Assembly: GCA_004296455.1 (NCBI GenBank)
Contig: AP018280.1
Span: forward strand, 4,588,001 to 4,652,000
Source of the DNA: Calothrix sp. NIES-4101
Lineage (GTDB): Bacteria; Cyanobacteriota; Cyanobacteriia; Cyanobacteriales; Nostocaceae
DNA: 64,000 bases
Direction of reading: 5' to 3'
Each line of letters begins with the position of its first letter. Within the stretch, counting starts at the first letter, position 1. The position numbers were made by a program, and so were the translations under genes. Positions 1-64,000 of the stretch are shown here, one piece after another. A model generated the notes under the pieces. That model did not search any database, was not told the origin of the DNA, and was given only the letters and a program-made list of their open reading frames with translations.

Positions 1-1
1 T

Positions 2-940
2 GAAGGCTGGGGGGAAGCGTCACCATTTAGTGCTGGAGGAAATCCACTGACAACGGAGATGATTAAAAGCTCAATAGAGAAAATTACTCCTACCTTAGAA
101 AAGTTTCATCCGCATCAACAGCAAGAAATAGAACACACTTTAATCAAAGCAAATCTCCCATCCTCAGCCCGCGCTGCAATTGATATTGCCTTACATGATT
201 GGTTGGGAAAACGAGTTGGTTTACCCCTATGGCAAATTTGGGGATTAGATAAACATGCGATCGCACCAACTTCTGTCACAATTGGAATTAATACACCGGA
301 GGCAGCCAAGGAACGTGCCAAAAAATGGTTGGAATATGCTGATATTAAAGTTTTCAAGGTGAAACTCGGAAGTCCAGATGGTATTGAAGCTGACAAGAAA
401 ATGTTTTTAGCGGTGTTGGAAGCCGCATCAGCCCAGGAAGTGTTTGTTGATGCCAATGGGGGTTGGAGTCTCGCGGATGCGGTAAAGATGGGTAATTGGC
501 TGGCGGGAATGGGGATTAAATATATTGAACAACCGCTAGCAAAGGGGCACGAAATTGAACTGAGGGAATTAAAACAACATCAGCCCTTACCAATATTTGT
601 TGATGAAAGCTGCTTTACCAGTATTGATATTCCCCAACTGGCAACTGCTGTAGATGGTGTTAATATCAAGCTGATGAAATCTGGTGGTTTAACCGAAGCA
701 ATGCGGATGATACATACAGCCCGTGCATGTGGTTTGCAGGTAATGTTTGGTTGCTATTCTGATAGTGCATTAACAAATACAGCTGCGGTACAACTTTCTC
801 CACTGGCAGACTATTTAGATTTAGATAGTCATCTTAATCTAGTTAATGACCCCTTTTGTGGTGCTATTCTGCACGAGGGATGTTTGTTTCCAAATGACTT
901 ACCAGGCTTGGGGGTAGAATATCGTGCGGCTAGCGCTTAA
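2..940 (+). CDS. Dipeptide epimerase-like enolase-superfamily enzyme (5' end outside window)
   Basis: The frame is open from base 2, so the N-terminus lies upstream of the window; the ATG at 59 is internal, because the codons before it read GWGEASP, a typical end of the enolase-superfamily capping domain. The barrel domain keeps the expected acid/base and metal residues. Counting from the ATG at 59 these are KVK (Lys100/Lys102), VDANGGW (Asp131), IEQP (Glu157), VDES (Asp182) and NIKLMKSGG (Lys204). This is the pattern of L-Ala-D/L-Glu epimerases and related N-acyl amino acid racemases. The stop overlaps the start of the next gene, a DUF1611 protein, so the two are probably translationally coupled. 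In some proteobacteria the same pair (DgcA/DgcN) racemises and acetylates D-glutamate. That substrate is an inference here; murein peptide epimerisation is the alternative. Confidence 0.88.
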   Translation, partial: EGWGEASPFSAGGNPLTTEMIKSSIEKITPTLEKFHPHQQQEIEHTLIKANLPSSARAAIDIALHDWLGKRVGLPLWQIWGLDKHAIAPTSVTIGINTPEAAKERAKKWLEYADIKVFKVKLGSPDGIEADKKMFLAVLEAASAQEVFVDANGGWSLADAVKMGNWLAGMGIKYIEQPLAKGHEIELRELKQHQPLPIFVDESCFTSIDIPQLATAVDGVNIKLMKSGGLTEAMRMIHTARACGLQVMFGCYSDSALTNTAAVQLSPLADYLDLDSHLNLVNDPFCGAILHEGCLFPNDLPGLGVEYRAASA

Positions 941-1967
941 TCAAAGGATTGTCATTCTGTTACATGGGGGTATTCAAGGCACAGTTGGAAAAACTGGCTT
1001 ATCCCTGTTGCGTTATAGTGAAGCCCCAATTGTGGCAGTGATTGATAAAGAATGCCCCGGAAAATCTCTAACTGAGTTGACAGGAATTCAGAGGGATGTG
1101 CCAATTGTGGCATCGTTTATGGAGGCGATGAAGTTCAAACCCCAAGTATTGGTAATTGGGATTGCTCCCAATGGTGGCTCTTTACCAGATGATTATTGGC
1201 ATGAACTTAAGGATGCCCTCAAGGCGGGAATGTCAATTGTGAACGGTTTGCATACACCTTTGGCAAATATACCAGAATTGCGATCGCTCCTTGTCAAACC
1301 AGAACAGGTAATTTGGGATGTGCGTAAGGAGCCACCAAATTTAGGTGTTGCTAAAGCATTGGCACGTAATCTGGGCTGTCGTCGTGTGTTGACGGTGGGT
1401 ACGGATATGGCAGTAGGGAAAATGTCTACGAGTTTAGAATTACATCATGCGTCAAAATTACGGGGATGGCGTTCTAAATTTTTGGCGACAGGACAAACTG
1501 GTTTAATGTTAGAGGGCGATGGCGTGCCCTTAGATGCTATCCGTGTAGATTATGCAGCAGGTGCAGTCGAAGCAATGATGCTGCGGTATGGCAAGAATTA
1601 CGATATTTTGCATATTGAGGGACAGGGTTCGTTATTGCATCCAGCATCGACGGCAACGTTACCATTAATACGGGGTTCGCAGCCGACACAGATGATTTTG
1701 GTGCATCGAGCAGGGCAAACTGAGGTAATGGAAGGTGTACCGATACCTGCACTCAGTGAAGTTATTAAGATGTATGAGATGGTAGCCTCAGGGGCGGGGG
1801 CATTTGCAAATGTACCGATTGCTGCTGTTGCTTTGAATACAGGACATTTGGATGAAGTGACGGCAAAGGAGGAAATTCTCAAAGTGGAGGATGAGACAGG
1901 TTTACCTTGTACGGATGTAATTCGATTTGGCGCAAATAAGTTATTGGATGCGGTGATGCAAAATTAA
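924..1967 (+). CDS. DUF1611 family P-loop protein (DgcN-like)
   Basis: 347 residues from a GTG start that overlaps the end of the epimerase gene by 17 bases. Residues 1-130 look like a Rossmann-type N-terminal domain (VILLHGG, VLVIGIAPNGG). A Walker A-like loop GTDMAVGKMST lies at about 159-169, followed by a P-loop NTPase-like C-terminal domain (HIEGQGSLLHP, ILVHRAGQTE). This is the standard layout of DUF1611. Family members paired with an enolase-superfamily epimerase include DgcN, reported to N-acetylate D-glutamate before racemisation by DgcA. The overlap and shared strand support a two-gene operon. Whether this cyanobacterial protein uses D-Glu cannot be read from the sequence. Confidence 0.85.
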   Translation: MRLALNQRIVILLHGGIQGTVGKTGLSLLRYSEAPIVAVIDKECPGKSLTELTGIQRDVPIVASFMEAMKFKPQVLVIGIAPNGGSLPDDYWHELKDALKAGMSIVNGLHTPLANIPELRSLLVKPEQVIWDVRKEPPNLGVAKALARNLGCRRVLTVGTDMAVGKMSTSLELHHASKLRGWRSKFLATGQTGLMLEGDGVPLDAIRVDYAAGAVEAMMLRYGKNYDILHIEGQGSLLHPASTATLPLIRGSQPTQMILVHRAGQTEVMEGVPIPALSEVIKMYEMVASGAGAFANVPIAAVALNTGHLDEVTAKEEILKVEDETGLPCTDVIRFGANKLLDAVMQN

Positions 1968-2118
1968 GGGGTTCTTGATTGTCTTGAACCTAACATCAGG
2001 ATATTCCTAATATAGAGGATGTTGAGATCATCTTTGGGTTTGGCGCACCCATATATTAATCGTTATCGATGTGAATATTTATCATGCGCCTGTACCCAAT
2101 CGACAAAATCTTCTATAG

Positions 2119-4227
2119 TTACGCCTCCTCAGTGCGATCGCATCCTTGTATAGTAGAAACAGTATGGAGAAGCTTTCCTGGTTTGATTTGCTGTTTTGAG
2201 GGAGGTTTACCTGTATTAATGGCATAATTAATCGCTAAAAGTCGCAACCAGAAGCCAGGATAACGAGATTCTAACCAAGTTTGATTTTGCTTGAGGAAAC
2301 CAGGAAACCAAAAACCAAGTAAAGCGCAAACGATCGCATGACGGGTAAAATTGACATAATTACCCAACCAGCGAAATAAGTCTTTTGCTCCCGCCAGTTC
2401 CCAAATCCACAGTAATAACAGGGGATTTTTCTTGGCAGCCTTTAATGCCAAACTATTAAATGTGAGCCAGTCAAATCTATCCTTAATAAAATTCTCCGCC
2501 ACTTCCGGGGATGAATCTGCCAACAAACCAAAGAAATTATTCAACATCGAGTTAATCCGTTGCGGGGGTAAAAATTTCCCCGTCGGCACCATCATCCCCT
2601 TAGAAAACATCCAGGTGACAGCAATATTACTTTGGAAAGCACGAATTTTATTTAAATGTTGGAAACTGAGTAAATCATGTTTCAAAGCCACATCCAGTAA
2701 CTTCGTCAAACGTTCCAAATTGCGAACCAAGGAACCAAACCCAGTAAACACCAGGGGAGACTGTAACGAAGCAGCATCACCGATCGCCATTATTCTATCA
2801 AAAGCCACAGTGCGATCGCGAGCATTGGTACTAAAATGTCCAGGAATATAACCAAATGTCGGTTTCTTCCACTCCAACTTGTCCATGTCACAGCGTCGAT
2901 ATTCCGGCAAAATCGTGAAAAAGTCCTCATACATCTCCAATAATGAACCAGGATTTTCAGCGTTGACTTGGTGATAGTGGAATAAATAAATCGTCAATTC
3001 ATCGCCAGCCGCCGGAAATAACTCCCAAATTAACTGTCTTCCCCGCGAAATATCTCCGTGACTATACAACACATCCCCATAAGTCGAATCCCAAACCCCC
3101 GGTTCAAAACCCGATACTACCGCACCCACAGTTGGACAAACACTATCAAAGGCACGTTGCCCATTCAATTGCCAAGCGATTGGTGAAGCTGTCCCCATCG
3201 CATCGATGAGTAACCTACCACTTACTTGTTTTTCTACACCACTTGTTAAATCTTTAACAGTGATAACAACTTGAAAATTATCTATATCCGCACGTATAAA
3301 TTCAGTCTCACCCCAAATTTCACCGCCTGCTGCTTGCAACTTCTCACCGCACATTTGCAGCCATTTATCTGATTCCAAAGCAATATTTAATACAGTTGGG
3401 GTATGTAATATCGGCGCTTTTAAATGTGGCGGATTATTGGCATCAAAAAACTTATTAAATCCATCTTCATATTCCCGGGCAATAATTAACTCCACTTCAC
3501 TCGGAGTCAGTAAACCCAAATTAATTAAACTTTGAATTTCATCCCGCGAAATATTCCACTCCCGATTCATCCTTCCAAATGGCAACCTTTCCACCAGCAA
3601 AACTTTATAACCCAACCTTGCCATCACCGCCGCATGGATAACACCCAAAGCACCACCGATGTAAATGAGATCAAATTGGGGAGTTCGGGAAGAAGGATTT
3701 TCTCTATTTTCTTCGCCCCGAAAAATCACCTGCTTTGGTTGCTGGGGATTCTGCACACCTTCACGCCAACGCTGTTCCCACCAATAAGCACGTTTCAAAT
3801 CATATTCACCATTAGGCATCTTCTGGAAATACTTAACAGTCAGGGGATAACGCGGTGCTAAAGCCTCAAAAATCGATTGTTGCGATAAGTCGATTTTTGG
3901 AGGTTCCGGGTATTCATGGGGAAAGCGATCGCGAATATTTTTTGTTATTTTCTTGACAAATGTCCCTTCATATGAACTATAATTCTCACCCCAGCGAAAA
4001 ACCTTGAGGTAAGTAGTTCGCTGTACCGACCAGACAAAAACTGACAGTTCATTCGGTAATTTATCCGAAATACCTGAATTTACGGTTGTAGAATCAGCCA
4101 TTCTCAGGCGAAAACCGTCATAAGTCACGATTTTTTGACCAAATCCCACCTCAAATTCCCTTTGCAGCCAAGTTAAAACCTTTGCCGTATCGGGAGTCGG
4201 GATTTCTAGATAAAGTAGTTCTCTCAT
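2119..4227 (-). CDS. cruA: CruA/CruP-type lycopene cyclase family flavoprotein
   Basis: 702 residues. The N-terminal ~190 residues have no motif I recognise. Then comes a dinucleotide-binding beta-alpha-beta unit (IYIGGALGVIHAAVMARLG, then VLLVER) and the REWNISRDE motif characteristic of CruA/CruP proteins, LLIDAMGTASPI, and a second flavin-contact region AIGDAASLQSPLVFTGFGS. CruA proteins cyclise lycopene to carotenes in cyanobacteria that lack CrtL; CruP is the paralogue with a less clear role. The long N-terminal extension favours CruA over the shorter CruP, but the choice is inference. The gene is monocistronic and divergent from the small gene at 4386. It lies 2.3 kb from the ocp-frp pair, so carotenoid-related genes are close together here. 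Confidence 0.75.
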   Translation of the reverse strand: MRELLYLEIPTPDTAKVLTWLQREFEVGFGQKIVTYDGFRLRMADSTTVNSGISDKLPNELSVFVWSVQRTTYLKVFRWGENYSSYEGTFVKKITKNIRDRFPHEYPEPPKIDLSQQSIFEALAPRYPLTVKYFQKMPNGEYDLKRAYWWEQRWREGVQNPQQPKQVIFRGEENRENPSSRTPQFDLIYIGGALGVIHAAVMARLGYKVLLVERLPFGRMNREWNISRDEIQSLINLGLLTPSEVELIIAREYEDGFNKFFDANNPPHLKAPILHTPTVLNIALESDKWLQMCGEKLQAAGGEIWGETEFIRADIDNFQVVITVKDLTSGVEKQVSGRLLIDAMGTASPIAWQLNGQRAFDSVCPTVGAVVSGFEPGVWDSTYGDVLYSHGDISRGRQLIWELFPAAGDELTIYLFHYHQVNAENPGSLLEMYEDFFTILPEYRRCDMDKLEWKKPTFGYIPGHFSTNARDRTVAFDRIMAIGDAASLQSPLVFTGFGSLVRNLERLTKLLDVALKHDLLSFQHLNKIRAFQSNIAVTWMFSKGMMVPTGKFLPPQRINSMLNNFFGLLADSSPEVAENFIKDRFDWLTFNSLALKAAKKNPLLLLWIWELAGAKDLFRWLGNYVNFTRHAIVCALLGFWFPGFLKQNQTWLESRYPGFWLRLLAINYAINTGKPPSKQQIKPGKLLHTVSTIQGCDRTEEA

Positions 4228-4385
4228 TTTTTTGGCAAACTCCGATAAATCTACTCATTAAGACAGATTTAATAACTCTGTAAATTGCGGTAAACTCCGC
4301 GCTATCAGCTAGATGAAAATCCAGTAAAGAAATCTTAAGAATTTAACAAATATACCTTTCATTCGTTCGCTTATAACCTCACACC

Positions 4386-4619
4386 ATGAATTATCCCATT
4401 CCCGACAACCCCGAAGACATTTTTGAGATGCGCCAACAGCCCGTTGACGAAGAATTAGTTGCAGCTGCCATTGCAGGTGTAATTAGAATCGTCCGCGCCC
4501 AAGGACAATCCCTGGAAGAACTAACAGCCCAAGTACTTGCAGACGATACATTACTCGACAAACAACAACGTCGTTGGCTGAGTCAAGTAGTCTCCCAAGC
4601 CTGGGATAGCATCGCCTAA
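4386..4619 (+). CDS. Small conserved-looking acidic protein, function unknown
   Basis: 77 residues, strongly acidic in its first half (IPDNPEDIFEMRQQPVDEE), then a predicted helical segment (LVAAAIAGVIRIVRAQGQ) and a second helical part ending in SQVVSQAWDSIA. No signal peptide or membrane segment is seen, so it is probably cytosolic. The coding frame is compact, has an ATG start and sits in a divergent arrangement with the CruA-like gene. I know similar short proteins from cyanobacterial genomes but no function for them. Confidence 0.65.
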   Translation: MNYPIPDNPEDIFEMRQQPVDEELVAAAIAGVIRIVRAQGQSLEELTAQVLADDTLLDKQQRRWLSQVVSQAWDSIA

Positions 4620-5012
4620 TCTTAAGCAGCTACCAAAATGGTATCGGCTATGGGCGAACAATTTCCCCAGTTTTTAGTTCGGCAAATTTTAATAAATCAA
4701 GTCAAATCCAAAACATCTATTTCTCATTTTTCAGCAAAATTACCTTTTCCTGATTGCATTTTTCAAATTCTGGTTTGTATGTGTGGTGTGAGAATATTTA
4801 TTGTTTGCCTTTGCAATCAGGATTAGCAAGTTAATATTATGTCCGCCTAAATACCTACAATAAAACTGACGTGGAGATGGGGAGATAGAGGGAAGCGGCG
4901 AAAAACTAATAATAACTGACTTACCGGACTCAATATTAATAAGCTGCGATGCAACTAAAATACCCCCGACTTTTGAGAAAACCGAGGATATCAAAACACT
5001 CTCAAAGCACAG
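4620..5012. other. Intergenic region, no supported gene
   Basis: 393 bases between the small acidic-protein gene and the end of the HlyD-type gene. The short open frames on both strands have AT-biased, low-complexity translations and no start signal I would trust. I see no RNA gene or clear terminator. Confidence 0.5.
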
Positions 5013-6107
5013 TTATTTAGTGTTAATGATTACATTTGCCGACATTCCCGGAGCAATTCGCGATTCAAAACCCTTAATGCTATCAGGCTCAAATACTATC
5101 TTGACTGGAATCCGACGAACAGCATTGGTATTTAATTGGTTCGGGTTATTAGTGTAATTACTAGCTGAGTAAGTGTTACTGGGAGAAGGAACAGCAACAC
5201 TATTAACTGGACTGGGGGATACTCTTTCGATTTTTCCCACAAATTTACGACTGGGGAAAGCAGCGATTTTAATTTCGGCTGTTTGTCCTGGCTGTAATTT
5301 TTCTAACTGGTTTTCTTGGAAGTTGGCCACAACCCAAGGGTTTGGCTGGACGACTTCCAGTAGAGTTTGTCCAGGTTGAACTTGTTGCCCGGCACGGACA
5401 TTAATGTTGCCAATTTGACCTGATGTCACAGCATTGATATTTGCGTAGGAAAGTTGAAGTTCCGCTTGTTTCAGTTCAGCTTGTCTTTGTGTAACTGTTG
5501 CCAGGGCTGCTTTATACTGCTGACGATTGACTTCTATTTGTTTGTTGATACTTTGGGTTACTTTCGGCAGCACTAGCTTGGGTTGCTCGCCGGGAACAGG
5601 ACTCAAGGGTTCGGAAATAATCGTCGTCGGCACATTATTAATATTCTCCCGCGCCACTTCTGCTTGTTGTTTCGCAACATCTAATGCCGCTTTTGCTTGA
5701 GCTACAGAAGCTTGAACTTCGCGGGGATCAAGTTTGATGAGAAGCTTACCAGGATTAACTTCTTCGCTGTCTTTAACTGTGACTTCAGTCACAATCCCGG
5801 CAACGCGGGATGTAACAGGATAAGTATCGGCATTGGTGTAAGCAACATCAGTTGTCAGATGATGTTGACTAAATTGTGACCAACGGTAGTAGTAGATGCC
5901 CGATGCGATCGCACCTGCACCTAAAATTACACCAATAACTATTTTGGGCAACATCTGACGCGAACTGGAAGATTTCTGTCTATCTGTTGGTTCGGAAACA
6001 TCAACTGGGTTTGTAACAGTAATATCTCCGCTATTTATTGGAGTATTTTGTGTGTCACTATCTATTACTTGCTGAGTATTTTGAGAAGAATCAGTACTTT
6101 CCATCAT
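5013..6107 (-). CDS. HlyD/EmrA-type periplasmic adaptor of an efflux or secretion pump
   Basis: 364 residues. The Ser/Thr/Asn-rich cytosolic N-terminus (1-50) is followed by one membrane anchor (IVIGVILGAGAIASGIYYY). A barrel/lipoyl half (AYTNADTYPVTSRVAGIVTEV, LLIKLDP) follows, then a coiled-coil hairpin of Ala/Gln-rich helices (about 130-215), then the second lipoyl half (INAVTSGQIGNINVRAGQQV) and a beta-barrel (VVANFQENQLEKLQPG). The order is that of membrane-fusion proteins of the EmrA type, which link an inner-membrane pump to an outer-membrane channel. No transporter partner is adjacent. A Ser/Asn/Pro-rich loop interrupts the barrel near residue 310. It is transcribed away from ocp. Confidence 0.88.
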   Translation of the reverse strand: MMESTDSSQNTQQVIDSDTQNTPINSGDITVTNPVDVSEPTDRQKSSSSRQMLPKIVIGVILGAGAIASGIYYYRWSQFSQHHLTTDVAYTNADTYPVTSRVAGIVTEVTVKDSEEVNPGKLLIKLDPREVQASVAQAKAALDVAKQQAEVARENINNVPTTIISEPLSPVPGEQPKLVLPKVTQSINKQIEVNRQQYKAALATVTQRQAELKQAELQLSYANINAVTSGQIGNINVRAGQQVQPGQTLLEVVQPNPWVVANFQENQLEKLQPGQTAEIKIAAFPSRKFVGKIERVSPSPVNSVAVPSPSNTYSASNYTNNPNQLNTNAVRRIPVKIVFEPDSIKGFESRIAPGMSANVIINTK

Positions 6108-6491
6108 CGACCTGCGGCTAAATTTTGTATGGTTATAGATTCAGTTAGTTAACAGGATAAGATTCCAGCTAGTCAATACTGTAGGTAATTGAATTTTGCT
6201 AAACCTAATACCACTAGATTCAGCCAGTAAATATACCTTTCCGAAACAAATCCCAGTAAATATGCCAAGAATTCTAAATATTACTAAAACATTACTGCTA
6301 AATCAGAGCGATCGTATTTACTTCCTTGCATAAGCAATCAACGTGACAATGATTGTAAATTTTTATGTTTTTTTGTAAATTATTGTGATAGCTTTAAGTA
6401 ACGGGGACTACATTTTCATCCCCAAAAGCTCTTGATTGCAGCTGTTTACGAACGTACGTAAATCCAAATCCATACAAGGTAGAAATCTCCT
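6108..6491 (+). promoter_or_regulatory. Divergent intergenic region with ocp leader and two inverted repeats
   Basis: 384 bases separate the divergent HlyD-type gene and ocp, so both promoters should lie here. Two short dyads are visible: CAATCA/TGATTG with a 9-base loop near 6337-6357, and TTACG/CGTAA at 6446-6461, about 30 bases before the ocp start. Either could be an operator, but no known regulator site is recognised. The base immediately upstream of ocp contains AAGGTAG, a weak ribosome-binding site. Confidence 0.4.
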
Positions 6492-7451
6492 ATGCCATTC
6501 ACCATTGATTCAGCACGTAATATATTTCCCAACACTCTATCTGCGGATGCAGTACCAGCAACCATTGCGAGGTTTACTCAACTCAGTGCAGAAGACCAGT
6601 TAGCATTGATTTGGTTTGCTTACTTGGAAATGGGTAAAACCATTACAATTGCGGCTCCTGGTGCGGCTAATATGCAGTTTGCGGAAGGAACCATGAATGA
6701 AATCAAGCAAATGGGTTTCCGGGAACAGTCACAAGTTATGTGTGATTTGGCAAACCGTGCTGATACACCAGTTTGTCGAACCTACGGTAGTTGGTCTGCA
6801 AATATCAAGTTAGGTTTTTGGTATCAGTTAGGAAAATGGATGGAAGAAGGAATTGTTGCTCCAATTCCCGAAGGTTATCAACTTTCGGCAAATGCAGCAG
6901 CAGTATTACAAGCTATTAGAAATTTGGAATCCGGTCAACAAATTACTGTGTTGCGGAATGCTGTAGTTGACATGGGATTTGACCCCAACAAATTGGGAAA
7001 TGCCGCTCGTGTTGCTGAACCTGTAGTTGTTCCTCAAGAATTATCTCAGCGGACTCAAGTCACTATTGAAGGAATTGATAATGCAACCGTGTTGAACTAT
7101 ATGAACAACATGAATGCCAATGACTTTGATGAACTAATCAAGTTATTTACCCCGGATGGAGCTTTACAACCTCCGTTCCAAAAACCAATTGTTGGTAAAG
7201 ATGCAGTATATCGCTTTTTCCGTGAAGATTGTCAAAATCTGAAGTTACTCCCAGAGCGTGGGGTTGTTGAACCTGCTGAAGATGGTTACACCCAAATCAA
7301 AGTTACCGGTAAAGTACAAACTCCTTGGTTTGGTGCTGCTGTAGGTATGAATATGGCTTGGAGATTCTTATTGAATCCTGAAGGTCAAATTTTCTTTGTC
7401 GCCATTGATTTGTTAGCATCTCCCAAAGAACTACTAAATTTAGTTCGTTAA
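6492..7451 (+). CDS. ocp: Orange carotenoid protein (OCP1-like)
   Basis: 319 residues, the normal full length of OCP. The all-helical N-terminal domain (about 15-165) binds one face of the keto-carotenoid and the phycobilisome; the C-terminal NTF2-like domain (about 195-317) is the light sensor. Residues known to matter are present: the inter-domain Arg in TVLRN (about 155), and the Tyr and Trp that hydrogen-bond the carotenoid, in VLNYM (about 201) and NMAWRF (about 288). The linker and N-terminal extension are intact. On blue-green light the protein converts to the red form and quenches phycobilisome excitation. The gene is followed by a hairpin and then by frp, the partner that resets it, which supports assignment to the FRP-dependent OCP1 group. 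Confidence 0.98.
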   Translation: MPFTIDSARNIFPNTLSADAVPATIARFTQLSAEDQLALIWFAYLEMGKTITIAAPGAANMQFAEGTMNEIKQMGFREQSQVMCDLANRADTPVCRTYGSWSANIKLGFWYQLGKWMEEGIVAPIPEGYQLSANAAAVLQAIRNLESGQQITVLRNAVVDMGFDPNKLGNAARVAEPVVVPQELSQRTQVTIEGIDNATVLNYMNNMNANDFDELIKLFTPDGALQPPFQKPIVGKDAVYRFFREDCQNLKLLPERGVVEPAEDGYTQIKVTGKVQTPWFGAAVGMNMAWRFLLNPEGQIFFVAIDLLASPKELLNLVR

Positions 7452-7487
7452 AAAAGTACTGAAGCACAAATAAAATTTGGATGACTG

Positions 7488-7510
7488 AGCGCTCTTAATC
7501 ATAGAGCGCT
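7488..7510 (+). terminator. Hairpin between ocp and frp (terminator or attenuator)
   Basis: Perfect 8-bp stem AGCGCTCT/AGAGCGCT around a 7-base loop, 37 bases after the ocp stop. It is followed by TTGCTACG rather than a pure T-run, so termination would be partial. Placement suggests it limits read-through from ocp into frp. Confidence 0.6.
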
Positions 7511-7594
7511 TTGCTACGTTGGAATTAACAATACACTCTGGTAAAGTTAATAACCTCAAAGATTTGGATAACCCCATAAATTTTAGATTTGATA

Positions 7595-7921
7595 ATGCAA
7601 GTGACAGATACTCAGTGGTCTCAGACAGAACAGGAGGTGGCTAAAGCAGCCTTCGATAAAGCTTATGAACGGGAAATCAATGCTTTGATTTTAGAAGTTC
7701 GCGAACAAGCAAGTGCGATCGCACATCTCGATCAGATGTGGGGTTTACACGATTTTTTAAGTGCTAGAAGACACGACATTGATGGCAAATATGACTACAG
7801 ATATTCTGTGCTTATCTTTGTTTTTGCCCGTTTAGTTAAAGAGGGTTGGCTCAAACTTGAGGAATTGTCGGGGTTAGACACAGATAAGATCAAAAAGGTG
7901 GCTGCTTTGTCGCGCATGTAA
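7595..7921 (+). CDS. frp: Fluorescence recovery protein
   Basis: 108 residues from the ATG at 7595; a TTG two codons upstream is also in frame but less likely. The sequence is clearly FRP: WSQTEQE near the N-terminus, LDQMWGLHDFLSARRHDIDGKYDYR in the middle, and an all-helical C-terminus. The conserved Trp-x-Leu-x-Asp-Phe-Leu and Arg-His-Asp/Glu-Ile-Asp-Gly-Lys-Tyr residues form the dimer and OCP-contact surface in this family. FRP binds photoactivated OCP and accelerates its return to the orange form, ending non-photochemical quenching. It lies 143 bases downstream of ocp on the same strand, with a hairpin between, so it may be both co-transcribed weakly and expressed from its own promoter. 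Confidence 0.95.
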   Translation: MQVTDTQWSQTEQEVAKAAFDKAYEREINALILEVREQASAIAHLDQMWGLHDFLSARRHDIDGKYDYRYSVLIFVFARLVKEGWLKLEELSGLDTDKIKKVAALSRM

Positions 7922-8048
7922 GTGAGATAGTTTAGTCACCAGTAACCAAGTCCTGCGGAAATGCTACAGGGTAGGTTCTGCCTTTGGTGTAGCCGTAGAA
8001 CTTGGTTCATATAATCGAAACTATTTTTTAAATTTAAACTTTAAACTT

Positions 8049-9815
8049 TTAACTATTTTCAAGTTTTATTTTCAAGACTTCAGAAATTCCCCCTTTTAAA
8101 AGTATTTCTTGCAGAGATTTCATATTATTCAATTTGCTCAATGACTTATTTTCAACAGCTTTGAATTGAGTTGATGCTGATTCTTGACTATGCAAAGTGG
8201 CAGCAAATTGCTTGTAAAGTTCTGGATTACTAGCAAAATGAAAAGCTAATTCTTGCCCAACTTCTTGCAAGCGTTGTGGTAATTCGGTTTCGCTGACTTG
8301 TAATATTTGGCAAAGATGATTATTCAACTTGTCATCGTCTCGAAAGAGAAAATTATTTGCCGATTCAGTTGTTTCTAATTGTGATGCAAATAGATGGCTA
8401 AAAGTCTCGATTCTACCACTATCAACAGGTGAATACTGTTGCAATGCCATCCCTGGCGCAATAATTGATTGATTGACATTATCAGGCAAAGGTGCATCAA
8501 GTAACTTCTCTGCATTCACAATACCCATACCATGTTTATTGGGTTGCCACGTCGGGAATTTATCGCAGGTGTCACGCAATAAATTATTGAAAATAAAGGG
8601 AATTTTTTCTGCCCCATAGCGGGCAATTAAATTATCTCGTCCATGATATGAAAGCCACAAAGCGGCGACACCGGCAACAAAAGGCGCTGAAAATGAAGTT
8701 CCGGAGCCACTTTCAATACTATATTTAAATTCATTACTGTTATCGTCTCGGCGACTTTTGGCATACCAAATCGAATCCCCTGGTGCTGCCACATCTACTT
8801 GTTTACCAGTTGTTGCACCCCACCAAATTCCTCTGTCCACGGTACTGCCTGTAACAGCTATCACTTCATCGTATGCCGCAGGATAAACGACAAAGGGAAC
8901 CGTTGTTCCTGATGCTGCCACAATTATTACGCCTCGCTTCTGAGCGTAAATTATCGCTGTTCGCAAACGTTGGTTGGGGAAACCCGCACCTAAACTAATT
9001 GTGAGTATATGTACACCGTTGTTTGCTGCATATTCAATTGCTTCTGCAAGATTACGAATGCTCAAAAGTACAACTGAATATGAGACTCGTAGGGGAATTA
9101 TTTTTGCACCTGGTGCAACTCCCGTCACATACTTACCGTTAGGATAATTAGCTTCTCCAGATGGAGGACTAACGATAACACTAGCGGTTGATGTACCATG
9201 TCCAGGATTATTGATAACTTCTCCTCCCGATCTTTGCAGTTCATCGATTGGGTCATTATCATTTTTAATAAAGTCGTAACCTTGTGCTGTAAGTAAATTA
9301 TTAATTATTTCTGGGTGTGGTGTATACCCAGTATCGGGATGAGCGATAACAATTCCATCGCCAGGTAACTTATCGGGGTTGGGGAAAAACCGCTCCCATG
9401 TTTCAAAGACTCGAAGTTGCCGGAGACTCCAATCTGGATTTTCACCTTCATCCGTAACTTGCCGATTGGCTTGAATATCAAACCCTCTCAGTTGAGGTTT
9501 TAGTTGTTCATCCCAGTTTGTACGTTCTGGTACGGGAACGGTAAATAGAGGTTCTGCATCGATAATACCAGGCTGCGATCGCAATTCATAACTCTTATCC
9601 CAAGCCTCTTTGACTGTTAATGCATCATCGTTGAGAGTGATTTCAAATTCGGTTGAATTATCACCAATTGCTTTTAGTCTCCAATCCCCACCAAGCACTT
9701 GAGTGACGATGTCTCTACATCTACTCTCTAATCCTGGTGTCACCATTTGAATAAAAAAACCTTCAAAGATAGGAGGGATGTAATTAGAATTGTTTGGTTG
9801 TAAGCTAGCTGGCAT
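8049..9815 (-). CDS. Subtilisin-like S8 family peptidase with altered oxyanion-hole position
   Basis: 588 residues with no signal peptide or membrane segment. Residues 1-130 resemble an N-terminal prodomain-like region. The catalytic triad is present: Asp161 in AHPDTGYTPH, His206 in NNPGHGTSTAS and Ser374 in SGTSFSAPFVAG. The oxyanion-hole Asn, normally in an AAGN-type motif, is replaced: the local sequence is VAASGTTVPFVVYPAAY (about residue 303-304). The C-terminal ~140 residues are helical and charged, with no known domain that I recognise. The gene converges on frp and is flanked upstream by an ISAzo13-like element. It could be an active intracellular peptidase with reduced turnover or a degenerate one. 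Confidence 0.85.
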   Translation of the reverse strand: MPASLQPNNSNYIPPIFEGFFIQMVTPGLESRCRDIVTQVLGGDWRLKAIGDNSTEFEITLNDDALTVKEAWDKSYELRSQPGIIDAEPLFTVPVPERTNWDEQLKPQLRGFDIQANRQVTDEGENPDWSLRQLRVFETWERFFPNPDKLPGDGIVIAHPDTGYTPHPEIINNLLTAQGYDFIKNDNDPIDELQRSGGEVINNPGHGTSTASVIVSPPSGEANYPNGKYVTGVAPGAKIIPLRVSYSVVLLSIRNLAEAIEYAANNGVHILTISLGAGFPNQRLRTAIIYAQKRGVIIVAASGTTVPFVVYPAAYDEVIAVTGSTVDRGIWWGATTGKQVDVAAPGDSIWYAKSRRDDNSNEFKYSIESGSGTSFSAPFVAGVAALWLSYHGRDNLIARYGAEKIPFIFNNLLRDTCDKFPTWQPNKHGMGIVNAEKLLDAPLPDNVNQSIIAPGMALQQYSPVDSGRIETFSHLFASQLETTESANNFLFRDDDKLNNHLCQILQVSETELPQRLQEVGQELAFHFASNPELYKQFAATLHSQESASTQFKAVENKSLSKLNNMKSLQEILLKGGISEVLKIKLENS

Positions 9816-10002
9816 AAGTGTTTTATCTCTCAGTGACTACAACAAATAACAAAAGGTCAAATCAGGATTTCAGTCAAATTCATAATAGTTCTTTAAATTT
9901 CACATTTCTTAATTTTTACAGTCTACTCAAATTGACGGCTTGAGATTGACTCGGATAATTTAATTATTTAATTCCTCCTAAATTGCTTTAGTGGAATATT
10001 TA

Positions 10003-11300
10003 GGATCGTGGATTAAATAAGGTGTAATACTGCCAATAATATCAGTACACTAGAAGGGTAAATTGAGAACTGGTAAATGATGCACCCTTACCCTGGTGAA
10101 ATTGAAGTTCAAATGCAACGATATTATGAATCGTTGTCGGAGAAGGATTGCCGCCGATATGCAGCAATTGAAGCAGTAAAATTAGGGTACGGGGGACAGG
10201 CATACATCCGTCGCTTGCTGGGATGCCATCACGAAACCTTACAATTAGGCTTGCGAGAACTTGAGGACGAAACGGCGCTTGGGCAGGAGAGGATTCGCCA
10301 ACCCGGAGGTGGACGGAAATCAGCCTTCGAGACAATTGTTGGATTAGACGAGGCGTTTTTGCGAGTGTTGGAGAGGCACACAGCAGGTTCGCCGATGGAT
10401 GAAAGTGTCAAGTGGACCAATCTCAAGCGTCATGAGATTGCAGGATTGCTGGGAAATGAAGGAATCGAAGTGAGTGTGACAGTGGTAGACCAGTTGTTGG
10501 AGAAATATAACTTTCGTAAACGTAAAGCAGTAAAGACCCTGGCAACAGGAGAGAATCAATATCGCAACGAGCAATTTGAGACGATTGACCAACTTAAGCA
10601 CTCTTATCAAACGGCAGGTAATCCGGTCATGAGTATGGACACCAAAAAAAAGAATTAATTGGGCAGTTATACCGGGAGGGACAACTATACACTCAAGAAA
10701 CGATAGAGGTGTTTGACCATGATTGGCCAACGCTTGCGACTGGAGTTGCCATTCCCCATGGGCTGTACGATATAACAGACAATGTGGGTTATATCCAGAT
10801 TGGCATCAGCCACGATACCAGTGAATTAGCCTGTGACTCAATTCGCTACTGGTGGAACACCTATGGTAAGACGCGTTATTCTTTGGCAAATTCAATTTTG
10901 CTGTTATGTGATGGTGGCGGTAGCAATAGCTCTCGCTATTACATCTTCAAACAGGACTTACAGGCATTAGTTAATGAACTGGGCATCGAAATTCGTATCG
11001 CTCATTATCCGCCCTACACCTCCAAGTATAATCCGATTGAGCATCGTTTGTTTCCTCATATCTCTCGCGTTTGTCAGGGGATGATTTTTGAGAGTATCCA
11101 GACTGTAAAAGACTTAATGGCAAAGGCAACCACTCGCACAGGACTCAAAGTTTTTACAACGATTCTCGATAAAACCTATCAAACGGGTCGAAAAGTGGCT
11201 GAAGATTTCAAATCAAACATGAAGATTGTTTTTGATGAATTTTTGCCCCAATGGAATTACACCGCTAAACCAGAATTACACTTTATTTAATCCACGATCC
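10003..11300 (+). mobile_element. Complete ISAzo13-like insertion sequence, 1298 bp
   Basis: Imperfect terminal inverted repeats of about 26 bp: the left end begins GGATCGTGGATTAAATAA and the right end is its complement with one mismatch. The trinucleotide TTA lies on both sides (10000-10002 and 11301-11303) and fits a 3-bp target duplication. One transposase, split into two frames, fills the element. It lies upstream of the S8 peptidase gene, in its promoter side. Confidence 0.85.
10077..11290 (+). CDS. ISAzo13-like transposase in two frames (frameshift at an A8 run)
   Basis: The first frame (10077-10658) ends just after a run of eight A followed by G at 10644-10652. Shifting by -1 on that run gives DTKKKELIGQLYREG and continues in frame to 11290, without loss of residues. 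The DDE triad is divided by the shift: first Asp in MSMDTKKK before it, second Asp in LLCDGGGSN and Glu in YNPIEHRLF after it. The N-terminal part holds helix-turn-helix-like segments (RRLLGCHHETLQLGLRELED). A programmed -1 frameshift, as in several IS families, would produce the full ~403-residue enzyme. A plain inactivating mutation in the A-run is the alternative. Confidence 0.8.
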
Positions 11301-11339
11301 TTAGGGCTTTTTAGCTAGGAAAGCGGAACCATTTATTTT

Positions 11340-11440
11340 GAGCATTGAGCGTAGTCGAAATGCTCAAACGAACAACTGAAAGGGAGTTGAGCGTAGCGAT
11401 GCCCGGCATTTGGCTTGCTTTAATCTCACCCAACTACTTT
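11340..11440. repeat. Interspersed repeat copy 1, with internal hairpin
   Basis: Contains the dyad GAGCATT/AATGCTC (11340-11365) and then a segment ending in TTTGGCTTGCTTTAATCTCA. A diverged second copy lies at about 35101-35201. Both share the GCGATGCCC and the CAACTACT ends. No coding potential. Confidence 0.6.
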
Positions 11441-11447
11441 ATCAGCA

Positions 11448-11999
11448 TTAAAAAGTCTTCAAATCCAAAAGAAAACTACCTCGTTGATGAAAATCAGCTT
11501 CCACAGCACAATGAGTTAATGCCCAATAACTCACTTGACTATTCTTACATTTAATCACGGCAGTAACTCCCACTTCCAAGTCTTGTTTGGGAGGGATAAT
11601 TTTATCTAATTCAAAGCTTAAAGCTAATTCTAAACAATCCGCACTATTTTGAATCCTAAATGGTAGTTTTGTCAACGCAACTTCTGATTGCATTCCTTGA
11701 CGATATCCCTCGAAACTGTAAACATTCCAATCTCCACTCGGAGAAAGATTAAATTCCCAATAGCGAGGTGAGTTTTTAACACCAACAAAGAACTCAAAAC
11801 ACGTATGTTCCCAAAGTTCATCTTTTCGCTGGGGAATATTGGCTTGAGAGGGAATTTCGACTTCTGTAATATTGCCTCTGAGGGCGTAGCTAATATTTAA
11901 TAAGTTATCATTCTGGTTAATATTACCAATAATTGTGATGTTTGGTAGTGTTTCTATAGTTGGAAAAGGTTGGAGGGTAAAAGTCTGTTCCATTGGCAA
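11448..11999 (-). CDS. DOMON-like domain protein
   Basis: 183 residues, no signal peptide. The pattern of beta-strands with ELWEHTCFEFFVGVKNSPRY and YWEFNLSPSGDWNVYSF is typical of the DOMON-like (CBM9-related) beta-sandwich found in many cyanobacteria. A second conserved part is YWALTHCAVEADFHQRGSF near the C-terminus. DOMON folds bind haem or sugars, but in this subfamily neither has been shown, so no ligand is assigned. It starts 25 bases after the end of the phosphotransferase gene on the same strand, so the two probably form an operon. Confidence 0.8.
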   Translation of the reverse strand: MPMEQTFTLQPFPTIETLPNITIIGNINQNDNLLNISYALRGNITEVEIPSQANIPQRKDELWEHTCFEFFVGVKNSPRYWEFNLSPSGDWNVYSFEGYRQGMQSEVALTKLPFRIQNSADCLELALSFELDKIIPPKQDLEVGVTAVIKCKNSQVSYWALTHCAVEADFHQRGSFLLDLKTF

Positions 12000-12024
12000 A
12001 GAATGAGTTAATAATTCCTAATTG

Positions 12025-13158
12025 TCAATTAATCTTACAATCTTGCAAATCTGCAATAATTCGATTAATAGTCTGTGCTTGCGATTCAATACTTTCTGCT
12101 AATTTAAACTGAACTAATGCCCTGAAAAGATTATGCTCTGGGTATTTAATCTTAAAATAAACATTTCCTGCTAAATAGTCAGTGAAAAATCTTAATCCCA
12201 ACTCAAATGTAATTAGTCGAATTGCATCATATATATACAAATAATCATTTTCTGTCATAAAATCCTGGGCAACGGCAAGATAGCCCTGGAGGATACCCTG
12301 AGACAAATCAGTATCAAAATAAACAGCTTCCCAGTCTTCTATCTCTTCACCAGCAGGGTTGCAAGCAGAGCGTAAACAATCGCCAATATCATAATGTATG
12401 AGTCCTGGCTTAATCGTGTCCAGGTCGATCACACTTACTGCTTTTTTTGTACTGATGTCGAACATGACATTATTGATTTTGGGGTCGCCATGCATTAAAC
12501 GTAACGGTAGTTTATTCTCCGCTTTAGCATTTTCCAATACATTCGCCCATTTTTGGCGATCGCTCACAAATTTTAAGCAATATTTGACTTCCTCAGAAAT
12601 GTTTGTATTGGTATGTAAAGGTAAAACTTCTTCGTATTGTTGCAGATAGGTGGGTGTAATGTGGAATCCTGGAAGGGTATCGGCGAATTGTTCTGGTGAG
12701 AGGTCACCCATGAGATAGTGGAACATACCCAAAGCATAGCCAACCTCTTTGCTATGTTCAATATTCTGTATGGTATCAAATGACTGAGAATTCTGAATAA
12801 AGCTAATTGCTCGCCAAAATGAACCATCTATATCGGTATAGTGATCAAAACCATCTTTGGTTAACAAAACACGGGGAACCTCCCAACGCCGATCTAAATG
12901 TATATTTTTGAGTTTTTGATCAGCATATTCTGTGAAAATCCGCATATTCTGCATCACTAGTTGCGGTTGCGGGAATACGTAATGATTGATTCTCTGTAAG
13001 ATAAAATTTCTGTTGTCAAGTGTATCTAAGCTAATTAAGTAAGTGTCATTAATATTACCACTGCCAAATACTTTTGCCTCCGTAACATTGCCATTAAGGG
13101 CAAATTGTTCGGCAATTTTTAAGTAGTCTGTGCCTTTTATTTGAAGTTCTTCCGTCAT
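12025..13158 (-). CDS. Phosphotransferase of the aminoglycoside/sugar kinase (APH) family
   Basis: 377 residues with a protein-kinase-like fold. The ATP-lobe begins near KVFGSGNINDTYLI. The catalytic loop is LMHGDPKINNVMF and the metal-binding segment VIDLDTIKPGLIHYDIGDC. The downstream LRSACNPAGEE is typical of the subgroup once annotated as mucin desulfatase, which includes N-acetylhexosamine 1-kinases. A sugar or amino-sugar substrate is therefore likely, an antibiotic less so. It is followed at once by the DOMON-like gene, whose fold often binds carbohydrate; that pairing fits a saccharide role but remains inference. Confidence 0.82.
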   Translation of the reverse strand: MTEELQIKGTDYLKIAEQFALNGNVTEAKVFGSGNINDTYLISLDTLDNRNFILQRINHYVFPQPQLVMQNMRIFTEYADQKLKNIHLDRRWEVPRVLLTKDGFDHYTDIDGSFWRAISFIQNSQSFDTIQNIEHSKEVGYALGMFHYLMGDLSPEQFADTLPGFHITPTYLQQYEEVLPLHTNTNISEEVKYCLKFVSDRQKWANVLENAKAENKLPLRLMHGDPKINNVMFDISTKKAVSVIDLDTIKPGLIHYDIGDCLRSACNPAGEEIEDWEAVYFDTDLSQGILQGYLAVAQDFMTENDYLYIYDAIRLITFELGLRFFTDYLAGNVYFKIKYPEHNLFRALVQFKLAESIESQAQTINRIIADLQDCKIN

Positions 13159-13334
13159 ATTTTTAATTTTGACTTAATTTAGTTTAATTGAATCTAATAT
13201 CTAATCTCGTAATTAATTTTGTAAATCGTGACTATTTCAACTTCTCTAATATGAATAAAAAGAACTCCTTATTATAGCAGAAAATATTTATGTCAGAGTT
13301 ATTATGTAATGACGTAAATGACGTAAAAACTAAA

Positions 13335-13364
13335 ATACCCCACTTCCTTAAAGAAGTTGGGTAT
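13335..13364 (-). terminator. Hairpin terminator after the choice-of-anchor-A gene
   Basis: 12-bp stem (one G-T pair) with a 6-base loop. Read on the minus strand it is followed by TTTTAGTTTTTA. It lies 33 bases after the stop of the gene ending at 13397. Confidence 0.7.
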
Positions 13365-13396
13365 CTTGCTTCTCCTAAATAATTCAAGGTTGCTGA

Positions 13397-14506
13397 CTAG
13401 ATTTCATCACTAGTAATGCTTGACTTAGAAAATAATCTATTACGGCGAGAAAAACCAAATAAACCAACTACAAATAATAGCCCTATAATATTGCTTGCCT
13501 CTGGTATTGTGGTGGAAACAGGAGTTTCAGGAGTCGGGATAGTTGGTGGTTCTGGATTCGGGTTAGTTGGTGGCTCTGGATTGGGTAAAGATGGCGGAGT
13601 CGGTTCGTTGGGAATTTGTGGCTGTGGCTTGGGTACGCTAGGCAAGTTACCAGAAAACAGGGTATTGTGAAACTCGCCACTACCAGATAAAGAAGCAGCA
13701 ACTAAATTTCCTTCTATATTCCCATTATTAAATTGGACATTAGCTTTCGTTGCAAGTACACTTCCTTGGAAAGAGAAACCAGTAGTTTTTACTTGAATTG
13801 CATCAACAAAGTTAAACAAAATATTTTGTTTATTCAGTCCATTCAGGTTGAGTCCAAAGTTACCAATGTTGACGCTATCACCTAAAATATTAAAAATTAC
13901 TGTGGAATTACCACCTACTCCATTAATATTCAGATAACTGCTGTTAGAAAACTGTGAACCATCAATAGTGAAAATATTTAAATCGCTATTGTTGCCCTGA
14001 AGATGAATTCCACTCCATTTATACTCTGTAGTACCAGTAGAACTTAATCCGCCTAAAAAGCCAGAAAGATGAGTTAATTCTTGGCGGGCTGCATCAAAAT
14101 TAAGTGGTGTACCTGAACTAACACCGCAGTTTGGAGAACAGTTGAAGTTGACAGAAGTTTTTACTTTACCGCCTACAACAGCATTGCCACCAAAAATTTG
14201 ACCACCGTTGTAGGTTAAATCTCCACCTACTATCAACCTGGTATCTGTTCCATTAGAATTACCTAGACGGTCAGCGATACCGAAATTACTGAATGTTGCA
14301 TTACCACCAACTGCTACACGACCTTCTGAATCTGAACTTTGATTCATGTCTCCAAACACGAAGACATTGTAATCTTGTGCAATTCCCAAATTAACAGCCA
14401 TAGCTGGTTCTATTAAACTTGCTATAGTGACTGTTGCTAGAGACAGAGGAATCAATACAACTGTTGTGTTGTGTCTTTTCGACATTGATTTAGGATGAAA
14501 AAACAA
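13397..14506 (-). CDS. Choice-of-anchor A family exported protein with PEP-CTERM signal
   Basis: 369 residues. Signal peptide with hydrophobic stretch VVLIPLSLATVTIASLI and cleavage near AMA-VN. The body (40-285) is the choice-of-anchor A domain: glycine/asparagine-rich strands such as YNVFVFGDMNQSSDSEGRVAVGG and a single CSPNC cysteine pair. A Pro-rich linker with repeated NPEPPT-type units follows (about 290-335). The C-terminus is a sorting signal: IPEAS, a hydrophobic helix (IIGLLFVVGLFGF) and a basic SRRNR cluster. It should be exported and anchored or released by an exosortase, none of which is visible in the window. A terminator follows the gene. Confidence 0.88.
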   Translation of the reverse strand: MFFHPKSMSKRHNTTVVLIPLSLATVTIASLIEPAMAVNLGIAQDYNVFVFGDMNQSSDSEGRVAVGGNATFSNFGIADRLGNSNGTDTRLIVGGDLTYNGGQIFGGNAVVGGKVKTSVNFNCSPNCGVSSGTPLNFDAARQELTHLSGFLGGLSSTGTTEYKWSGIHLQGNNSDLNIFTIDGSQFSNSSYLNINGVGGNSTVIFNILGDSVNIGNFGLNLNGLNKQNILFNFVDAIQVKTTGFSFQGSVLATKANVQFNNGNIEGNLVAASLSGSGEFHNTLFSGNLPSVPKPQPQIPNEPTPPSLPNPEPPTNPNPEPPTIPTPETPVSTTIPEASNIIGLLFVVGLFGFSRRNRLFSKSSITSDEI

Positions 14507-15131
14507 CTGCTACTAATTTAGTTTTCACTTAATTAATGTTAAATAAATTTAGTATTAAATTATAGATAAAATATCGTATTTTTAAGATAAATTAGATTAC
14601 CGTATTCTCCGCATCATCAAATCAAGAATATATTTATCTATTGCATTTATTTTGTTAAATTAATTTCCGAATCTTACAGCAATCATTTCCATATATATTC
14701 ATGCATATATATCCATATATAATTTATATTTGATTTTTCAATAATCAGTATATTTATATCTGAATTATTCGTAGTTATTGTCAGGAAATTGATAAATTGG
14801 ATCTATTACAACTCAATTAAAATGACTGTAAACAATATCTAACTTATACTCAACAGTATTCATCAAATAGTTTTGAATAAATCTGGAGTATTCCATGATT
14901 AACTATAATATGACTTTTTTCACTCACGATCGCTGATGAAATATATATAAAATTAAATAAAATTAAGTTACAGAATAGGGTATAAAGCACTGAACTGAGA
15001 TTAAATTAGCTTGGGAATATTCCAACTAAAGTTTGAGAATAAAGATTATTTTGCAAATTTCTGACAAGTTAAATTAATAGCTAATACAGTGCTTGTAATT
15101 TTTTGCATCGACTCATTACAGCAAGACCACT
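14507..15131. other. AT-rich divergent intergenic region
   Basis: 625 very AT-rich bases between the divergent choice-of-anchor-A and HlyD-type genes. It includes runs of ATATAT-like sequence near 14690-14740 and must hold both promoters. I see no open frame with real coding character, no RNA gene and no transposon ends. Confidence 0.5.
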
Positions 15132-16652
15132 ATGATTTCCGACTCAATTGAACCAACCATCAAGCAACCACTAAAAAAGAAACTACGCTTTAACGCCCTT
15201 GGGAAATGGCTAGTTTTTTTATCACTACTGTTGTTGGCGGGTGGAGGAGGGTTTTTTATCTACCAACAAACAGTGGTTCAACCTCGTCAACAAGCAAGAC
15301 GTAATCGCCAAACAGTTCCCATTGCCAGAGAAAACTTGACAGTTACTGTGACAGCAAATGGAACTATCCAGCCAGAAATGTCAATCAACCTCAGCCCCAA
15401 AACATCAGGAATTCTCCGACAATTATTTGTCAAAGAAGGAGATGCAGTTGAGGTTGGACAGGTGGTGGCGAAAATGGACGACTCAAATCTGCAAGGACAA
15501 CTTCTCCAAGCCAAAGGACAACTCGCACAAGCCGAAGCCAACCTGCAAAAACTCATCGCTGGGAACCGTCCCCAAGATATAGCCCAAGCCCAAGCTCAAT
15601 TAAACGAAGCCCAAGCCAATCTCCAAAAAGTAAAAGTTGGTAATCGTCCCCAAGATATAGCCCAAGCCCAAGCCAGACTCCAAAACGCCCAAAGTCAGTT
15701 ACAGCAAGCCGAATCAACCTTCCAACAAAACGATCGCCTCTACAAACAAGGGGCTATCTCCGAACGTACCTGGCTCGATTCTCAAAGTTTACGCGATCGC
15801 GCCCAGTCTCAAGTATTAGAGGCACAAAAAGCCCTAGAATTACAACAGGCAGGTTCTCGCCCCGAAGATATCCTCCAAGCCCAAGCCACAGTCCAACAAA
15901 GACAACAGGCATTATCCTTGGCGAAAGCTGGCTCTCGCATCGAAGACATTGCCCAAGCCCGCGCCCAAGTTATTTCCGCACGGGGAACCCTGAAAACAAT
16001 CCAAACCCAAGTCAACGATACATTCATTCGTGCCCCATTTGATGGTACTGTCACCCGTAAATATGCAGACCCTGGGGCGTTTGTGACTCCTACCACTGCT
16101 GGGAGTTCTGTATCTTCCGCAACATCATCCTCAATCCTTTCCCTAGCCTCAGCCAATCAAATCGTCGTCAACGTCGCCGAAAGTAATATCGCCCAAATGC
16201 GCCTGGGTCAAAAAGCGATAATAACAGCAGATGCTTACCCAGGAAAGAAATTTGCAGGTAAAGTCACACAAATTTCCCCCCAATCGATTGTTGTCCAGAA
16301 CGTTACCAGTTTTGAGGTTAAAGTCAAAATTCTGGACGACAAGGAGAATCTTTTGCGTTCCGGGATGAATGTTAATGTCACATTTGATGCTGGTACCTTA
16401 GAAAATGTTTTAGTTGTCCCCACAGTAGCGATCGTTCGCCAAACCGAAGGTACAGGAGTGTACGTCCAAGGAGAAAGTAACCGTCCCAAATTTGTACAAA
16501 TTAGCACAGGACTCACAGTCAACGATAAAACTGAAGTTCGTTCGGGTTTAAAAGGTAGTGAGCGCATATTTATCACCTTCCCCGAAGGAACGCGCCCTCG
16601 CTCTAGGGTTCCTGGAGGTTCCAACAGAGTACCTGGTTTGGGAGGCAGGTAA
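15132..16652 (+). CDS. MacA/HlyD-type periplasmic adaptor with repeated coiled coil
   Basis: 506 residues. One membrane anchor at about 25-47 (WLVFLSLLLLAGGGGFFIY), then a lipoyl half (GILRQLFVKEGDAVEVGQVV). The long helical hairpin (about 115-300) contains four copies of an AGxRPxDIxQAQA-like unit. The second lipoyl half (DTFIRAPFDGTVTRKYADPG), a beta-barrel and a C-terminal membrane-proximal domain (VPTVAIVRQTEGTGVYV) follow. The C-terminus is Arg/Gly-rich. This is the architecture of adaptors that work with MacB-type ABC transporters. A MacB-like permease is encoded 1.4 kb downstream on the same strand, but a TMEM175 gene lies between and no ATPase gene is present. Confidence 0.88.
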   Translation: MISDSIEPTIKQPLKKKLRFNALGKWLVFLSLLLLAGGGGFFIYQQTVVQPRQQARRNRQTVPIARENLTVTVTANGTIQPEMSINLSPKTSGILRQLFVKEGDAVEVGQVVAKMDDSNLQGQLLQAKGQLAQAEANLQKLIAGNRPQDIAQAQAQLNEAQANLQKVKVGNRPQDIAQAQARLQNAQSQLQQAESTFQQNDRLYKQGAISERTWLDSQSLRDRAQSQVLEAQKALELQQAGSRPEDILQAQATVQQRQQALSLAKAGSRIEDIAQARAQVISARGTLKTIQTQVNDTFIRAPFDGTVTRKYADPGAFVTPTTAGSSVSSATSSSILSLASANQIVVNVAESNIAQMRLGQKAIITADAYPGKKFAGKVTQISPQSIVVQNVTSFEVKVKILDDKENLLRSGMNVNVTFDAGTLENVLVVPTVAIVRQTEGTGVYVQGESNRPKFVQISTGLTVNDKTEVRSGLKGSERIFITFPEGTRPRSRVPGGSNRVPGLGGR

Positions 16653-16772
16653 TTTAATTTGTTAACTAATCTAATGCAAAAGACAAGCAAATCCAGATAA
16701 AAGTTTTATGCAATGCTGCGTGCGATAAAGTACAAAGTATCACCAAAAATTAGCTCAGGAGAAAGCATCAAG

Positions 16773-17348
16773 ATGGAAAAGGGGAGGCTAGAAGCTTTTA
16801 GTGATGGCGTGATTGCCATTTTGATTACGATCATGGTGCTGGAATTAAAAGTGCCGCATGGAGCCAATTTAGCAGCCTTACGTCCCCTAATCCCAGTGTT
16901 TTTGAGCTACGTGCTGAGTTTTATTTATCTCGGCATCTACTGGAATAATCACCATCACTTGTTGCAGTCAATCCGGCACGTTAACGGTAATACTCTCTGG
17001 GCTAATCTGCACCTGCTGTTCTGGTTGTCCCTAATTCCTTTTACCACTGCTTGGATGGGGGAAAACCACTTCGCCACCATTCCAGTTGCTCTGTATGGCG
17101 TGGTGTTGTTCCTCGCTGCGATCGCTTACTTGATACTAAGTCGTGTTCTCATTGCTCATCATGGCAAAGATTCGGCGATCGCGATCGCTCTTGGTCGAGA
17201 CTTTAAAGGTAAGATGTCGGTGGTGATTTATGCTTTGGCAATTCTACTTTCCTTTCTAAATGCCTGGTTTGCCTGCCTACTATATATTTTAGTTGCAATT
17301 ATGTGGCTAATCCCCGACCGCCGTATTGAAAGAACTCTAATTTCGTGA
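16773..17348 (+). CDS. TMEM175-family (DUF1211) membrane protein, probable K+ channel
   Basis: 191 residues starting at MEKGRLEAFSDGV; the ATG at 16773 is preceded by AGGAGA at good spacing, so the upstream ATG at 16713 is less likely. The hallmark FSDGVIAI motif of bacterial TMEM175 channels is in the first helix, followed by about five more hydrophobic segments (PVFLSYVLSFIYLGIYW, LHLLFWLSLIPF and others). Bacterial members form tetrameric potassium-permeable channels. NNHHHLLQSI after the second helix matches the family. It sits between an adaptor gene and a permease gene but has no obvious functional link to them. Confidence 0.88.
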   Translation: MEKGRLEAFSDGVIAILITIMVLELKVPHGANLAALRPLIPVFLSYVLSFIYLGIYWNNHHHLLQSIRHVNGNTLWANLHLLFWLSLIPFTTAWMGENHFATIPVALYGVVLFLAAIAYLILSRVLIAHHGKDSAIAIALGRDFKGKMSVVIYALAILLSFLNAWFACLLYILVAIMWLIPDRRIERTLIS

Positions 17349-17409
17349 AGAAAAAATATAGTGTAGAAAATTTGTGATTGAAACGTTGAGAATATCCGAA
17401 AATTTATAC

Positions 17410-17574
17410 TTAATAGTCACTATCTGCCACACAGATACCTTTACATTTAATCCCGTTCGTAGCAGTACGCTGACAATGAGAACATAAAACTTTTTCGTTT
17501 TCTGTGTCTGGATTTATTTTGATATTATCACTTGCTGGTAAATTGTCTCGTTCGTTTTGGATGTTGACAGTCAT
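17410..17574 (-). CDS. Small four-cysteine (zinc-ribbon-like) protein
   Basis: 54 residues. The polar N-terminal half is followed by CSHCQRTATNGIKCKGIC, i.e. CxxC and CxxxC pairs separated by nine residues, and a short acidic tail ADSDY. The Cys spacing suggests zinc or iron-sulfur binding. No convincing ribosome-binding site precedes the ATG. The clean pattern and codon use make it more likely real than chance. Function unknown. Confidence 0.5.
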   Translation of the reverse strand: MTVNIQNERDNLPASDNIKINPDTENEKVLCSHCQRTATNGIKCKGICVADSDY

Positions 17575-18037
17575 AAGGGTGGAAGAATTTTGTACTGTTG
17601 ATATTTTTACAAATCAGTTATGAGCAATGATTAATGATTAATGAGCCGCAATCTCATCATGACCTTGTAAATCAAAACTCATTGAGTCTCGTCTTTATAT
17701 TCATAATATTCATTCATAAATATTCAGCAATAAAGATTAAGCAACCAAATAAATTACGCATAAGAATCCAGTCTCCATATATCTAAGCAGGTAGGCTTAA
17801 TTAAATAATAAACCCCAAGAGAGGACACTAGACTCTACTTTATTGGCTTTGATTGTAACCCACGTCATGACTGGATTCCAAGACATAATTCCCTTTCATC
17901 TCATGTTTTTCTAATCACCTACAATTCAAATTCCTCCGCGTCCCCGCGTCTCCAAGTCTCCGTATCAGCCTTAGCAACAAACGTTAAATCATACCAATAT
18001 TACCCTGACAAAATGATTCAATGGATAGCCATACCCT
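17575..18037. other. Intergenic region before the MacB-like permease
   Basis: 463 bases with no supported gene. Contains a C-rich direct-repeat-like stretch near 17935-17960 and should hold the promoter of the permease gene. Nothing else recognised. Confidence 0.45.
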
Positions 18038-19303
18038 ATGCTAAAACTCAAACCAAAAGAATTTAATAACTCTCTGGCTACAGAAATTACTAAAATGGCT
18101 GTAGAGTCCCTATGGAGCAATAAGCTACGAACAGGACTAACAATGCTAGGTATGATTATTGGCATTAGTTCAGTAGTGGCAATTACTTCCGTCGGACAAG
18201 GAGTACAAAAAGCTACCGAGCAACAAATACAATCCCTAGGCTCAGATGTGATTTTAGTAATAGCCGGGGCTTCTAATACCGGTGGTATTAGTCAGGGTGG
18301 TGGTTCGGCTTCGACTCTGACTTGGGATGATGCTGAGGCTGTCGCCACACAAGCTAGTGCCGCCAAAACTGTAACAGCTTTTTTACAACGGGGTTCAATT
18401 CAAATAGTTTATGGTGGGCAAAATATTTCTACTGCCGTTGTTGGTACAGATTTGAATTATCCTGATGTTAAAGATACTTATCCCGAGCAGGGGCAATATT
18501 TTTCTCAAACCGATTTAGATAGTGCCGCACCAGTGGTTGTTTTAGGTACGAAAGTCAAGGAACAGCTATTTGGAGAACAGGAAGCAATCGGCAAGGAAAT
18601 TCGCATCCAAAAGCAGCTATTCCGGGTAATTGGGGTGATGCCAACGAAAGGTGCTGTCGGTAACATGGATCAAGACGATCGCGTTTTTATACCCCTAACA
18701 AATATGTCCCGGCGAATTGTTGGTAATAATGCCATTTCCGGTGTTTCGATTTCCGGGTTTTGGGTATCGGCAGCAGATAGCAGCCAATTAGATGCCATTC
18801 AATTTCAAGTGACAAATTTACTTCGCTTACGACACAATATTTATCCACCCCAATTCGACGATTTCCGCATTATCAACCAAGTGGATATTGCCAATACCTA
18901 TACTAGTATAGTCGGCATGTTTACGGTGATGATTGGTGCGATCGCCGGAATCTCTCTGGTGGTTGGTGGTATTGGCATTGCCAATATTATGCTGGTTTCG
19001 GTTGTGGAAAGAACTAAGGAAATTGGCATTCGTAAAGCCATGGGAGCCACAAAAAACGCCATTTTGACTCAATTTCTCACAGAAGCCATTATCGTTTCCA
19101 CCGTTGGCGGTAGCATCGGCATTGGATTTGGCATGGGAATTGCGCTCGCTGCTTCTAGCATAATGACAATTCCCCTCGTGATTTCACCTTGGTCAATAAT
19201 TACAGGTTTTGGTATTTCTGCCACCGTCGGCTTGGTTGCCGGTGTTGTCCCCGCCAGAAATGCTGCCCAGTTAGACCCAATTACAGCATTACGCAGTGAA
19301 TGA
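18038..19303 (+). CDS. MacB/FtsX-type ABC transporter permease
   Basis: 421 residues with the MacB permease layout. A first membrane helix follows the amphipathic MAVESLWSNKLRTGLTMLGM segment. A periplasmic domain (about 60-290) contains ILVIAGASNTGG and VVVLGTKVKEQLFG. Three C-terminal helices follow, with the conserved cytosolic loop VVERTKEIGIRKAMGATKNAILTQFL. The C-terminus ends ARNAAQLDPITALRSE, typical for the family. It lacks the nucleotide-binding domain that true MacB carries, so it needs a separate ATPase, which is not in this window. The adaptor at 15132 is the probable partner. Substrates of such pumps include peptides, lipids and macrolides; none can be chosen here. Confidence 0.9.
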   Translation: MLKLKPKEFNNSLATEITKMAVESLWSNKLRTGLTMLGMIIGISSVVAITSVGQGVQKATEQQIQSLGSDVILVIAGASNTGGISQGGGSASTLTWDDAEAVATQASAAKTVTAFLQRGSIQIVYGGQNISTAVVGTDLNYPDVKDTYPEQGQYFSQTDLDSAAPVVVLGTKVKEQLFGEQEAIGKEIRIQKQLFRVIGVMPTKGAVGNMDQDDRVFIPLTNMSRRIVGNNAISGVSISGFWVSAADSSQLDAIQFQVTNLLRLRHNIYPPQFDDFRIINQVDIANTYTSIVGMFTVMIGAIAGISLVVGGIGIANIMLVSVVERTKEIGIRKAMGATKNAILTQFLTEAIIVSTVGGSIGIGFGMGIALAASSIMTIPLVISPWSIITGFGISATVGLVAGVVPARNAAQLDPITALRSE

Positions 19304-19449
19304 GGAATACTTTTGGCAATTTTCTTCAACATTATGTAATATAACGAACATTTACAGTGCAAAATGTAAAGCAGTATTATTTATTGCTTTATACTGCTTT
19401 ATACTGGCTTGATATTTCCTACTCAATATCTCCTAAACCGGCTTTGCCC

Positions 19450-20889
19450 ATGAATGTCTCTCTGACCCAAGATTTATCTCCATATCAATTAATAATTGCC
19501 AGCAGTGAACATGGTTGTCAACCGTTGTCTGTATCTCCGGCGACATTATTAGCGATGGTGCGATCGCAAATTGATGTTCTCATCGAGCGACAAATACCAG
19601 CTACCGTATGGACAAAGCTTCCAGGAGGAAATATTTGGCAGGCGGAATTACTGCGCTACCAGCAAAAAGGAGATGTATCGGCAAAAATTTACAGTTTCCA
19701 TTTGGGAAAATCGGTAAATGATTCGCCAAATGTGGTGTCAGGAAATTCCTTCCATCTACAATTATTTTTACCATCAGGGCAAATCCAGCGCGAGTATTTT
19801 TGGATGGTAGTATCTCCGCAATTTTGCAGTTTAATTGTGGCATTACGTCCATCTCGAAGTATCAAAAGACAGCAAAAGTTAAAAGCAAATGCAAAACCGA
19901 AAGCATCATTAGTAACACTAACTTCATTTGATAGTAAATTAGTGCGGCATGTGGTGGAAAATATTCAACATGTAGCACTTGAGCCAATAGTTAATGTTGA
20001 TGATGACGAAAAATCTAGTTTTACCGACGCTACAGAGTCCTCAATTTTAAGTAGTTTGCTGACTCGGCAAATGCAGAGACAGGAAGAAATTAACCGCAAG
20101 CGGAAAAAATCGCAATTAATTAAATTACAACAGAAAAATCAAAATCTTGACAATAAGCTCCAAGAAAAAGATATTTATTTAAATCATGTGTGTCAGGAAA
20201 TCCGCACACCCTTGACACATATGAAAACCGCCTTATCGCTGCTCAACTCCCCAGCACTGAAACCACCACAGCGACAGAGATACTTGCAGATGCTACATTC
20301 ACAGTGCGATCGCCAAAATTCTCTCATTACTAGCGTACTGGAATTAGTCGAACTCGAACAGAATTTGAAATCTGCTAATTTTGAGACTGTTCACCTTGCT
20401 GATATTGTACCTGGGGTAGTCAGTACCTATCAACCGCTCGCCCAAGAAAAAGGGATTATGCTGGCTTATACCGTACCAACTGACTTACCTGCTATTTGGT
20501 TTGTTCATGGTGGACTCAAGCAAATAGTAATTAATCTCCTGGGTAATAGTATAAAATTTACACCCAATGGCGGTCAGGTTTGGGTAAAAGCTCGGCAACA
20601 AGGGGAATATATCTTGTTGGAAGTCCGCGATACTGGTATTGGAATTAGCGAAGCTGATATTTCCAGAATTTTCGACCGTTTTTATAGTACCCGTCCACCA
20701 AGCGAAGAATCTGGGGGTGCGGGATTAGGTTTAAGTGTTGTGCAACAATACCTACAACGCTGCGGTGGTTCCATCGCTGTCAAAAGCAAGCAAATGGAAG
20801 GTTCTACCTTTACTGTACAACTGGCGCTATCCAAAACTTCGGTATTTGCAAAAACACCACAGAATCCAGAATATAGCCGTCACCAGTAA
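19450..20889 (+). CDS. Histidine kinase-like protein without the phospho-accepting His
   Basis: 479 residues from the ATG at 19450 (MNVSLTQDL); 31 further codons are open upstream. The N-terminal ~170 residues form an unassigned sensory region. A Lys/Gln-rich coiled coil (about 210-250) precedes a HisKA-like dimerisation helix. The H-box reads HVCQEIRTPLTH, with Gln where the phosphorylated His normally stands (xHExRTPL). The catalytic domain is complete: N-box QIVINLLGNSIKF, G1 DTGIGI, and G2 GGAGLGLSVV. It may transfer no phosphate in cis, act as a trans-kinase in a heterodimer, or be a signalling pseudokinase. No response regulator is adjacent. Confidence 0.85.
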   Translation: MNVSLTQDLSPYQLIIASSEHGCQPLSVSPATLLAMVRSQIDVLIERQIPATVWTKLPGGNIWQAELLRYQQKGDVSAKIYSFHLGKSVNDSPNVVSGNSFHLQLFLPSGQIQREYFWMVVSPQFCSLIVALRPSRSIKRQQKLKANAKPKASLVTLTSFDSKLVRHVVENIQHVALEPIVNVDDDEKSSFTDATESSILSSLLTRQMQRQEEINRKRKKSQLIKLQQKNQNLDNKLQEKDIYLNHVCQEIRTPLTHMKTALSLLNSPALKPPQRQRYLQMLHSQCDRQNSLITSVLELVELEQNLKSANFETVHLADIVPGVVSTYQPLAQEKGIMLAYTVPTDLPAIWFVHGGLKQIVINLLGNSIKFTPNGGQVWVKARQQGEYILLEVRDTGIGISEADISRIFDRFYSTRPPSEESGGAGLGLSVVQQYLQRCGGSIAVKSKQMEGSTFTVQLALSKTSVFAKTPQNPEYSRHQ

Positions 20890-20940
20890 ATTACCAACCG
20901 CAAAATTTGTCTTGATTGACTGGCAACATCCTGTAATCAA

Positions 20941-21156
20941 TTAGTCTGTGTCTTCTTCATCTTTACCAAAAGATACACAAGGACTATCAATTTTTTGTAT
21001 TGGTTGAAACGAACTGCAAAAAATTACCGTCGCACAATTAACTCCAGATTCATCAGGATGAAGACATTCGCTCAAACCTTCTACAAAAGTATGAGAAATA
21101 CATTCATTACAGATAGTTGGACATGCTGATAATTGCTTGTTGTTTGTATTATACAT
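20941..21156 (-). CDS. Small cysteine-rich protein
   Basis: 71 residues with seven Cys (about 12, 16, 19, 31, 41, 47 and 60), including CPTICNEC, and an acidic C-terminus GKDEEDTD. No signal peptide. The Cys density suggests metal binding. It converges on the kinase gene at 19450 and lies 51 bases from its stop. No family recognised and no strong ribosome-binding site seen. Confidence 0.5.
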   Translation of the reverse strand: MYNTNNKQLSACPTICNECISHTFVEGLSECLHPDESGVNCATVIFCSSFQPIQKIDSPCVSFGKDEEDTD

Positions 21157-21736
21157 CTACAAAAACCCCAATTTCATCAAAATTTATCTATGTACAGTGC
21201 GGTTTTTTCTCTGGTAAAGACCTCACATAACCGCAATGCTAACCACTAATATCTAACTGTTTACTTATCACTAGTTGCTTTTTATATACTTAGTTAAACA
21301 TGTCTAATTTAAAATTATAAATTAAATGCAATTTTTAGATATATATTCTTGACATTTTAATCTACCTTACGATAGTATTCGCCCTATAATATAAATGTCA
21401 GTGCGCCCATATTTAATTAATATTGAAAAGCTCTCAAGGCAAATGTAACATTGGTTTATTGTTCATTTGTATCTAAAATGCCTGCAAATCTAAACATGTA
21501 AATTGATGATATATCTGTATTAACGTAAGGAGAGCAGATATATAGGAAAAGCGAGACAATTATATTGGTACGTAGTTATACTGATACAAGGTAAATCCCT
21601 TTTGTTTATCTCATCTGCAAGTACTAAATCGCTGAAATGAACCATATGTAAATTTCTTGTTTAAGGGCATATATAGCAGCTTTCAATCATCTGATATTGG
21701 GGCTAACTTTGGACAAGATGCAATCCCTCAACACCC
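21157..21736. other. Intergenic region, no supported gene
   Basis: 580 AT-rich bases between the small Cys-rich gene and the kinase/FGE fusion gene. Short open frames near the right end are shadows of the fusion gene. No RNA gene or mobile end recognised. Confidence 0.5.
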
Positions 21737-23659
21737 ATGCGAATCTGCCAAAATCCCAATTGCTCCAACCCATTTAACGCAGAGGAAAATAAATTCTGTA
21801 ATAGCTGCGGACAAAGCAACTTTGGCGACTTGTTGCGAAACCGCTTTCGTGTATTGAGGCTTTTAGGAGAAGGTGGTTTTAGCAAAACCTATGCTACAGA
21901 GGATGTAGATAGACTCGATGCACCATGCGTCATCAAGCAATTTTTTCCTCAGGTACAGGGAACAGCAGCACGTGCCAAAGCCGCGCAGTTATTTAAAGAG
22001 GAGGCGTTTAGACTCTATGAACTAGGAGAGAATCATCCGTCAATTCCGCGCCTGCTTGCTTATTTTGAGCAAGGGGCAAGTTTGTATTTGGTACAGGAGT
22101 TTATTGAAGGGGAGACTTTATTTAAGGAACTCCAAACATCTATATTTGATGAAGCAAAAATCAGGCAATTATTAACCGATATTTTACCTGTGATTGGCTT
22201 TATTCATTCGCGCAATGTGATTCACCGAGATATTAAACCGGAAAATATTATTCGCCGTCACGGTGATAATCGATTGGTATTAATTGATTTTGGTGGTGCC
22301 AAACAAATTACCCAAGCAAGTATTGCCCGGCAAGCGACAGTAATTTATACAATTGGTTATGCACCTAGCGAACAAATGGCTGGTTTTGCTTGTCATGCTA
22401 GCGATTTATATTCATTGGGCGTAACTTGTGTGCGGCTATTAACAAAATCTTTGCCACAACAAGATAGATATGGAAATATTTATGATCCCCTCTATGATGC
22501 GATTAATGCTCAGTGGTTGTGGCGGGAAATGTTGAGCCAAAAGAATTTAAGTGTCAGTGAGCAATTAGGATACGTATTAGATAAATTACTCAAAAACTTG
22601 GTTCGAGAAAGATATCAATCAGCACTCGAAGTTTTACAGGATTTAAATAATAATAGCTTTATGAACTTTTTTGGGATGATGACGATTCCTCAGTTGGAAA
22701 CAGCCTCAGAAACTTCGTCACTCAATAATCCACCTATTCAAACTCCATCTATTCAACCTTTACCCATTCAAAATATACCTACTCATCAACCAACAATTAA
22801 ATCTCAAGAACTATTAACAGTTCCAGCTTTTCATGTTTTTGAATTTGAGGTACTAACTTTAGATACACAGGGTAGAGAAATTACCAGAGAACGTAATAGT
22901 GCGCGTTACTATTCTGAAGACTTAGGAGGCGGGATTTTCTTAGAAATGGTATCGCTTCCGAGTGGAGATTTTCTCATGGGTTCTAGGGATGGCGAAGGAG
23001 ATGCCGACGAACGTCCACAACACTTAGTGACAATTGAGCCGTTATGTATGGGTAAATATCCGATTACCCAAGCACAGTGGCGGGCGGTTGCGGCTTTACC
23101 GAAAGAAAATATTCCCTTAAATCCAAATCCCTCAAAATTTAAAGGTGCCAATCGTCCTGTAGAAAATGTATCATGGCATGAGGCACAAGAGTTTTGCGAT
23201 CGCTTGGAGAAAAAAACTGGACGGAAGTATCGTTTACCCAGTGAGGCGGAATGGGAATATGCTTGTCGGGCAGGTACAACAACACCATTTCATTTCGGGG
23301 AAATCATCACACCCGACTTAGCCAACTGTGGTAGTAGCGACAGTGCGATATTAGAAGGTAGAAGTCGATTTCGCCGCGAAACTACTCCAGTCGGTAGTTT
23401 TGAACTGGCTAACAGCTTTGGATTATATGATATGCACGGGCTAGTTTGGGAATGGTGTGCCGATCCCTGGCACAATAATTATGTTGGCGCACCTAATGAT
23501 GGTAGGGTTTGGGAATGGGATGGAGACAGAAACCGTCGAGTCTTACGCGGTGGTTCTTGGAGTTTTAGTCCTGTGTTGTGTCGCAGCGCTAGTCGTAGTT
23601 GGAATGAGTCTGATGGTGGCTTGCGGATATGTGGTTTTCGTGTGGTTGTTAGTCTTTAG
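21737..23659 (+). CDS. Zinc-ribbon / Ser-Thr protein kinase / FGE-fold fusion protein
   Basis: 640 residues. A zinc ribbon at 1-25 carries two Cys pairs (CQNPNC and CNSCG). A complete Hanks-type kinase domain (about 33-290) follows: glycine loop LLGEGGFSKTY, catalytic loop VIHRDIKPENII, metal-binding DFGGAKQ, and a substrate segment YAPSEQM. A Thr/Pro/Gln-rich linker (about 320-355) leads to a formylglycine-generating-enzyme-like domain (about 390-640) with GGSWSFSPVLCRSASR and ICGFRVV. Of the two active-site Cys of true FGEs only the second appears conserved, so sulfatase activation is doubtful. Such kinase-FGE fusions are common in cyanobacteria. The C-terminal domain may bind a ligand or partner. 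Confidence 0.9.
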   Translation: MRICQNPNCSNPFNAEENKFCNSCGQSNFGDLLRNRFRVLRLLGEGGFSKTYATEDVDRLDAPCVIKQFFPQVQGTAARAKAAQLFKEEAFRLYELGENHPSIPRLLAYFEQGASLYLVQEFIEGETLFKELQTSIFDEAKIRQLLTDILPVIGFIHSRNVIHRDIKPENIIRRHGDNRLVLIDFGGAKQITQASIARQATVIYTIGYAPSEQMAGFACHASDLYSLGVTCVRLLTKSLPQQDRYGNIYDPLYDAINAQWLWREMLSQKNLSVSEQLGYVLDKLLKNLVRERYQSALEVLQDLNNNSFMNFFGMMTIPQLETASETSSLNNPPIQTPSIQPLPIQNIPTHQPTIKSQELLTVPAFHVFEFEVLTLDTQGREITRERNSARYYSEDLGGGIFLEMVSLPSGDFLMGSRDGEGDADERPQHLVTIEPLCMGKYPITQAQWRAVAALPKENIPLNPNPSKFKGANRPVENVSWHEAQEFCDRLEKKTGRKYRLPSEAEWEYACRAGTTTPFHFGEIITPDLANCGSSDSAILEGRSRFRRETTPVGSFELANSFGLYDMHGLVWEWCADPWHNNYVGAPNDGRVWEWDGDRNRRVLRGGSWSFSPVLCRSASRSWNESDGGLRICGFRVVVSL

Positions 23660-23682
23660 TGCTTCCCTAAAACCAAAGTATC

Positions 23683-23717
23683 GGGGGTAGATATAGCGAA
23701 GCTCTCACCAGGGGCAA
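23683..23717 (+). repeat. Left arm of a 35-bp inverted repeat
   Basis: Matches the reverse complement of 24478-24512 at 29 of 35 positions, including the last 13 (TCACCAGGGGCAA). The two arms enclose about 760 bases that contain the secreted-protein gene at 23908. Confidence 0.6.
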
Positions 23718-23907
23718 AATAGGCTGAAAACATTGCTGGTAAAGGGTTTTACTTCATATAGTTATTTCATAGTTTTGGCAGTTTTGACAGACGCTTTATA
23801 AGCAGAACCACAAACTGGACAAAAACGGTGTTGCACGAGACACCCGATCGCGTATGCCAATTTGGGGACAATACACAATCGGTACAACTGTATGTTAGGG
23901 GTAAACC

Positions 23908-24330
23908 CTACTCAGTGAGTATAATTTTATGAAAACTCCCATTGCGACACTCAAAGGTATTGGTTAATTGAGTGACGCGGTCTTCAAATTTGACTCCGCC
24001 AATTTGGTGTCGGTAGGTGACTCTAAATCTGGTTAATTCGTTTTTGATAAATCGGAGATCGCGTTTTTCAGTAAATGATTTACCAATATTCAGCTTTTCT
24101 TGTCCGTCGATACCTAACAGAAGCTCTGTCCGAAATGGCTTGCCGACAGCACTAGTATCTTGATACTCAAATTTAGTAACCTTAATCGGATCGTTAGTGC
24201 CATTTTCTATGGTAATGCTAACGTTTTCGCAGACATCTGCTGCCGAGGCTTGAGTAGCAGAACCAACAATAGTCGCAGAACCAATTGTTACGACACTTAA
24301 ACTGAGCAAAATTACAGATTTAAAGTTCAT
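23908..24330 (-). CDS. Exported protein of unknown function
   Basis: 140 residues. A clear signal peptide (MNFKSVILLSLSVVTIGSA, cleavage near ASA-AD) is followed by a ~110-residue domain predicted to be mostly beta-strand. Two Cys (CENVSITIENG and FECRNG) could form a disulfide joining both ends of the domain. No family recognised. The gene lies between the arms of a 35-bp inverted repeat. Confidence 0.7.
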   Translation of the reverse strand: MNFKSVILLSLSVVTIGSATIVGSATQASAADVCENVSITIENGTNDPIKVTKFEYQDTSAVGKPFRTELLLGIDGQEKLNIGKSFTEKRDLRFIKNELTRFRVTYRHQIGGVKFEDRVTQLTNTFECRNGSFHKIILTE

Positions 24331-24702
24331 GATTTTTTTAAGTCATTGCTTTGTCTACAAATAACTCCACGTTTGAGCGATCGCGTTTATGCACTCAGAC
24401 CCATTCTTTCGTTAAATTGTTGAGCTAAATCTGCCTAGTAGTCTAAAACTTAATCACAGCAAGACTTTCACACTATCTTGCCCCTGGTGACAGTTTTGCT
24501 ACACCTACCCCTATCGGCAGCTAAATTTTCATGCCCAGTGATGTTGTTATTTTAGATATAGGTTTGTAAATATAAGTTTATTGAATGTTTGTAATCCCCA
24601 CAGCGTCACCATCACTGCGGTAATTCCAATGCCCTAAGAAATTAGGATGGGATTGTTTCTAAAATTACAGCGCCTTTTCTATCTCCATTTCCATTCCCAA
24701 CG
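24331..24702. other. Intergenic region containing the right arm of the 35-bp repeat
   Basis: 372 bases between the secreted-protein gene and the REC-kinase gene. The right arm of the inverted repeat lies at 24478-24512. No gene seen. Confidence 0.5.
24478..24512 (-). repeat. Right arm of the 35-bp inverted repeat
   Basis: Pairs with 23683-23717 (29/35 matches). No direct target duplication found outside the arms. Confidence 0.6.
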
Positions 24703-25998
24703 CTAAATTGGCATGGTGATTACAAACTTTGTCCCCTCTCCAGGAACTGATACACAGTGTATTTGTCCATCATGTTTATCTACAATAATTTGTTTAGCGA
24801 TCGCTAGTCCCAAACCAGTACCTTTATTGACACCCTTAGTGGTAAATAAATGGTCAAATATACGCTGTTGAACTTCCTCACTCATCCCAACACCATTATC
24901 TGCAACGATAACTTTGACATGTTGATTTTCAACCAAGGTAGTAATTGTAATTTGGTTGGGATTGGCTGTAATATCTTCGTAACTACGACCTGCACTAGCA
25001 TCTTCTAAGGCATCTATAGCATTTGCCAAAATATTCATAAATACTTGGTTTAGTTGCCCTGGGAAGCATTCCACTTGCGGGATATCACCATATTCTGTAA
25101 ATACTTCAATCGCCGGACGATTTTCGTTAGCCTTGAGACGGTGCTTGAGAATCAAAATTGTACTATCAATGCCTTCATGCAAATTAAATGGCTGTTTGTA
25201 GTCTCGATCTGCCCGCGAAAAGGTTCTTAAACTAGTGCTAATATTTTTAATGCGATCGCAAGCCATTGTCATCGAATCAATCATTTTTGCTAAATCTTCA
25301 ATACAAAAATCTAAATCAATTTCCTCAGCATGTTCGATAATGGCATCGCTGGGATTCGGCAAGCTTTCTTGATACAGCTTCAAGTGTTCGAGAACATCAT
25401 TAATATTTGGTTTTGCTTGTTTGAGGGTGGCGGCAATAAACCCCAAGGGGTTGTTCATCTCGTGAGCAATACCTGCTACCAAATTACCCAGCGCGGACAT
25501 TTTCTCATTTTGAATCAGTTGTAACTGAGCTTGTTGTAACTGTTGCAGTGATTGAGTTAATTCTATGGTGCGTTCTTCTACCCTTTGTTCTAAGGTACGA
25601 GTAAGATAGGAAATTTTCAGGTGCAGCTTTAATCTGGCAATTACTTCTTCCTGTTGGAAGGGCTTGGTAATATAATCAACAGCACCAATTTCCAATCCTT
25701 TCACTTTGTCTGTAGCATCAGACAAAGCCGTCATAAAAATTACAGGAATATTTTGAGTGATTGCATTTGCTTTTAAGCGACGACAAGTTTCAAAGCCATC
25801 AATACCTGGCATCATCACATCCAAAAGAATCAAATCGGGGGCTGCATATTCAGTTTGCTCGATCGCGGATTCTCCATCTGTAGCCATCCGAGCTTTCCAA
25901 CCATATCCCTGAATTGCTTCTGATAGTACCTTGAGATTATTCGGATTGTCATCTACTAACAGGATATGCATGGGCTTTGAGAAAAAATCGTCCATCAT
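24703..25998 (-). CDS. Response-regulator/histidine kinase fusion (REC-HisKA-HATPase)
   Basis: 431 residues. REC domain at about 10-128 with the acidic pair in LLVDDNPNN, the phospho-accepting Asp in [15 protein letters not shown] and the conserved Lys in DYITKPF. A short coiled coil leads to the H-box [14 protein letters not shown]. The catalytic domain has [22 protein letters not shown] and [12 protein letters not shown]. It has no membrane segment. The start codon overlaps the stop of the CHASE2 kinase gene (ATGA), so the two are translationally coupled, and this REC domain is the probable next receiver. The kinase half is clearly paralogous to the kinase at 38579 beside the exoprotein genes. 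Confidence 0.93.
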
Positions 25999-28769
25999 TG
26001 TCGTGCCTCTGCTGTCATCAAAGATTTAATATATTTGCGTATTTTCGAGGTTTGAAAATTAGTAGTTAGTTTCTTTAACTCAGCCACAAAGGGAGCTAGC
26101 TGCTGATTTTGTTTAGTTAGTTCCCCCAATGCTCCTTCAATTGCTGGGATATCTCCCATCATTGCCAGGTGATACAATTGCTGCAAAATTTCCTGGGGTG
26201 GCAAAGCTAATTCACTACTAATTGATTGTTCAGGTTGAGAAGGAGACTGTTTGAGGATAGATTCTGCATATATCCAGTCAGCTTTGAGGACTGATTGTAG
26301 TGCATTCAGCAGTTCATTTACTTGCAGGGGTTTAGGAACAAATGCTGCTGCTCCTGCTTGTAAACTTTGTTGGCGATTTTCCTCAAAGACGTTAGCACTA
26401 GAGACAATAATTGGAATTTCACGGGTTTGGGGATTTGCTTGTAGATGAACCATTAACTCAAAACCATCCATATTCGGCATGGCTAAGTCTAGGAGAATCA
26501 TATCTGGCTGATATTTAGTTGCTAATTCTAATCCCTGTTGACCCTCAAATGCTTCCAGAATTAGACAGCCAATTTCTTGTAGCAAGTTTGTCAAAATGGA
26601 ACGGTGGTTGTCATCGTCATCTACAACCAGAATCCGAGGTGCATCACCCCGAATACCACTGATTTTTTGTGGATTTGCAAGAGTTGTGTTTTCATTCCAT
26701 TCATGGGCAAGAGGTACTGTCACATCCAGCCAGAATAAACTCCCTTCACCCAGATGACTCTGGACTTGAATCTGACTCCCTAGTAATGTCGCGATTCTTT
26801 GACTGATAGTCAATCCTAAGCCTGTACCTTCAGAACGCTGTCCTGCGGAACCGACTTGTTCAAAGGGTAAAAAGATTTTTTCTAGTTGGTTAGGTGACAT
26901 CCCCACACCCGTATCTTCAATTTGAAAACGAATTGTTTTCGTAAGGGATTGACTGGATTCTGATTCAGCTTCTAAAACATCGACTTTAAATGTAACACTG
27001 CCATTATCGGTAAATTTAATTGCATTACCCAGCAAATTAATTAAAACTTGGCGCAATCGTTTTTCATCGGTTTCAATTGCAGCAGGTAATTTATCACTAA
27101 TTGCAACATTAAAACTAACCCCTTTTTGCTCGGCTCGGATACCACAAATCTCAGTGACACCATGTAAGAAACTAGGAATATGAACTACAGTGGGGACTAA
27201 TTCCAATTTACGTGCTTCAATTTTTGATAAATCAAGAATATCATTTATCAGCATTAATAAGTGTGAACCACATTGATAAATAATACTGACACCTTCCTTA
27301 TCTTTATCCTGCAAGTTTGGCGATTGTTCCAACACTTGAGCAAACCCCAAAATCCCATTCAACGGAGTTCGTAATTCGTGGCTCATATTTGCCAAAAATT
27401 CACTTTTGGCATGGTTTGCAGCATCAGCAGCTTGTTTGGCTTCTAATAATTCGTGAGTGCGTTCTGTGACTTTTATTTCTAAGGTTTTGGAATAATCTAA
27501 TAATTGACTGTTGGCAATTTCTAACTGTTGATTAGTTTCTTCTAGTTTCTTTTGTTTATAAGCATTAGTACTGGCAATAACACTACTAATAAATGCAGCT
27601 AAAGCAGGTGTGACCGGAATCATAATACCAGCTAAAAATATGCCATAGCTACCACCTAATAATGCCCCACTCAAACCGACAGTTGACCACAGAATTTTCC
27701 CACCGGGAATCCGGCGTTTGTTGGACATACTAGCTAAATACCAACTACCTAGAGAACCGATCGCCGACCAGAAAACAATCCAGAATGACGTAGATATCCC
27801 AGAAATGCCGTGGATAGTGGTATTACCTATTTTTGCCCCTCGCACCATTTGTAGGGCAATATTGGCATGGATGACTACACCGGGAGTTGGTTTTTGAGCC
27901 GAAAGTAAAGACGAACTGAAGGGAGTGCCGAAAAAGTCATTGGTACTAGTAGCAGTTGAACCAATAAATACCATGCGATCGCTCATTAAATTAGCGGGGA
28001 TTTTTCCCGCCAATACATCACGCATCGTCACTGTTTTAAATGCTACCTCTGAACCATGCCAATTGAGAAGAATTTGATAACCTCCTACATCCCCATCGCT
28101 ATAACCTGCTTCTTGATGTTTCAGAGGTTTGTAAATGGCTTTCCCCAATTGAAACTTCAGTTGCTTTTCATTAACTAATTCCAGGCTAATCTTGTCAGCT
28201 TCGAGATATTTCAAGGCTACACGGGTTGCCAACCCTGCTTTAATTTTCCCATCCTCCTTGGCATCTTCAGCTGTCAACAGGGCACGACGCACATGGCGAT
28301 CGCCATCTAATACCAAATCAGCTAATCCCACCTGGTCATTTTTTTTCAGTTCTGGTGGGGGATTGACCCGCTCTCCAGTGATTTTTTCCACACCGATTAA
28401 ATTGGGAGTAGTGCGAAAAACCTCTACTAACTTTTCGTATCCAGTTCCTTCTGGTAAATCCCGATACAAGTCTAAACCAATTGAGCGGGGTTTTTGTTCT
28501 TTAATTTTTTCTAATAATTTTGCTAACGACCAGTCAGGGACAGGCCATTTTCCTACTGATTGAATATCACGTTCATCAATAGTGACAACGACAATTTCAT
28601 CAGCTATTGTTTGTTGCGATTTCAGTCGCATCCATTCATCACGTAGTTTCCACTCAGGTAAATTAAATAGTCCCAAGGATTGTCCAGCAATGACTGTCAG
28701 AGTAACACTAGGAATAATAATTAAAATACTACGAGTTTTTTGAACAAAGGTCTGGAATTTACACCACAT
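25995..28769 (-). CDS. CHASE2-domain hybrid sensor histidine kinase
   Basis: About 924 residues from the ATG at 28769 (MWCKFQTF). An upstream ATG at 28844 is in frame but would place a strong hairpin inside the coding region. First membrane helix ([16 protein letters not shown]), periplasmic CHASE2 sensor ([32 protein letters not shown]), then three closely spaced helices. A coiled coil leads to HisKA with [15 protein letters not shown]. The HATPase shows [25 protein letters not shown] and [14 protein letters not shown] domain ([32 protein letters not shown]) and a C-terminal helical tail follow. It senses an unknown extracytoplasmic signal and is coupled to the REC-kinase gene. Confidence 0.93.
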
Positions 28770-28812
28770 GCCATATATTAAATTATTTTCAATTCCTGTA
28801 GAAAGAAATAGC

Positions 28813-28837
28813 GGGGAGGGTTTTCGTTTCCCCTCCC
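28813..28837 (-). terminator. GC-rich hairpin between the DUF928 and CHASE2 genes
   Basis: Perfect 8-bp stem GGGGAGGG/CCCCTCCC with a 9-base loop, 58 bases after the DUF928 stop. No long T-run follows, so it may be a partial terminator or an mRNA stabiliser between cistrons. Confidence 0.55.
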
Positions 28838-28894
28838 GATGCAAAAGACACTATTCCGTTTTTGGGTTAGCTGCGTTCTTACTCTCCTAATTTC

Positions 28895-29908
28895 TTAGTT
28901 GGCAGATGATATTAATGGAGCTTTGGCAATCTCTTTCAAGCTAACTGAAGAAAGCAGTTCCCCCCATTGTTTGCTGATAGTTGGATTATTGGGCTGACTG
29001 GCATGGAGTTCTGCCAATGTTGCTACACAGTCATACCACACACCATTTTTACCTAACACTTCTGCTCGCTTGAATGCGTCTTGCTGCTGGATTGCTGTTG
29101 CTAATTCTGCACTAGGCTGGATGCGCTGAATCCAACCATCAACATAAGGGGTGCTGGGACTGAGTTGTCCATCCACCTTCAGTGCTAGGAACCATTGATA
29201 ATTCTTACCCACAGTTAAAGCTGCCGCTTCCTCTGGTAATTTGACTGCGACGACACCAGACTTCCCAGCTACAGGAATCGTCATACTATGGTGCATATTA
29301 CCAACTTCATCTTTGATGCTGAACACAGCTTCTTTAGCATCAGAAGCCGGAAGATATACCATTACTGCCGGACGTTCAGATACTGTTGTTCCATAATAAC
29401 TTTGAGGCATGAGTCCAATTAATGCTGATGGCCCCGTAGCAGCTACTGTCGATGGATTCAAGTAGTAAGTACCAACGCGGGAAGCCCCACCACTTGCCTG
29501 CTGTGGAGCGCTGTTACCCTTGGCTGGAGTAAACAGATTCCCACGGGAAGCTCCACCACTAGCATGTTGCGGAGCGCCGTTACCCTTGGCTGGAGTAAAC
29601 AGATTCCCACGGGAAGCTCCTCCTGTTGCTTGTTTGGGAGCACCATTTCCTCTGCCAGGAGTAAAGAAACCACCACGGGAAGCTCCTCCTGTTGCTTGTC
29701 TGGGAGCCCCATTTCCTTTGCCAGGAGTAAAGAAACTACTACGGGAAGCTCCTCCTGTTGCTTGGGACGGGGCACTATTTCTAGATGGTGGTGTAAATGT
29801 GACAGCATTCGCACTACTGCATACAGTGCTCGTTATCAGAGCAATTACCGTAGCTAAATGCCAGGGACGTAGCACAGTCAATGAACTCACAAAATATCTG
29901 CTTTTCAT
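28895..29908 (-). CDS. DUF928 domain secreted protein with 22-residue tandem repeats
   Basis: 337 residues. Signal peptide (LATVIALITSTVCSSANA). Residues about 45-150 hold five tandem copies of a 22-residue unit of the type NGAPxQATGGASRGxxFTPG, the last one degenerate. The C-terminal ~180 residues are the DUF928 domain (RPAVMVYLPASDAKEAVFSI, YQWFLALKVDG, WYDCVATLAEL). DUF928 proteins are found in cyanobacteria, often near CHAT and CHASE2 genes; their role is unknown. The basic, Gly-rich repeats look like a surface or matrix-binding tail. It lies between the CHAT protease gene (190 bases upstream) and the CHASE2 kinase gene on the same strand. Confidence 0.85.
   Translation of the reverse strand: MKSRYFVSSLTVLRPWHLATVIALITSTVCSSANAVTFTPPSRNSAPSQATGGASRSSFFTPGKGNGAPRQATGGASRGGFFTPGRGNGAPKQATGGASRGNLFTPAKGNGAPQHASGGASRGNLFTPAKGNSAPQQASGGASRVGTYYLNPSTVAATGPSALIGLMPQSYYGTTVSERPAVMVYLPASDAKEAVFSIKDEVGNMHHSMTIPVAGKSGVVAVKLPEEAAALTVGKNYQWFLALKVDGQLSPSTPYVDGWIQRIQPSAELATAIQQQDAFKRAEVLGKNGVWYDCVATLAELHASQPNNPTISKQWGELLSSVSLKEIAKAPLISSAN
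29480..29800 (-). repeat. 66-bp coding tandem repeat
   Basis: About four to five copies of a 66-bp unit encode the 22-residue repeats of the DUF928 protein. The copies are similar at the DNA level, suggesting recent expansion and possible copy-number variation. Confidence 0.8.
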
Positions 29909-30099
29909 GGTATTTTACTCATTTTTGTTAATTTTTGATGTCAAATACATTGATAGAATCTGTCTCAAAAATTTGTTTTAACCTTCAGCCTCAACCAAGC
30001 TAAACAGGGAATATATTTCCTTTTATAAGCGACTTCAGAGAAAAAAGCCAGGAAAATATACTGTTGTTTTAAAACAAATGCCATCAGTATTATCACGTA

Positions 30100-32700
30100 C
30101 TAAATCCAGTTACCAACTAAAACAAAAGCAGACCAAAAGAAGGGGTCGCGGAAATCGGTTCGATGAATTAGGTTTATCTGAGCTTGTCGCAAGGCTTCAG
30201 CTTTAGTAATTTTTGGTTGTCGCAGTTGTTCATAGAAGCTAGTCATCAGCATCTCTGCGGCTTTATCTTTAACTGGCCAGAGAGTTGCAATGGTAGAGCG
30301 AGCACCAGATTTAACTGCTAAACCAGCCAGTCCCAAGACAGCGCGATCGTCCCCTGTGGCGGTATCACAAGCACTCAATACCAGTAATTCGATCGCCTTC
30401 GATGCATTCCCACTTCGATTTTTTAAAAGTTCCGACAATTCCTTCACGTTGACTCGTCCATCCCACGTCAACAGGTAAGTATCTTCGAGACGGGAACTAA
30501 ATTGTCCGTGGGTAGCCAGGTGAACCACATCTGCATTACTAGATTTAACGCGATCGCCTAATGCTTGACTAGTAAATTGCTGATTTAGCAACATATTCGA
30601 TGATACTGTTTTCGAGATTTGCTTGACTTCCGATTCCACTGCCGGTAAAGCTGCAAAACCAGAGCGAGATTCACTAATACCACCAACAATCGCGTTAATT
30701 TTATTTTGCTGGAGGGAATGTGCTGCCATTAGTTGCAATCCTGGAGAGAGAGCAACTGCATATTTTTCAATCAAATACTGCTTGCCATCGTATAGGGCTG
30801 CCATCGGTATATTCCGCAGCTTCCCATCCAAAACAAAAACCAGCGTTTTCGTATTTTTAAAGGCTCCATCCTGTTCTGCTGGACGAATCAACCAATCATA
30901 AATTTCTTGGGTAAATTGCTTCCTTTGCTGAGAATCGGAAACCGGATTGAGATAAACCAGTAAATTATTTAGAGTTTGCTCAATTTCCGTTTGAGATTTG
31001 CGAGTTACGTAATAACGCAGAGGTTGTCCGGTTTGGGAAATAATTGTAGCTAGGCGATCGCCTAAAATAATTGGGTAAATAACTGATGCAGTGGGGTCTA
31101 CTTTATCAATTTGCTGGGCTTTATCTAGACAAGCTTCCCGGAAAAAGTTATCGAGTTCGGCAACTTGTAGAGATTCGATCAATTCACGAGCTTGTAACAA
31201 TTCCACCTGGGTTGGTTGCTCGTCTAAAAGCAAAGCCACTAATTCCCGATATACAGGTTCTACACTTTCGCGGAAAGAAAATTGGACATCAGGGTTAATT
31301 GCAGCTAAATCAGAACGCAGTGCTTTTAATGACCTCACTGCCTCAGTATAGGCAGAAATAGCTTGTGCTTTATTACCCTGTTGCTTATATGATTTGCCGA
31401 CCTGCCATGCTGACTGAGCGATAATATCATCTGCTTGGATTTTGCGGGCAATATTCAAGGATTTTTCCGCTAACTCCTGGGCTGAAGACCACTGAGAGGT
31501 GCGACTATAAATTTGTCCTAATTGATACAAAGCATGAGATTCTGCGGCAGCATCTTGAATAGTTTGGGCGGATTTAACTGTAAGAGTCATCAGCTGGGCT
31601 AAGTCTTGGCTGGGTAAAACTTGATCGGGGTTTTCCAGTTTATTCAGGGTAGCCACAAAATTAATCGCCGCATATAGGGCAGTATGGCTGGGAGGTAGTT
31701 CTGCAAGCTGTTGTTTTAGCTGTGGTGCGAGGGGAATTGCATATTCGAGCTTGTCGTAATCCACCAACAATTTGAATCGAGCTAAACGGGCTTGTAGCGC
31801 TTCATTTGGATTATTTGCAGCCTTTTCCGCATCTTCAAAGTAGTTTAATGCAGTTTCTGGGTCTTGGGAGTCTGCTGCTACTTTCCCTAAACTAGAGAGA
31901 ATTGAACTTAACTGAGTTTTGGCTTGAATTTTATTTGCCGTTGCTAGGCTCTGTTCTAGTACTTGCTGGCTTTGGGTATCACCGATCGCATGTAAAGCCA
32001 AACCCAGCGATCGCAATCCACTGACTTTGACTTCTGAATCTGGCATTGCTGCCATTTTTTGGCTTAATTCTTCTAATTGCTGCCGAGAACGTCGGTAAAA
32101 TCCCAAACTTTGTAAAGCCTGTGCCTGGTTAATTTGACTGCCCAGACTTCCGGTTGTATCTCCCGCTTGTTGATAATATTTTTGGGCTTGCTGCCAAGTG
32201 GCGATCGCCGTTTCTGCTTTCCCTGTACGCAGTTGTAAATTTGCTTGGGTATTCAGTGTTTGTGCCCAGACAATCGCATCAGCAGAGGGTTTAGTCGTTT
32301 GCAAAAGTTTTATGCTTTGTTCGATCGATTTTTGGGCTGCTTCCCACTGGTTAAGTTCCTGTTGTGCCAGAGATAGATAACTTAAACCGAGAGCTTGATT
32401 GAGGCGATCGCCTGTGGCTTGATACTTTTGTACTGCGGTTTGCCAAGCTGTCACTGCTTCGTTAAAGCGTCCCAAACCGTAAAATTTTCTTCCCTCCTCT
32501 AGCAAATTAGTAGATTGAGAAACAGAAATCACAGAAGATTCTATAGCTGAAACATTTACCGGGCTGGTTTGCTGTCTTGGCACACTGTTTAACCCAGAAG
32601 GTGAAGATGCTTTGACAGGTGCAATGGTAAATGCCAGACACAAACTGAAAATACTCAAGCTGACATACAGCCAGCGAGTTTGTCTTATTCGGAAAGCCAT
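30100..32700 (-). CDS. TPR-CHAT caspase-like protease
   Basis: 866 residues. A signal-peptide-like hydrophobic N-terminus (LYVSLSIFSLCLAFTIA, then VKAS) suggests export. Residues about 65-480 are TPR-like helical repeats (EEGRKFYGLGRFNEAVTAWQ and others). The C-terminal ~330 residues are a CHAT domain with the catalytic His731 in VHLATHGQFS and Cys778 in LVLSACDTATGD, both intact. CHAT proteases are distant caspase relatives that cleave specific partners; TPR repeats usually recognise them. It is the first gene of the minus-strand arm that continues with DUF928 and two kinases, and it lies back to back with the secretion arm. The substrate is unknown; the exported neighbours are candidates. 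Confidence 0.92.
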   Translation of the reverse strand: MAFRIRQTRWLYVSLSIFSLCLAFTIAPVKASSPSGLNSVPRQQTSPVNVSAIESSVISVSQSTNLLEEGRKFYGLGRFNEAVTAWQTAVQKYQATGDRLNQALGLSYLSLAQQELNQWEAAQKSIEQSIKLLQTTKPSADAIVWAQTLNTQANLQLRTGKAETAIATWQQAQKYYQQAGDTTGSLGSQINQAQALQSLGFYRRSRQQLEELSQKMAAMPDSEVKVSGLRSLGLALHAIGDTQSQQVLEQSLATANKIQAKTQLSSILSSLGKVAADSQDPETALNYFEDAEKAANNPNEALQARLARFKLLVDYDKLEYAIPLAPQLKQQLAELPPSHTALYAAINFVATLNKLENPDQVLPSQDLAQLMTLTVKSAQTIQDAAAESHALYQLGQIYSRTSQWSSAQELAEKSLNIARKIQADDIIAQSAWQVGKSYKQQGNKAQAISAYTEAVRSLKALRSDLAAINPDVQFSFRESVEPVYRELVALLLDEQPTQVELLQARELIESLQVAELDNFFREACLDKAQQIDKVDPTASVIYPIILGDRLATIISQTGQPLRYYVTRKSQTEIEQTLNNLLVYLNPVSDSQQRKQFTQEIYDWLIRPAEQDGAFKNTKTLVFVLDGKLRNIPMAALYDGKQYLIEKYAVALSPGLQLMAAHSLQQNKINAIVGGISESRSGFAALPAVESEVKQISKTVSSNMLLNQQFTSQALGDRVKSSNADVVHLATHGQFSSRLEDTYLLTWDGRVNVKELSELLKNRSGNASKAIELLVLSACDTATGDDRAVLGLAGLAVKSGARSTIATLWPVKDKAAEMLMTSFYEQLRQPKITKAEALRQAQINLIHRTDFRDPFFWSAFVLVGNWI

Positions 32701-33026
32701 AAGTAATTAACCAATATTCATAAAAACTTGTGGGAAAGCGATCGCAGCACAAGTGCGTCAAGAATCAGTAAACTTATATTGCCCAACTTATGATTCGATA
32801 TATCAGGTGATGCTATTTCAGGAAAAATTCTGAAACATATCCAAGTTCTAAAATCCTTGTTTATCCGGGATTTCTTAGTTGCTAATGGCGTAGCTTGCTC
32901 TTCGCGGAGCGAGTATTACGAATTGTGAATTGGTATGATGGGGTAGAATATCCGAAATTTTTGAAAAAGTGGGCGTTTGGACTACTAGAAGCCGCAGTAC
33001 AGGTTAATACTTTTGTTTAGGATTGC
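32701..33026. other. Intergenic region with a short palindromic repeat
   Basis: Upstream region of the CHAT gene, so it should include its promoter. A hairpin-forming repeat of a type scattered through cyanobacterial genomes is seen at 32895-32917 (CTTGCTC, TTCGCG loop, GAGCGAG). No gene seen. Confidence 0.5.
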
Positions 33027-33036
33027 GGTTATTAGG

Positions 33037-34726
33037 CAGGGTAAACGCATCTAAATAGCCAAAATATTGGCAAAATAAGCTTTTCCAATGAGAAAAAAAT
33101 ATGAATATGGTATCGAATATTTTTAATCAGAAAAAATGATTTAACATCCAATATTAATTGAAAAAGATGCAAGTATTTATCATTAAAATTACATCAATAA
33201 ATATCATAAATATGAATATACTTACGAATTTAATGTATTATTTAAATAATTATTTTGAAGGCGAGATAAAATTATTTGTTGAATAAGCTAACTAAATATT
33301 CATTATCCCAACCAGCTTTTTTTCGCTTATTATTGACTCCAATCTTTGATGATTTCTCTTGGGTTATAAGACTGTGGGCAATATGCCTTAAAACGGCAAA
33401 ATTAGCTGGAGCATTATCTTTACGTATTCGAGAATCATCTTCGTGAAACTGAACATCCAATACCCAATGTAAACAATTCTCTATCTGCCAATGGCTACGT
33501 ATTGCATTACTAAAAAACTCTGCATTTCGGTCTATACTCATAATATAATAACGACTTTCTAACTTAGTTTTACCATTTGCAATTCTCAAAGTATCAACCT
33601 TTCCAATACTGTATAGATTTGCCCATGCATCTTTGAGGTCAAGAAGATGTCCGACATTATTTAACACGCTGTAATACCTAGTAACTATTCGTCCGTGACT
33701 CTCATCAACCAAACGATGCTCTGTATGCTGATATTGTTGAAATTTAGAAATAATTGCATCTTTAAATAAAGCTTCTACTTGATTATACAAGTTTTTTTGA
33801 TTCTTCTTAAGTGCAATAATATAATCTGCTTCTTGCTTGACAATTTGTTTAACAATTGATTTTTGACAACCCATTGCATCGATAGAAACAATACAGCCTT
33901 TGAGAGATAATAGTTTAATCAATTCTGGAATCGCTGTAATTTCATTTGATTTATCATCAACTTTTAATTGACCTAAAACTAATTGCACATTTGTCGCCCA
34001 TGCACTAATCATATGTATGGCAGCTTTATCTTGACTTTTATCATATGAATGGCGCAGGGTTTTACCATCAATTGCAACAACTTCTCCCGAAGTTAATTTA
34101 CTAATTGACTGAATCCAATTAATAAAACTTGATTGAAATTCCTCTGGATTGATACGAGCAAAAACACGAGCAAATGTATCGTGTGAGGGGATACCATTCG
34201 GTAACTTTAAAAATTTTTTTAACCACTGTTGCTTGGCTTTCCCATATTCTTCTATTTCACCCCATGTATCTGCTCCACAAACTACAGCACAGATTGCAAT
34301 TGTAAAGATATCCAGTAAGCTATGTCGTTTTGTGCGTTCTACTCTTGGATCTTTTACCGAATCAAAGTGGTCTGCGATCGTCAATTTTGGTTTCAGTTTC
34401 ATCTCAATATTTTCATTTCTTCAGATTCTATAGAACTGAAAATACCATTGCACTGACACTATTTTTCTGCTATTGACGCTCTTTCAAGATTTCTGAAAAA
34501 GGCAACTTTGTCGAACAATAGTAAATATACTGCAATAATTACTGATTTAGTATCATAAATAAAACTTCTATCTCTAATAACAAGACATTCTAGAAAATTC
34601 ATAAATGTAATACTTAATTACTAAAATGATTTGCTTTTATGAGTCAAGTAAGCTCTATTTATTTTAAATTCACTAATAAAGCTTTTTGTCAATACTTGTG
34701 ATGTTTTTTTAGATGCGTTTCCCCTG
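33037..34726 (-). mobile_element. Complete ISAs1-family insertion sequence, 1690 bp
   Basis: Terminal inverted repeats of 19 bp with one mismatch (both ends carry AAACGCATCTAAA after CAGGG). A perfect 10-bp target duplication GGTTATTAGG lies at 33027-33036 and 34727-34736. The noncoding flanks inside the element (235 and 324 bases) are long for the family. It is inserted between the CHAT and ShlB arms. Confidence 0.93.
33272..34402 (-). CDS. ISAs1-family DDE transposase
   Basis: 376 residues, full length for the family. Recognised by LTIADHFDSVKDPRVERTKR, GIPSHDTFARVFARI, the first catalytic Asp in VVAIDGKTLRHSYD, the second in IVSIDAMGCQKSI, and the Glu region IENCLHWVLDVQFHEDDSRI. All catalytic residues are present and the frame is open, so it could be active. 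Confidence 0.93.
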   Translation of the reverse strand: MKLKPKLTIADHFDSVKDPRVERTKRHSLLDIFTIAICAVVCGADTWGEIEEYGKAKQQWLKKFLKLPNGIPSHDTFARVFARINPEEFQSSFINWIQSISKLTSGEVVAIDGKTLRHSYDKSQDKAAIHMISAWATNVQLVLGQLKVDDKSNEITAIPELIKLLSLKGCIVSIDAMGCQKSIVKQIVKQEADYIIALKKNQKNLYNQVEALFKDAIISKFQQYQHTEHRLVDESHGRIVTRYYSVLNNVGHLLDLKDAWANLYSIGKVDTLRIANGKTKLESRYYIMSIDRNAEFFSNAIRSHWQIENCLHWVLDVQFHEDDSRIRKDNAPANFAVLRHIAHSLITQEKSSKIGVNNKRKKAGWDNEYLVSLFNK

Positions 34727-34736
34727 GGTTATTAGG

Positions 34737-35215
34737 GCTGATTAGCACTGAATCATTTTGTTTTTGAAGCTTATCTAAACAAATTACGGGAAAGCTACGT
34801 GATACGGAACTGGTTATCCTCTCCGTAACCATATAAACCAGTATTTACTCTAGTGGCATTTGTAAAAAATACTGCCACTATAATTTTGTTTGTAGTTAAT
34901 TTTTTATTGACATACGGGACATACAGGTAAATGCTAAAACCCATCCCGGAGGATGGATAAGTAGCCCCAATTGATGAGAATCTCTCTTCGTAAGGGCGCA
35001 TCTATTATCTGCGGTTTTAGTTTCTGTGTCTCATTTATCTCTAAGATGCTTGTAATATCTGCTAATCCTAATAAGTAGGAAGGCGAAATTATTTGTAAGC
35101 TCAAAACAACTACTGAACGAGGCTTGAATGTAGCGATGCCCTGAGCTTGTCGGAATGTCTAAACCAGACATTTGGTTTGCTTTAATCTCACTCAACTACT
35201 TGGTATTAATTAACT
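34737..35215. other. Intergenic region between two insertion sequences, with repeat copy 2
   Basis: About 480 bases of old chromosome between the ISAs1 and IS4-like elements. The second copy of the interspersed repeat of 11340-11440 lies at about 35101-35201 and includes a small dyad AATGTCT/AGACATT. No gene supported. Confidence 0.5.
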
Positions 35216-35224
35216 ATAACAAAC

Positions 35225-36495
35225 CTGACGGGGCGACAAAACAGTCTAGAAAGCTTATTTGGTAAAGAGTGTAGCGATTCGTGGTAAGAAAAGATAGGTC
35301 TAGTTATGTCAAGAAGACCTATCTAATGATAATGTTGCCTGAATTGTACCAAAAACATTTAAAAAGTCAACTCAGCCTTGCGGATTACATCTTTCTTAAA
35401 ATTTTGATTGCCCTGCTGCAATCAATTAAAAAAGTTAGTTTGGAAACCTTAGCTACAGTTCTACCAATTCCAATTACATTTGAAAGCCGGAGAAAGAGAA
35501 TACAGAGGTTTCTATCATTACCAAACCTCTCAATTGAAAAAATTTGGTTCCCGATTGTTACCACATGGTTAGAGACAGAATTCACCTCCGAAAAAATAGT
35601 TCATGTAGTAATTGACCGTACAAATTGGGCTTGTGTAAATTTGTTTATGGTTAGTGTTGTTTGGGATAAAAGAGCGTTTCCAGTATATTTTGAATTATTA
35701 CCCAAATTAGGTAGTAGTAATATTAATGAACAAACAGCAATTATTTCTAAAGTTTTACCAGTTTTCAAAAATCATAAAATTTGCGTATTAGGAGACCGAG
35801 AATTTTGTTCGATAAAACTGGCAAACTGGCTTAGAGAAAGAAGCATTTACTTCTGTCTTCGTATTAAAAAGAATCATTTAGTTGAGATGCAAACAGATAT
35901 TTGGTTAGAATTAAATGAGCTAGGATTATCTCCAGGTGTCTCTTTCTTTTTGAAAGGAGTAAAAGTTACAAAATCTCAAGGTTTTACAAGCTTTAATCTT
36001 GCATGTAAATGGAAGCGGAAAATCTTGGGAGTGGCACCCGAAGAAGGATGGTTTATTTTAACAAATTTAGATAGTTTAGAGTCGGCGATCGCTTACTATA
36101 AAAAAAGATTTGATATTGAGGAAATGTTTCGAGACTTTAAGAGTGGTGGTTATAATCTAGAGGGGACTAATGTATCTGGTGAACGGTTAATTGTTCTAAT
36201 TACATTGATTGCGATTGCTTACACTTCTGCCACAATTCAAGGACAAGAAATAAAACGTAAAGGAATACAGAAATATGTTGGTCGTGTTAAAGAATATGGG
36301 CGAACCCAAAGGCGACATAGCAGTTTTTATATCGGCTTATACGGCAATAATTGGGTCAATTTTATGGAACCTTGTATAGAATTAGTAACCGAATTAATGA
36401 AATTTAATATCAATAAGCGAAAGTATTATCAACGAGGATTGAGAGCTATGAGGCTTATTTTATCTGCCTCCTAGCGATTTTTGTCGCCCCGTCAG
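35225..36495 (+). mobile_element. Complete IS4-like insertion sequence, 1271 bp
   Basis: Perfect 17-bp terminal inverted repeats CTGACGGGGCGACAAAA at 35225-35241 and 36479-36495. A 9-bp target duplication ATAACAAAC lies at 35216-35224 and 36496-36504. One transposase gene fills it. It lies just upstream of the ShlB gene and may separate it from its old promoter. Confidence 0.95.
35332..36474 (+). CDS. IS4-like DDE transposase
   Basis: About 380 residues from MLPELYQKHL; the frame is open further upstream to a GTG at 35281. Catalytic residues are seen in VVIDRTNW (first Asp), VLGDREFCSIKLANWL (second Asp) and the Y-x2-R-x3-E-x6-K signature of IS4 enzymes, YKKRFDIEEMFRDFKSGG. Intact frame and ends suggest a functional element. 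Confidence 0.9.
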   Translation: MLPELYQKHLKSQLSLADYIFLKILIALLQSIKKVSLETLATVLPIPITFESRRKRIQRFLSLPNLSIEKIWFPIVTTWLETEFTSEKIVHVVIDRTNWACVNLFMVSVVWDKRAFPVYFELLPKLGSSNINEQTAIISKVLPVFKNHKICVLGDREFCSIKLANWLRERSIYFCLRIKKNHLVEMQTDIWLELNELGLSPGVSFFLKGVKVTKSQGFTSFNLACKWKRKILGVAPEEGWFILTNLDSLESAIAYYKKRFDIEEMFRDFKSGGYNLEGTNVSGERLIVLITLIAIAYTSATIQGQEIKRKGIQKYVGRVKEYGRTQRRHSSFYIGLYGNNWVNFMEPCIELVTELMKFNINKRKYYQRGLRAMRLILSAS

Positions 36496-36718
36496 ATAAC
36501 AAACACAGTTAAGGTAATAAATAAAATATACAAGTCAAGCAACTTCTTAGTTAATTTTACATAACCATTAGGACAGATTCAGGAAAATTTGATGGCAAAT
36601 TCAGGGCAATATCGCCTCTCCTTTGGCTATATAGGAGATTGAATTGTTATTTGCATGAGATAAATGGACGGAAAGTTACATCTGTGTGTCAGACATAAGC
36701 AAAGGAGAAGGGTGTCAA

Positions 36719-38518
36719 ATGAGCCAAGATTTTATGAATAACTCTATTGTTAACTCATTGTTTTTAAGAAAAAATTCTCACAATAAACTAAATATTATGA
36801 CTATGACAAAACCTCTTACCTTTATATTTATATCTGCCATATCACTATTAGATCATCAACAAGCATTTGCCCAAATTCCTAATCCTGCGGCTGTACCACC
36901 AAATAGTCTCCAAGATAATTCCCCGACTCCACTCGAATCTGATTTTCTCCCCCCAGCTTTAACACAAGAGCAGTTAATCCCCACTCCCAAAACACTAGAA
37001 CCACCAATACCAGGCCAAAATTCCCCTGACGCTAAATTTCAAATCGATCGCATTGAAGTAGTTGGTAGTACTGTCTTTAAATCTGAAGATTTTACTCCAA
37101 TTACATCTGGTTTTGTGGGACGGGAAGTGACATTTGCAGAATTACAGCAAGTCCAAGATGCAATCACCAAACTCTACACCGATAAAGGTTATGTCACTAC
37201 TGGAGCCTTAATTACTCCCCAAACCTTAGAATCTGGAGTTGTCAAAATTCAGGTAGTTGAAGGTAGTTTGCAAGATATCAAAATTACTGGTAATAATCGC
37301 TTGCGAGGTGAATATATTCGCTCGCGCCTTCGAGTTGCAAGTCAGAAGCCTCTGAATGTACCGCGTTTGCTAGATGATTTGCAAATGCTCAAACTTGACC
37401 CCCAAATTAAAAACCTGTCAGCAGAATTGCAAACAGGGGTACGTCCAGGTACAAATTCGCTACAACTCCAAGTCAAAGAAGCAGACACATTCAGAGTCAC
37501 CACAACATTAGATAATGGGCGATCGCCTTCGGTTGGTAGTTTTCGTCGCGGGGCAGAATTACAGCAAGCGAATTTACTCGGTTTTGGTGATTCTCTCAGC
37601 ATTGGTTACAGCAATACCAACGGTAGTAATACTCTCAATACCAATTACACCCTACCTATCAATGCTCGCAACGGGACAATTTCCTTTTCCTACAGTCAGG
37701 GAAGAAATGAAGTCATCGAAGAACCCTTCAGTGTCCTGGATATTCAATCCAAAACCCGCACCTACGAACTGGGAATACGTCAACCCTTACTCCAAAAACC
37801 TAGCAAAGAAATTGCCATAGGTTTATCTTTTTCTCGTCAATTTAGCCAAACAGAACTCGGTATTGATAATATTGGCGGATTTCCGCTCTCACCTGGTGCT
37901 GATTCTGAGGGAAAAACCAAAATTTCCGCCTTCCGCTTTACCCAAGAATATACCCAACGTAACACTAAACAAGTTTTTGCAGCGCGATCGCAATTTAGTT
38001 TAGGGGTTGATTGGTTTGGAGCGAATGTTAATAATAATGCTCCTGACAGTCGCTTTTTCGCTTGGCGTGGACAAGCCCAATGGTTACGAAAATTAGCTCC
38101 AGATACACTATTTATCGTTAAGAATGATGTGCAAATTGCGGCTGATTCCCTAGTACCCTTAGAACAAATGGGACTAGGTGGACAAACCACCGTGCGTGGT
38201 TATCGTCAAGATTCACTACTGACTGATAGCGGTATGTTATTGTCGGCAGAATTTCGCCTACCTGTTGCTCGAATTCCCAAGTTAGGGGGAGTATTACAAG
38301 TTACACCATTTTTAGAAATCGGCAAAGGCTGGAATCATAATGGTAGTAATCCAGGCACTAACACACTAGTTGGGACTGGTTTAGGTTTACTTTGGCAGCA
38401 AAATAATAGTTTTTCAGCCCGTTTAGATTGGGGTATTCCTTTAACATCCGTCGAGGGAGAAAGAAGTAGTCTGCAAGAAAATGGTTTGTATTTCTCACTC
38501 AGCTATTCGCCATTTTAG
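36719..38518 (+). CDS. ShlB/FhaC/HecB-family TPS outer-membrane transporter
   Basis: 599 residues from the ATG at 36719, which has AAGGAG at proper spacing. That start gives a long, polar N-terminal extension before the hydrophobic signal segment PLTFIFISAISLLDHQQAFA, like the extended signal peptides of two-partner systems. Next a Pro-rich linker, then two POTRA domains (FQIDRIEVVGSTVFKSEDF, VEGSLQDIKITGNNRLRGEY), then a C-terminal 16-strand barrel with the conserved lid motif GLGGQTTVRGYRQD and a terminal aromatic SYSPF. It should secrete the TPS exoproteins encoded downstream; it is the only transporter for six of them in this window. Confidence 0.95.
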   Translation: MSQDFMNNSIVNSLFLRKNSHNKLNIMTMTKPLTFIFISAISLLDHQQAFAQIPNPAAVPPNSLQDNSPTPLESDFLPPALTQEQLIPTPKTLEPPIPGQNSPDAKFQIDRIEVVGSTVFKSEDFTPITSGFVGREVTFAELQQVQDAITKLYTDKGYVTTGALITPQTLESGVVKIQVVEGSLQDIKITGNNRLRGEYIRSRLRVASQKPLNVPRLLDDLQMLKLDPQIKNLSAELQTGVRPGTNSLQLQVKEADTFRVTTTLDNGRSPSVGSFRRGAELQQANLLGFGDSLSIGYSNTNGSNTLNTNYTLPINARNGTISFSYSQGRNEVIEEPFSVLDIQSKTRTYELGIRQPLLQKPSKEIAIGLSFSRQFSQTELGIDNIGGFPLSPGADSEGKTKISAFRFTQEYTQRNTKQVFAARSQFSLGVDWFGANVNNNAPDSRFFAWRGQAQWLRKLAPDTLFIVKNDVQIAADSLVPLEQMGLGGQTTVRGYRQDSLLTDSGMLLSAEFRLPVARIPKLGGVLQVTPFLEIGKGWNHNGSNPGTNTLVGTGLGLLWQQNNSFSARLDWGIPLTSVEGERSSLQENGLYFSLSYSPF

Positions 38519-38578
38519 ATTACAGATTCAGCAGCTTAACTAACTTGGCAGAAGTAATTAAAGGTGGCTAAAATCCCT

Positions 38579-40246
38579 ATGCAAACATCAGCAGCATTTC
38601 TGAATAAAAAATTTCAAACTGTTGTGAAATCGCTATCAATAGCTAAGTGGCAGTATATTTACTATATTCTCACAGCCTTTAATCTACTTACTGTCTCCAC
38701 CGGTCTATACCTCGGTCATAAGATTATGGACATTTATACTCAGTCCATTACCGTGAATCATCATTGGGTTGCGCGACTGGAAACCTATTCGGAACTGGAT
38801 CACCTTTTAGATGCTATCAATGCCCCTGGAAATGATATTTTCGATTCTCGCGATGTTGAGCTTCAGTCAAGGAAATTAGAATCAGCCCAGAACATCTTTC
38901 AGAAGAACATTAACCTGATTAGAAAAGAGCTAAAAACTCAGGTCGAGCCAGCACAGCTAACAGATTTGCTCAAGGATTTGGATGCAGTGGAAGCCGCAAC
39001 GGCAGAAATGGTTAATGAAGCCAAACTAATTTTTGCCTATTTTCGCCAGAATCAGACCGAAATAGCTGGTAGACATATGGCAGTGATGGATCGTCAATAT
39101 CACCAAGTTAATGAAGCACTGGCTAAATTTCGACGGAATGTCAGCCAGATTCCGCAGGGTTTATTGGAGCAACAAAAACTAGCCGCAGATGGGTTTCGCC
39201 GGTATGGATTGGTGAGCGCTAGCACAATGCTGCTTATGATTGGAGGTGTGATGTTTTATGGGCATAAACTAGCCCAAACAATGAAATCAAATGCCGAAGA
39301 GAAAGAACAATCAATAATAGAACTACAGCAAGCAGAAGTCCTCTTAAAGGAGCAAACCCAGCAATTGCAAATGACCCTAGAGAGCCTCCAAAAAACCCAA
39401 TTGCAATTGGTGCAAAGCGAAAAAATGTCGAGCTTGGGAGAGCTTGTGGCTGGCATTGCCCATGAAATCAATAATCCCGTCAATTTCATCCACGGTAACC
39501 TGGTTCATGTTCGAGACTATACCTATAACCTTCTCGCATTAATCCAACTTTACCAGAAGTTTTACCCCAATGCGGTACCAGAAATTCAAGCCGAAACGGA
39601 CGAAATCGACTTGAGTTTTTTGCAGGAAGATTTGATTAAGCTCCTTGATTCTATGAAGCTAGGAACCGATCGCATTCGTCAAATTGTTTTGTCGCTGCGT
39701 AATTTCTCACGGATGGATGAAGCCGATTTTAAGCAAGTGGATATTCATGAAGGTATCGATAGCACACTACTGATTTTACAACATCGCCTCAAAGCCAAAT
39801 CAAATTGTCCAGGAATTGAAGTCATCAAGGACTACGGCAACTTGCCCCAGGTAGAATGTTATGCAGGGCAACTGAATCAAGTTTTTATGAATATTTTATC
39901 CAATGCGATCGATGCATTGGAAGAAAAGGACACTAAGCGATCGCTTGAGGATATCCAAGCTAAACCCAGTCAGATTACAATTCGCACATCGGCGATCGAT
40001 GGACAATGGGTGGAAATTGCCATTACCGACAATGGAGTTGGGATTGCCGAACATATTCAACAACGCATCTTCGATCCGTTCTTTACAACTAAGCCCGTGG
40101 GAAAAGGCACGGGTATGGGAATGTCCATCAGTTATCAAATCATCACGGTAAAACATAGCGGTAAACTCAAGTGTTTTTCTACCCTCGGACAAGGAACTGA
40201 GTTCGTAATTCAGATTCCAATCCAGCATTCGCTAAGTTGTAGCTGA
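38579..40246 (+). CDS. Membrane sensor histidine kinase
   Basis: About 555 residues from the ATG at 38579, preceded by AAAGGTGG; a GTG at 38564 is an in-frame alternative. Two membrane helices (IYYILTAFNLLTVSTGLYLG and the one near SASTMLLMIGGVMFYG) enclose a ~150-residue helical periplasmic sensor. A coiled coil leads to H-box VAGIAHEINNPVNFIHGNL. The catalytic domain shows QVFMNILSNAIDAL, DNGVGIAE and GTGMGMSISYQI. The catalytic half resembles the REC-kinase at 24703 closely (shared NxHEGIDST, QHRLKA, QVEC and [11 protein letters not shown]). It sits between the ShlB and exoprotein genes, probably in one transcript, so it may sense the state of the cell surface or the exoproteins. Confidence 0.92.
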   Translation: MQTSAAFLNKKFQTVVKSLSIAKWQYIYYILTAFNLLTVSTGLYLGHKIMDIYTQSITVNHHWVARLETYSELDHLLDAINAPGNDIFDSRDVELQSRKLESAQNIFQKNINLIRKELKTQVEPAQLTDLLKDLDAVEAATAEMVNEAKLIFAYFRQNQTEIAGRHMAVMDRQYHQVNEALAKFRRNVSQIPQGLLEQQKLAADGFRRYGLVSASTMLLMIGGVMFYGHKLAQTMKSNAEEKEQSIIELQQAEVLLKEQTQQLQMTLESLQKTQLQLVQSEKMSSLGELVAGIAHEINNPVNFIHGNLVHVRDYTYNLLALIQLYQKFYPNAVPEIQAETDEIDLSFLQEDLIKLLDSMKLGTDRIRQIVLSLRNFSRMDEADFKQVDIHEGIDSTLLILQHRLKAKSNCPGIEVIKDYGNLPQVECYAGQLNQVFMNILSNAIDALEEKDTKRSLEDIQAKPSQITIRTSAIDGQWVEIAITDNGVGIAEHIQQRIFDPFFTTKPVGKGTGMGMSISYQIITVKHSGKLKCFSTLGQGTEFVIQIPIQHSLSCS

Positions 40247-40433
40247 ATTGCGCCTACTGAATTTCACTTAGATGAAAATGTGAGTAACAAAATTGGCAAC
40301 CCTAAAATTAAAGTTGAAATGGAGATAAGGTGATGAAAGTAACTTCTTTGTGCTTGGGTTTGGTGAGTGGAATTTTCACTGTTGGGATATTGCTACCAGC
40401 TTATTCTCAAGTGATATCAGATGGAATTATTAA

Positions 40434-41822
40434 CTCACATCTTGCACCTGGAAATATGAATGTCAAAACCATGACTACGTGCAAGGGGAGTTAGCCGTTG
40501 AATATCAAGTAAAAGAAGATACACAATTATATGTGGAAAAATAGATTCAAGGGCAGATTGTGCAGCCTGACCCCAATCAGGTGGCGATGCGCCCTGAAAA
40601 TGGAGATAAGTCCAATGGGCAATGAGGTAAGCAGTCAGTGAAAGGATAAGCCAGCGATACATACCCAGCAGAGTCCCTTGCCCAAAACGGTGTAAGCCAA
40701 AACGATGCTTTGCAGTTTTAAACCACCCCTCAATCTGCCACCGACGCTTGCCCCACCACTTAAGAGTAGAAGCTTTAATTGGACGAGTAGACAAAACAAA
40801 GCGTTTTTCTAGTTTGCCATTATCGCGTTTTAAGTAATACCAAGAAACGGTAACGGGGAAATTTAAACCAAATAAATAAACCTGTTGACCCTGTTGATGT
40901 AAACGTCTTAAAAATCTGCCATCAGCCAACTTACGACTACTAGATACACCTGTAACAGCATGATATTTAAGCCGACGTACACCCTCAAGGAATTCTACAC
41001 TGCCAAAGGCTGTGTCAGCTAAAATAATTGTTTGAAAATGTTGAGTTAAAGAAAGAGGTAAACGTTTAACCAGTTTGAGCCCAAGCATTGCAGGGGAAGG
41101 AGTTCCCTTACCTCGCCAAACACGAAAACTCCAAGGAATGCGCCATTGTCCTATTACCAAATAAACTACGACTAGATGGAGACCACGCTTACCATTATAG
41201 ACTTTGATTAAATCACTAAATTCTGGGAATTTGCCACGTTTTTCTAAAGTCGTCAGGTCAATAATTACTTGTAAAAATGGTCTGCGCCCTTTGCCTGATG
41301 ACGATAATGAATTGATAACTTTTTGTAATACTGAAGAGCGAATTATCCGAATCATTTCCCTTGTTGACCAAGGATTGATATTTAAAAATCGACTGATTGC
41401 GCTTGGGGATTTTGTCTGACTATGTTCAGGTAATGGGTGTCCTTGTGCCTCTAAGAATAACGCCAACATCGCTTCTAGGTTATCTTTTTGGTACTGCGTC
41501 GGCATCAGTTCTTTGAGGGTGTACACTAAATCTTGGGCGTGAGCAAGCATTTTCTTAGTGCTTTGTTTAATCAGATATTTCACGCCTTTTCTCTCATGTT
41601 TTCGGTTGCCAATGCAAATCTGACAATTTCATGGCGGTCATCCCCTTTGAAACGTACAGCATCTTAGCATCTGTTATTTTGGCATCCGAACCCGTAGTAT
41701 TAGTTAGCTTGTAGTATTATTAATTACCTTTTTTTTGCTTTCGACAAGCCTTTGCTTCCTGTAAGATTTTGCATCATTATATTCGCTTTTACGTGTTTAC
41801 ACAGCTAGGTGCAAGATATGAG
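40434..41822 (-). mobile_element. IS copy A inside TPS1, 1389 bp
   Basis: Ends CTCACATCTTGCACCT and CTCATATCTTGCACCT (inverted, one mismatch). The 4-bp target duplication TTAA lies at 40430-40433 and 41823-41826. The transposase stop codon falls inside the terminal repeat. Appears identical to copy B at 42951-44339 and lies in the opposite orientation. Confidence 0.93.
40435..41583 (-). CDS. DDE transposase, IS4/IS701-like (copy A)
   Basis: 382 residues from a GTG start. Catalytic candidates are Asp in VIIDLTTLEK, Asp in ILADTAFGS and Glu in RRWQIEGWFKTAKH. The Trp-Gln-Ile-Glu segment and four-base target duplication fit an IS4/IS701-like group; I cannot name the exact family. The protein equals that of copy B residue for residue. 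Confidence 0.88.
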   Translation of the reverse strand: MKYLIKQSTKKMLAHAQDLVYTLKELMPTQYQKDNLEAMLALFLEAQGHPLPEHSQTKSPSAISRFLNINPWSTREMIRIIRSSVLQKVINSLSSSGKGRRPFLQVIIDLTTLEKRGKFPEFSDLIKVYNGKRGLHLVVVYLVIGQWRIPWSFRVWRGKGTPSPAMLGLKLVKRLPLSLTQHFQTIILADTAFGSVEFLEGVRRLKYHAVTGVSSSRKLADGRFLRRLHQQGQQVYLFGLNFPVTVSWYYLKRDNGKLEKRFVLSTRPIKASTLKWWGKRRWQIEGWFKTAKHRFGLHRFGQGTLLGMYRWLILSLTAYLIAHWTYLHFQGASPPDWGQAAQSALESIFPHIIVYLLLLDIQRLTPLARSHGFDIHISRCKM

Positions 41823-42950
41823 TTAACACCACTGTCAACTCAATTGACAATAATTTTACTATTCTTAATGGTGTAGAAAAAGGTAATAATTTATTTCATA
41901 GCTTCAGTAATTTCTCTGTACCCACTGGTGGTTCAGCTAGCTTTGATTTAACAAATACACCAAATATTACTACCATTTTTAGCCGAGTTACAGGTGGAAA
42001 TATTTCTAATATTGATGGATTAATTCAAACTCTCAACGCGAATAATTCTGTGAGTTTGTTTTTGATGAATCCCAACGGAATTATGTTTGGGCAAAATGCC
42101 AAATTGGATATTGGCGGTTCATTTGTCGGGACGACGGCGAATAGTATTAAATTTGCTGATGGTACAGAATTTAGTGCTGTGAATCCCACTGAAGCACCGT
42201 TGTTGACGATGAGTGTACCTGTGGGTTTGCAGATGGGAAGTAATGCCGGAGCGATCGCAGTACAAGGAGCACCTGCCAACAATTTCTTCTTTCGGATGCC
42301 AACATTATCAACAGCACCAAATCAAACGTTGGCACTGATTGGGGGACAAGTCGATATCAATAGTGCAAATATCTCTGCACCGGATAGCCGTGTGGAGTTG
42401 TGGGCGATGCAAAATGGCATAGTGAATATATCCACCTCCGGTAACTGGCAATTGGCGAGTTCATCTCTATCGCCAACTTGGGGCAATATTAACCTGCAAA
42501 AGTCTTCCAATATCAATACCAGTGGAGCGATTGGTGGTGCAATCAACATTCGGGGACGGGGGTTAACCTTACAAGATGGCTCACATATAGAATCGTCTAC
42601 TTATGGCGCAAATAAGCAAGGGCAGGGCATTAACGTTCAGACAAGAGAATTTGTAGATGTGCTGGGTGTCTCTCATCCCGATAATTATCTCTTCTCAGGT
42701 ATCGCGACAAATGTGTCTGGTAGCACAAGCACTGCTGGGAATATTCAGATTGATACTCAGAGGTTGCGCGTGAACACGGGGGCATGGATTTCTTCTATAA
42801 CTTCTGGTACGAGCCTATTTACCAGTCTTCCTGTTACCGATTCCAACACAGGTCAAATTATTGTCCATGCTACTGACGTAGAGGTACAGGGGTATAATCC
42901 AACGCCTAATGCCTTCGGCTATTCCGTCAGTGCGATCGCAACAATGATAA

Positions 42951-44339
42951 CTCATATCTTGCACCTAGCTGTGTAAACACGTAAAAGCGAATATAATGAT
43001 GCAAAATCTTACAGGAAGCAAAGGCTTGTCGAAAGCAAAAAAAAGGTAATTAATAATACTACAAGCTAACTAATACTACGGGTTCGGATGCCAAAATAAC
43101 AGATGCTAAGATGCTGTACGTTTCAAAGGGGATGACCGCCATGAAATTGTCAGATTTGCATTGGCAACCGAAAACATGAGAGAAAAGGCGTGAAATATCT
43201 GATTAAACAAAGCACTAAGAAAATGCTTGCTCACGCCCAAGATTTAGTGTACACCCTCAAAGAACTGATGCCGACGCAGTACCAAAAAGATAACCTAGAA
43301 GCGATGTTGGCGTTATTCTTAGAGGCACAAGGACACCCATTACCTGAACATAGTCAGACAAAATCCCCAAGCGCAATCAGTCGATTTTTAAATATCAATC
43401 CTTGGTCAACAAGGGAAATGATTCGGATAATTCGCTCTTCAGTATTACAAAAAGTTATCAATTCATTATCGTCATCAGGCAAAGGGCGCAGACCATTTTT
43501 ACAAGTAATTATTGACCTGACGACTTTAGAAAAACGTGGCAAATTCCCAGAATTTAGTGATTTAATCAAAGTCTATAATGGTAAGCGTGGTCTCCATCTA
43601 GTCGTAGTTTATTTGGTAATAGGACAATGGCGCATTCCTTGGAGTTTTCGTGTTTGGCGAGGTAAGGGAACTCCTTCCCCTGCAATGCTTGGGCTCAAAC
43701 TGGTTAAACGTTTACCTCTTTCTTTAACTCAACATTTTCAAACAATTATTTTAGCTGACACAGCCTTTGGCAGTGTAGAATTCCTTGAGGGTGTACGTCG
43801 GCTTAAATATCATGCTGTTACAGGTGTATCTAGTAGTCGTAAGTTGGCTGATGGCAGATTTTTAAGACGTTTACATCAACAGGGTCAACAGGTTTATTTA
43901 TTTGGTTTAAATTTCCCCGTTACCGTTTCTTGGTATTACTTAAAACGCGATAATGGCAAACTAGAAAAACGCTTTGTTTTGTCTACTCGTCCAATTAAAG
44001 CTTCTACTCTTAAGTGGTGGGGCAAGCGTCGGTGGCAGATTGAGGGGTGGTTTAAAACTGCAAAGCATCGTTTTGGCTTACACCGTTTTGGGCAAGGGAC
44101 TCTGCTGGGTATGTATCGCTGGCTTATCCTTTCACTGACTGCTTACCTCATTGCCCATTGGACTTATCTCCATTTTCAGGGCGCATCGCCACCTGATTGG
44201 GGTCAGGCTGCACAATCTGCCCTTGAATCTATTTTTCCACATATAATTGTGTATCTTCTTTTACTTGATATTCAACGGCTAACTCCCCTTGCACGTAGTC
44301 ATGGTTTTGACATTCATATTTCCAGGTGCAAGATGTGAG
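42951..44339 (+). mobile_element. IS copy B inside TPS1, 1389 bp
   Basis: Same ends as copy A, opposite orientation. Target duplication ATAA at 42947-42950 and 44340-44343. The distinct duplications of the two copies show two independent insertions rather than one composite transposon. Confidence 0.93.
43190..44338 (+). CDS. DDE transposase, IS4/IS701-like (copy B)
   Basis: 382 residues, identical to the protein of copy A, GTG start. The last codons and the stop lie within the right terminal repeat, leaving a single base after the stop before the target duplication. Identity of both copies implies recent transposition. Confidence 0.88.
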   Translation: MKYLIKQSTKKMLAHAQDLVYTLKELMPTQYQKDNLEAMLALFLEAQGHPLPEHSQTKSPSAISRFLNINPWSTREMIRIIRSSVLQKVINSLSSSGKGRRPFLQVIIDLTTLEKRGKFPEFSDLIKVYNGKRGLHLVVVYLVIGQWRIPWSFRVWRGKGTPSPAMLGLKLVKRLPLSLTQHFQTIILADTAFGSVEFLEGVRRLKYHAVTGVSSSRKLADGRFLRRLHQQGQQVYLFGLNFPVTVSWYYLKRDNGKLEKRFVLSTRPIKASTLKWWGKRRWQIEGWFKTAKHRFGLHRFGQGTLLGMYRWLILSLTAYLIAHWTYLHFQGASPPDWGQAAQSALESIFPHIIVYLLLLDIQRLTPLARSHGFDIHISRCKM

Positions 44340-45842
44340 ATAACCGGAGGAGAGCGGAATAACGGTGGTGCAATTACCATTGAAGCTGACAGGGTAAGGG
44401 TGCTAGATGGTGCGCGTCTCAGTACCGATGTAATTGGTCCGCTTATTCCTCCTCTCACACCGACAATTGGCAATGCTGGCGACATTTTTGTGACCGCGAG
44501 AGAAAGTTTAGAGATTCGTGGGACAAACCCCGGTCAGTTTAGCAGTGGGATTGCTAGTTCAATTCAATTTTTAGGGATTGGAGAGGCGGGAAATATTAAG
44601 ATCAATGCCGGGCAACTTGCCCTATCTAACGGTGGAACCATCACCAGTGCGATCGCCGGCAATCTCATTGCTGCTAATGCAGGCCAAGGTATCGCAGGTG
44701 ATATTACCATTCAAGCCAATGATGTGCAGGTTAGTGATCCCATATTTGATCCTTTTAGTCAGGCTACCAGTGGTATAACGGTAGCAATAGGGTCAAATGC
44801 TACAGGCCAAGGGGGCAACATTAACCTGAATGCGAATAGTTTACGGGTCCTCAATGGTGGACAAATTACCTCATCCACAGATGGCAGGGGTGCGGCAGGT
44901 AACGTTAATCTGCAAGTCAACAATATAACCGTAGAGGGTATCTCCCAACCCTTAACTGATGGTCGTATTCTCCCAAGTACGATTACGGCAGCTTCTACTA
45001 CCACCTCTGATGCTGGTTCAGTTAGTTTAGTGGTAAATCAACTTAATGTTCTCAATAATGGGCAAATTTCCGTCAGTAATACAGGTGGTGGTAATGCAGG
45101 TAACTTGTTAGTCAACGCCAACCAAATCAAGCTGGAAAGAGGAGGCAGTCTACTTTCGGAAGTCTCTGCGGGCGATCGCGGTAATATTACTCTCAATACG
45201 GATGTTCTATTAATGCGTTATGGGAGTCACATCAACACCAATGCCACAGGTACAGCCACAGGTGGCAATATCACCATTAATGCACCGATTATTATTGGTT
45301 TAGAAAACAGCGATATTACTGCCAATGCGATTGAAGGGGCTGGTGGCAATATTGATATCACGACTCAAGGTTTATTTGGACTAGAATTCCGCGACCAACT
45401 AACCCTGGAAAGTGACATTACAGCTAGTTCCCAATTTGGAGTTAGTGGCACAGTACAAATTAATAACTTTGGTGTTGATCCAAATTCTGGTTTAGTAGAA
45501 TTACCCGCGAATGTTACTGACCCGTCACAACAAATTGCTACAGGTTGTGCAGACACCAGTAGTAATAGTTTTATTGCCACCGGAAGAGGTGGAATACCGC
45601 AAAACCCTAGTCAGGAATTGAGGAGCGATCGCACTTGGTCTGATGTCCGTGATATCTCTGCATTCCGCCAAACTCAGCCAGTACAAGCGAAAATCTCCAC
45701 CACCCCAGAAAACCCCACAGAAACTTTTACTCAAGCTACTAGCTGGCATCGTAACGCTCAAGGAAAAATTGAATTAGTTGCTGATAAAGTTTTTAGTAAT
45801 ATGCAAAAATCATTAACCTGTGCTGCTGTTCCTAAAAGTTAA

Positions 45843-45917
45843 TTAAAGTTAATCATGTTATTAAAAATTTGATTTAGGGAACTATGAGTTTAACTCAGGT
45901 GGAGGAGATTTTTGCGA
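45843..45917 (+). repeat. Conserved leader repeated before the exoprotein genes
   Basis: About 65-75 bases: TTAATCATGTTATTAAAAA, then TTTAGGGAACTAT, then TCAGGTGGAGGA ahead of the start codon. Near-identical copies precede TPS3 (48405-48480) and TPS4 (51368-51432). A fourth, before TPS5, is cut by the group II intron (53932-53979 joined to 56498-56515). It includes a strong GGTGGAGG ribosome-binding site. The leader was evidently copied together with the genes. Confidence 0.85.
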
Positions 45918-48404
45918 ATGAGAAGCATAAGCTTTCTATTAATATTAACAACTGGTTTATTAACACCAGAAATGATGCGATCGGCTATGGCTCAAGTAGT
46001 ATCAGATGGGACTACCAACACCATTGTCAACACCAATGGTAATAATTTTACTATTCTTAATGGTATTGATAAAAGTAATAATTTATTTCACAGCTTTAGT
46101 AGTTTCTCTGTACCAACAGGTGGTGCAGCGATTTTTAATTTAACAAATACACCAAATATTACTACCATTTTTAGCCGGGTCACAGGTGGAAATATTTCTA
46201 ATATTGATGGATTAATTCAAACTCTCAACGCGAATAATTCTGTGAGTTTGTTTTTGATGAATCCCAACGGAATTGTGTTTGGGAAAGATGCCAAATTGGA
46301 TATTGGCGGTTCATTTGTAGGGACGACGGCAAATAGTATTAAATTTGCTGATGGTACAGAATTTAGTGCTGTGAATCCCACTGAAGCACCGTTGTTGACG
46401 ATGAGTGTACCTGTGGGTTTGCAGATGGGAAGTAATGCCGGAGCGATTAATGTGCAGGGACAGGGAAGCCAATTGATCGATATTACTGGCTTTGGTTCAG
46501 CTAGTACCCTGAATACCCCCGCCGGATTACAGGTTGAAGCAAATAATACGCTGGCGTTAATTGGTGATGGGGTCAACTTTTCCGGTGGTGTTGTTACTAC
46601 AGAGAAAGGCGGACATCTAGAACTAGGTAGTGTCAGTGCTGGGAACGTAGAACTCAAGACCACTCCTACAGGTTGGGTTGGCGATTATTCAGCCGTGTCG
46701 CAATTTAACGATATTCATCTGGCACAAGAATCAATACTTGATGCTAGTGGTGGCAATGGCTCAATTCAATTGCAAGGACGAAACATTAGCTTGACTGAGG
46801 GTTCTGCTTTATTGATCCAAAACGTAGGAACACAAGTATCTGGAGGAATTACGGTCAATGCCACAGGCTCTCTTAATCTCACAGGGAATACAGCCAACGG
46901 TCAATTAGGAAGTTTAATGCAAATCAATAACTTAAGCACTGGTCAAACCGGAGATATTACCATCTCTGCCGCAGAGCTATCTCTCCAAGATGGAGCAAGA
47001 CTTATAACTAGAAGACGTAATCAAACAGATGGTGGAAATATTACCGCAAATGTGAAAGGCACGAGCGAGATCAGTGGCTTTAACCTCGCCAATCCAGCCG
47101 TTTATTCTGCACTCGTAACATTTTCAGTAGGTGATGGCAATGCAGGAAACATCGCATTATCCACGGGGAATCTAAGGGTTCTGGATTCGGCTACAATTCT
47201 TTCTATAGCCTTACGCTCTGGAGACACTGGCACAATCCAAGTAAGTGCAGCAGATAAAATAGAAATTGCCGGTTACAACCCGATGGCATTTGCCGAAAGT
47301 TCGCTATCGACCTTTACTCAAGGTTCTGGTAATGCTAATAGCTTAGTCATCAACACCTCTAGATTAGTGGTTCAAGGGGGGGCATCTGTTGGATCTTCTA
47401 CGGTTGCTGCTGGTTCAGCAGGTAGCGTGGAAATTAACGCTTCAGAGTCCATCGATATCCAAGGACATGGTACTGAGAGTAATGCTGGGGTAATCTCTCG
47501 TATCACTTCAAACGCTGAACTTCTTAGTCCAGAGACTCAAGCTGCTTTTATACTACCTGCCATTCCCACTGGTGATGCAGGTTCTCTCATCATTAATACC
47601 CCATCCCTACGCATTACTGATGGGGCGGCTGTGAGCGTCAAAAATGATGGTCCAGGGCTTGCAGGGAATGTGCAGATTAGTGCTAACTCTCTGGTTCTAG
47701 ACAACAAAAGCAGTATTGTTGCTTCTACCGCCTCTGGAAACGGAGGAGATATTCGTTTAAACCTACAAGATCATCTGCTGATGCGCCGCAATAGTCTGAT
47801 TTCTGCCACTGCTACTGGTAGTGGTAATGGCGGCAACGTTACGATTAATTCTCCCGTGATTGTGTCTATTTCTTCAGAAAACAGTGACATCATCGCTAAC
47901 GCTGTGCAAGGGGCAGGTGGGAATATCGCCATTAACACGCAGGGTTTATTTGGTCTAAAATTCCGCGATCAACTCACCCTGGAAAGTGATATTACAGCTA
48001 GTTCTCAATTTGGCATTAACGGTACGGTGGATATTAATAATTTTGGGGTTGATCCAAATTCTGGTTTAGTGGAACTACCAGCAAATGTTACTGACCCGTC
48101 ACAACAAATTGCGACAGGTTGTGCAGACACCAGTAGTAATAGTTTTATTGCCACAGGAAGAGGAGGAATACCACAAAATCCTAGTCAGGAATTGAGGAGC
48201 GATCGCACTTGGTCAGACACACGCGATATCTCTGCATTCCGTCAAACTCAGCCAGTACAAGCGAAAATCCCCACCACCGCAGAAAATCTTGTCCAAGCTA
48301 CTTCTTGGCATCGCAATGCTCAAGGAAAAATTGAATTAGTGGCAGATAAACCTCCTACTCAAGTACAACAAGGATTAACCTGTGCTGCTGTTCCTAAAAG
48401 TTAA
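45918..48404 (+). CDS. TPS2: intact TPS exoprotein (type B, mosaic)
   Basis: 828 residues from the ATG at 45918, aligned with the starts of the paralogues. Signal peptide (FLLILTTGLLTPEMMRSAMA-Q). TPS domain to about residue 180 with NNFTILNG, SRVTGGNISNIDGL, NPNGIVFG and GGSFVGTTANSIKF. The first ~180 residues are almost the same as in type A genes TPS1 and TPS3. The centre then changes to type B (NTLALIGDGVNFSGG, GHLELGSVSAGNVEL), a right-handed beta-helix of Gly/Asn/Ser-rich rungs. The C-terminal ~110 residues are the common end with two Cys (TGCADTSSNSF and LTCAAVPKS). It is expected to be exported by Sec and then by the ShlB transporter to the cell surface. Confidence 0.93.
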   Translation: MRSISFLLILTTGLLTPEMMRSAMAQVVSDGTTNTIVNTNGNNFTILNGIDKSNNLFHSFSSFSVPTGGAAIFNLTNTPNITTIFSRVTGGNISNIDGLIQTLNANNSVSLFLMNPNGIVFGKDAKLDIGGSFVGTTANSIKFADGTEFSAVNPTEAPLLTMSVPVGLQMGSNAGAINVQGQGSQLIDITGFGSASTLNTPAGLQVEANNTLALIGDGVNFSGGVVTTEKGGHLELGSVSAGNVELKTTPTGWVGDYSAVSQFNDIHLAQESILDASGGNGSIQLQGRNISLTEGSALLIQNVGTQVSGGITVNATGSLNLTGNTANGQLGSLMQINNLSTGQTGDITISAAELSLQDGARLITRRRNQTDGGNITANVKGTSEISGFNLANPAVYSALVTFSVGDGNAGNIALSTGNLRVLDSATILSIALRSGDTGTIQVSAADKIEIAGYNPMAFAESSLSTFTQGSGNANSLVINTSRLVVQGGASVGSSTVAAGSAGSVEINASESIDIQGHGTESNAGVISRITSNAELLSPETQAAFILPAIPTGDAGSLIINTPSLRITDGAAVSVKNDGPGLAGNVQISANSLVLDNKSSIVASTASGNGGDIRLNLQDHLLMRRNSLISATATGSGNGGNVTINSPVIVSISSENSDIIANAVQGAGGNIAINTQGLFGLKFRDQLTLESDITASSQFGINGTVDINNFGVDPNSGLVELPANVTDPSQQIATGCADTSSNSFIATGRGGIPQNPSQELRSDRTWSDTRDISAFRQTQPVQAKIPTTAENLVQATSWHRNAQGKIELVADKPPTQVQQGLTCAAVPKS

Positions 48405-48480
48405 TTAAAGTTAATCATGTTATTAAAAAATGTCATTTAGGGAACTATAGATTTAAATCAGGTGGAGGAAATTTTTGCTA

Positions 48481-51367
48481 ATGAAAGCCGTACCTTTTCT
48501 ATTAATATTAATAACTGGATTATTAACACCAGGGATAATGCGATCGGCTATGGCTCAAGTCATATCCGATGGAACTACCAACACCATTGTCAACTCAATT
48601 GGTAATAATTTTACTATTCTTAACGGCATAGATAAAGGTAATAATTTATGGCTCTTCAGTTCTTTTTATGGAAAACTTAGCTAAAAATCCTTGAAAGCCT
48701 TATTACATAGGAATTTAGCCTCAAAAAGTATCATAGTTGCTTGTAATCATTGTTTTGTAAGGGTTTTACTGCAAAAAAACCTCAAGCTCCATAAAACTTG
48801 CCGAAGAGCCTAATTTATTTCATAGCTTTAGTAGTTTCTCTGTACCAACAGGTGGCGCAGCGATTTTTAATTTAACAAATACACCAAATATTACAACTAT
48901 ATTTAGTCGGGTTACAGGTGGAAATATTTCTAATATTGATGGATTAATTCAAACTCTCAACGCGAATAATTCTGTGAGTTTGTTTTTGATGAATCCCAAC
49001 GGAATTATGTTTGGGCAAAATGCCAAATTGGATATTGGCGGTTCATTTGTCGGGACGACGGCGAATAGTATTAAATTTGCTGATGGTACAGAATTTAGTG
49101 CTGTGAATCCCACTGAAGCACCGTTGTTGACGATGAGTGTACCTGTGGGTTTGCAGATGGGAAGTAATGCCGGAGCGATCGCAGTACAAGGAGCACCTGC
49201 CAACAATTTCTTCTTTCGGATGCCAACATTATCAACAGCACCAAATCAAACGTTGGCACTGATTGGGGGACAAGTCAATATCAATAGTGCCAACATATCT
49301 GCACCGGATAGCCGTGTGGAGTTGTGGGCGATGCAAAATGGCACGGTGAATATACCCACCTCTGGTAACTGGCAATTGGCGAGTTCATCTTCATCGCCAA
49401 CCTGGGGCAATATTATCTTGCGACAATCCTCCTATATCAACACCAGTGGGGCAACGGGAGGAGCAATTAATATCCGGGGGCGGGGATTAACCCTGCAAGA
49501 TGGCTCACATATAGAATCCTCTACTGGTGCGAATGGGCAAGGACAGGGTATCACCGTCAAGACCACAGAATTTGTGGATTTACTGGGTGTCTCGCATCCC
49601 GATAATGCAGCTTTTCTAGGCTTAAGCACCAGTGTAAAAGGGAGTGGAGCCACTGCCGGAAATACCACAATTGATACTCAACAATTGCGCCTTGCCAATG
49701 GAGGATGGATAAGCTCCTTTAACCTTGGTATTGACTCTTTGACCTTCTCACCGATCAATAATGCCAAAACAGGGGACATCACAGTCCATGCCACCGATGT
49801 AGAACTGAGTGGTTATGCACCATTCCGCGTTCCAATTGCAGGAAACACTTTTCTAATAAGTGCAATTGGAACGATTATTTTCGGAGGACAACAGAATGAA
49901 AGTGGTGCCATTACAGTAGAGGCTGAGCGGGTACGGCTGCTAGATGGGGGACGTATCAGCACCGATTTGTTTGGTGCTTTCTCCCCTGTAACTGGCAAAG
50001 CTGGGGATATTTCCGTGACAGCAACTCAAAGCCTCGATATTCGTGGTACAAACCCGGACAATGGTACCAGTGCGATCATCAGTTCAATTCAAAACTTGGC
50101 TGATGGTCAAGGAGGTAATGTAACAATTAACACAGGTCAACTCGCTCTCACCAACGGTGGAACTATCTCCAGTCAGATTACAGGCAGTCCAATCGCTGCG
50201 CTTGCAGGTAGAGGCACAGCAGGAAATATCACGATTCAAGCCACTGATGTGCAGGTTAGCGATCCCGTGGTTGATCTTCTTGGTAATGCCCCCAGTGGTA
50301 TCACTGTAGCAGTAGGGCAAAATTCCACAGGTCAGGGAGGCAATATTAACTTGACAGCCGATAACTTGCGCGCCTTCAATGGTGGACAAATTACCTCCTC
50401 CACAGATGGCAAAGGTGCGGCAGGTAATGTCAACTTGCAAGTCAAAAATATCACCGTAGAGGGTAATTCCCAACCCTTAACTGATGGTCGCATTCTCCCA
50501 AGTAGTATTACAGCAGCTTCTACTACCACCTCTGATGCGGGTTCAGTTAATCTAGTGGTAGATCAACTCAACGTTCTTGATAATGGGCAAATTTCCGTCA
50601 GTAATACAGGTGGCGGTAATGCAGGTAACTTGTTAGTCAATGCCAACCAAATCAAGCTGGAAAGAGGAGGCAGTCTAGTTTCGGAAGTTTCCGCAGGCGA
50701 TCGCGGTAATATTACTCTCAATACGGATGTTCTATTAATGCGTTATGGGAGTCACATCAACACCAATGCCACAGGTACAGCCACAGGTGGCAATATCACC
50801 ATTAATGCACCGATTATTATTGGTTTAGAAAACAGCGATATTACTGCCAATGCCATTCAAGGGGCTGGTGGGAATATTGATATTCAAACTCAGGGTTTAT
50901 TTGGACTAGAATTCCGCGATCAACTAACCCTGGAAAGTGACATTACAGCGAGTTCCCAATTTGGAGTTAGTGGCACAGTAGATATTAATAACTTTGGTGT
51001 TGATCCAAATTCTGGTTTAGTCGAATTACCCGTAAATCTAACAGACCCGTCACAGCAAATTGCCGCAGGTTGTGTAGATAGCAGTGGTAGTAGTTTTATC
51101 GCCACCGGAAGAGGAGGAATACCCCAAAATCCCAGTCAGGAATTGAGGAGCGATCGCACTTGGTCTGATGTCCGTGATATCTCTGCATTCCGCCAAACTC
51201 AGCCAGTACAAGCGAAAATCTCCACCACTCCAGAAGCCCCCACAGAAACTTTTACTCAAGCTACTTCTTGGCATCGCAACCCTCAAGGAAAAATTGAATT
51301 AGTTGCAGATAAACCTTCTACTAATATGCAAAAAGCATTAACCTGTGCTGCTGTCCCTAAAAGTTAA
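48481..51367 (+). pseudogene. TPS3: TPS exoprotein (type A) broken by a MITE
   Basis: Starts at ATG 48481 with the usual leader and signal peptide (ending SAMAQ). A 161-bp element at 48650-48810 ends translation after about 67 codons. Joining 48481-48649 to 48819-51367 gives an uninterrupted frame of 905 codons plus stop. The remainder (open from 48974) lacks signal peptide and half of the TPS domain, so it should not be secreted. The type A centre (ISAPDSRVELWAMQNG, AINIRGRGLTLQDGS) and standard C-terminus are intact. Long stretches near 48985-49275 are the same in DNA as 42061-42351 of TPS1. Confidence 0.92.
48650..48810. mobile_element. ISL3-like MITE, 161 bp
   Basis: Inverted ends GGCTCTTC...TATGGA and its complement, with a perfect 8-bp target duplication TAATTTAT at 48642-48649 and 48811-48818. 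GGCTCTTC ends and 8-bp duplications are features of the ISL3 family. It has no coding capacity and must have been moved by an ISL3 transposase supplied elsewhere. Confidence 0.9.
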
Positions 51368-51432
51368 TCATGTTATTAAAAATTTGATTTAGGGAACTAT
51401 GAGTTTAACTCAGGTGGAGGAAATTTTTGCTA

Positions 51433-53931
51433 ATGAAAACCATAACCTTTCTATTAATATTAACAACTGGTTTATTAACACCAGGGATAATGCGATCGGC
51501 TATGGCTCAAATAGCATCCGATGGGACTACCAACACCATTGTCAACCCAAGTGGGAATAATTTTACTATTCTTAATGGTATTGAAAAAGGTAATAACTTA
51601 TTTCACAGCTTCAGCAATTTTTCTGTACCCACAAGTGGTGCAGCTATTTTTGATTTAACAAATACGCCAAATATTACTACTATTTTTAGCCGAGTTACAG
51701 GTGGAAATATTTCTAATATTGATGGACTAATTCAAACTCTCAACGCGAATAATTCTGTGAGTTTGTTTTTAATGAATCCCAACGGAATTATGTTTGGGCA
51801 AAATGCCAAATTGGATATTGGCGGTTCATTTGTAGGGACGACAGCAAATAGTATTAAGTTTAGCGATGGTACAGAATTTAGTGCAGTTGATTCAAATACA
51901 ACTCCTTTATTGACTATGAATGTCCCTGTCGGCTTGCAGATGGGCAGTAATCCTGGTGCAATTACCGTCGAAAACACCGGACATCTTATCACCATAGGCT
52001 TTTTTGCCCCCGCCGATCGCAGCAACAATCCCATCGGGTTACAAGTTGGGGCAGGCAATACCTTAGCACTGATTGGTGGAGCCGTGAACTTCTCTAGTGG
52101 CATTGTTACCACAAATGGGGGGGGACATCTAGAAGTTGGAAGTGTTAGTGCTGGGCAAGTCAAACTTAACTCCACTTCTACAGGGTTGGTTGGGGATTAT
52201 TCAGCAGTCAAGCAATTCAACGATATTAATTTGGCACAACAATCTTTGTTAGATGCCAGTGGTAGTGGTGGCTCAATCCAATTACAAGGACGGAATATTA
52301 GCTTCGCAGAAGGTTCTGGTGCCTTGCTACAAAACTTTGGTACACAACAATCTTCTCAGGGCATTACTATCAACGCTACTGGGTCGATTAACCTAAGTGG
52401 AAATACATCCTATGGCAAATTAGGGAGCCTCATCCAAATCGATAATTTAGGCATCACACAAACGGGTGATATCAACCTCTCCGCCGCACAGTTATCCCTC
52501 AAAGATGGGGCACACATCCATAACTGGACATTTACGCCAATACCTGGTGGCAATATTACAGCCAATGTTGCAGGTGCGATCGCTATCGAAGGTTTTGCCC
52601 CAACTAATCCTCTCGTTTCAACTTCAATCACATCCATCACATTGAATTCCGGCAAAGCAGGTGATATTACTATTTCAAGTGATAACTTAAGAATTCTGAA
52701 TAGTGGTAGTATCAGCACCATATCCACAGGCTCAGGGCAAGCAGGAATTTTAAGATTCAATGTAGCAGATTTGGTCGAAATTGCTGGTAATAATCCCTTT
52801 ACAGCATTATCAAGTTCAGTAATTTCATCGGCTAGTAACACAGGAGATTCTGGTAGTACGTTCATCAACACATCTAGATTAGTGATTCGAGATAGTGGAA
52901 TACTAGGGTCTAGCACGGTTGCATCAGGTGCAGCAGGTAGCGTGACAGTTAATGCTTCGGAATCCGTAGATGTTAGAGGTAAAGGCAGTGGATCAATTCT
53001 TCCTGCCCGCATTGCCTCAAGTGCCGAAATTCTCGATCCAGTTACTCAAGCTATCCTTGGACTTCTTGCCATTCCTACCGGTAATGCAGGCTCTCTAAGC
53101 ATTGACACCCCATTGTTGCGTGTCACAGATGGGGGATTTGTCACTGTCAAAAATGATGGACCAGGTAAAGCAGGAGATTTGCAGATTAATGCCAACTCAA
53201 TTTTCTTAAACAATCAAGGTAGTATAACCGCATCGACAGCTTCTGGCGATGGAGGAAATATTAGATTAAAGTTGCAAGATTATTTGTTGATGCGTCAAGA
53301 GAGCCTTATTTCCGCCACTGCCAATGGTGATGGTGATGGTGGCAATTTATCAATTAACGTACCGATCGCCGTTGGGTTAGAAAATAGCGACATCATTGCT
53401 AACGCCGTGGAAGGTCGTGGCGGTAACATTAACATTACTACGCAAGGGATTATTGGTCTAGCATTTCGCAATACCCTCACTCCCCGCATAGACCAAACAA
53501 ATGACATTACTGCAAGTTCCCAGTTTAATGTCAATGGCGATGTACAAATTAATAACTTTGGTGTTAATCCAAATTCTGGTTTAGTTGAACTACCAGGGAA
53601 TGTTACCGACCCGTCACAAAAAATTGCTACAGGTTGTGCTGATACGAGTGGTAGTAGTTTTATCGCCACAGGCAGGGGTGGAATACCGCAAAATCCCAGT
53701 CAAGAAGTGAGGAGCGATCGCACTTGGTCTGATATTCGTGATATCTCTGCATTCCGCCAAAATCAGCCAGTACAAGCAAAAATCTCCACCACTCCAGAAG
53801 TCCCCACAGAAACTTTTACTCAAGCTACTTCTTGGCATCGCAATGCTCAAGGAAAAATTGAATTAGTTGCTGATAAAGTTTCTACTAATATGCAAAAAGC
53901 ATTAACCTGTGCTGCTGTTCCTAAAAGTTAA
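51433..53931 (+). CDS. TPS4: intact TPS exoprotein (type B)
   Basis: 832 residues from the ATG at 51433. Signal peptide ending SAMAQ; TPS domain with NNFTILNG, FSRVTGGNISNIDGL and NPNGIMFG. The centre is type B (NTLALIGGAVNFSSG, GGHLEVGSVSAGQVKL, GDYSAVKQFNDI). Unlike TPS2 its TPS domain differs after about residue 145 (SAVDSNTTPLLTMNVPVG), and its distal part has the variant AFRNTLTPRIDQTNDI also found in TPS6. C-terminus with two Cys and AAVPKS as in all paralogues. Secreted, probably a surface fibre or adhesin; no receptor or toxin domain is recognised. Confidence 0.93.
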   Translation: MKTITFLLILTTGLLTPGIMRSAMAQIASDGTTNTIVNPSGNNFTILNGIEKGNNLFHSFSNFSVPTSGAAIFDLTNTPNITTIFSRVTGGNISNIDGLIQTLNANNSVSLFLMNPNGIMFGQNAKLDIGGSFVGTTANSIKFSDGTEFSAVDSNTTPLLTMNVPVGLQMGSNPGAITVENTGHLITIGFFAPADRSNNPIGLQVGAGNTLALIGGAVNFSSGIVTTNGGGHLEVGSVSAGQVKLNSTSTGLVGDYSAVKQFNDINLAQQSLLDASGSGGSIQLQGRNISFAEGSGALLQNFGTQQSSQGITINATGSINLSGNTSYGKLGSLIQIDNLGITQTGDINLSAAQLSLKDGAHIHNWTFTPIPGGNITANVAGAIAIEGFAPTNPLVSTSITSITLNSGKAGDITISSDNLRILNSGSISTISTGSGQAGILRFNVADLVEIAGNNPFTALSSSVISSASNTGDSGSTFINTSRLVIRDSGILGSSTVASGAAGSVTVNASESVDVRGKGSGSILPARIASSAEILDPVTQAILGLLAIPTGNAGSLSIDTPLLRVTDGGFVTVKNDGPGKAGDLQINANSIFLNNQGSITASTASGDGGNIRLKLQDYLLMRQESLISATANGDGDGGNLSINVPIAVGLENSDIIANAVEGRGGNINITTQGIIGLAFRNTLTPRIDQTNDITASSQFNVNGDVQINNFGVNPNSGLVELPGNVTDPSQKIATGCADTSGSSFIATGRGGIPQNPSQEVRSDRTWSDIRDISAFRQNQPVQAKISTTPEVPTETFTQATSWHRNAQGKIELVADKVSTNMQKALTCAAVPKS

Positions 53932-54556
53932 TCATGTTATTAAAAATTTCATTTAGGGAACTATAGGTTTAAATCAGGTGTGCGATTCGTTGGGTAGAAA
54001 CTAACCTTGAAAAGGGTGGAGGATTACCCGCAAAGTTACTTAGTAACTTTAACAATTTGATAGTCATATGGGTGAGGTTTGAAACCAAGTCCCATCCTCC
54101 AGGTGCGGGAGTGAAAGCACACAGAGCGCAGTCTCGAACTGTGTCCCCCAAGGTAGCGACTAGCCATCAATCCTTGAAGCGGGGGTGAAAGGTGTTAAAT
54201 ACTGGAAGCCTAATCTGGTATACATCAAGCAGGAGTTCATGAGTAGGAACACGAAGGTATGTTTGAACCATCGTCAGGAATAACCAGCGTAATCAGGCTG
54301 AAACGCTGGGAGTCCCAAAAGGGCAAGGATAATGGGGAGTTGGCAAGGTCCTGGGTGTCCAACAAGCACTTCCTCTAAACCCGGTGGATAGTACCGCTCT
54401 AAAAACTCAAACAATGACTATTAGAAACGAAGTAACCTCTCGTATGTTCTCAATCTCTAATAATTGAGTAGGTGCTAACTAATACTACGAGTAGGCAAGA
54501 TTGATTCAAAAGCAAACGCCTCACTGTAATGGTGAGGATAGGCAGACAGAATCACG

Positions 54557-56404
54557 GTGATTTGGAAGATGAAGTTTCCAGTAGCAGTAAATATGTCTAA
54601 TACGAGTTTTAAGACTACGGGGGAATGGCGCTCTATCAACTGGCGAAAGCTGGAGCGTAGAGTGTATAAGCTGCAAAAGAGAATTTATCGAGCCTCTCAA
54701 CGTGGCGATGTAAAAGCATATCGCAGACTCCAAAAAACCTTGATGAATTCTTGGTCAGCAAGAGCATTAGCGGTTCGTAGAGTTACCCAGGATAATAAAG
54801 GGAAAAAGACGGCTGGTGTGGATGGTGTTAAGTCGCTGACCCCAAAACAACGTCTAGCCCTAATCGATAAACTAAAACTGGGTTCTAAGGTTAACCCGAC
54901 TAGGCGTGTATGGATTCCCAAGCCTGGAAAGGATGAGAAAAGACCTTTAGGTATACCTACAATGAAAGACCGAGCCTTGCAAGCGCTCACCCTACAAGCC
55001 TTAGAGCCGGAATGGGAAGCGCGATTTGAACCTAACTCATATGGGTTCAGAGCCGGAAGGTCATGTCATGATGCAATCGAGGCAATATTCAATTGCATCA
55101 GGTATAAACCAAAATTTGTGCTTGATGCTGATATAGCAAGTTGTTTTGACCGCATCGACCACTCGGCACTGCTTAAAAAACTTTCGACATCCCCTACCAT
55201 TCGCCGTCAAATACGAGCTTGGTTGAAAGCGGGGGTAATAGACGGTAAGCAGTTGTTTCCAACATCGGAGGGAACGCCCCAAGGCGGCACTAATTCGCCA
55301 CTTTTGGCAAATATTGCCCTCCACGGCATGGAAAACCGAATCAAACAAGCCTTTCCAAAAGGTACAATCCTCAAAAAAGGTAAATATTCTGGTTATCAAC
55401 CAGGAGCGATGTTGATTAGGTACGCCGACGACCTGGTGATTCTTCATGAAGATATAACCGTCGTCCAAAAATGCCGTGAAATCATGGAGGAATGGTTAAA
55501 GGACTATGGCTTGGAATTAAAGCCCAGTAAAACAAGATTGATACATACCCTATCAACATATGAAGGGCAAAAACCAGGATTTGATTTTCTTGGTTTTAAT
55601 ATACGTCAATTCTCCAAAGGAAAACACCATACAGGTAAAAATACCAAAGGGGAAAAACTAGGCTTTAAAACCATCATCACCCCAAGTCAAGAAAAAGTTA
55701 AGGCACATTATGACCATTTAGCTCGTGTAATTGATGCTCATAAAGCAGCACCTCAAGCGGCGCTCATTAAACAATTAAACCCGATTATTCGGGGTTGGGC
55801 TAATTACTTTGCTACCGTCATCAGCAAGGAAATCTATGCATTTTTAGATAACCTGGTTTACCTAAAACTAGTCTCTTGGGCAAAATTCCGTCACCCCAAA
55901 AAATCATGCTTTTGGGTGTCAAAGAAATATTGGCACTCAATAGACGGTGATAACTGGGTATTCGCAACCAAGGAAGCAGGAGAAAACCAAGTCCGGTTAC
56001 TTGACCATACCCGCATTAAAATAGCGCGGCATATAAAGGTTATTGGCGTTGCTTCCCCATACGATGGGAATTTGATTTATTGGAGTACAAGAATGGGTAA
56101 CAACCCGGAAATGCCCAAAAGGGTGGCTTCACTCTTGAAATGGCAAAAAGGGAAATGTGCCCACTGTGGTTTGTTCTTCCGTGAAAACGATGTGATGGAA
56201 ATTGACCATATCATCCCAAAATCGCAAGGTGGTAAGGATGAATATAAAAATTGGCAACTTCTACACAGGCATTGCCACGATACAAAGACTGCTGAGGATA
56301 GTAGTCCCGGCACTCAATCTGGTTGTAATAGTACCAAGCCTAAACCACCCTCCGAACTAAATTGGTTTTGGGAAGAGGATATGTTGGTAATGAGGTATAC
56401 CTGA
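54557..56404 (+). CDS. Group II intron reverse transcriptase/maturase with HNH endonuclease
   Basis: 615 residues from GTG 54557; in-frame ATGs 4 and 12 codons later are possible starts. RT motifs in order: RRVWIPKPGKDEKRPLGIPT, ALEPEWEARFEPNSYGFR, VLDADIASCFDRIDH, TPQGGTNSPLLANIAL, IRYADDLVI (YADD active site), FDFLGFNI. The maturase (X) domain follows with IIRGWANYFATV. The C-terminus has an HNH nuclease (CAHCGLFF, EIDHIIPKSQGG, LLHRHCHDTKT). All catalytic residues are visible, so the intron is probably both splicing- and mobility-competent. The layout is that of chloroplast-like group II introns common in cyanobacteria. Confidence 0.95.
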   Translation: MIWKMKFPVAVNMSNTSFKTTGEWRSINWRKLERRVYKLQKRIYRASQRGDVKAYRRLQKTLMNSWSARALAVRRVTQDNKGKKTAGVDGVKSLTPKQRLALIDKLKLGSKVNPTRRVWIPKPGKDEKRPLGIPTMKDRALQALTLQALEPEWEARFEPNSYGFRAGRSCHDAIEAIFNCIRYKPKFVLDADIASCFDRIDHSALLKKLSTSPTIRRQIRAWLKAGVIDGKQLFPTSEGTPQGGTNSPLLANIALHGMENRIKQAFPKGTILKKGKYSGYQPGAMLIRYADDLVILHEDITVVQKCREIMEEWLKDYGLELKPSKTRLIHTLSTYEGQKPGFDFLGFNIRQFSKGKHHTGKNTKGEKLGFKTIITPSQEKVKAHYDHLARVIDAHKAAPQAALIKQLNPIIRGWANYFATVISKEIYAFLDNLVYLKLVSWAKFRHPKKSCFWVSKKYWHSIDGDNWVFATKEAGENQVRLLDHTRIKIARHIKVIGVASPYDGNLIYWSTRMGNNPEMPKRVASLLKWQKGKCAHCGLFFRENDVMEIDHIIPKSQGGKDEYKNWQLLHRHCHDTKTAEDSSPGTQSGCNSTKPKPPSELNWFWEEDMLVMRYT

Positions 56405-56423
56405 CAAGTACCAATTCACTGAG

Positions 56424-56497
56424 GAGCCGTGTGAATTTAACGGTTCAAGCACGGTTTTGGAGAGCAGTGGTTCCCGTGAGGGAATCACTGACTTTAC
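56424..56497 (+). ncRNA. Group II intron domains V and VI
   Basis: Domain V is 34 nt (56424-56457): outer stem GAGCCGTG/CACGGTTT with the AGC triad, a 2-nt AG bulge, inner stem TGAATT/GGTTCA and a TAAC loop. Domain VI follows with the stem AGTGGTTCCC/GGGAATCACT closed by GTGA. A candidate branch-point A lies at 56491, close to the 3' end. Confidence 0.88.
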
Positions 56498-58166
56498 TAG
56501 AGGAATTTTTGAAGAATGAAAGCCGTACCCTTTCTATTAATAGTAACAACTGGGTTATTAATACCAGGGATAATGCGATCGGCTACGGCTCAAGTCGTAT
56601 CGGATGGAACTACTAACACCACTGTCAACTCAAGTGGTAATAATTTTACTATTCTTAATGGCATAGATAAAGGTAATAATTTATTTCATAGCTTCAGTAA
56701 TTTCTCTGTGCCTACAAATGGTGCAGCGAGATTTGATTTAGTAAATACACCCAATATTACGACTATATTTAGTCGGGTTACAGGTGGAAATATTTCTAAT
56801 ATTGATGGATTAATTCAAACGCTCAACGCGAATAATAATGCCGTGAGTTTGTTTTTAATGAATCCTAACGGGATTGTATTCGGAGAAAATGCCAAGTTAG
56901 ATATTAGCGGTTCGTTTGTAGGGACGACAGCAAATAGTATTAAATTTGCCGATGGGGTGGAATTTAGTGCAGTCAATTCCAGCGAACCACCTCTGCTGAC
57001 AATGAGTGTACCTGTAGGGCTGCAAATGGGAATTAATGCCGGAGCAATTCAAGTTCAAGGTACACCTGCGAACAATCCTCAGTTTCGGACACCGACATTG
57101 TCGATGAAAGCAAATCAGACCCTGGCGTTGATTGGAGGGCAAATCGATGTCAATAGTGCCAATATTTCTGCACCGGATAGTCATGTGGAATTGTGGGCAA
57201 TGCAAAATGGCACAGTGAATATTCCTACCTTTGGCAACTGGCAATTGGCAAGTTCATCCCTCTCCCCTACCTGGGGAACCATCACATTGCAGCAGTCTTC
57301 CTCTATTGATACAAGTGGAGCTAATGGAGGAGCAATTAATATTCGCGGACAGGGATTAACCCTACAAGAAGGCTCAAATATAGGTTCAGCGACGGGTACA
57401 AATGGCCAAGGAGAGGGGATTACCGTCCAGACAACAGAATTCGTGAATCTACTGGGTGCGTCTCATCCTAGTAATGTTGTATTTCCGGGTTTAAATACCA
57501 GTGTCAGAGGAGGTATGGCGACTGCTGGGAATATCACAGTTGAGACTCCACGCTTGCAAATTGACAATGGGGGATGGTTAAGCTCTGTTAACATGGTTAC
57601 CAATTTTTCTGCCCTCTCGTCGCAGCCAATTAGGAATAGCAAAACAGGGAACATTATGGTTCGGGCTACTGAGATAGACATACGTGGTTATACACCATTC
57701 ATTAATCCAGCTACAAGAGCTGTTGTATCCAGTGCAATTACAACACTTACAGGCGGAACACAGAATGAGAGTGGTGCAATTACAGTAGAAGCCGAACGGA
57801 TACGGTTGCAAGATGGGGGGCGTATCAGTACTGATTTGTTTGGTCTCTTAGCACCTGCAAGCGGCAGAGCAGGAAATATTTTTGTTACAGCAAGCCAAAG
57901 TCTAGATATTCTTGGCGCTAGCCCAGCTAATGCTACGAGTGCAATCATTAGTTCAATTAACATTTTGGCGAATGGTCAAGGGGGCAATGTTACAGTTAAC
58001 ACAGGACAACTAAGGCTCGCTAAAGGTGGGACTATCTCTAGTCAGATTACAGGGAATCCAAATGTGGCGATTGCAGGCAGAGGCTAGGCTGTTGACTTTG
58101 TTGGTTTTAAGGCACCATTGCTTCATACAATAATAGTGTCGTTAATACTTAGCACATTCAAAGCCC

Positions 58167-58418
58167 ATGCAGGAGTTTAAAAGCCCAGTTAGTAGATTAG
58201 CACGTTTGTTTCAGAAAGGTCGAGATAACTGGAAAGAAAAAGCACTATTAAAACAAAAAAAGATTAGAGCCTTAGAAATCAAGGTTAGAGATCTATTAGA
58301 TTCAAGAGAAGAATGGAAAAATCGCGCGTTGATGGCAGAGTCAAAACTAAAAGAGTTAAACATTGAAGGAGATTTAGACGAAAAAAAGAGGAAATTCAAG
58401 TCGAAGCAGAAATCATAG
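58167..58418 (+). CDS. IS accessory coiled-coil protein
   Basis: 83 residues, very basic, almost all charged helix (LARLFQKGRDNWKEKALLKQ, then heptad-like KIRALEIKVRDLLDSREEW). No catalytic motif. It lies 5 bases before the transposase start, so the two should be translated together. It may bind DNA or the transposase. Function inferred from position only. Confidence 0.75.
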   Translation: MQEFKSPVSRLARLFQKGRDNWKEKALLKQKKIRALEIKVRDLLDSREEWKNRALMAESKLKELNIEGDLDEKKRKFKSKQKS

Positions 58419-58423
58419 AAGCT

Positions 58424-59725
58424 ATGGAATTAAATGTGAAGGGTCATCATTATGATGCCAAAATAATTCAGCAAGCACTCTTACTTTTAATTGAATGTGG
58501 TATCAGTTTTAGAGGAGTAGAAAAAGTATTTGAGTTGTTTAATAATTATGAAGAGCAGGCAACTCCAAGTTTCAGTTGTGTGAGAAAGTGGTTGGCTCGG
58601 ATTGGAATATATGAATTGACAAAAGAGAAAGAATATCGTGATGATTGGATATTTATTGTCGATTTGACATTAGAATTAGGGAAACAAAAAGCGTTGGTAA
58701 TTTTAGGCGTTTCACAGCAGCATATTGAAGAAAATGTGATGAAGCAGAAAAGAGGGTTGGCGCATGAAGACGTGAAAATTTTCGGATTAGAAATTATGGA
58801 TTCTACGAAAGGAGAGATTATAGAATCAAAACTAGAAAAAATCAGTCAAAAAGTCGGCGTACCAGTACAAATAGTAGCGGACAATGGTAGCGACCTAGCT
58901 CGTGGAATCAAGCTATACCAGCAAAATCACCCAGATATTATCTATACCCATGATGTGACTCATGCAATGGCTTTACTTTTAAAATACCAGCTAGATTCGG
59001 ATGAGAGATATCAGTCATTTATTCAAAAATGTAATATCAGCAGACAAAAATTACAACAAACAGATTTATCATTTTTATCTCCTCCAACACAACGTTCTCA
59101 ATGTCGTTTTTTTAATGTAGAAAGGTTGACAAATTGGGGGATTAAATTACTAAATTCTTCTCCAGACACTTTAATTAAATTAATGCCAGATTCTGACCCT
59201 TCGCTGATTACTCAGAAAATAGTAGATAAATTGGGATGGTTAGTTGACTACGAATCAGACCTAATTCAATGGAACCAAATGGTGTCACTCACACGAGGTG
59301 TTGAAACTCAACTCAAACAATCAGGAATTAGTCATAAAACTCTCGATTTTTTTGAACAAAATAAAGTTATATTTGATGATAATTCTCTCCAGAAACTTCA
59401 ACAAAGTATTTTGGGTTATTTGTCTGTTCAATGCCGAAAAATTAAAAACCAATCTACTTTTTTAGCTACTTCTGATGTGATTGAGTCATTGTTTGGAAAA
59501 TATAAGCAATTTTCCGCGCGCTGTCCATTTAAAGAAATGGGTCAGATGCTGCTAACCATCTGTTTATCTACTATGAATCTGACGACAGCTTTGATTAAAA
59601 ACGCACTTGAAACAATTAGTTTTTCAGACGTTGAAGCATGGCTATCTGAAGTTTTTGGTCAATCCACACTATCAAAACGAAAAACGTTGTTTTCAGGGGA
59701 TTGTGACGACATTAAAAGTGCATGA
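58424..59725 (+). CDS. Putative DDE transposase of an unclassified IS
   Basis: 433 residues. N-terminal helix-turn-helix-like segment (KIIQQALLLLIECGISFRGVE, a degenerate HTH; FSCVRKWLARIG). Candidate catalytic residues: Asp in FIVDLTLELGKQ, Asp in QIVADNGSDLARG, and Glu in ATSDVIESLFGKYK. A large helical insert lies between the second Asp and the Glu. The gene ends about 40 bases before the right terminal repeat. The element context (ends, target duplication) makes the transposase role safe; the family is not recognised. Confidence 0.8.
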   Translation: MELNVKGHHYDAKIIQQALLLLIECGISFRGVEKVFELFNNYEEQATPSFSCVRKWLARIGIYELTKEKEYRDDWIFIVDLTLELGKQKALVILGVSQQHIEENVMKQKRGLAHEDVKIFGLEIMDSTKGEIIESKLEKISQKVGVPVQIVADNGSDLARGIKLYQQNHPDIIYTHDVTHAMALLLKYQLDSDERYQSFIQKCNISRQKLQQTDLSFLSPPTQRSQCRFFNVERLTNWGIKLLNSSPDTLIKLMPDSDPSLITQKIVDKLGWLVDYESDLIQWNQMVSLTRGVETQLKQSGISHKTLDFFEQNKVIFDDNSLQKLQQSILGYLSVQCRKIKNQSTFLATSDVIESLFGKYKQFSARCPFKEMGQMLLTICLSTMNLTTALIKNALETISFSDVEAWLSEVFGQSTLSKRKTLFSGDCDDIKSA

Positions 59726-60998
59726 ACTTTTACCATGTCAAAAGGCACAGAGTCAACAGCCTAGGCAGAGGCACAGCAGGGGATATCACTATTCACGCTA
59801 CTGATGTACAGGTCAGTGACCCCATTATTGAGCGGTTTAGTCAAGCTCCCAGTGGTATCACTGTAGCGGTAGGGCAAAATTCCATCGGTCAGGGGGGTAA
59901 AATTAACCTGACAGCAGATAACCTGCGCGTCTTTAACGGCGGACAAATTACCTCCTCTACAGAGGGTAATGGTGTGGCGGGTAATGTTAACTTGCAAGTT
60001 AAAAATATTACTGTAGAAGGCATATCTCAACCTTTAAGCAATGGTCAGATTTTACCTAGTAACATCACAGCAACTTCTACTACTACCTCTGATGCTGGTT
60101 CAGTGAGTCTAGTAGCAAATCAACTCAATGTTCTTAATAATGGGCAAATTTCTGTCAGTAATACAGGTGGTGGCTATTCTGGAAACTTGCTAGTTAATGC
60201 CAACCAAATCAAGCTGGAGCAAGGAGGTAGTCTGATTTCGGAAGTTTCCGCAGGCGATCGCGGTAACATTACTCTCAATACTGATGTTCTATTGATGCGT
60301 TATGGCAGTAAAATTAACACCAATGCCACAGATACAGCCACAGGTGGCAACATCAGGATTAATGCACCGATTATTATTGGTTTAGAAAATAGCGATATTA
60401 CAGCAAATGCGATTGAAGGGGCTGGTGGCAATATTGATATCACGACTCAAGGTTTATTTGGACTAGAATTCCGCGACCAACTCACCCCGGAAAGTGACAT
60501 TACAGCTAGTTCCCAATTTGGAGTTAGTGGCACAGTACAAATTAATAACTTTGGTGTTGACCCGAATTCTGGTTTAGTAGAATTACCAGCGAATGTTACT
60601 GATCCGTCACAACAAATTGCTACAGGTTGTGCAGACACCAGTAGTAATAGTTTTATTGCCACCGGAAGAGGTGGAATACCCCAAAATCCCAGTCAAGAAT
60701 TGAGGAGCGATCGCACTTGGTCTGATGTACGTGACATCTCTGCATTCCGCCAAACTCAGCCAGTACAAGCGAAAATCTCCACCACTCCAGAAACCCCCAC
60801 AGAAACTTTTACTCAAGCTACTTCTTGGCATCGCAACGCTCAAGGAAAAATTGAGTTAGTTGCAGATAAACCTTCTACTAATATGCAAAAAGCATTAACC
60901 TGTGCTGCTGTTCCCAAAAGTTAATTTCAGTTCTAATAGTGTTAGAAATTATACTATCTTGGGAATCTTAAATACTAAGTGTAAAACGGGATTGGGTT

Positions 60999-63479
60999 AT
61001 GGGTAATATCTCTGTTTGGTTTGGTTTGATTGGCGGAATTATAACAGGTGCAATTTGGAGTAATTCTGTTAATGCTCAAGTAGTTTCCGACGGAACCCTC
61101 AAAACTACCGTTTCCCAAAGTGGTAACAACTTCACTATTACAAATGGCGATCGCATTGGCAATAATTTATTTCATAGCTTCAGTCAATTTTCTATTCCCA
61201 CCAATGGCTCTGCATTATTTAACAATACCGCAGATGTACAAAATATTTTTAGTCGTGTCACTGGCGGTAGTGTTTCCAATATTGATGGTTTAATTCAAGC
61301 CAATGGTAGTGCTAATCTATTTTTGTTAAATCCCAGTGGGATTATTTTTGGACAAAATGCCACCTTGAATATAGGCGGTTCATTTGTAGGAACGACAGCG
61401 AATAGTATTAAATTTGCTGATGGGGTGGAATTTAGTGCCACTAATCCTGGTGCAACACCATTGCTGACGATGAGTGTCCCCATTGGCTTGCAAATGGGCA
61501 GTAACCCAACCCCCATCACGGTTCAAGGAACAGGTCATGCCCTAACAGCAGTCAGCACCGTCGCCCCCATCACTCAAAACCCCAGTTCCTCAGAACTGCG
61601 GGTAAAGCCAGGAAAAACCTTGGCATTGGTGGGGGGTAGCTTGAATCTCACTGGTGCAACCTTGAACGCGCCCGAAGGACGTTTGGAATTGGGGAGTTTA
61701 GACGGAGTAGGACTGGTCAGTTTGAATCCCATCTCCCAAGGTTATCAGTTAGGTTATGAGAGCGGACAAAGCTTTGCAGATATCCAACTTACCCAAAAAT
61801 CCTTCCTAAGTATAGGAGCATTACCAACTGTAGGGGCATTAAATGCTGGTTCCGTACAGTTGCAGGGGAAACACATTCAAATCAGCGATGGTTCAATTAT
61901 ATTTTCCAAAAATCTGGGAAATGTCGCTGGGGGTGAATTTTTTTTACAAGCTTCAGAAGGGATTGATATTGTGGGGACAACAGCCAACGCCCAAATTCGT
62001 AGTGGCATCCGCTCTGAAGGCTTGAATACTGGCGCAGGTTCACCCATCCGTATCATTACTCCCCACTTAACCATCTCCCAAGGAGCAGGAGTCAACACAA
62101 ATGCTTTTGGATTGGCAGCCAGTGGTGATATTCTGATTGATGCCGGGACAGTGGAGTTATCTGGTTTCTCTCCCATCAACCCCACAGGAGTAACCTCCCT
62201 GACTACCTCTTCCCGAACAGCTAAGTCAGCAGGCAATCTCTCTATTAACAGTAATAATCTACTAGTTTCTCAGGGAGCAGCCATCTCTTCAGTGGCATTA
62301 GCGAGTGGTTCCACAGGGCAAGTAACTATTCGCAGTAAAAATACAACTGTCACAGGAGACAATCCGGCAGGACTCTATAGCAACATTAGTGCAATCACCT
62401 ATGGCACAGGCGATGCCCAAACCTTAACGTTAGATACAAACCGATTACAACTGCTCAATGGGGGAGTGGTTAGCACCACATCCTTCTTGATTGGTAAAGC
62501 TGGAAATTTAAACATTAACGCGACGGAATCGATTCTGATTGACGGACACAGCCAGGCTAACAATAGCAGTATTAACTCAGCCGTTCTTATCCCTCCATCA
62601 TTACTCCAAAAGTTATTCAATTTGCCCAATATTCTGTCGGCGAACGCCGGAACTGTGAATGTAAGCACCCCTAACTTGACTTTAAAGAATGGCGGTGTAG
62701 TTAGTGTTACCAATCAGGGTACGGGTGATGGTGGCAATATCAAAATTGCTGTTAGTAAGATGTTCTTAGACAATCAAGGTAGCATTCAAGCTCAAACGAC
62801 ATCGGGTGAGGGAGGTAATATTACCTCACAAGTTAGCGAACTGTTGTTACTACGTCACAATAGCTTGATTAGTGCAACATCAGCAGGTACGGGTAATGGC
62901 GGTAATATTAACATCAATGCTCCAGTAATCGCTGGGCTAGAAAACAGTGACATTGTTGCTAATGCAGTGAAAGGAAGAGGTGGCAATATTGATATCACCA
63001 CACAAGGTATTATTGGTCTAGAATTCCGCAATACTCTGACTCCAAGAGTTGACCTCACCAATGACATTACCGCTAGTTCCGAATTTAATGTTAATGGCAC
63101 AGTTCAAGTCAATACTATTGGTGTTGACCCTAATTCTGGTTTAGTCGAACTACCAGCAAATATAACCGACCCGTCACAACAAATTGCTACAGGTTGTGCA
63201 GATAGCAGTGGTAGTAGTTTTATCGCCACCGGAAGGGGTGGAATACCACAAAATCCCAATCAAGATGTAAAGAGCGATCGCACTTGGTCTGATGTGCGTG
63301 ATATCTCTGCATTCCGCCAAACTCAGCCAGTACAAGCGAAAATCCCCACCACCCCAGAAACACTTGTGCAAGCTACTTCTTGGCATCGAAATGCTCAAGG
63401 AAAAATTGAATTAGTTGCAGATAAACCTTCTACTCCAGTGCAACAACAATTAACCTGTGCTGCTGTTCCCAAAAGTTAG
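60999..63479 (+). CDS. TPS6: intact TPS exoprotein (type B, divergent)
   Basis: 826 residues. Its signal peptide (MGNISVWFGLIGGIITGAIW, cleavage near VNA-QV) and leader differ from TPS2-5, so it is an older copy. TPS domain with NNFTITNGDRIGNNLFHSFS, VTGGSVSNIDGLIQ, NPSGIIFG and GGSFVGTTANSIKF. Centre of type B character (KTLALVGGSLNLTGATLNAP, GRLELGSLDGVGLV). The last ~200 residues again match the array (GLEFRNTLTPRVDLTNDI, then the two-Cys end with AAVPKS). Last gene of the array; predicted to be exported through the ShlB partner. Confidence 0.93.
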   Translation: MGNISVWFGLIGGIITGAIWSNSVNAQVVSDGTLKTTVSQSGNNFTITNGDRIGNNLFHSFSQFSIPTNGSALFNNTADVQNIFSRVTGGSVSNIDGLIQANGSANLFLLNPSGIIFGQNATLNIGGSFVGTTANSIKFADGVEFSATNPGATPLLTMSVPIGLQMGSNPTPITVQGTGHALTAVSTVAPITQNPSSSELRVKPGKTLALVGGSLNLTGATLNAPEGRLELGSLDGVGLVSLNPISQGYQLGYESGQSFADIQLTQKSFLSIGALPTVGALNAGSVQLQGKHIQISDGSIIFSKNLGNVAGGEFFLQASEGIDIVGTTANAQIRSGIRSEGLNTGAGSPIRIITPHLTISQGAGVNTNAFGLAASGDILIDAGTVELSGFSPINPTGVTSLTTSSRTAKSAGNLSINSNNLLVSQGAAISSVALASGSTGQVTIRSKNTTVTGDNPAGLYSNISAITYGTGDAQTLTLDTNRLQLLNGGVVSTTSFLIGKAGNLNINATESILIDGHSQANNSSINSAVLIPPSLLQKLFNLPNILSANAGTVNVSTPNLTLKNGGVVSVTNQGTGDGGNIKIAVSKMFLDNQGSIQAQTTSGEGGNITSQVSELLLLRHNSLISATSAGTGNGGNININAPVIAGLENSDIVANAVKGRGGNIDITTQGIIGLEFRNTLTPRVDLTNDITASSEFNVNGTVQVNTIGVDPNSGLVELPANITDPSQQIATGCADSSGSSFIATGRGGIPQNPNQDVKSDRTWSDVRDISAFRQTQPVQAKIPTTPETLVQATSWHRNAQGKIELVADKPSTPVQQQLTCAAVPKS

Positions 63480-63632
63480 TTAAATGTCTAAGGTGACACG
63501 AATACTTTGATGTGAAGAGAGAATCAAATATGGAAGGTATGAGCTTTTAAGTAATGTTTGGGATGTATTCTTTACTGTTAATACTATATATAGGAAAAAG
63601 AATAATATGACCTAAAAAATATATAGCTAAAA

Positions 63633-64000
63633 ATGAAATTACCTTTATTTAGTTTATTTCCAAGTTTAAGTCTTGTTCTTTGTCTGACTTTAATGCCAAA
63701 TGTAAGAGCAAACGCGATCGCAAACCAGCAAAATCAACAAATATCAGTACAAGAAATAGCGACAAGAAAGGAAATTAGAACGCTGTTAGGTTCAGTCGGT
63801 CGTGCACAACAAGCACATTTTCTAGAAAATCATCGTTTTGCAACCCAGATTAAACAGTTAGGCTTGGGTGACGACATCCAAAATAGCATTCCAGGTTATC
63901 AATGGCAAGTATTTACTGATAAGAAAGCCGAAATAGCTGCGATCACGGTATTATCACCAAAGCAAAGTGGCTCACGAACATATGTTAATTTTGTTAACCT
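63633..64000 (+). CDS. Type IV pilin-like G/H family protein (3' end outside window)
   Basis: 122 codons are visible. Signal peptide-like start MKLPLFSLFPSLSLVLCLTL followed by ANA. The segment RTLLGSVGRAQQAHFLENHR, then FATQIKQLGLGDDI, is the typical central motif of cyanobacterial type IV pilin-like G and H proteins. Unlike true pilins it shows no N-terminal Phe/Glu helix, so it is more likely an exported pilin-related protein than a pilus subunit. It lies 153 bases after TPS6 and has no obvious role in secretion. Confidence 0.75.
   Translation, partial: MKLPLFSLFPSLSLVLCLTLMPNVRANAIANQQNQQISVQEIATRKEIRTLLGSVGRAQQAHFLENHRFATQIKQLGLGDDIQNSIPGYQWQVFTDKKAEIAAITVLSPKQSGSRTYVNFVN

Follow-up and report, generated by a model that had tools for sequence, protein, structure and literature searches.

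In many cyanobacteria, genes for large exported surface proteins lie beside, or are fused to, that of a separase-like protease, which is likely to cut or release these proteins at a common C-terminal tag. The window, i.e. the whole stretch of 64,000 nucleotides from Calothrix sp. NIES-4101 analysed here, contains a rearranged, partly broken copy of this protease/exoprotein gene set. To our knowledge, the targets of cyanobacterial CHAT proteases are mostly unknown. If the proposed pathway is true, it would provide a compartment and a substrate class for many of these proteases and a context for DUF928; furthermore, CHAT would join the protease families known to mature two-partner secretion (TPS) proteins.

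Results

The locus consists of two divergent arms separated by 3,985 bases that contain two IS transposases. The following features were located (CTD, C-terminal domain):

24703-25998, minus strand: REC + histidine kinase (Pfam Response_reg, HATPase_c), last gene of the CHAT arm
25995-28844, minus strand: CHASE2-HisKA-HATPase-REC sensor hybrid kinase (Pfam)
28895-29908, minus strand: DUF928 protein (Pfam) with N-terminal hydrophobic segment
30100-32700, minus strand: TPR-CHAT caspase/separase-like predicted protease (Pfam; dyad H731/C778) with N-terminal signal-like segment
33043-34720: IS element between the arms, candidate ends (transposase Pfam; 13-base terminal inverted repeats)
35225-36495: IS element between the arms (transposase; 17-base terminal repeats; 9-base direct repeat at the ends)
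36686-38518, plus strand: ShlB/TpsB outer-membrane transporter with POTRA (Pfam)
38564-40246, plus strand: second histidine kinase, 55% identical to the REC kinase over 294 residues (paralogous core)
40430-41828: IS copy breaking TPS1 near its 5' end (repeat comparison)
41829-42944, plus strand: TPS1 middle piece with TPS domain, broken gene (Pfam; tblastn match from residue 36)
42945-44343: second copy of the TPS1 IS in opposite orientation, interrupting TPS1
44344-45842, plus strand: TPS1 C-terminal piece with CTD (CTD match)
45912-48404, plus strand: TPS2, intact exoprotein (Pfam TPS domain; CTD)
48475-51367, plus strand: TPS3, broken (short insertion near 48650-48810)
51427-53931, plus strand: TPS4, intact exoprotein with CTD (Pfam)
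54557-56404, plus strand: group II intron reverse transcriptase/maturase with HNH (Pfam)
56422-56497, plus strand: group II intron 3' end (Rfam RF00029, 43.7 bits)
56516-58087, plus strand: TPS5 N-terminal piece (Pfam)
58088-59760: mobile element breaking TPS5 (10-base terminal repeats; 4-base direct repeat)
59761-60924, plus strand: TPS5 C-terminal piece with CTD (CTD match)
60999-63479, plus strand: TPS6, intact exoprotein with CTD and TGRGGIPQNP motif (Pfam)

Pfam searches and the dyad motifs recovered everything that the sequence-only reading had placed in the CHAT arm, i.e. a TPR-CHAT protein with intact His/Cys, a DUF928 protein, a CHASE2 hybrid kinase and a REC kinase. The ShlB transporter and the second kinase, described as paralogous to the REC kinase, were likewise found. 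The claim of six TPS exoprotein genes holds for the TPS domains of the array, but only three genes are intact: TPS1, TPS3 and TPS5 are interrupted by mobile elements. The two IS copies in TPS1 show 2 mismatches in 1,399 bases, and a group II intron sits between TPS4 and TPS5. The intact genes TPS2, TPS4 and TPS6 gave PF05860, the N-terminal TPS domain, and NCBIfam adhes_NPXG above cut-off; a cognate ShlB-type transporter (36686-38518) is linked to the window TPS genes. When the last 270 residues of TPS6 were modelled, repeated strands with a block pLDDT of 82-96 over residues 1-100 pointed to a beta-helical body.

The arms had also been described as separated only by recent ISs. Two transposases do lie in the gap, but they did not cause the layout: another genome (G085, locus L009) has the same two divergent arms. 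Its CHAT and ShlB genes lie about 1,030 bases apart, and this interval gave neither a frame of ≥150 residues nor a match to the window's transposases. An origin of the divergent layout from ISs is therefore ruled out.

The CHAT domain of the predicted window protease matched PF12770 (E 6.1e-64) and keeps a His-Cys dyad in VHLATHG (H731) and LSACDT (C778); a simple hydropathy scan placed an N-terminal hydrophobic segment at residues 10-31. The dyad motifs were found in 38/38 CHATs of one set and in 17/17 of another that includes two full fusions, which argues for catalysis. Against PDB sequences, the best 60 of 99 matches of the TPR-CHAT profile look like TPR proteins, and the CHAT domain alone gave nothing meaningful at E ≤ 1. 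NCBIfam searches with the nine intact locus proteins returned only kinase, TPR, Omp85-type and adhes_NPXG matches. The Calothrix genome of the window contains 39 CHAT matches; a CHAT-CHASE2 frame also occurs in this genome.

The DUF928 protein has a hydrophobic segment at residues 18-36 by the same type of scan, and four tandem 66-base repeats (D12) precede its domain. Its structure model is of low confidence (mean pLDDT 62.9). A Foldseek search against the PDB at E ≤ 0.001 gave 2 matches, the MtxA C-terminal domain and FlgD (query TM-scores 0.29 and 0.34), which were not taken as function.

The CHASE2 kinase showed hydrophobic segments at 39-60 and 391-409 (simple hydropathy scan), and its frame overlaps that of the REC kinase by 4 bases. 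In 13 named loci (defined below), the CHASE2 gene is followed by a REC-kinase-like gene. A pair of kinases that senses the surface state and sets expression, as the sequence-only reading suggested, is speculative: the CHASE2 and REC kinases are regular operon members, but the second kinase, next to ShlB, seems confined to the window's lineage, as its N-terminal half (270 residues) matched the window's genome only, among the loci compared.

Linkage was analyzed in six genomes against 1,000 random shifts, using 148/195 CHAT, 59/60 CHASE2, 38/39 DUF928, 83/83 TPS and 21/29 ShlB matches, with ShlB matches under 50 bits omitted. These families, which the sequence-only reading had regarded as a possible integrated locus, cluster far above random placement. 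DUF928 was found within 5 kb of CHASE2 in 29/38 cases (null mean 0.61) and within 10 kb of CHAT in at least 27/38 (null mean 2.68). Within the latter distance, at least 48/83 TPS matches had a CHAT (null mean 6.74) and 11/21 ShlB matches a TPS (null mean 1.00).

Gene order was determined in 60 named loci, which represent the best 80 of 490 stretches and therefore favour close relatives. CHAT is visible in 21 of the 60. The usual order in these, co-directional, is ShlB, TPS genes, TPR-CHAT, DUF928, CHASE2-kinase-REC and REC-kinase, on one strand and with mostly short gaps. CHAT follows a TPS gene on the same strand in 21/21 and precedes DUF928 in 20/21, the exception being L075, where the 5.2 kb after CHAT contain no DUF928 and no CHASE2. 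ShlB through CHASE2 was seen in one piece in 7 named loci.

The partners also occur apart. No CHAT follows the last TPS gene in 17/38 named loci with more than 3 kb of sequence there, and among the matches listed for the six genomes, 22/58 CTD-bearing TPS proteins have no CHAT within 15 kb; at such loci only a protease encoded elsewhere, acting in trans, could serve the exoproteins. Conversely, a listed CTD within 1 kb is absent for at most 91/127 long TPR-CHAT matches, and in 26 loci examined, the 3 kb upstream of 5 TPR-CHATs contained no member of these families. Four of the 7 DUF928 loci of the window's genome lack a TPS within 30 kb.

The six TPS paralogues of the window share a C-terminal domain consisting of a Cys, the motif F-x-x-TGRGG[LIV]PxxP and a second Cys near the end; most separate TPS proteins carry it. 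In the three intact window TPS proteins, this CTD has no Pfam or NCBIfam match. Among 41 CTDs below 60% identity, the first Cys is kept in 41/41, Phe in 39/41, Arg or Lys in 37/41, the last Pro in 39/41 and the last Cys in 39/40; the basic residue at the proposed cut site is missing in 4/41 of these divergent domains. In a set of 208 sequences, much of the CTD is conserved and the motif does not stand out. The motif region of the AlphaFold2 model (model residues 141-230) reached a pLDDT of 24-35; exposure of the CTD and its disulfide therefore stay putative. As the proposed site lies between the two Cys, a cut might leave the halves joined.

The presence of CTD and long TPR-CHAT was compared in 50 TPS genomes, i.e. 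those with a best E < 1e-30 (50 of 66 at E ≤ 0.001, 53 being over the cut-off; 146 genomes searched). Both were found in 42, neither in 8 and only one in none, where absence of TPR-CHAT is not certain since 6 candidates were scored per genome; Fisher tests on this distribution ignore genome relatedness. A long TPR-CHAT was a match of ≥438 bits to a model of 845 positions. The 127 such matches, some covering part of the model, leave out the second piece of one gene (genome G054). Ten further genomes with a best E of 1e-69 to 1e-82 were scored as lacking it. The CTD matches number at least 150, those listed coming from 32/43 genomes. Within families f5, f8 and f17, TPS genomes of both states are present, and CTD and TPR-CHAT change together there. 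In one genome (G044), a CTD match (8.9e-15) occurs although TPS and TPR-CHAT are both missing.

Where a CTD is listed within 1 kb of a TPR-CHAT match, it lies upstream on the same strand in 35/36 cases. Two of the 35 are one-chain fusions, in which a single protein of 1,626 residues comprises TPS, CTD and TPR-CHAT with ShlB upstream (genomes G113 and G103). A second type joins TPS and CHAT on one chain without CTD: this applies to 17/17 fusions in genomes G093 and G123, and to 10/14 TPS proteins of the eight genomes that lack both CTD and long TPR-CHAT. The His pattern was unmatched in three TPS-CHAT fusions (2/17 and 1/10). A containing frame was found for 80/83 TPS matches; two of the missing three are the window's own broken genes, TPS1 and TPS3. 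TPS forms that are fused have lower scores and may represent an old separate lineage. A simple replacement of the CTD by CHAT is disfavoured, since G113 and G103 keep the CTD ahead of the fused TPR-CHAT; an association of the CTD with TPR-CHAT in particular explains the data better.

Discussion

Membership, order, linkage, the dyad, CTD conservation, fusions and matched presence/absence were computed; everything below about cutting and its position, the compartment, exoprotein release and regulation is inferred. The sequence-only reading had proposed that CHAT may process the exoproteins. Its placement of both in one system is supported by co-occurrence and strengthened by the fusions, the gene order and the matched presence/absence, whereas processing itself is what we infer; taken together with its proposal on the kinases, that reading is partly supported. 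The partnership data do not tell which of CHAT and TPS acts and which is acted on.

We lean towards an exported CHAT protease that acts on the CTD of TPS exoproteins, thereby releasing or maturing them. ShlB would export TPS exoproteins ending in the common CTD, and TPR-CHAT, having an export signal, should meet this domain in the periplasm or at the surface. The TPR half would recognise the CTD and the CHAT half would cut it, with the conserved Arg/Lys or its vicinity as the most likely site. Cutting would either mature the exoprotein or detach it from the transporter or the cell surface. With a protease domain on the same chain and no TPR half, the CTD tag would not be needed. DUF928 may be an exported accessory protein, and the CHASE2 hybrid kinase with the REC kinase is most likely a signalling branch answering an envelope signal. 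A wider generalization is tentative: a tag-and-cut pathway common to cyanobacterial surface proteins and under CHASE2-kinase control, in which an extracytosolic CHAT would recognise the tag of many different exoproteins and open, by a cut inside it, a Cys-closed CTD loop that holds them at the outer membrane; other lineages would have built the protease into the exoprotein.

Alternatively, the system may serve surface sensing linked to cell death or defence: a TPS protein engaged as sensor or by phage contact would activate CHAT against other envelope proteins, the CTD being the activating contact and not a substrate. One published source lists CHAT with the effector domains that bacterial defence systems use (PMC10907252). 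Furthermore, a protein with filamentous haemagglutinin N-terminal domain is mutated in the phage-resistant Nostoc substrain RD5, for which a table gives the entry 'Lower', taken here as phage adsorption (PMC10811720, in part). Three broken TPS copies in the window could also be expected for phage receptors under selection. We nevertheless consider this explanation unlikely. PADLOC gave only short weak matches for nine window proteins (best 30 bits, for the REC part of the CHASE2 kinase; CHAT 20 bits), the export signal would make the protease act outside the cytosol, and a CTD that tracks the protease fits a substrate or docking site at least as well as a trigger.

Somewhat more doubtful is a role in folding or anchoring, in which CHAT would use its TPR half to grip the CTD and keep the exoprotein C-terminus in the periplasm, with proteolysis secondary or absent. 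TPR arrays bind peptides, the conserved terminal Cys pair of the CTD resembles C-terminal anchors of other TPS proteins, and CTD and TPR-CHAT are found together in a full fusion; but the His and Cys motifs are kept throughout both CHAT sets, full fusions included. Mere co-regulation, i.e. envelope genes adjoining for joint transcription while CHAT and exoprotein never touch, would agree with the mostly short gaps on one strand but is improbable, given that single-chain fusions exist and that CTD and TPR-CHAT are absent from the same genomes.

Among the literature matches listed, none describes a system of CHAT and TPS proteins, most subscription papers lying outside the search. In the same literature, with its few subscription papers, 'filamentous hemagglutinin' and 'CHAT domain-containing' were not found together, and 'DUF928' had a lone mention, in work on WD40 proteins.

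Cleavage by CHAT at the CTD can be compared with several known systems. Craspase acts in the cytosol. This type III-E CRISPR protease shares the TPR plus CHAT architecture and the His-Cys dyad, is separase-like and is activated by RNA within the CRISPR complex, according to the part of the source used (PMC9729208); neither gRAMP/Cas7-11 nor another CRISPR gene occurs among the Pfam matches of 30 window proteins. In Trichodesmium, CHASE2 is found on a metacaspase (PMC2853523), so that CHASE2 and a caspase-like protein are joined as in the CHAT-CHASE2 frame of the window's genome; however, that protein belongs to the metacaspase p20 family, not CHAT, and the portion of the paper used gives no TPS context. 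The TPS domain, beta-helix body and ShlB/FhaC transporter resemble FhaB/FhaC and other two-partner secretion systems. Unlike in CdiA, the C-terminus of the window TPS proteins is a conserved domain of six paralogues and not a variable toxin with immunity gene. A possible parallel is the type IX secretion system (T9SS), in which the clan CD cysteine peptidase PorU acts on a C-terminal domain common to many surface proteins; secretion route and domain differ from the window system. As maturation proteases of TPS proteins, the part of a review used here names SphB1, LapG and 'yet unidentified proteases', and no CHAT partner (PMC5422565).

The closest parallel is found in Pseudomonas aeruginosa, where the TPS adhesin CdrA has its C-terminal tail cleaved by the periplasmic protease LapG (PMC5422565) and is thereby freed from the surface under LapG-LapD control (PMC4694147), as stated in the parts of both sources used. 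The CHAT protease is unrelated to LapG, the Pfam matches of the window protein at E ≤ 0.001 all being of CHAT or TPR type, and the sensor is a CHASE2 kinase instead of LapD/c-di-GMP; a Pfam scan of 20 locus proteins revealed no GGDEF/EAL c-di-GMP receptor. Here, in addition, the protease gene lies beside the TPS genes, the exoproteins have a common C-terminal domain, and fused versions exist. What both would share is a protease acting on the C-terminus of a TPS protein and thereby freeing the exoprotein.

Results

Pfam scans bore out the domain content that the sequence-only reading had assigned to the two arms of the window:

Minus strand: TPR-CHAT protease
Minus strand, 28895-29908: DUF928 protein
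Minus strand: CHASE2 hybrid kinase
Minus strand: REC kinase
Plus strand: ShlB transporter
Plus strand: second kinase
Plus strand: TPS gene array (TPS1 to TPS6, in plus-strand order)

The His/Cys pair of the CHAT protein, described earlier as intact, is present as H731 and C778; the single hydrophobic segment of this protein (residues 10-31) is followed by what we read as a signal-peptidase-like site. The proposed paralogy of the kinases holds over the kinase core (55% across 294 residues). The predicted array of TPS exoprotein genes is present, but three of the six genes are broken: TPS1 is split by two IS copies differing by 2 mismatches in 1,399 bases, TPS5 by a transposon, and TPS3 by a short insertion at 48650-48810. 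The ends of the TPS3 insertion, GGCTCTTC/GAAGAGCC, show an apparent short direct repeat and resemble ends that are presumably of the ISL3 type. A group II intron with an HNH-bearing maturase lies in the TPS4-TPS5 spacer (54557-56497), and a seventh, intact TPS gene with the C-terminal domain (CTD) shared by these exoproteins was found 4.6 kb past the window end (L022:4590-7115). In the DUF928 gene, four tandem 66-base repeats (29478-29741) ahead of the domain encode 22-residue units rich in Gly/Ser/Ala. Additionally, positions 13397-14506 encode a protein with an Ice-binding-like adhesive domain (PF20597), likely another surface protein, and a 702-residue frame at 2119-4227 gave no Pfam match at 0.001.

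The CTD comprises about 180 C-terminal residues common to TPS paralogues; in the three intact TPS proteins of the window it matched neither Pfam nor NCBIfam. Conservation was determined from 41 sequences of less than 60% identity, drawn from 83. The strongest block opens with Cys (41/41) and Phe (39/41), followed by T-G-[R/K]-G-G-[L/I/V]-P-x-x-P, with the first Gly kept in 38, the basic residue in 37 and the last Pro in 39 of the 41 sequences; the final Cys of the CTD is kept in 39/40. AlphaFold2 modelled the end of the beta-helix well but the motif region poorly (pLDDT of 24-35 over model residues 141-230), a result that a flexible tag would give, as would too shallow an alignment.

Occurrence was analyzed in 146 cyanobacterial genomes spread over the phylum. 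The CTD was found in 43 genomes and a long TPR-CHAT match (≥438 bits to an 845-position model) in 42, all among those 43; six TPR-CHAT candidates were scored per genome, and single absences are therefore uncertain. In the sole CTD genome without a long TPR-CHAT match (G044), the CTD match is weaker and TPS is absent. A strong TPS match (best E <1e-30) was obtained in 50 genomes; of these, 42 contain both CTD and long TPR-CHAT and 8 contain neither. DUF928 occurs in 49/146 genomes, 41 of these also with the CTD.

The association of the five families proposed from the sequence alone was found as clustering beyond chance in six genomes (1 to 10 contigs each), when anchors were shifted 1,000 times around their own contig. 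CHASE2 lies within 5 kb of DUF928 in 29/38 cases (null mean 0.61, maximum 7). Within 10 kb of DUF928, CHAT was found in 27/38 (null mean 2.68) and TPS in 13/38 (null mean 1.14); CHAT lies within 10 kb of TPS in 48/83 (null mean 6.74, maximum 23), a count in which 17/83 TPS are themselves CHAT fusions, both CHAT counts being among the CHAT matches listed. TPS lies within 10 kb of ShlB in 11/21 (null mean 1.00). In these six genomes no enrichment was observed for ShlB and CHASE2 within 10 kb (2/21; null mean 0.57, count reached in 121/1,000 shifts) or for TPS and DUF928 within 5 kb (2/83; null mean 0.78). The gene set is not complete in every copy; of this genome's seven DUF928 loci, four (3347197, 4439667, 5055895, 6610030) lack a TPS match within 30 kb.

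A CTD scan (best 80 of 490 stretches) yielded 60 loci, mostly from Nostoc and Calothrix, whose examined DNA contained CHAT in 21, DUF928 in 20, CHASE2 in 17 and ShlB in 24. At these loci, CHAT was downstream of a same-strand TPS gene in 21/21 and DUF928 downstream of CHAT in 20/21; at the remaining one (L075), no DUF928 was found in the 5.2 kb after CHAT. ShlB, TPS, CHAT, DUF928 and CHASE2 stand in unbroken order at 7 of the 60 loci, and no CHAT follows the last TPS gene at 17 of the 38 loci with >3 kb examined there. Median gaps were 293 bases for TPS-CHAT, 186 for CHAT-DUF928, 134 for DUF928-CHASE2 and -4 for CHASE2-REC kinase. Where CHAT is found the genes usually form a single run, and the ancestral order is therefore likely ShlB, TPS repeats, TPR-CHAT, DUF928, CHASE2 kinase, REC kinase. 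In a second set of 26 TPR-CHAT loci, picked around DUF928 or CTD matches, the nearest upstream gene of the searched families was a same-strand TPS/CTD gene in 15, ShlB in 5 and CHASE2 in 1; at 5/26, none of these families was found within 3 kb upstream. The divergent order of the window also occurs in G085 (L009), and the kinase adjoining ShlB in the window is outside the common gene set.

Of 14 TPS proteins in the 8 TPS genomes lacking the CTD, 10 include CHAT in the same polypeptide. For the eleventh (G070), a CHAT gene starts 59 bases after the TPS gene, whose close relative in G087 is a single frame; two others (L158, L167) are truncated by the contig end, and the last, of 861 residues (L159), lacks both CTD and CHAT. 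None of the 17 TPS-CHAT fusions of G093 and G123 has a CTD, which is present in 58/63 separate TPS proteins of the six genomes; four of the five exceptions come from short frames (270 to 544 residues). Furthermore, G113 and G103 encode one 1,626-residue protein comprising signal, TPS, beta-helix, CTD (TGRGGLPPNP), TPR and CHAT; ShlB precedes it by 1.3 to 1.6 kb in the same orientation.

A fusion of a second type joins a CHAT-like stretch to CHASE2 within a single open frame (L016:3819-6179; G000:C1:4048034-4049605) and adjoins another DUF928 gene of this genome; a CHASE2-metacaspase has been described from Trichodesmium (PMC2853523). A 1,753-residue frame of G060 (L145:9086-14347) matching both TPR and TPS adjoins DUF928 and TPS-CTD genes, possibly representing a further fusion order.

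Discussion

Linkage, gene order, matched occurrence and fusions point to CTD and TPR-CHAT as direct partners outside the cytosol. In the simplest case TPR-CHAT would cut the CTD, and the exoprotein may thereby be released or matured. Separase-group enzymes often cut after basic residues, and the CTD tag contains a nearly invariant one. The bacterial CHAT domain has been described as nearest to separase (PMC9729208).

The CHAT-TPS set may alternatively, though with lower probability, act in defence or cell death: CHAT is counted among defence effector domains (PMC10907252) and a TPS-type protein was mutated in a phage-resistant Nostoc substrain (PMC10811720), but just short, weak matches were obtained when nine proteins of the window were scanned with PADLOC. 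CHAT serving purely as a scaffold for the exoproteins is less likely, since the His-Cys dyad is kept, its motifs being present in 38/38 CHATs of one set and 17/17 of another. That co-regulation alone groups these genes is very improbable, as it leaves the fusions and the matched absence unexplained. With respect to regulation, the two operon kinases have no DNA-binding domain among their Pfam matches; thus, an output partner is missing.

In the literature searched, no description was found of a CHAT protease associated in trans with a TPS CTD or in cis with the TPS protein; one-chain TPS and CHAT architectures may well appear in public domain databases. Each element is known on its own: export of TPS proteins, CHAT proteases, and the control of a TPS adhesin by a protease. 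Cleavage of the CTD by TPR-CHAT would follow a logic like that described for periplasmic LapG, which cuts the C-terminal tail of the TPS adhesin CdrA (PMC5422565), but would use an unrelated protease, CHAT, and a dedicated tag, the CTD.
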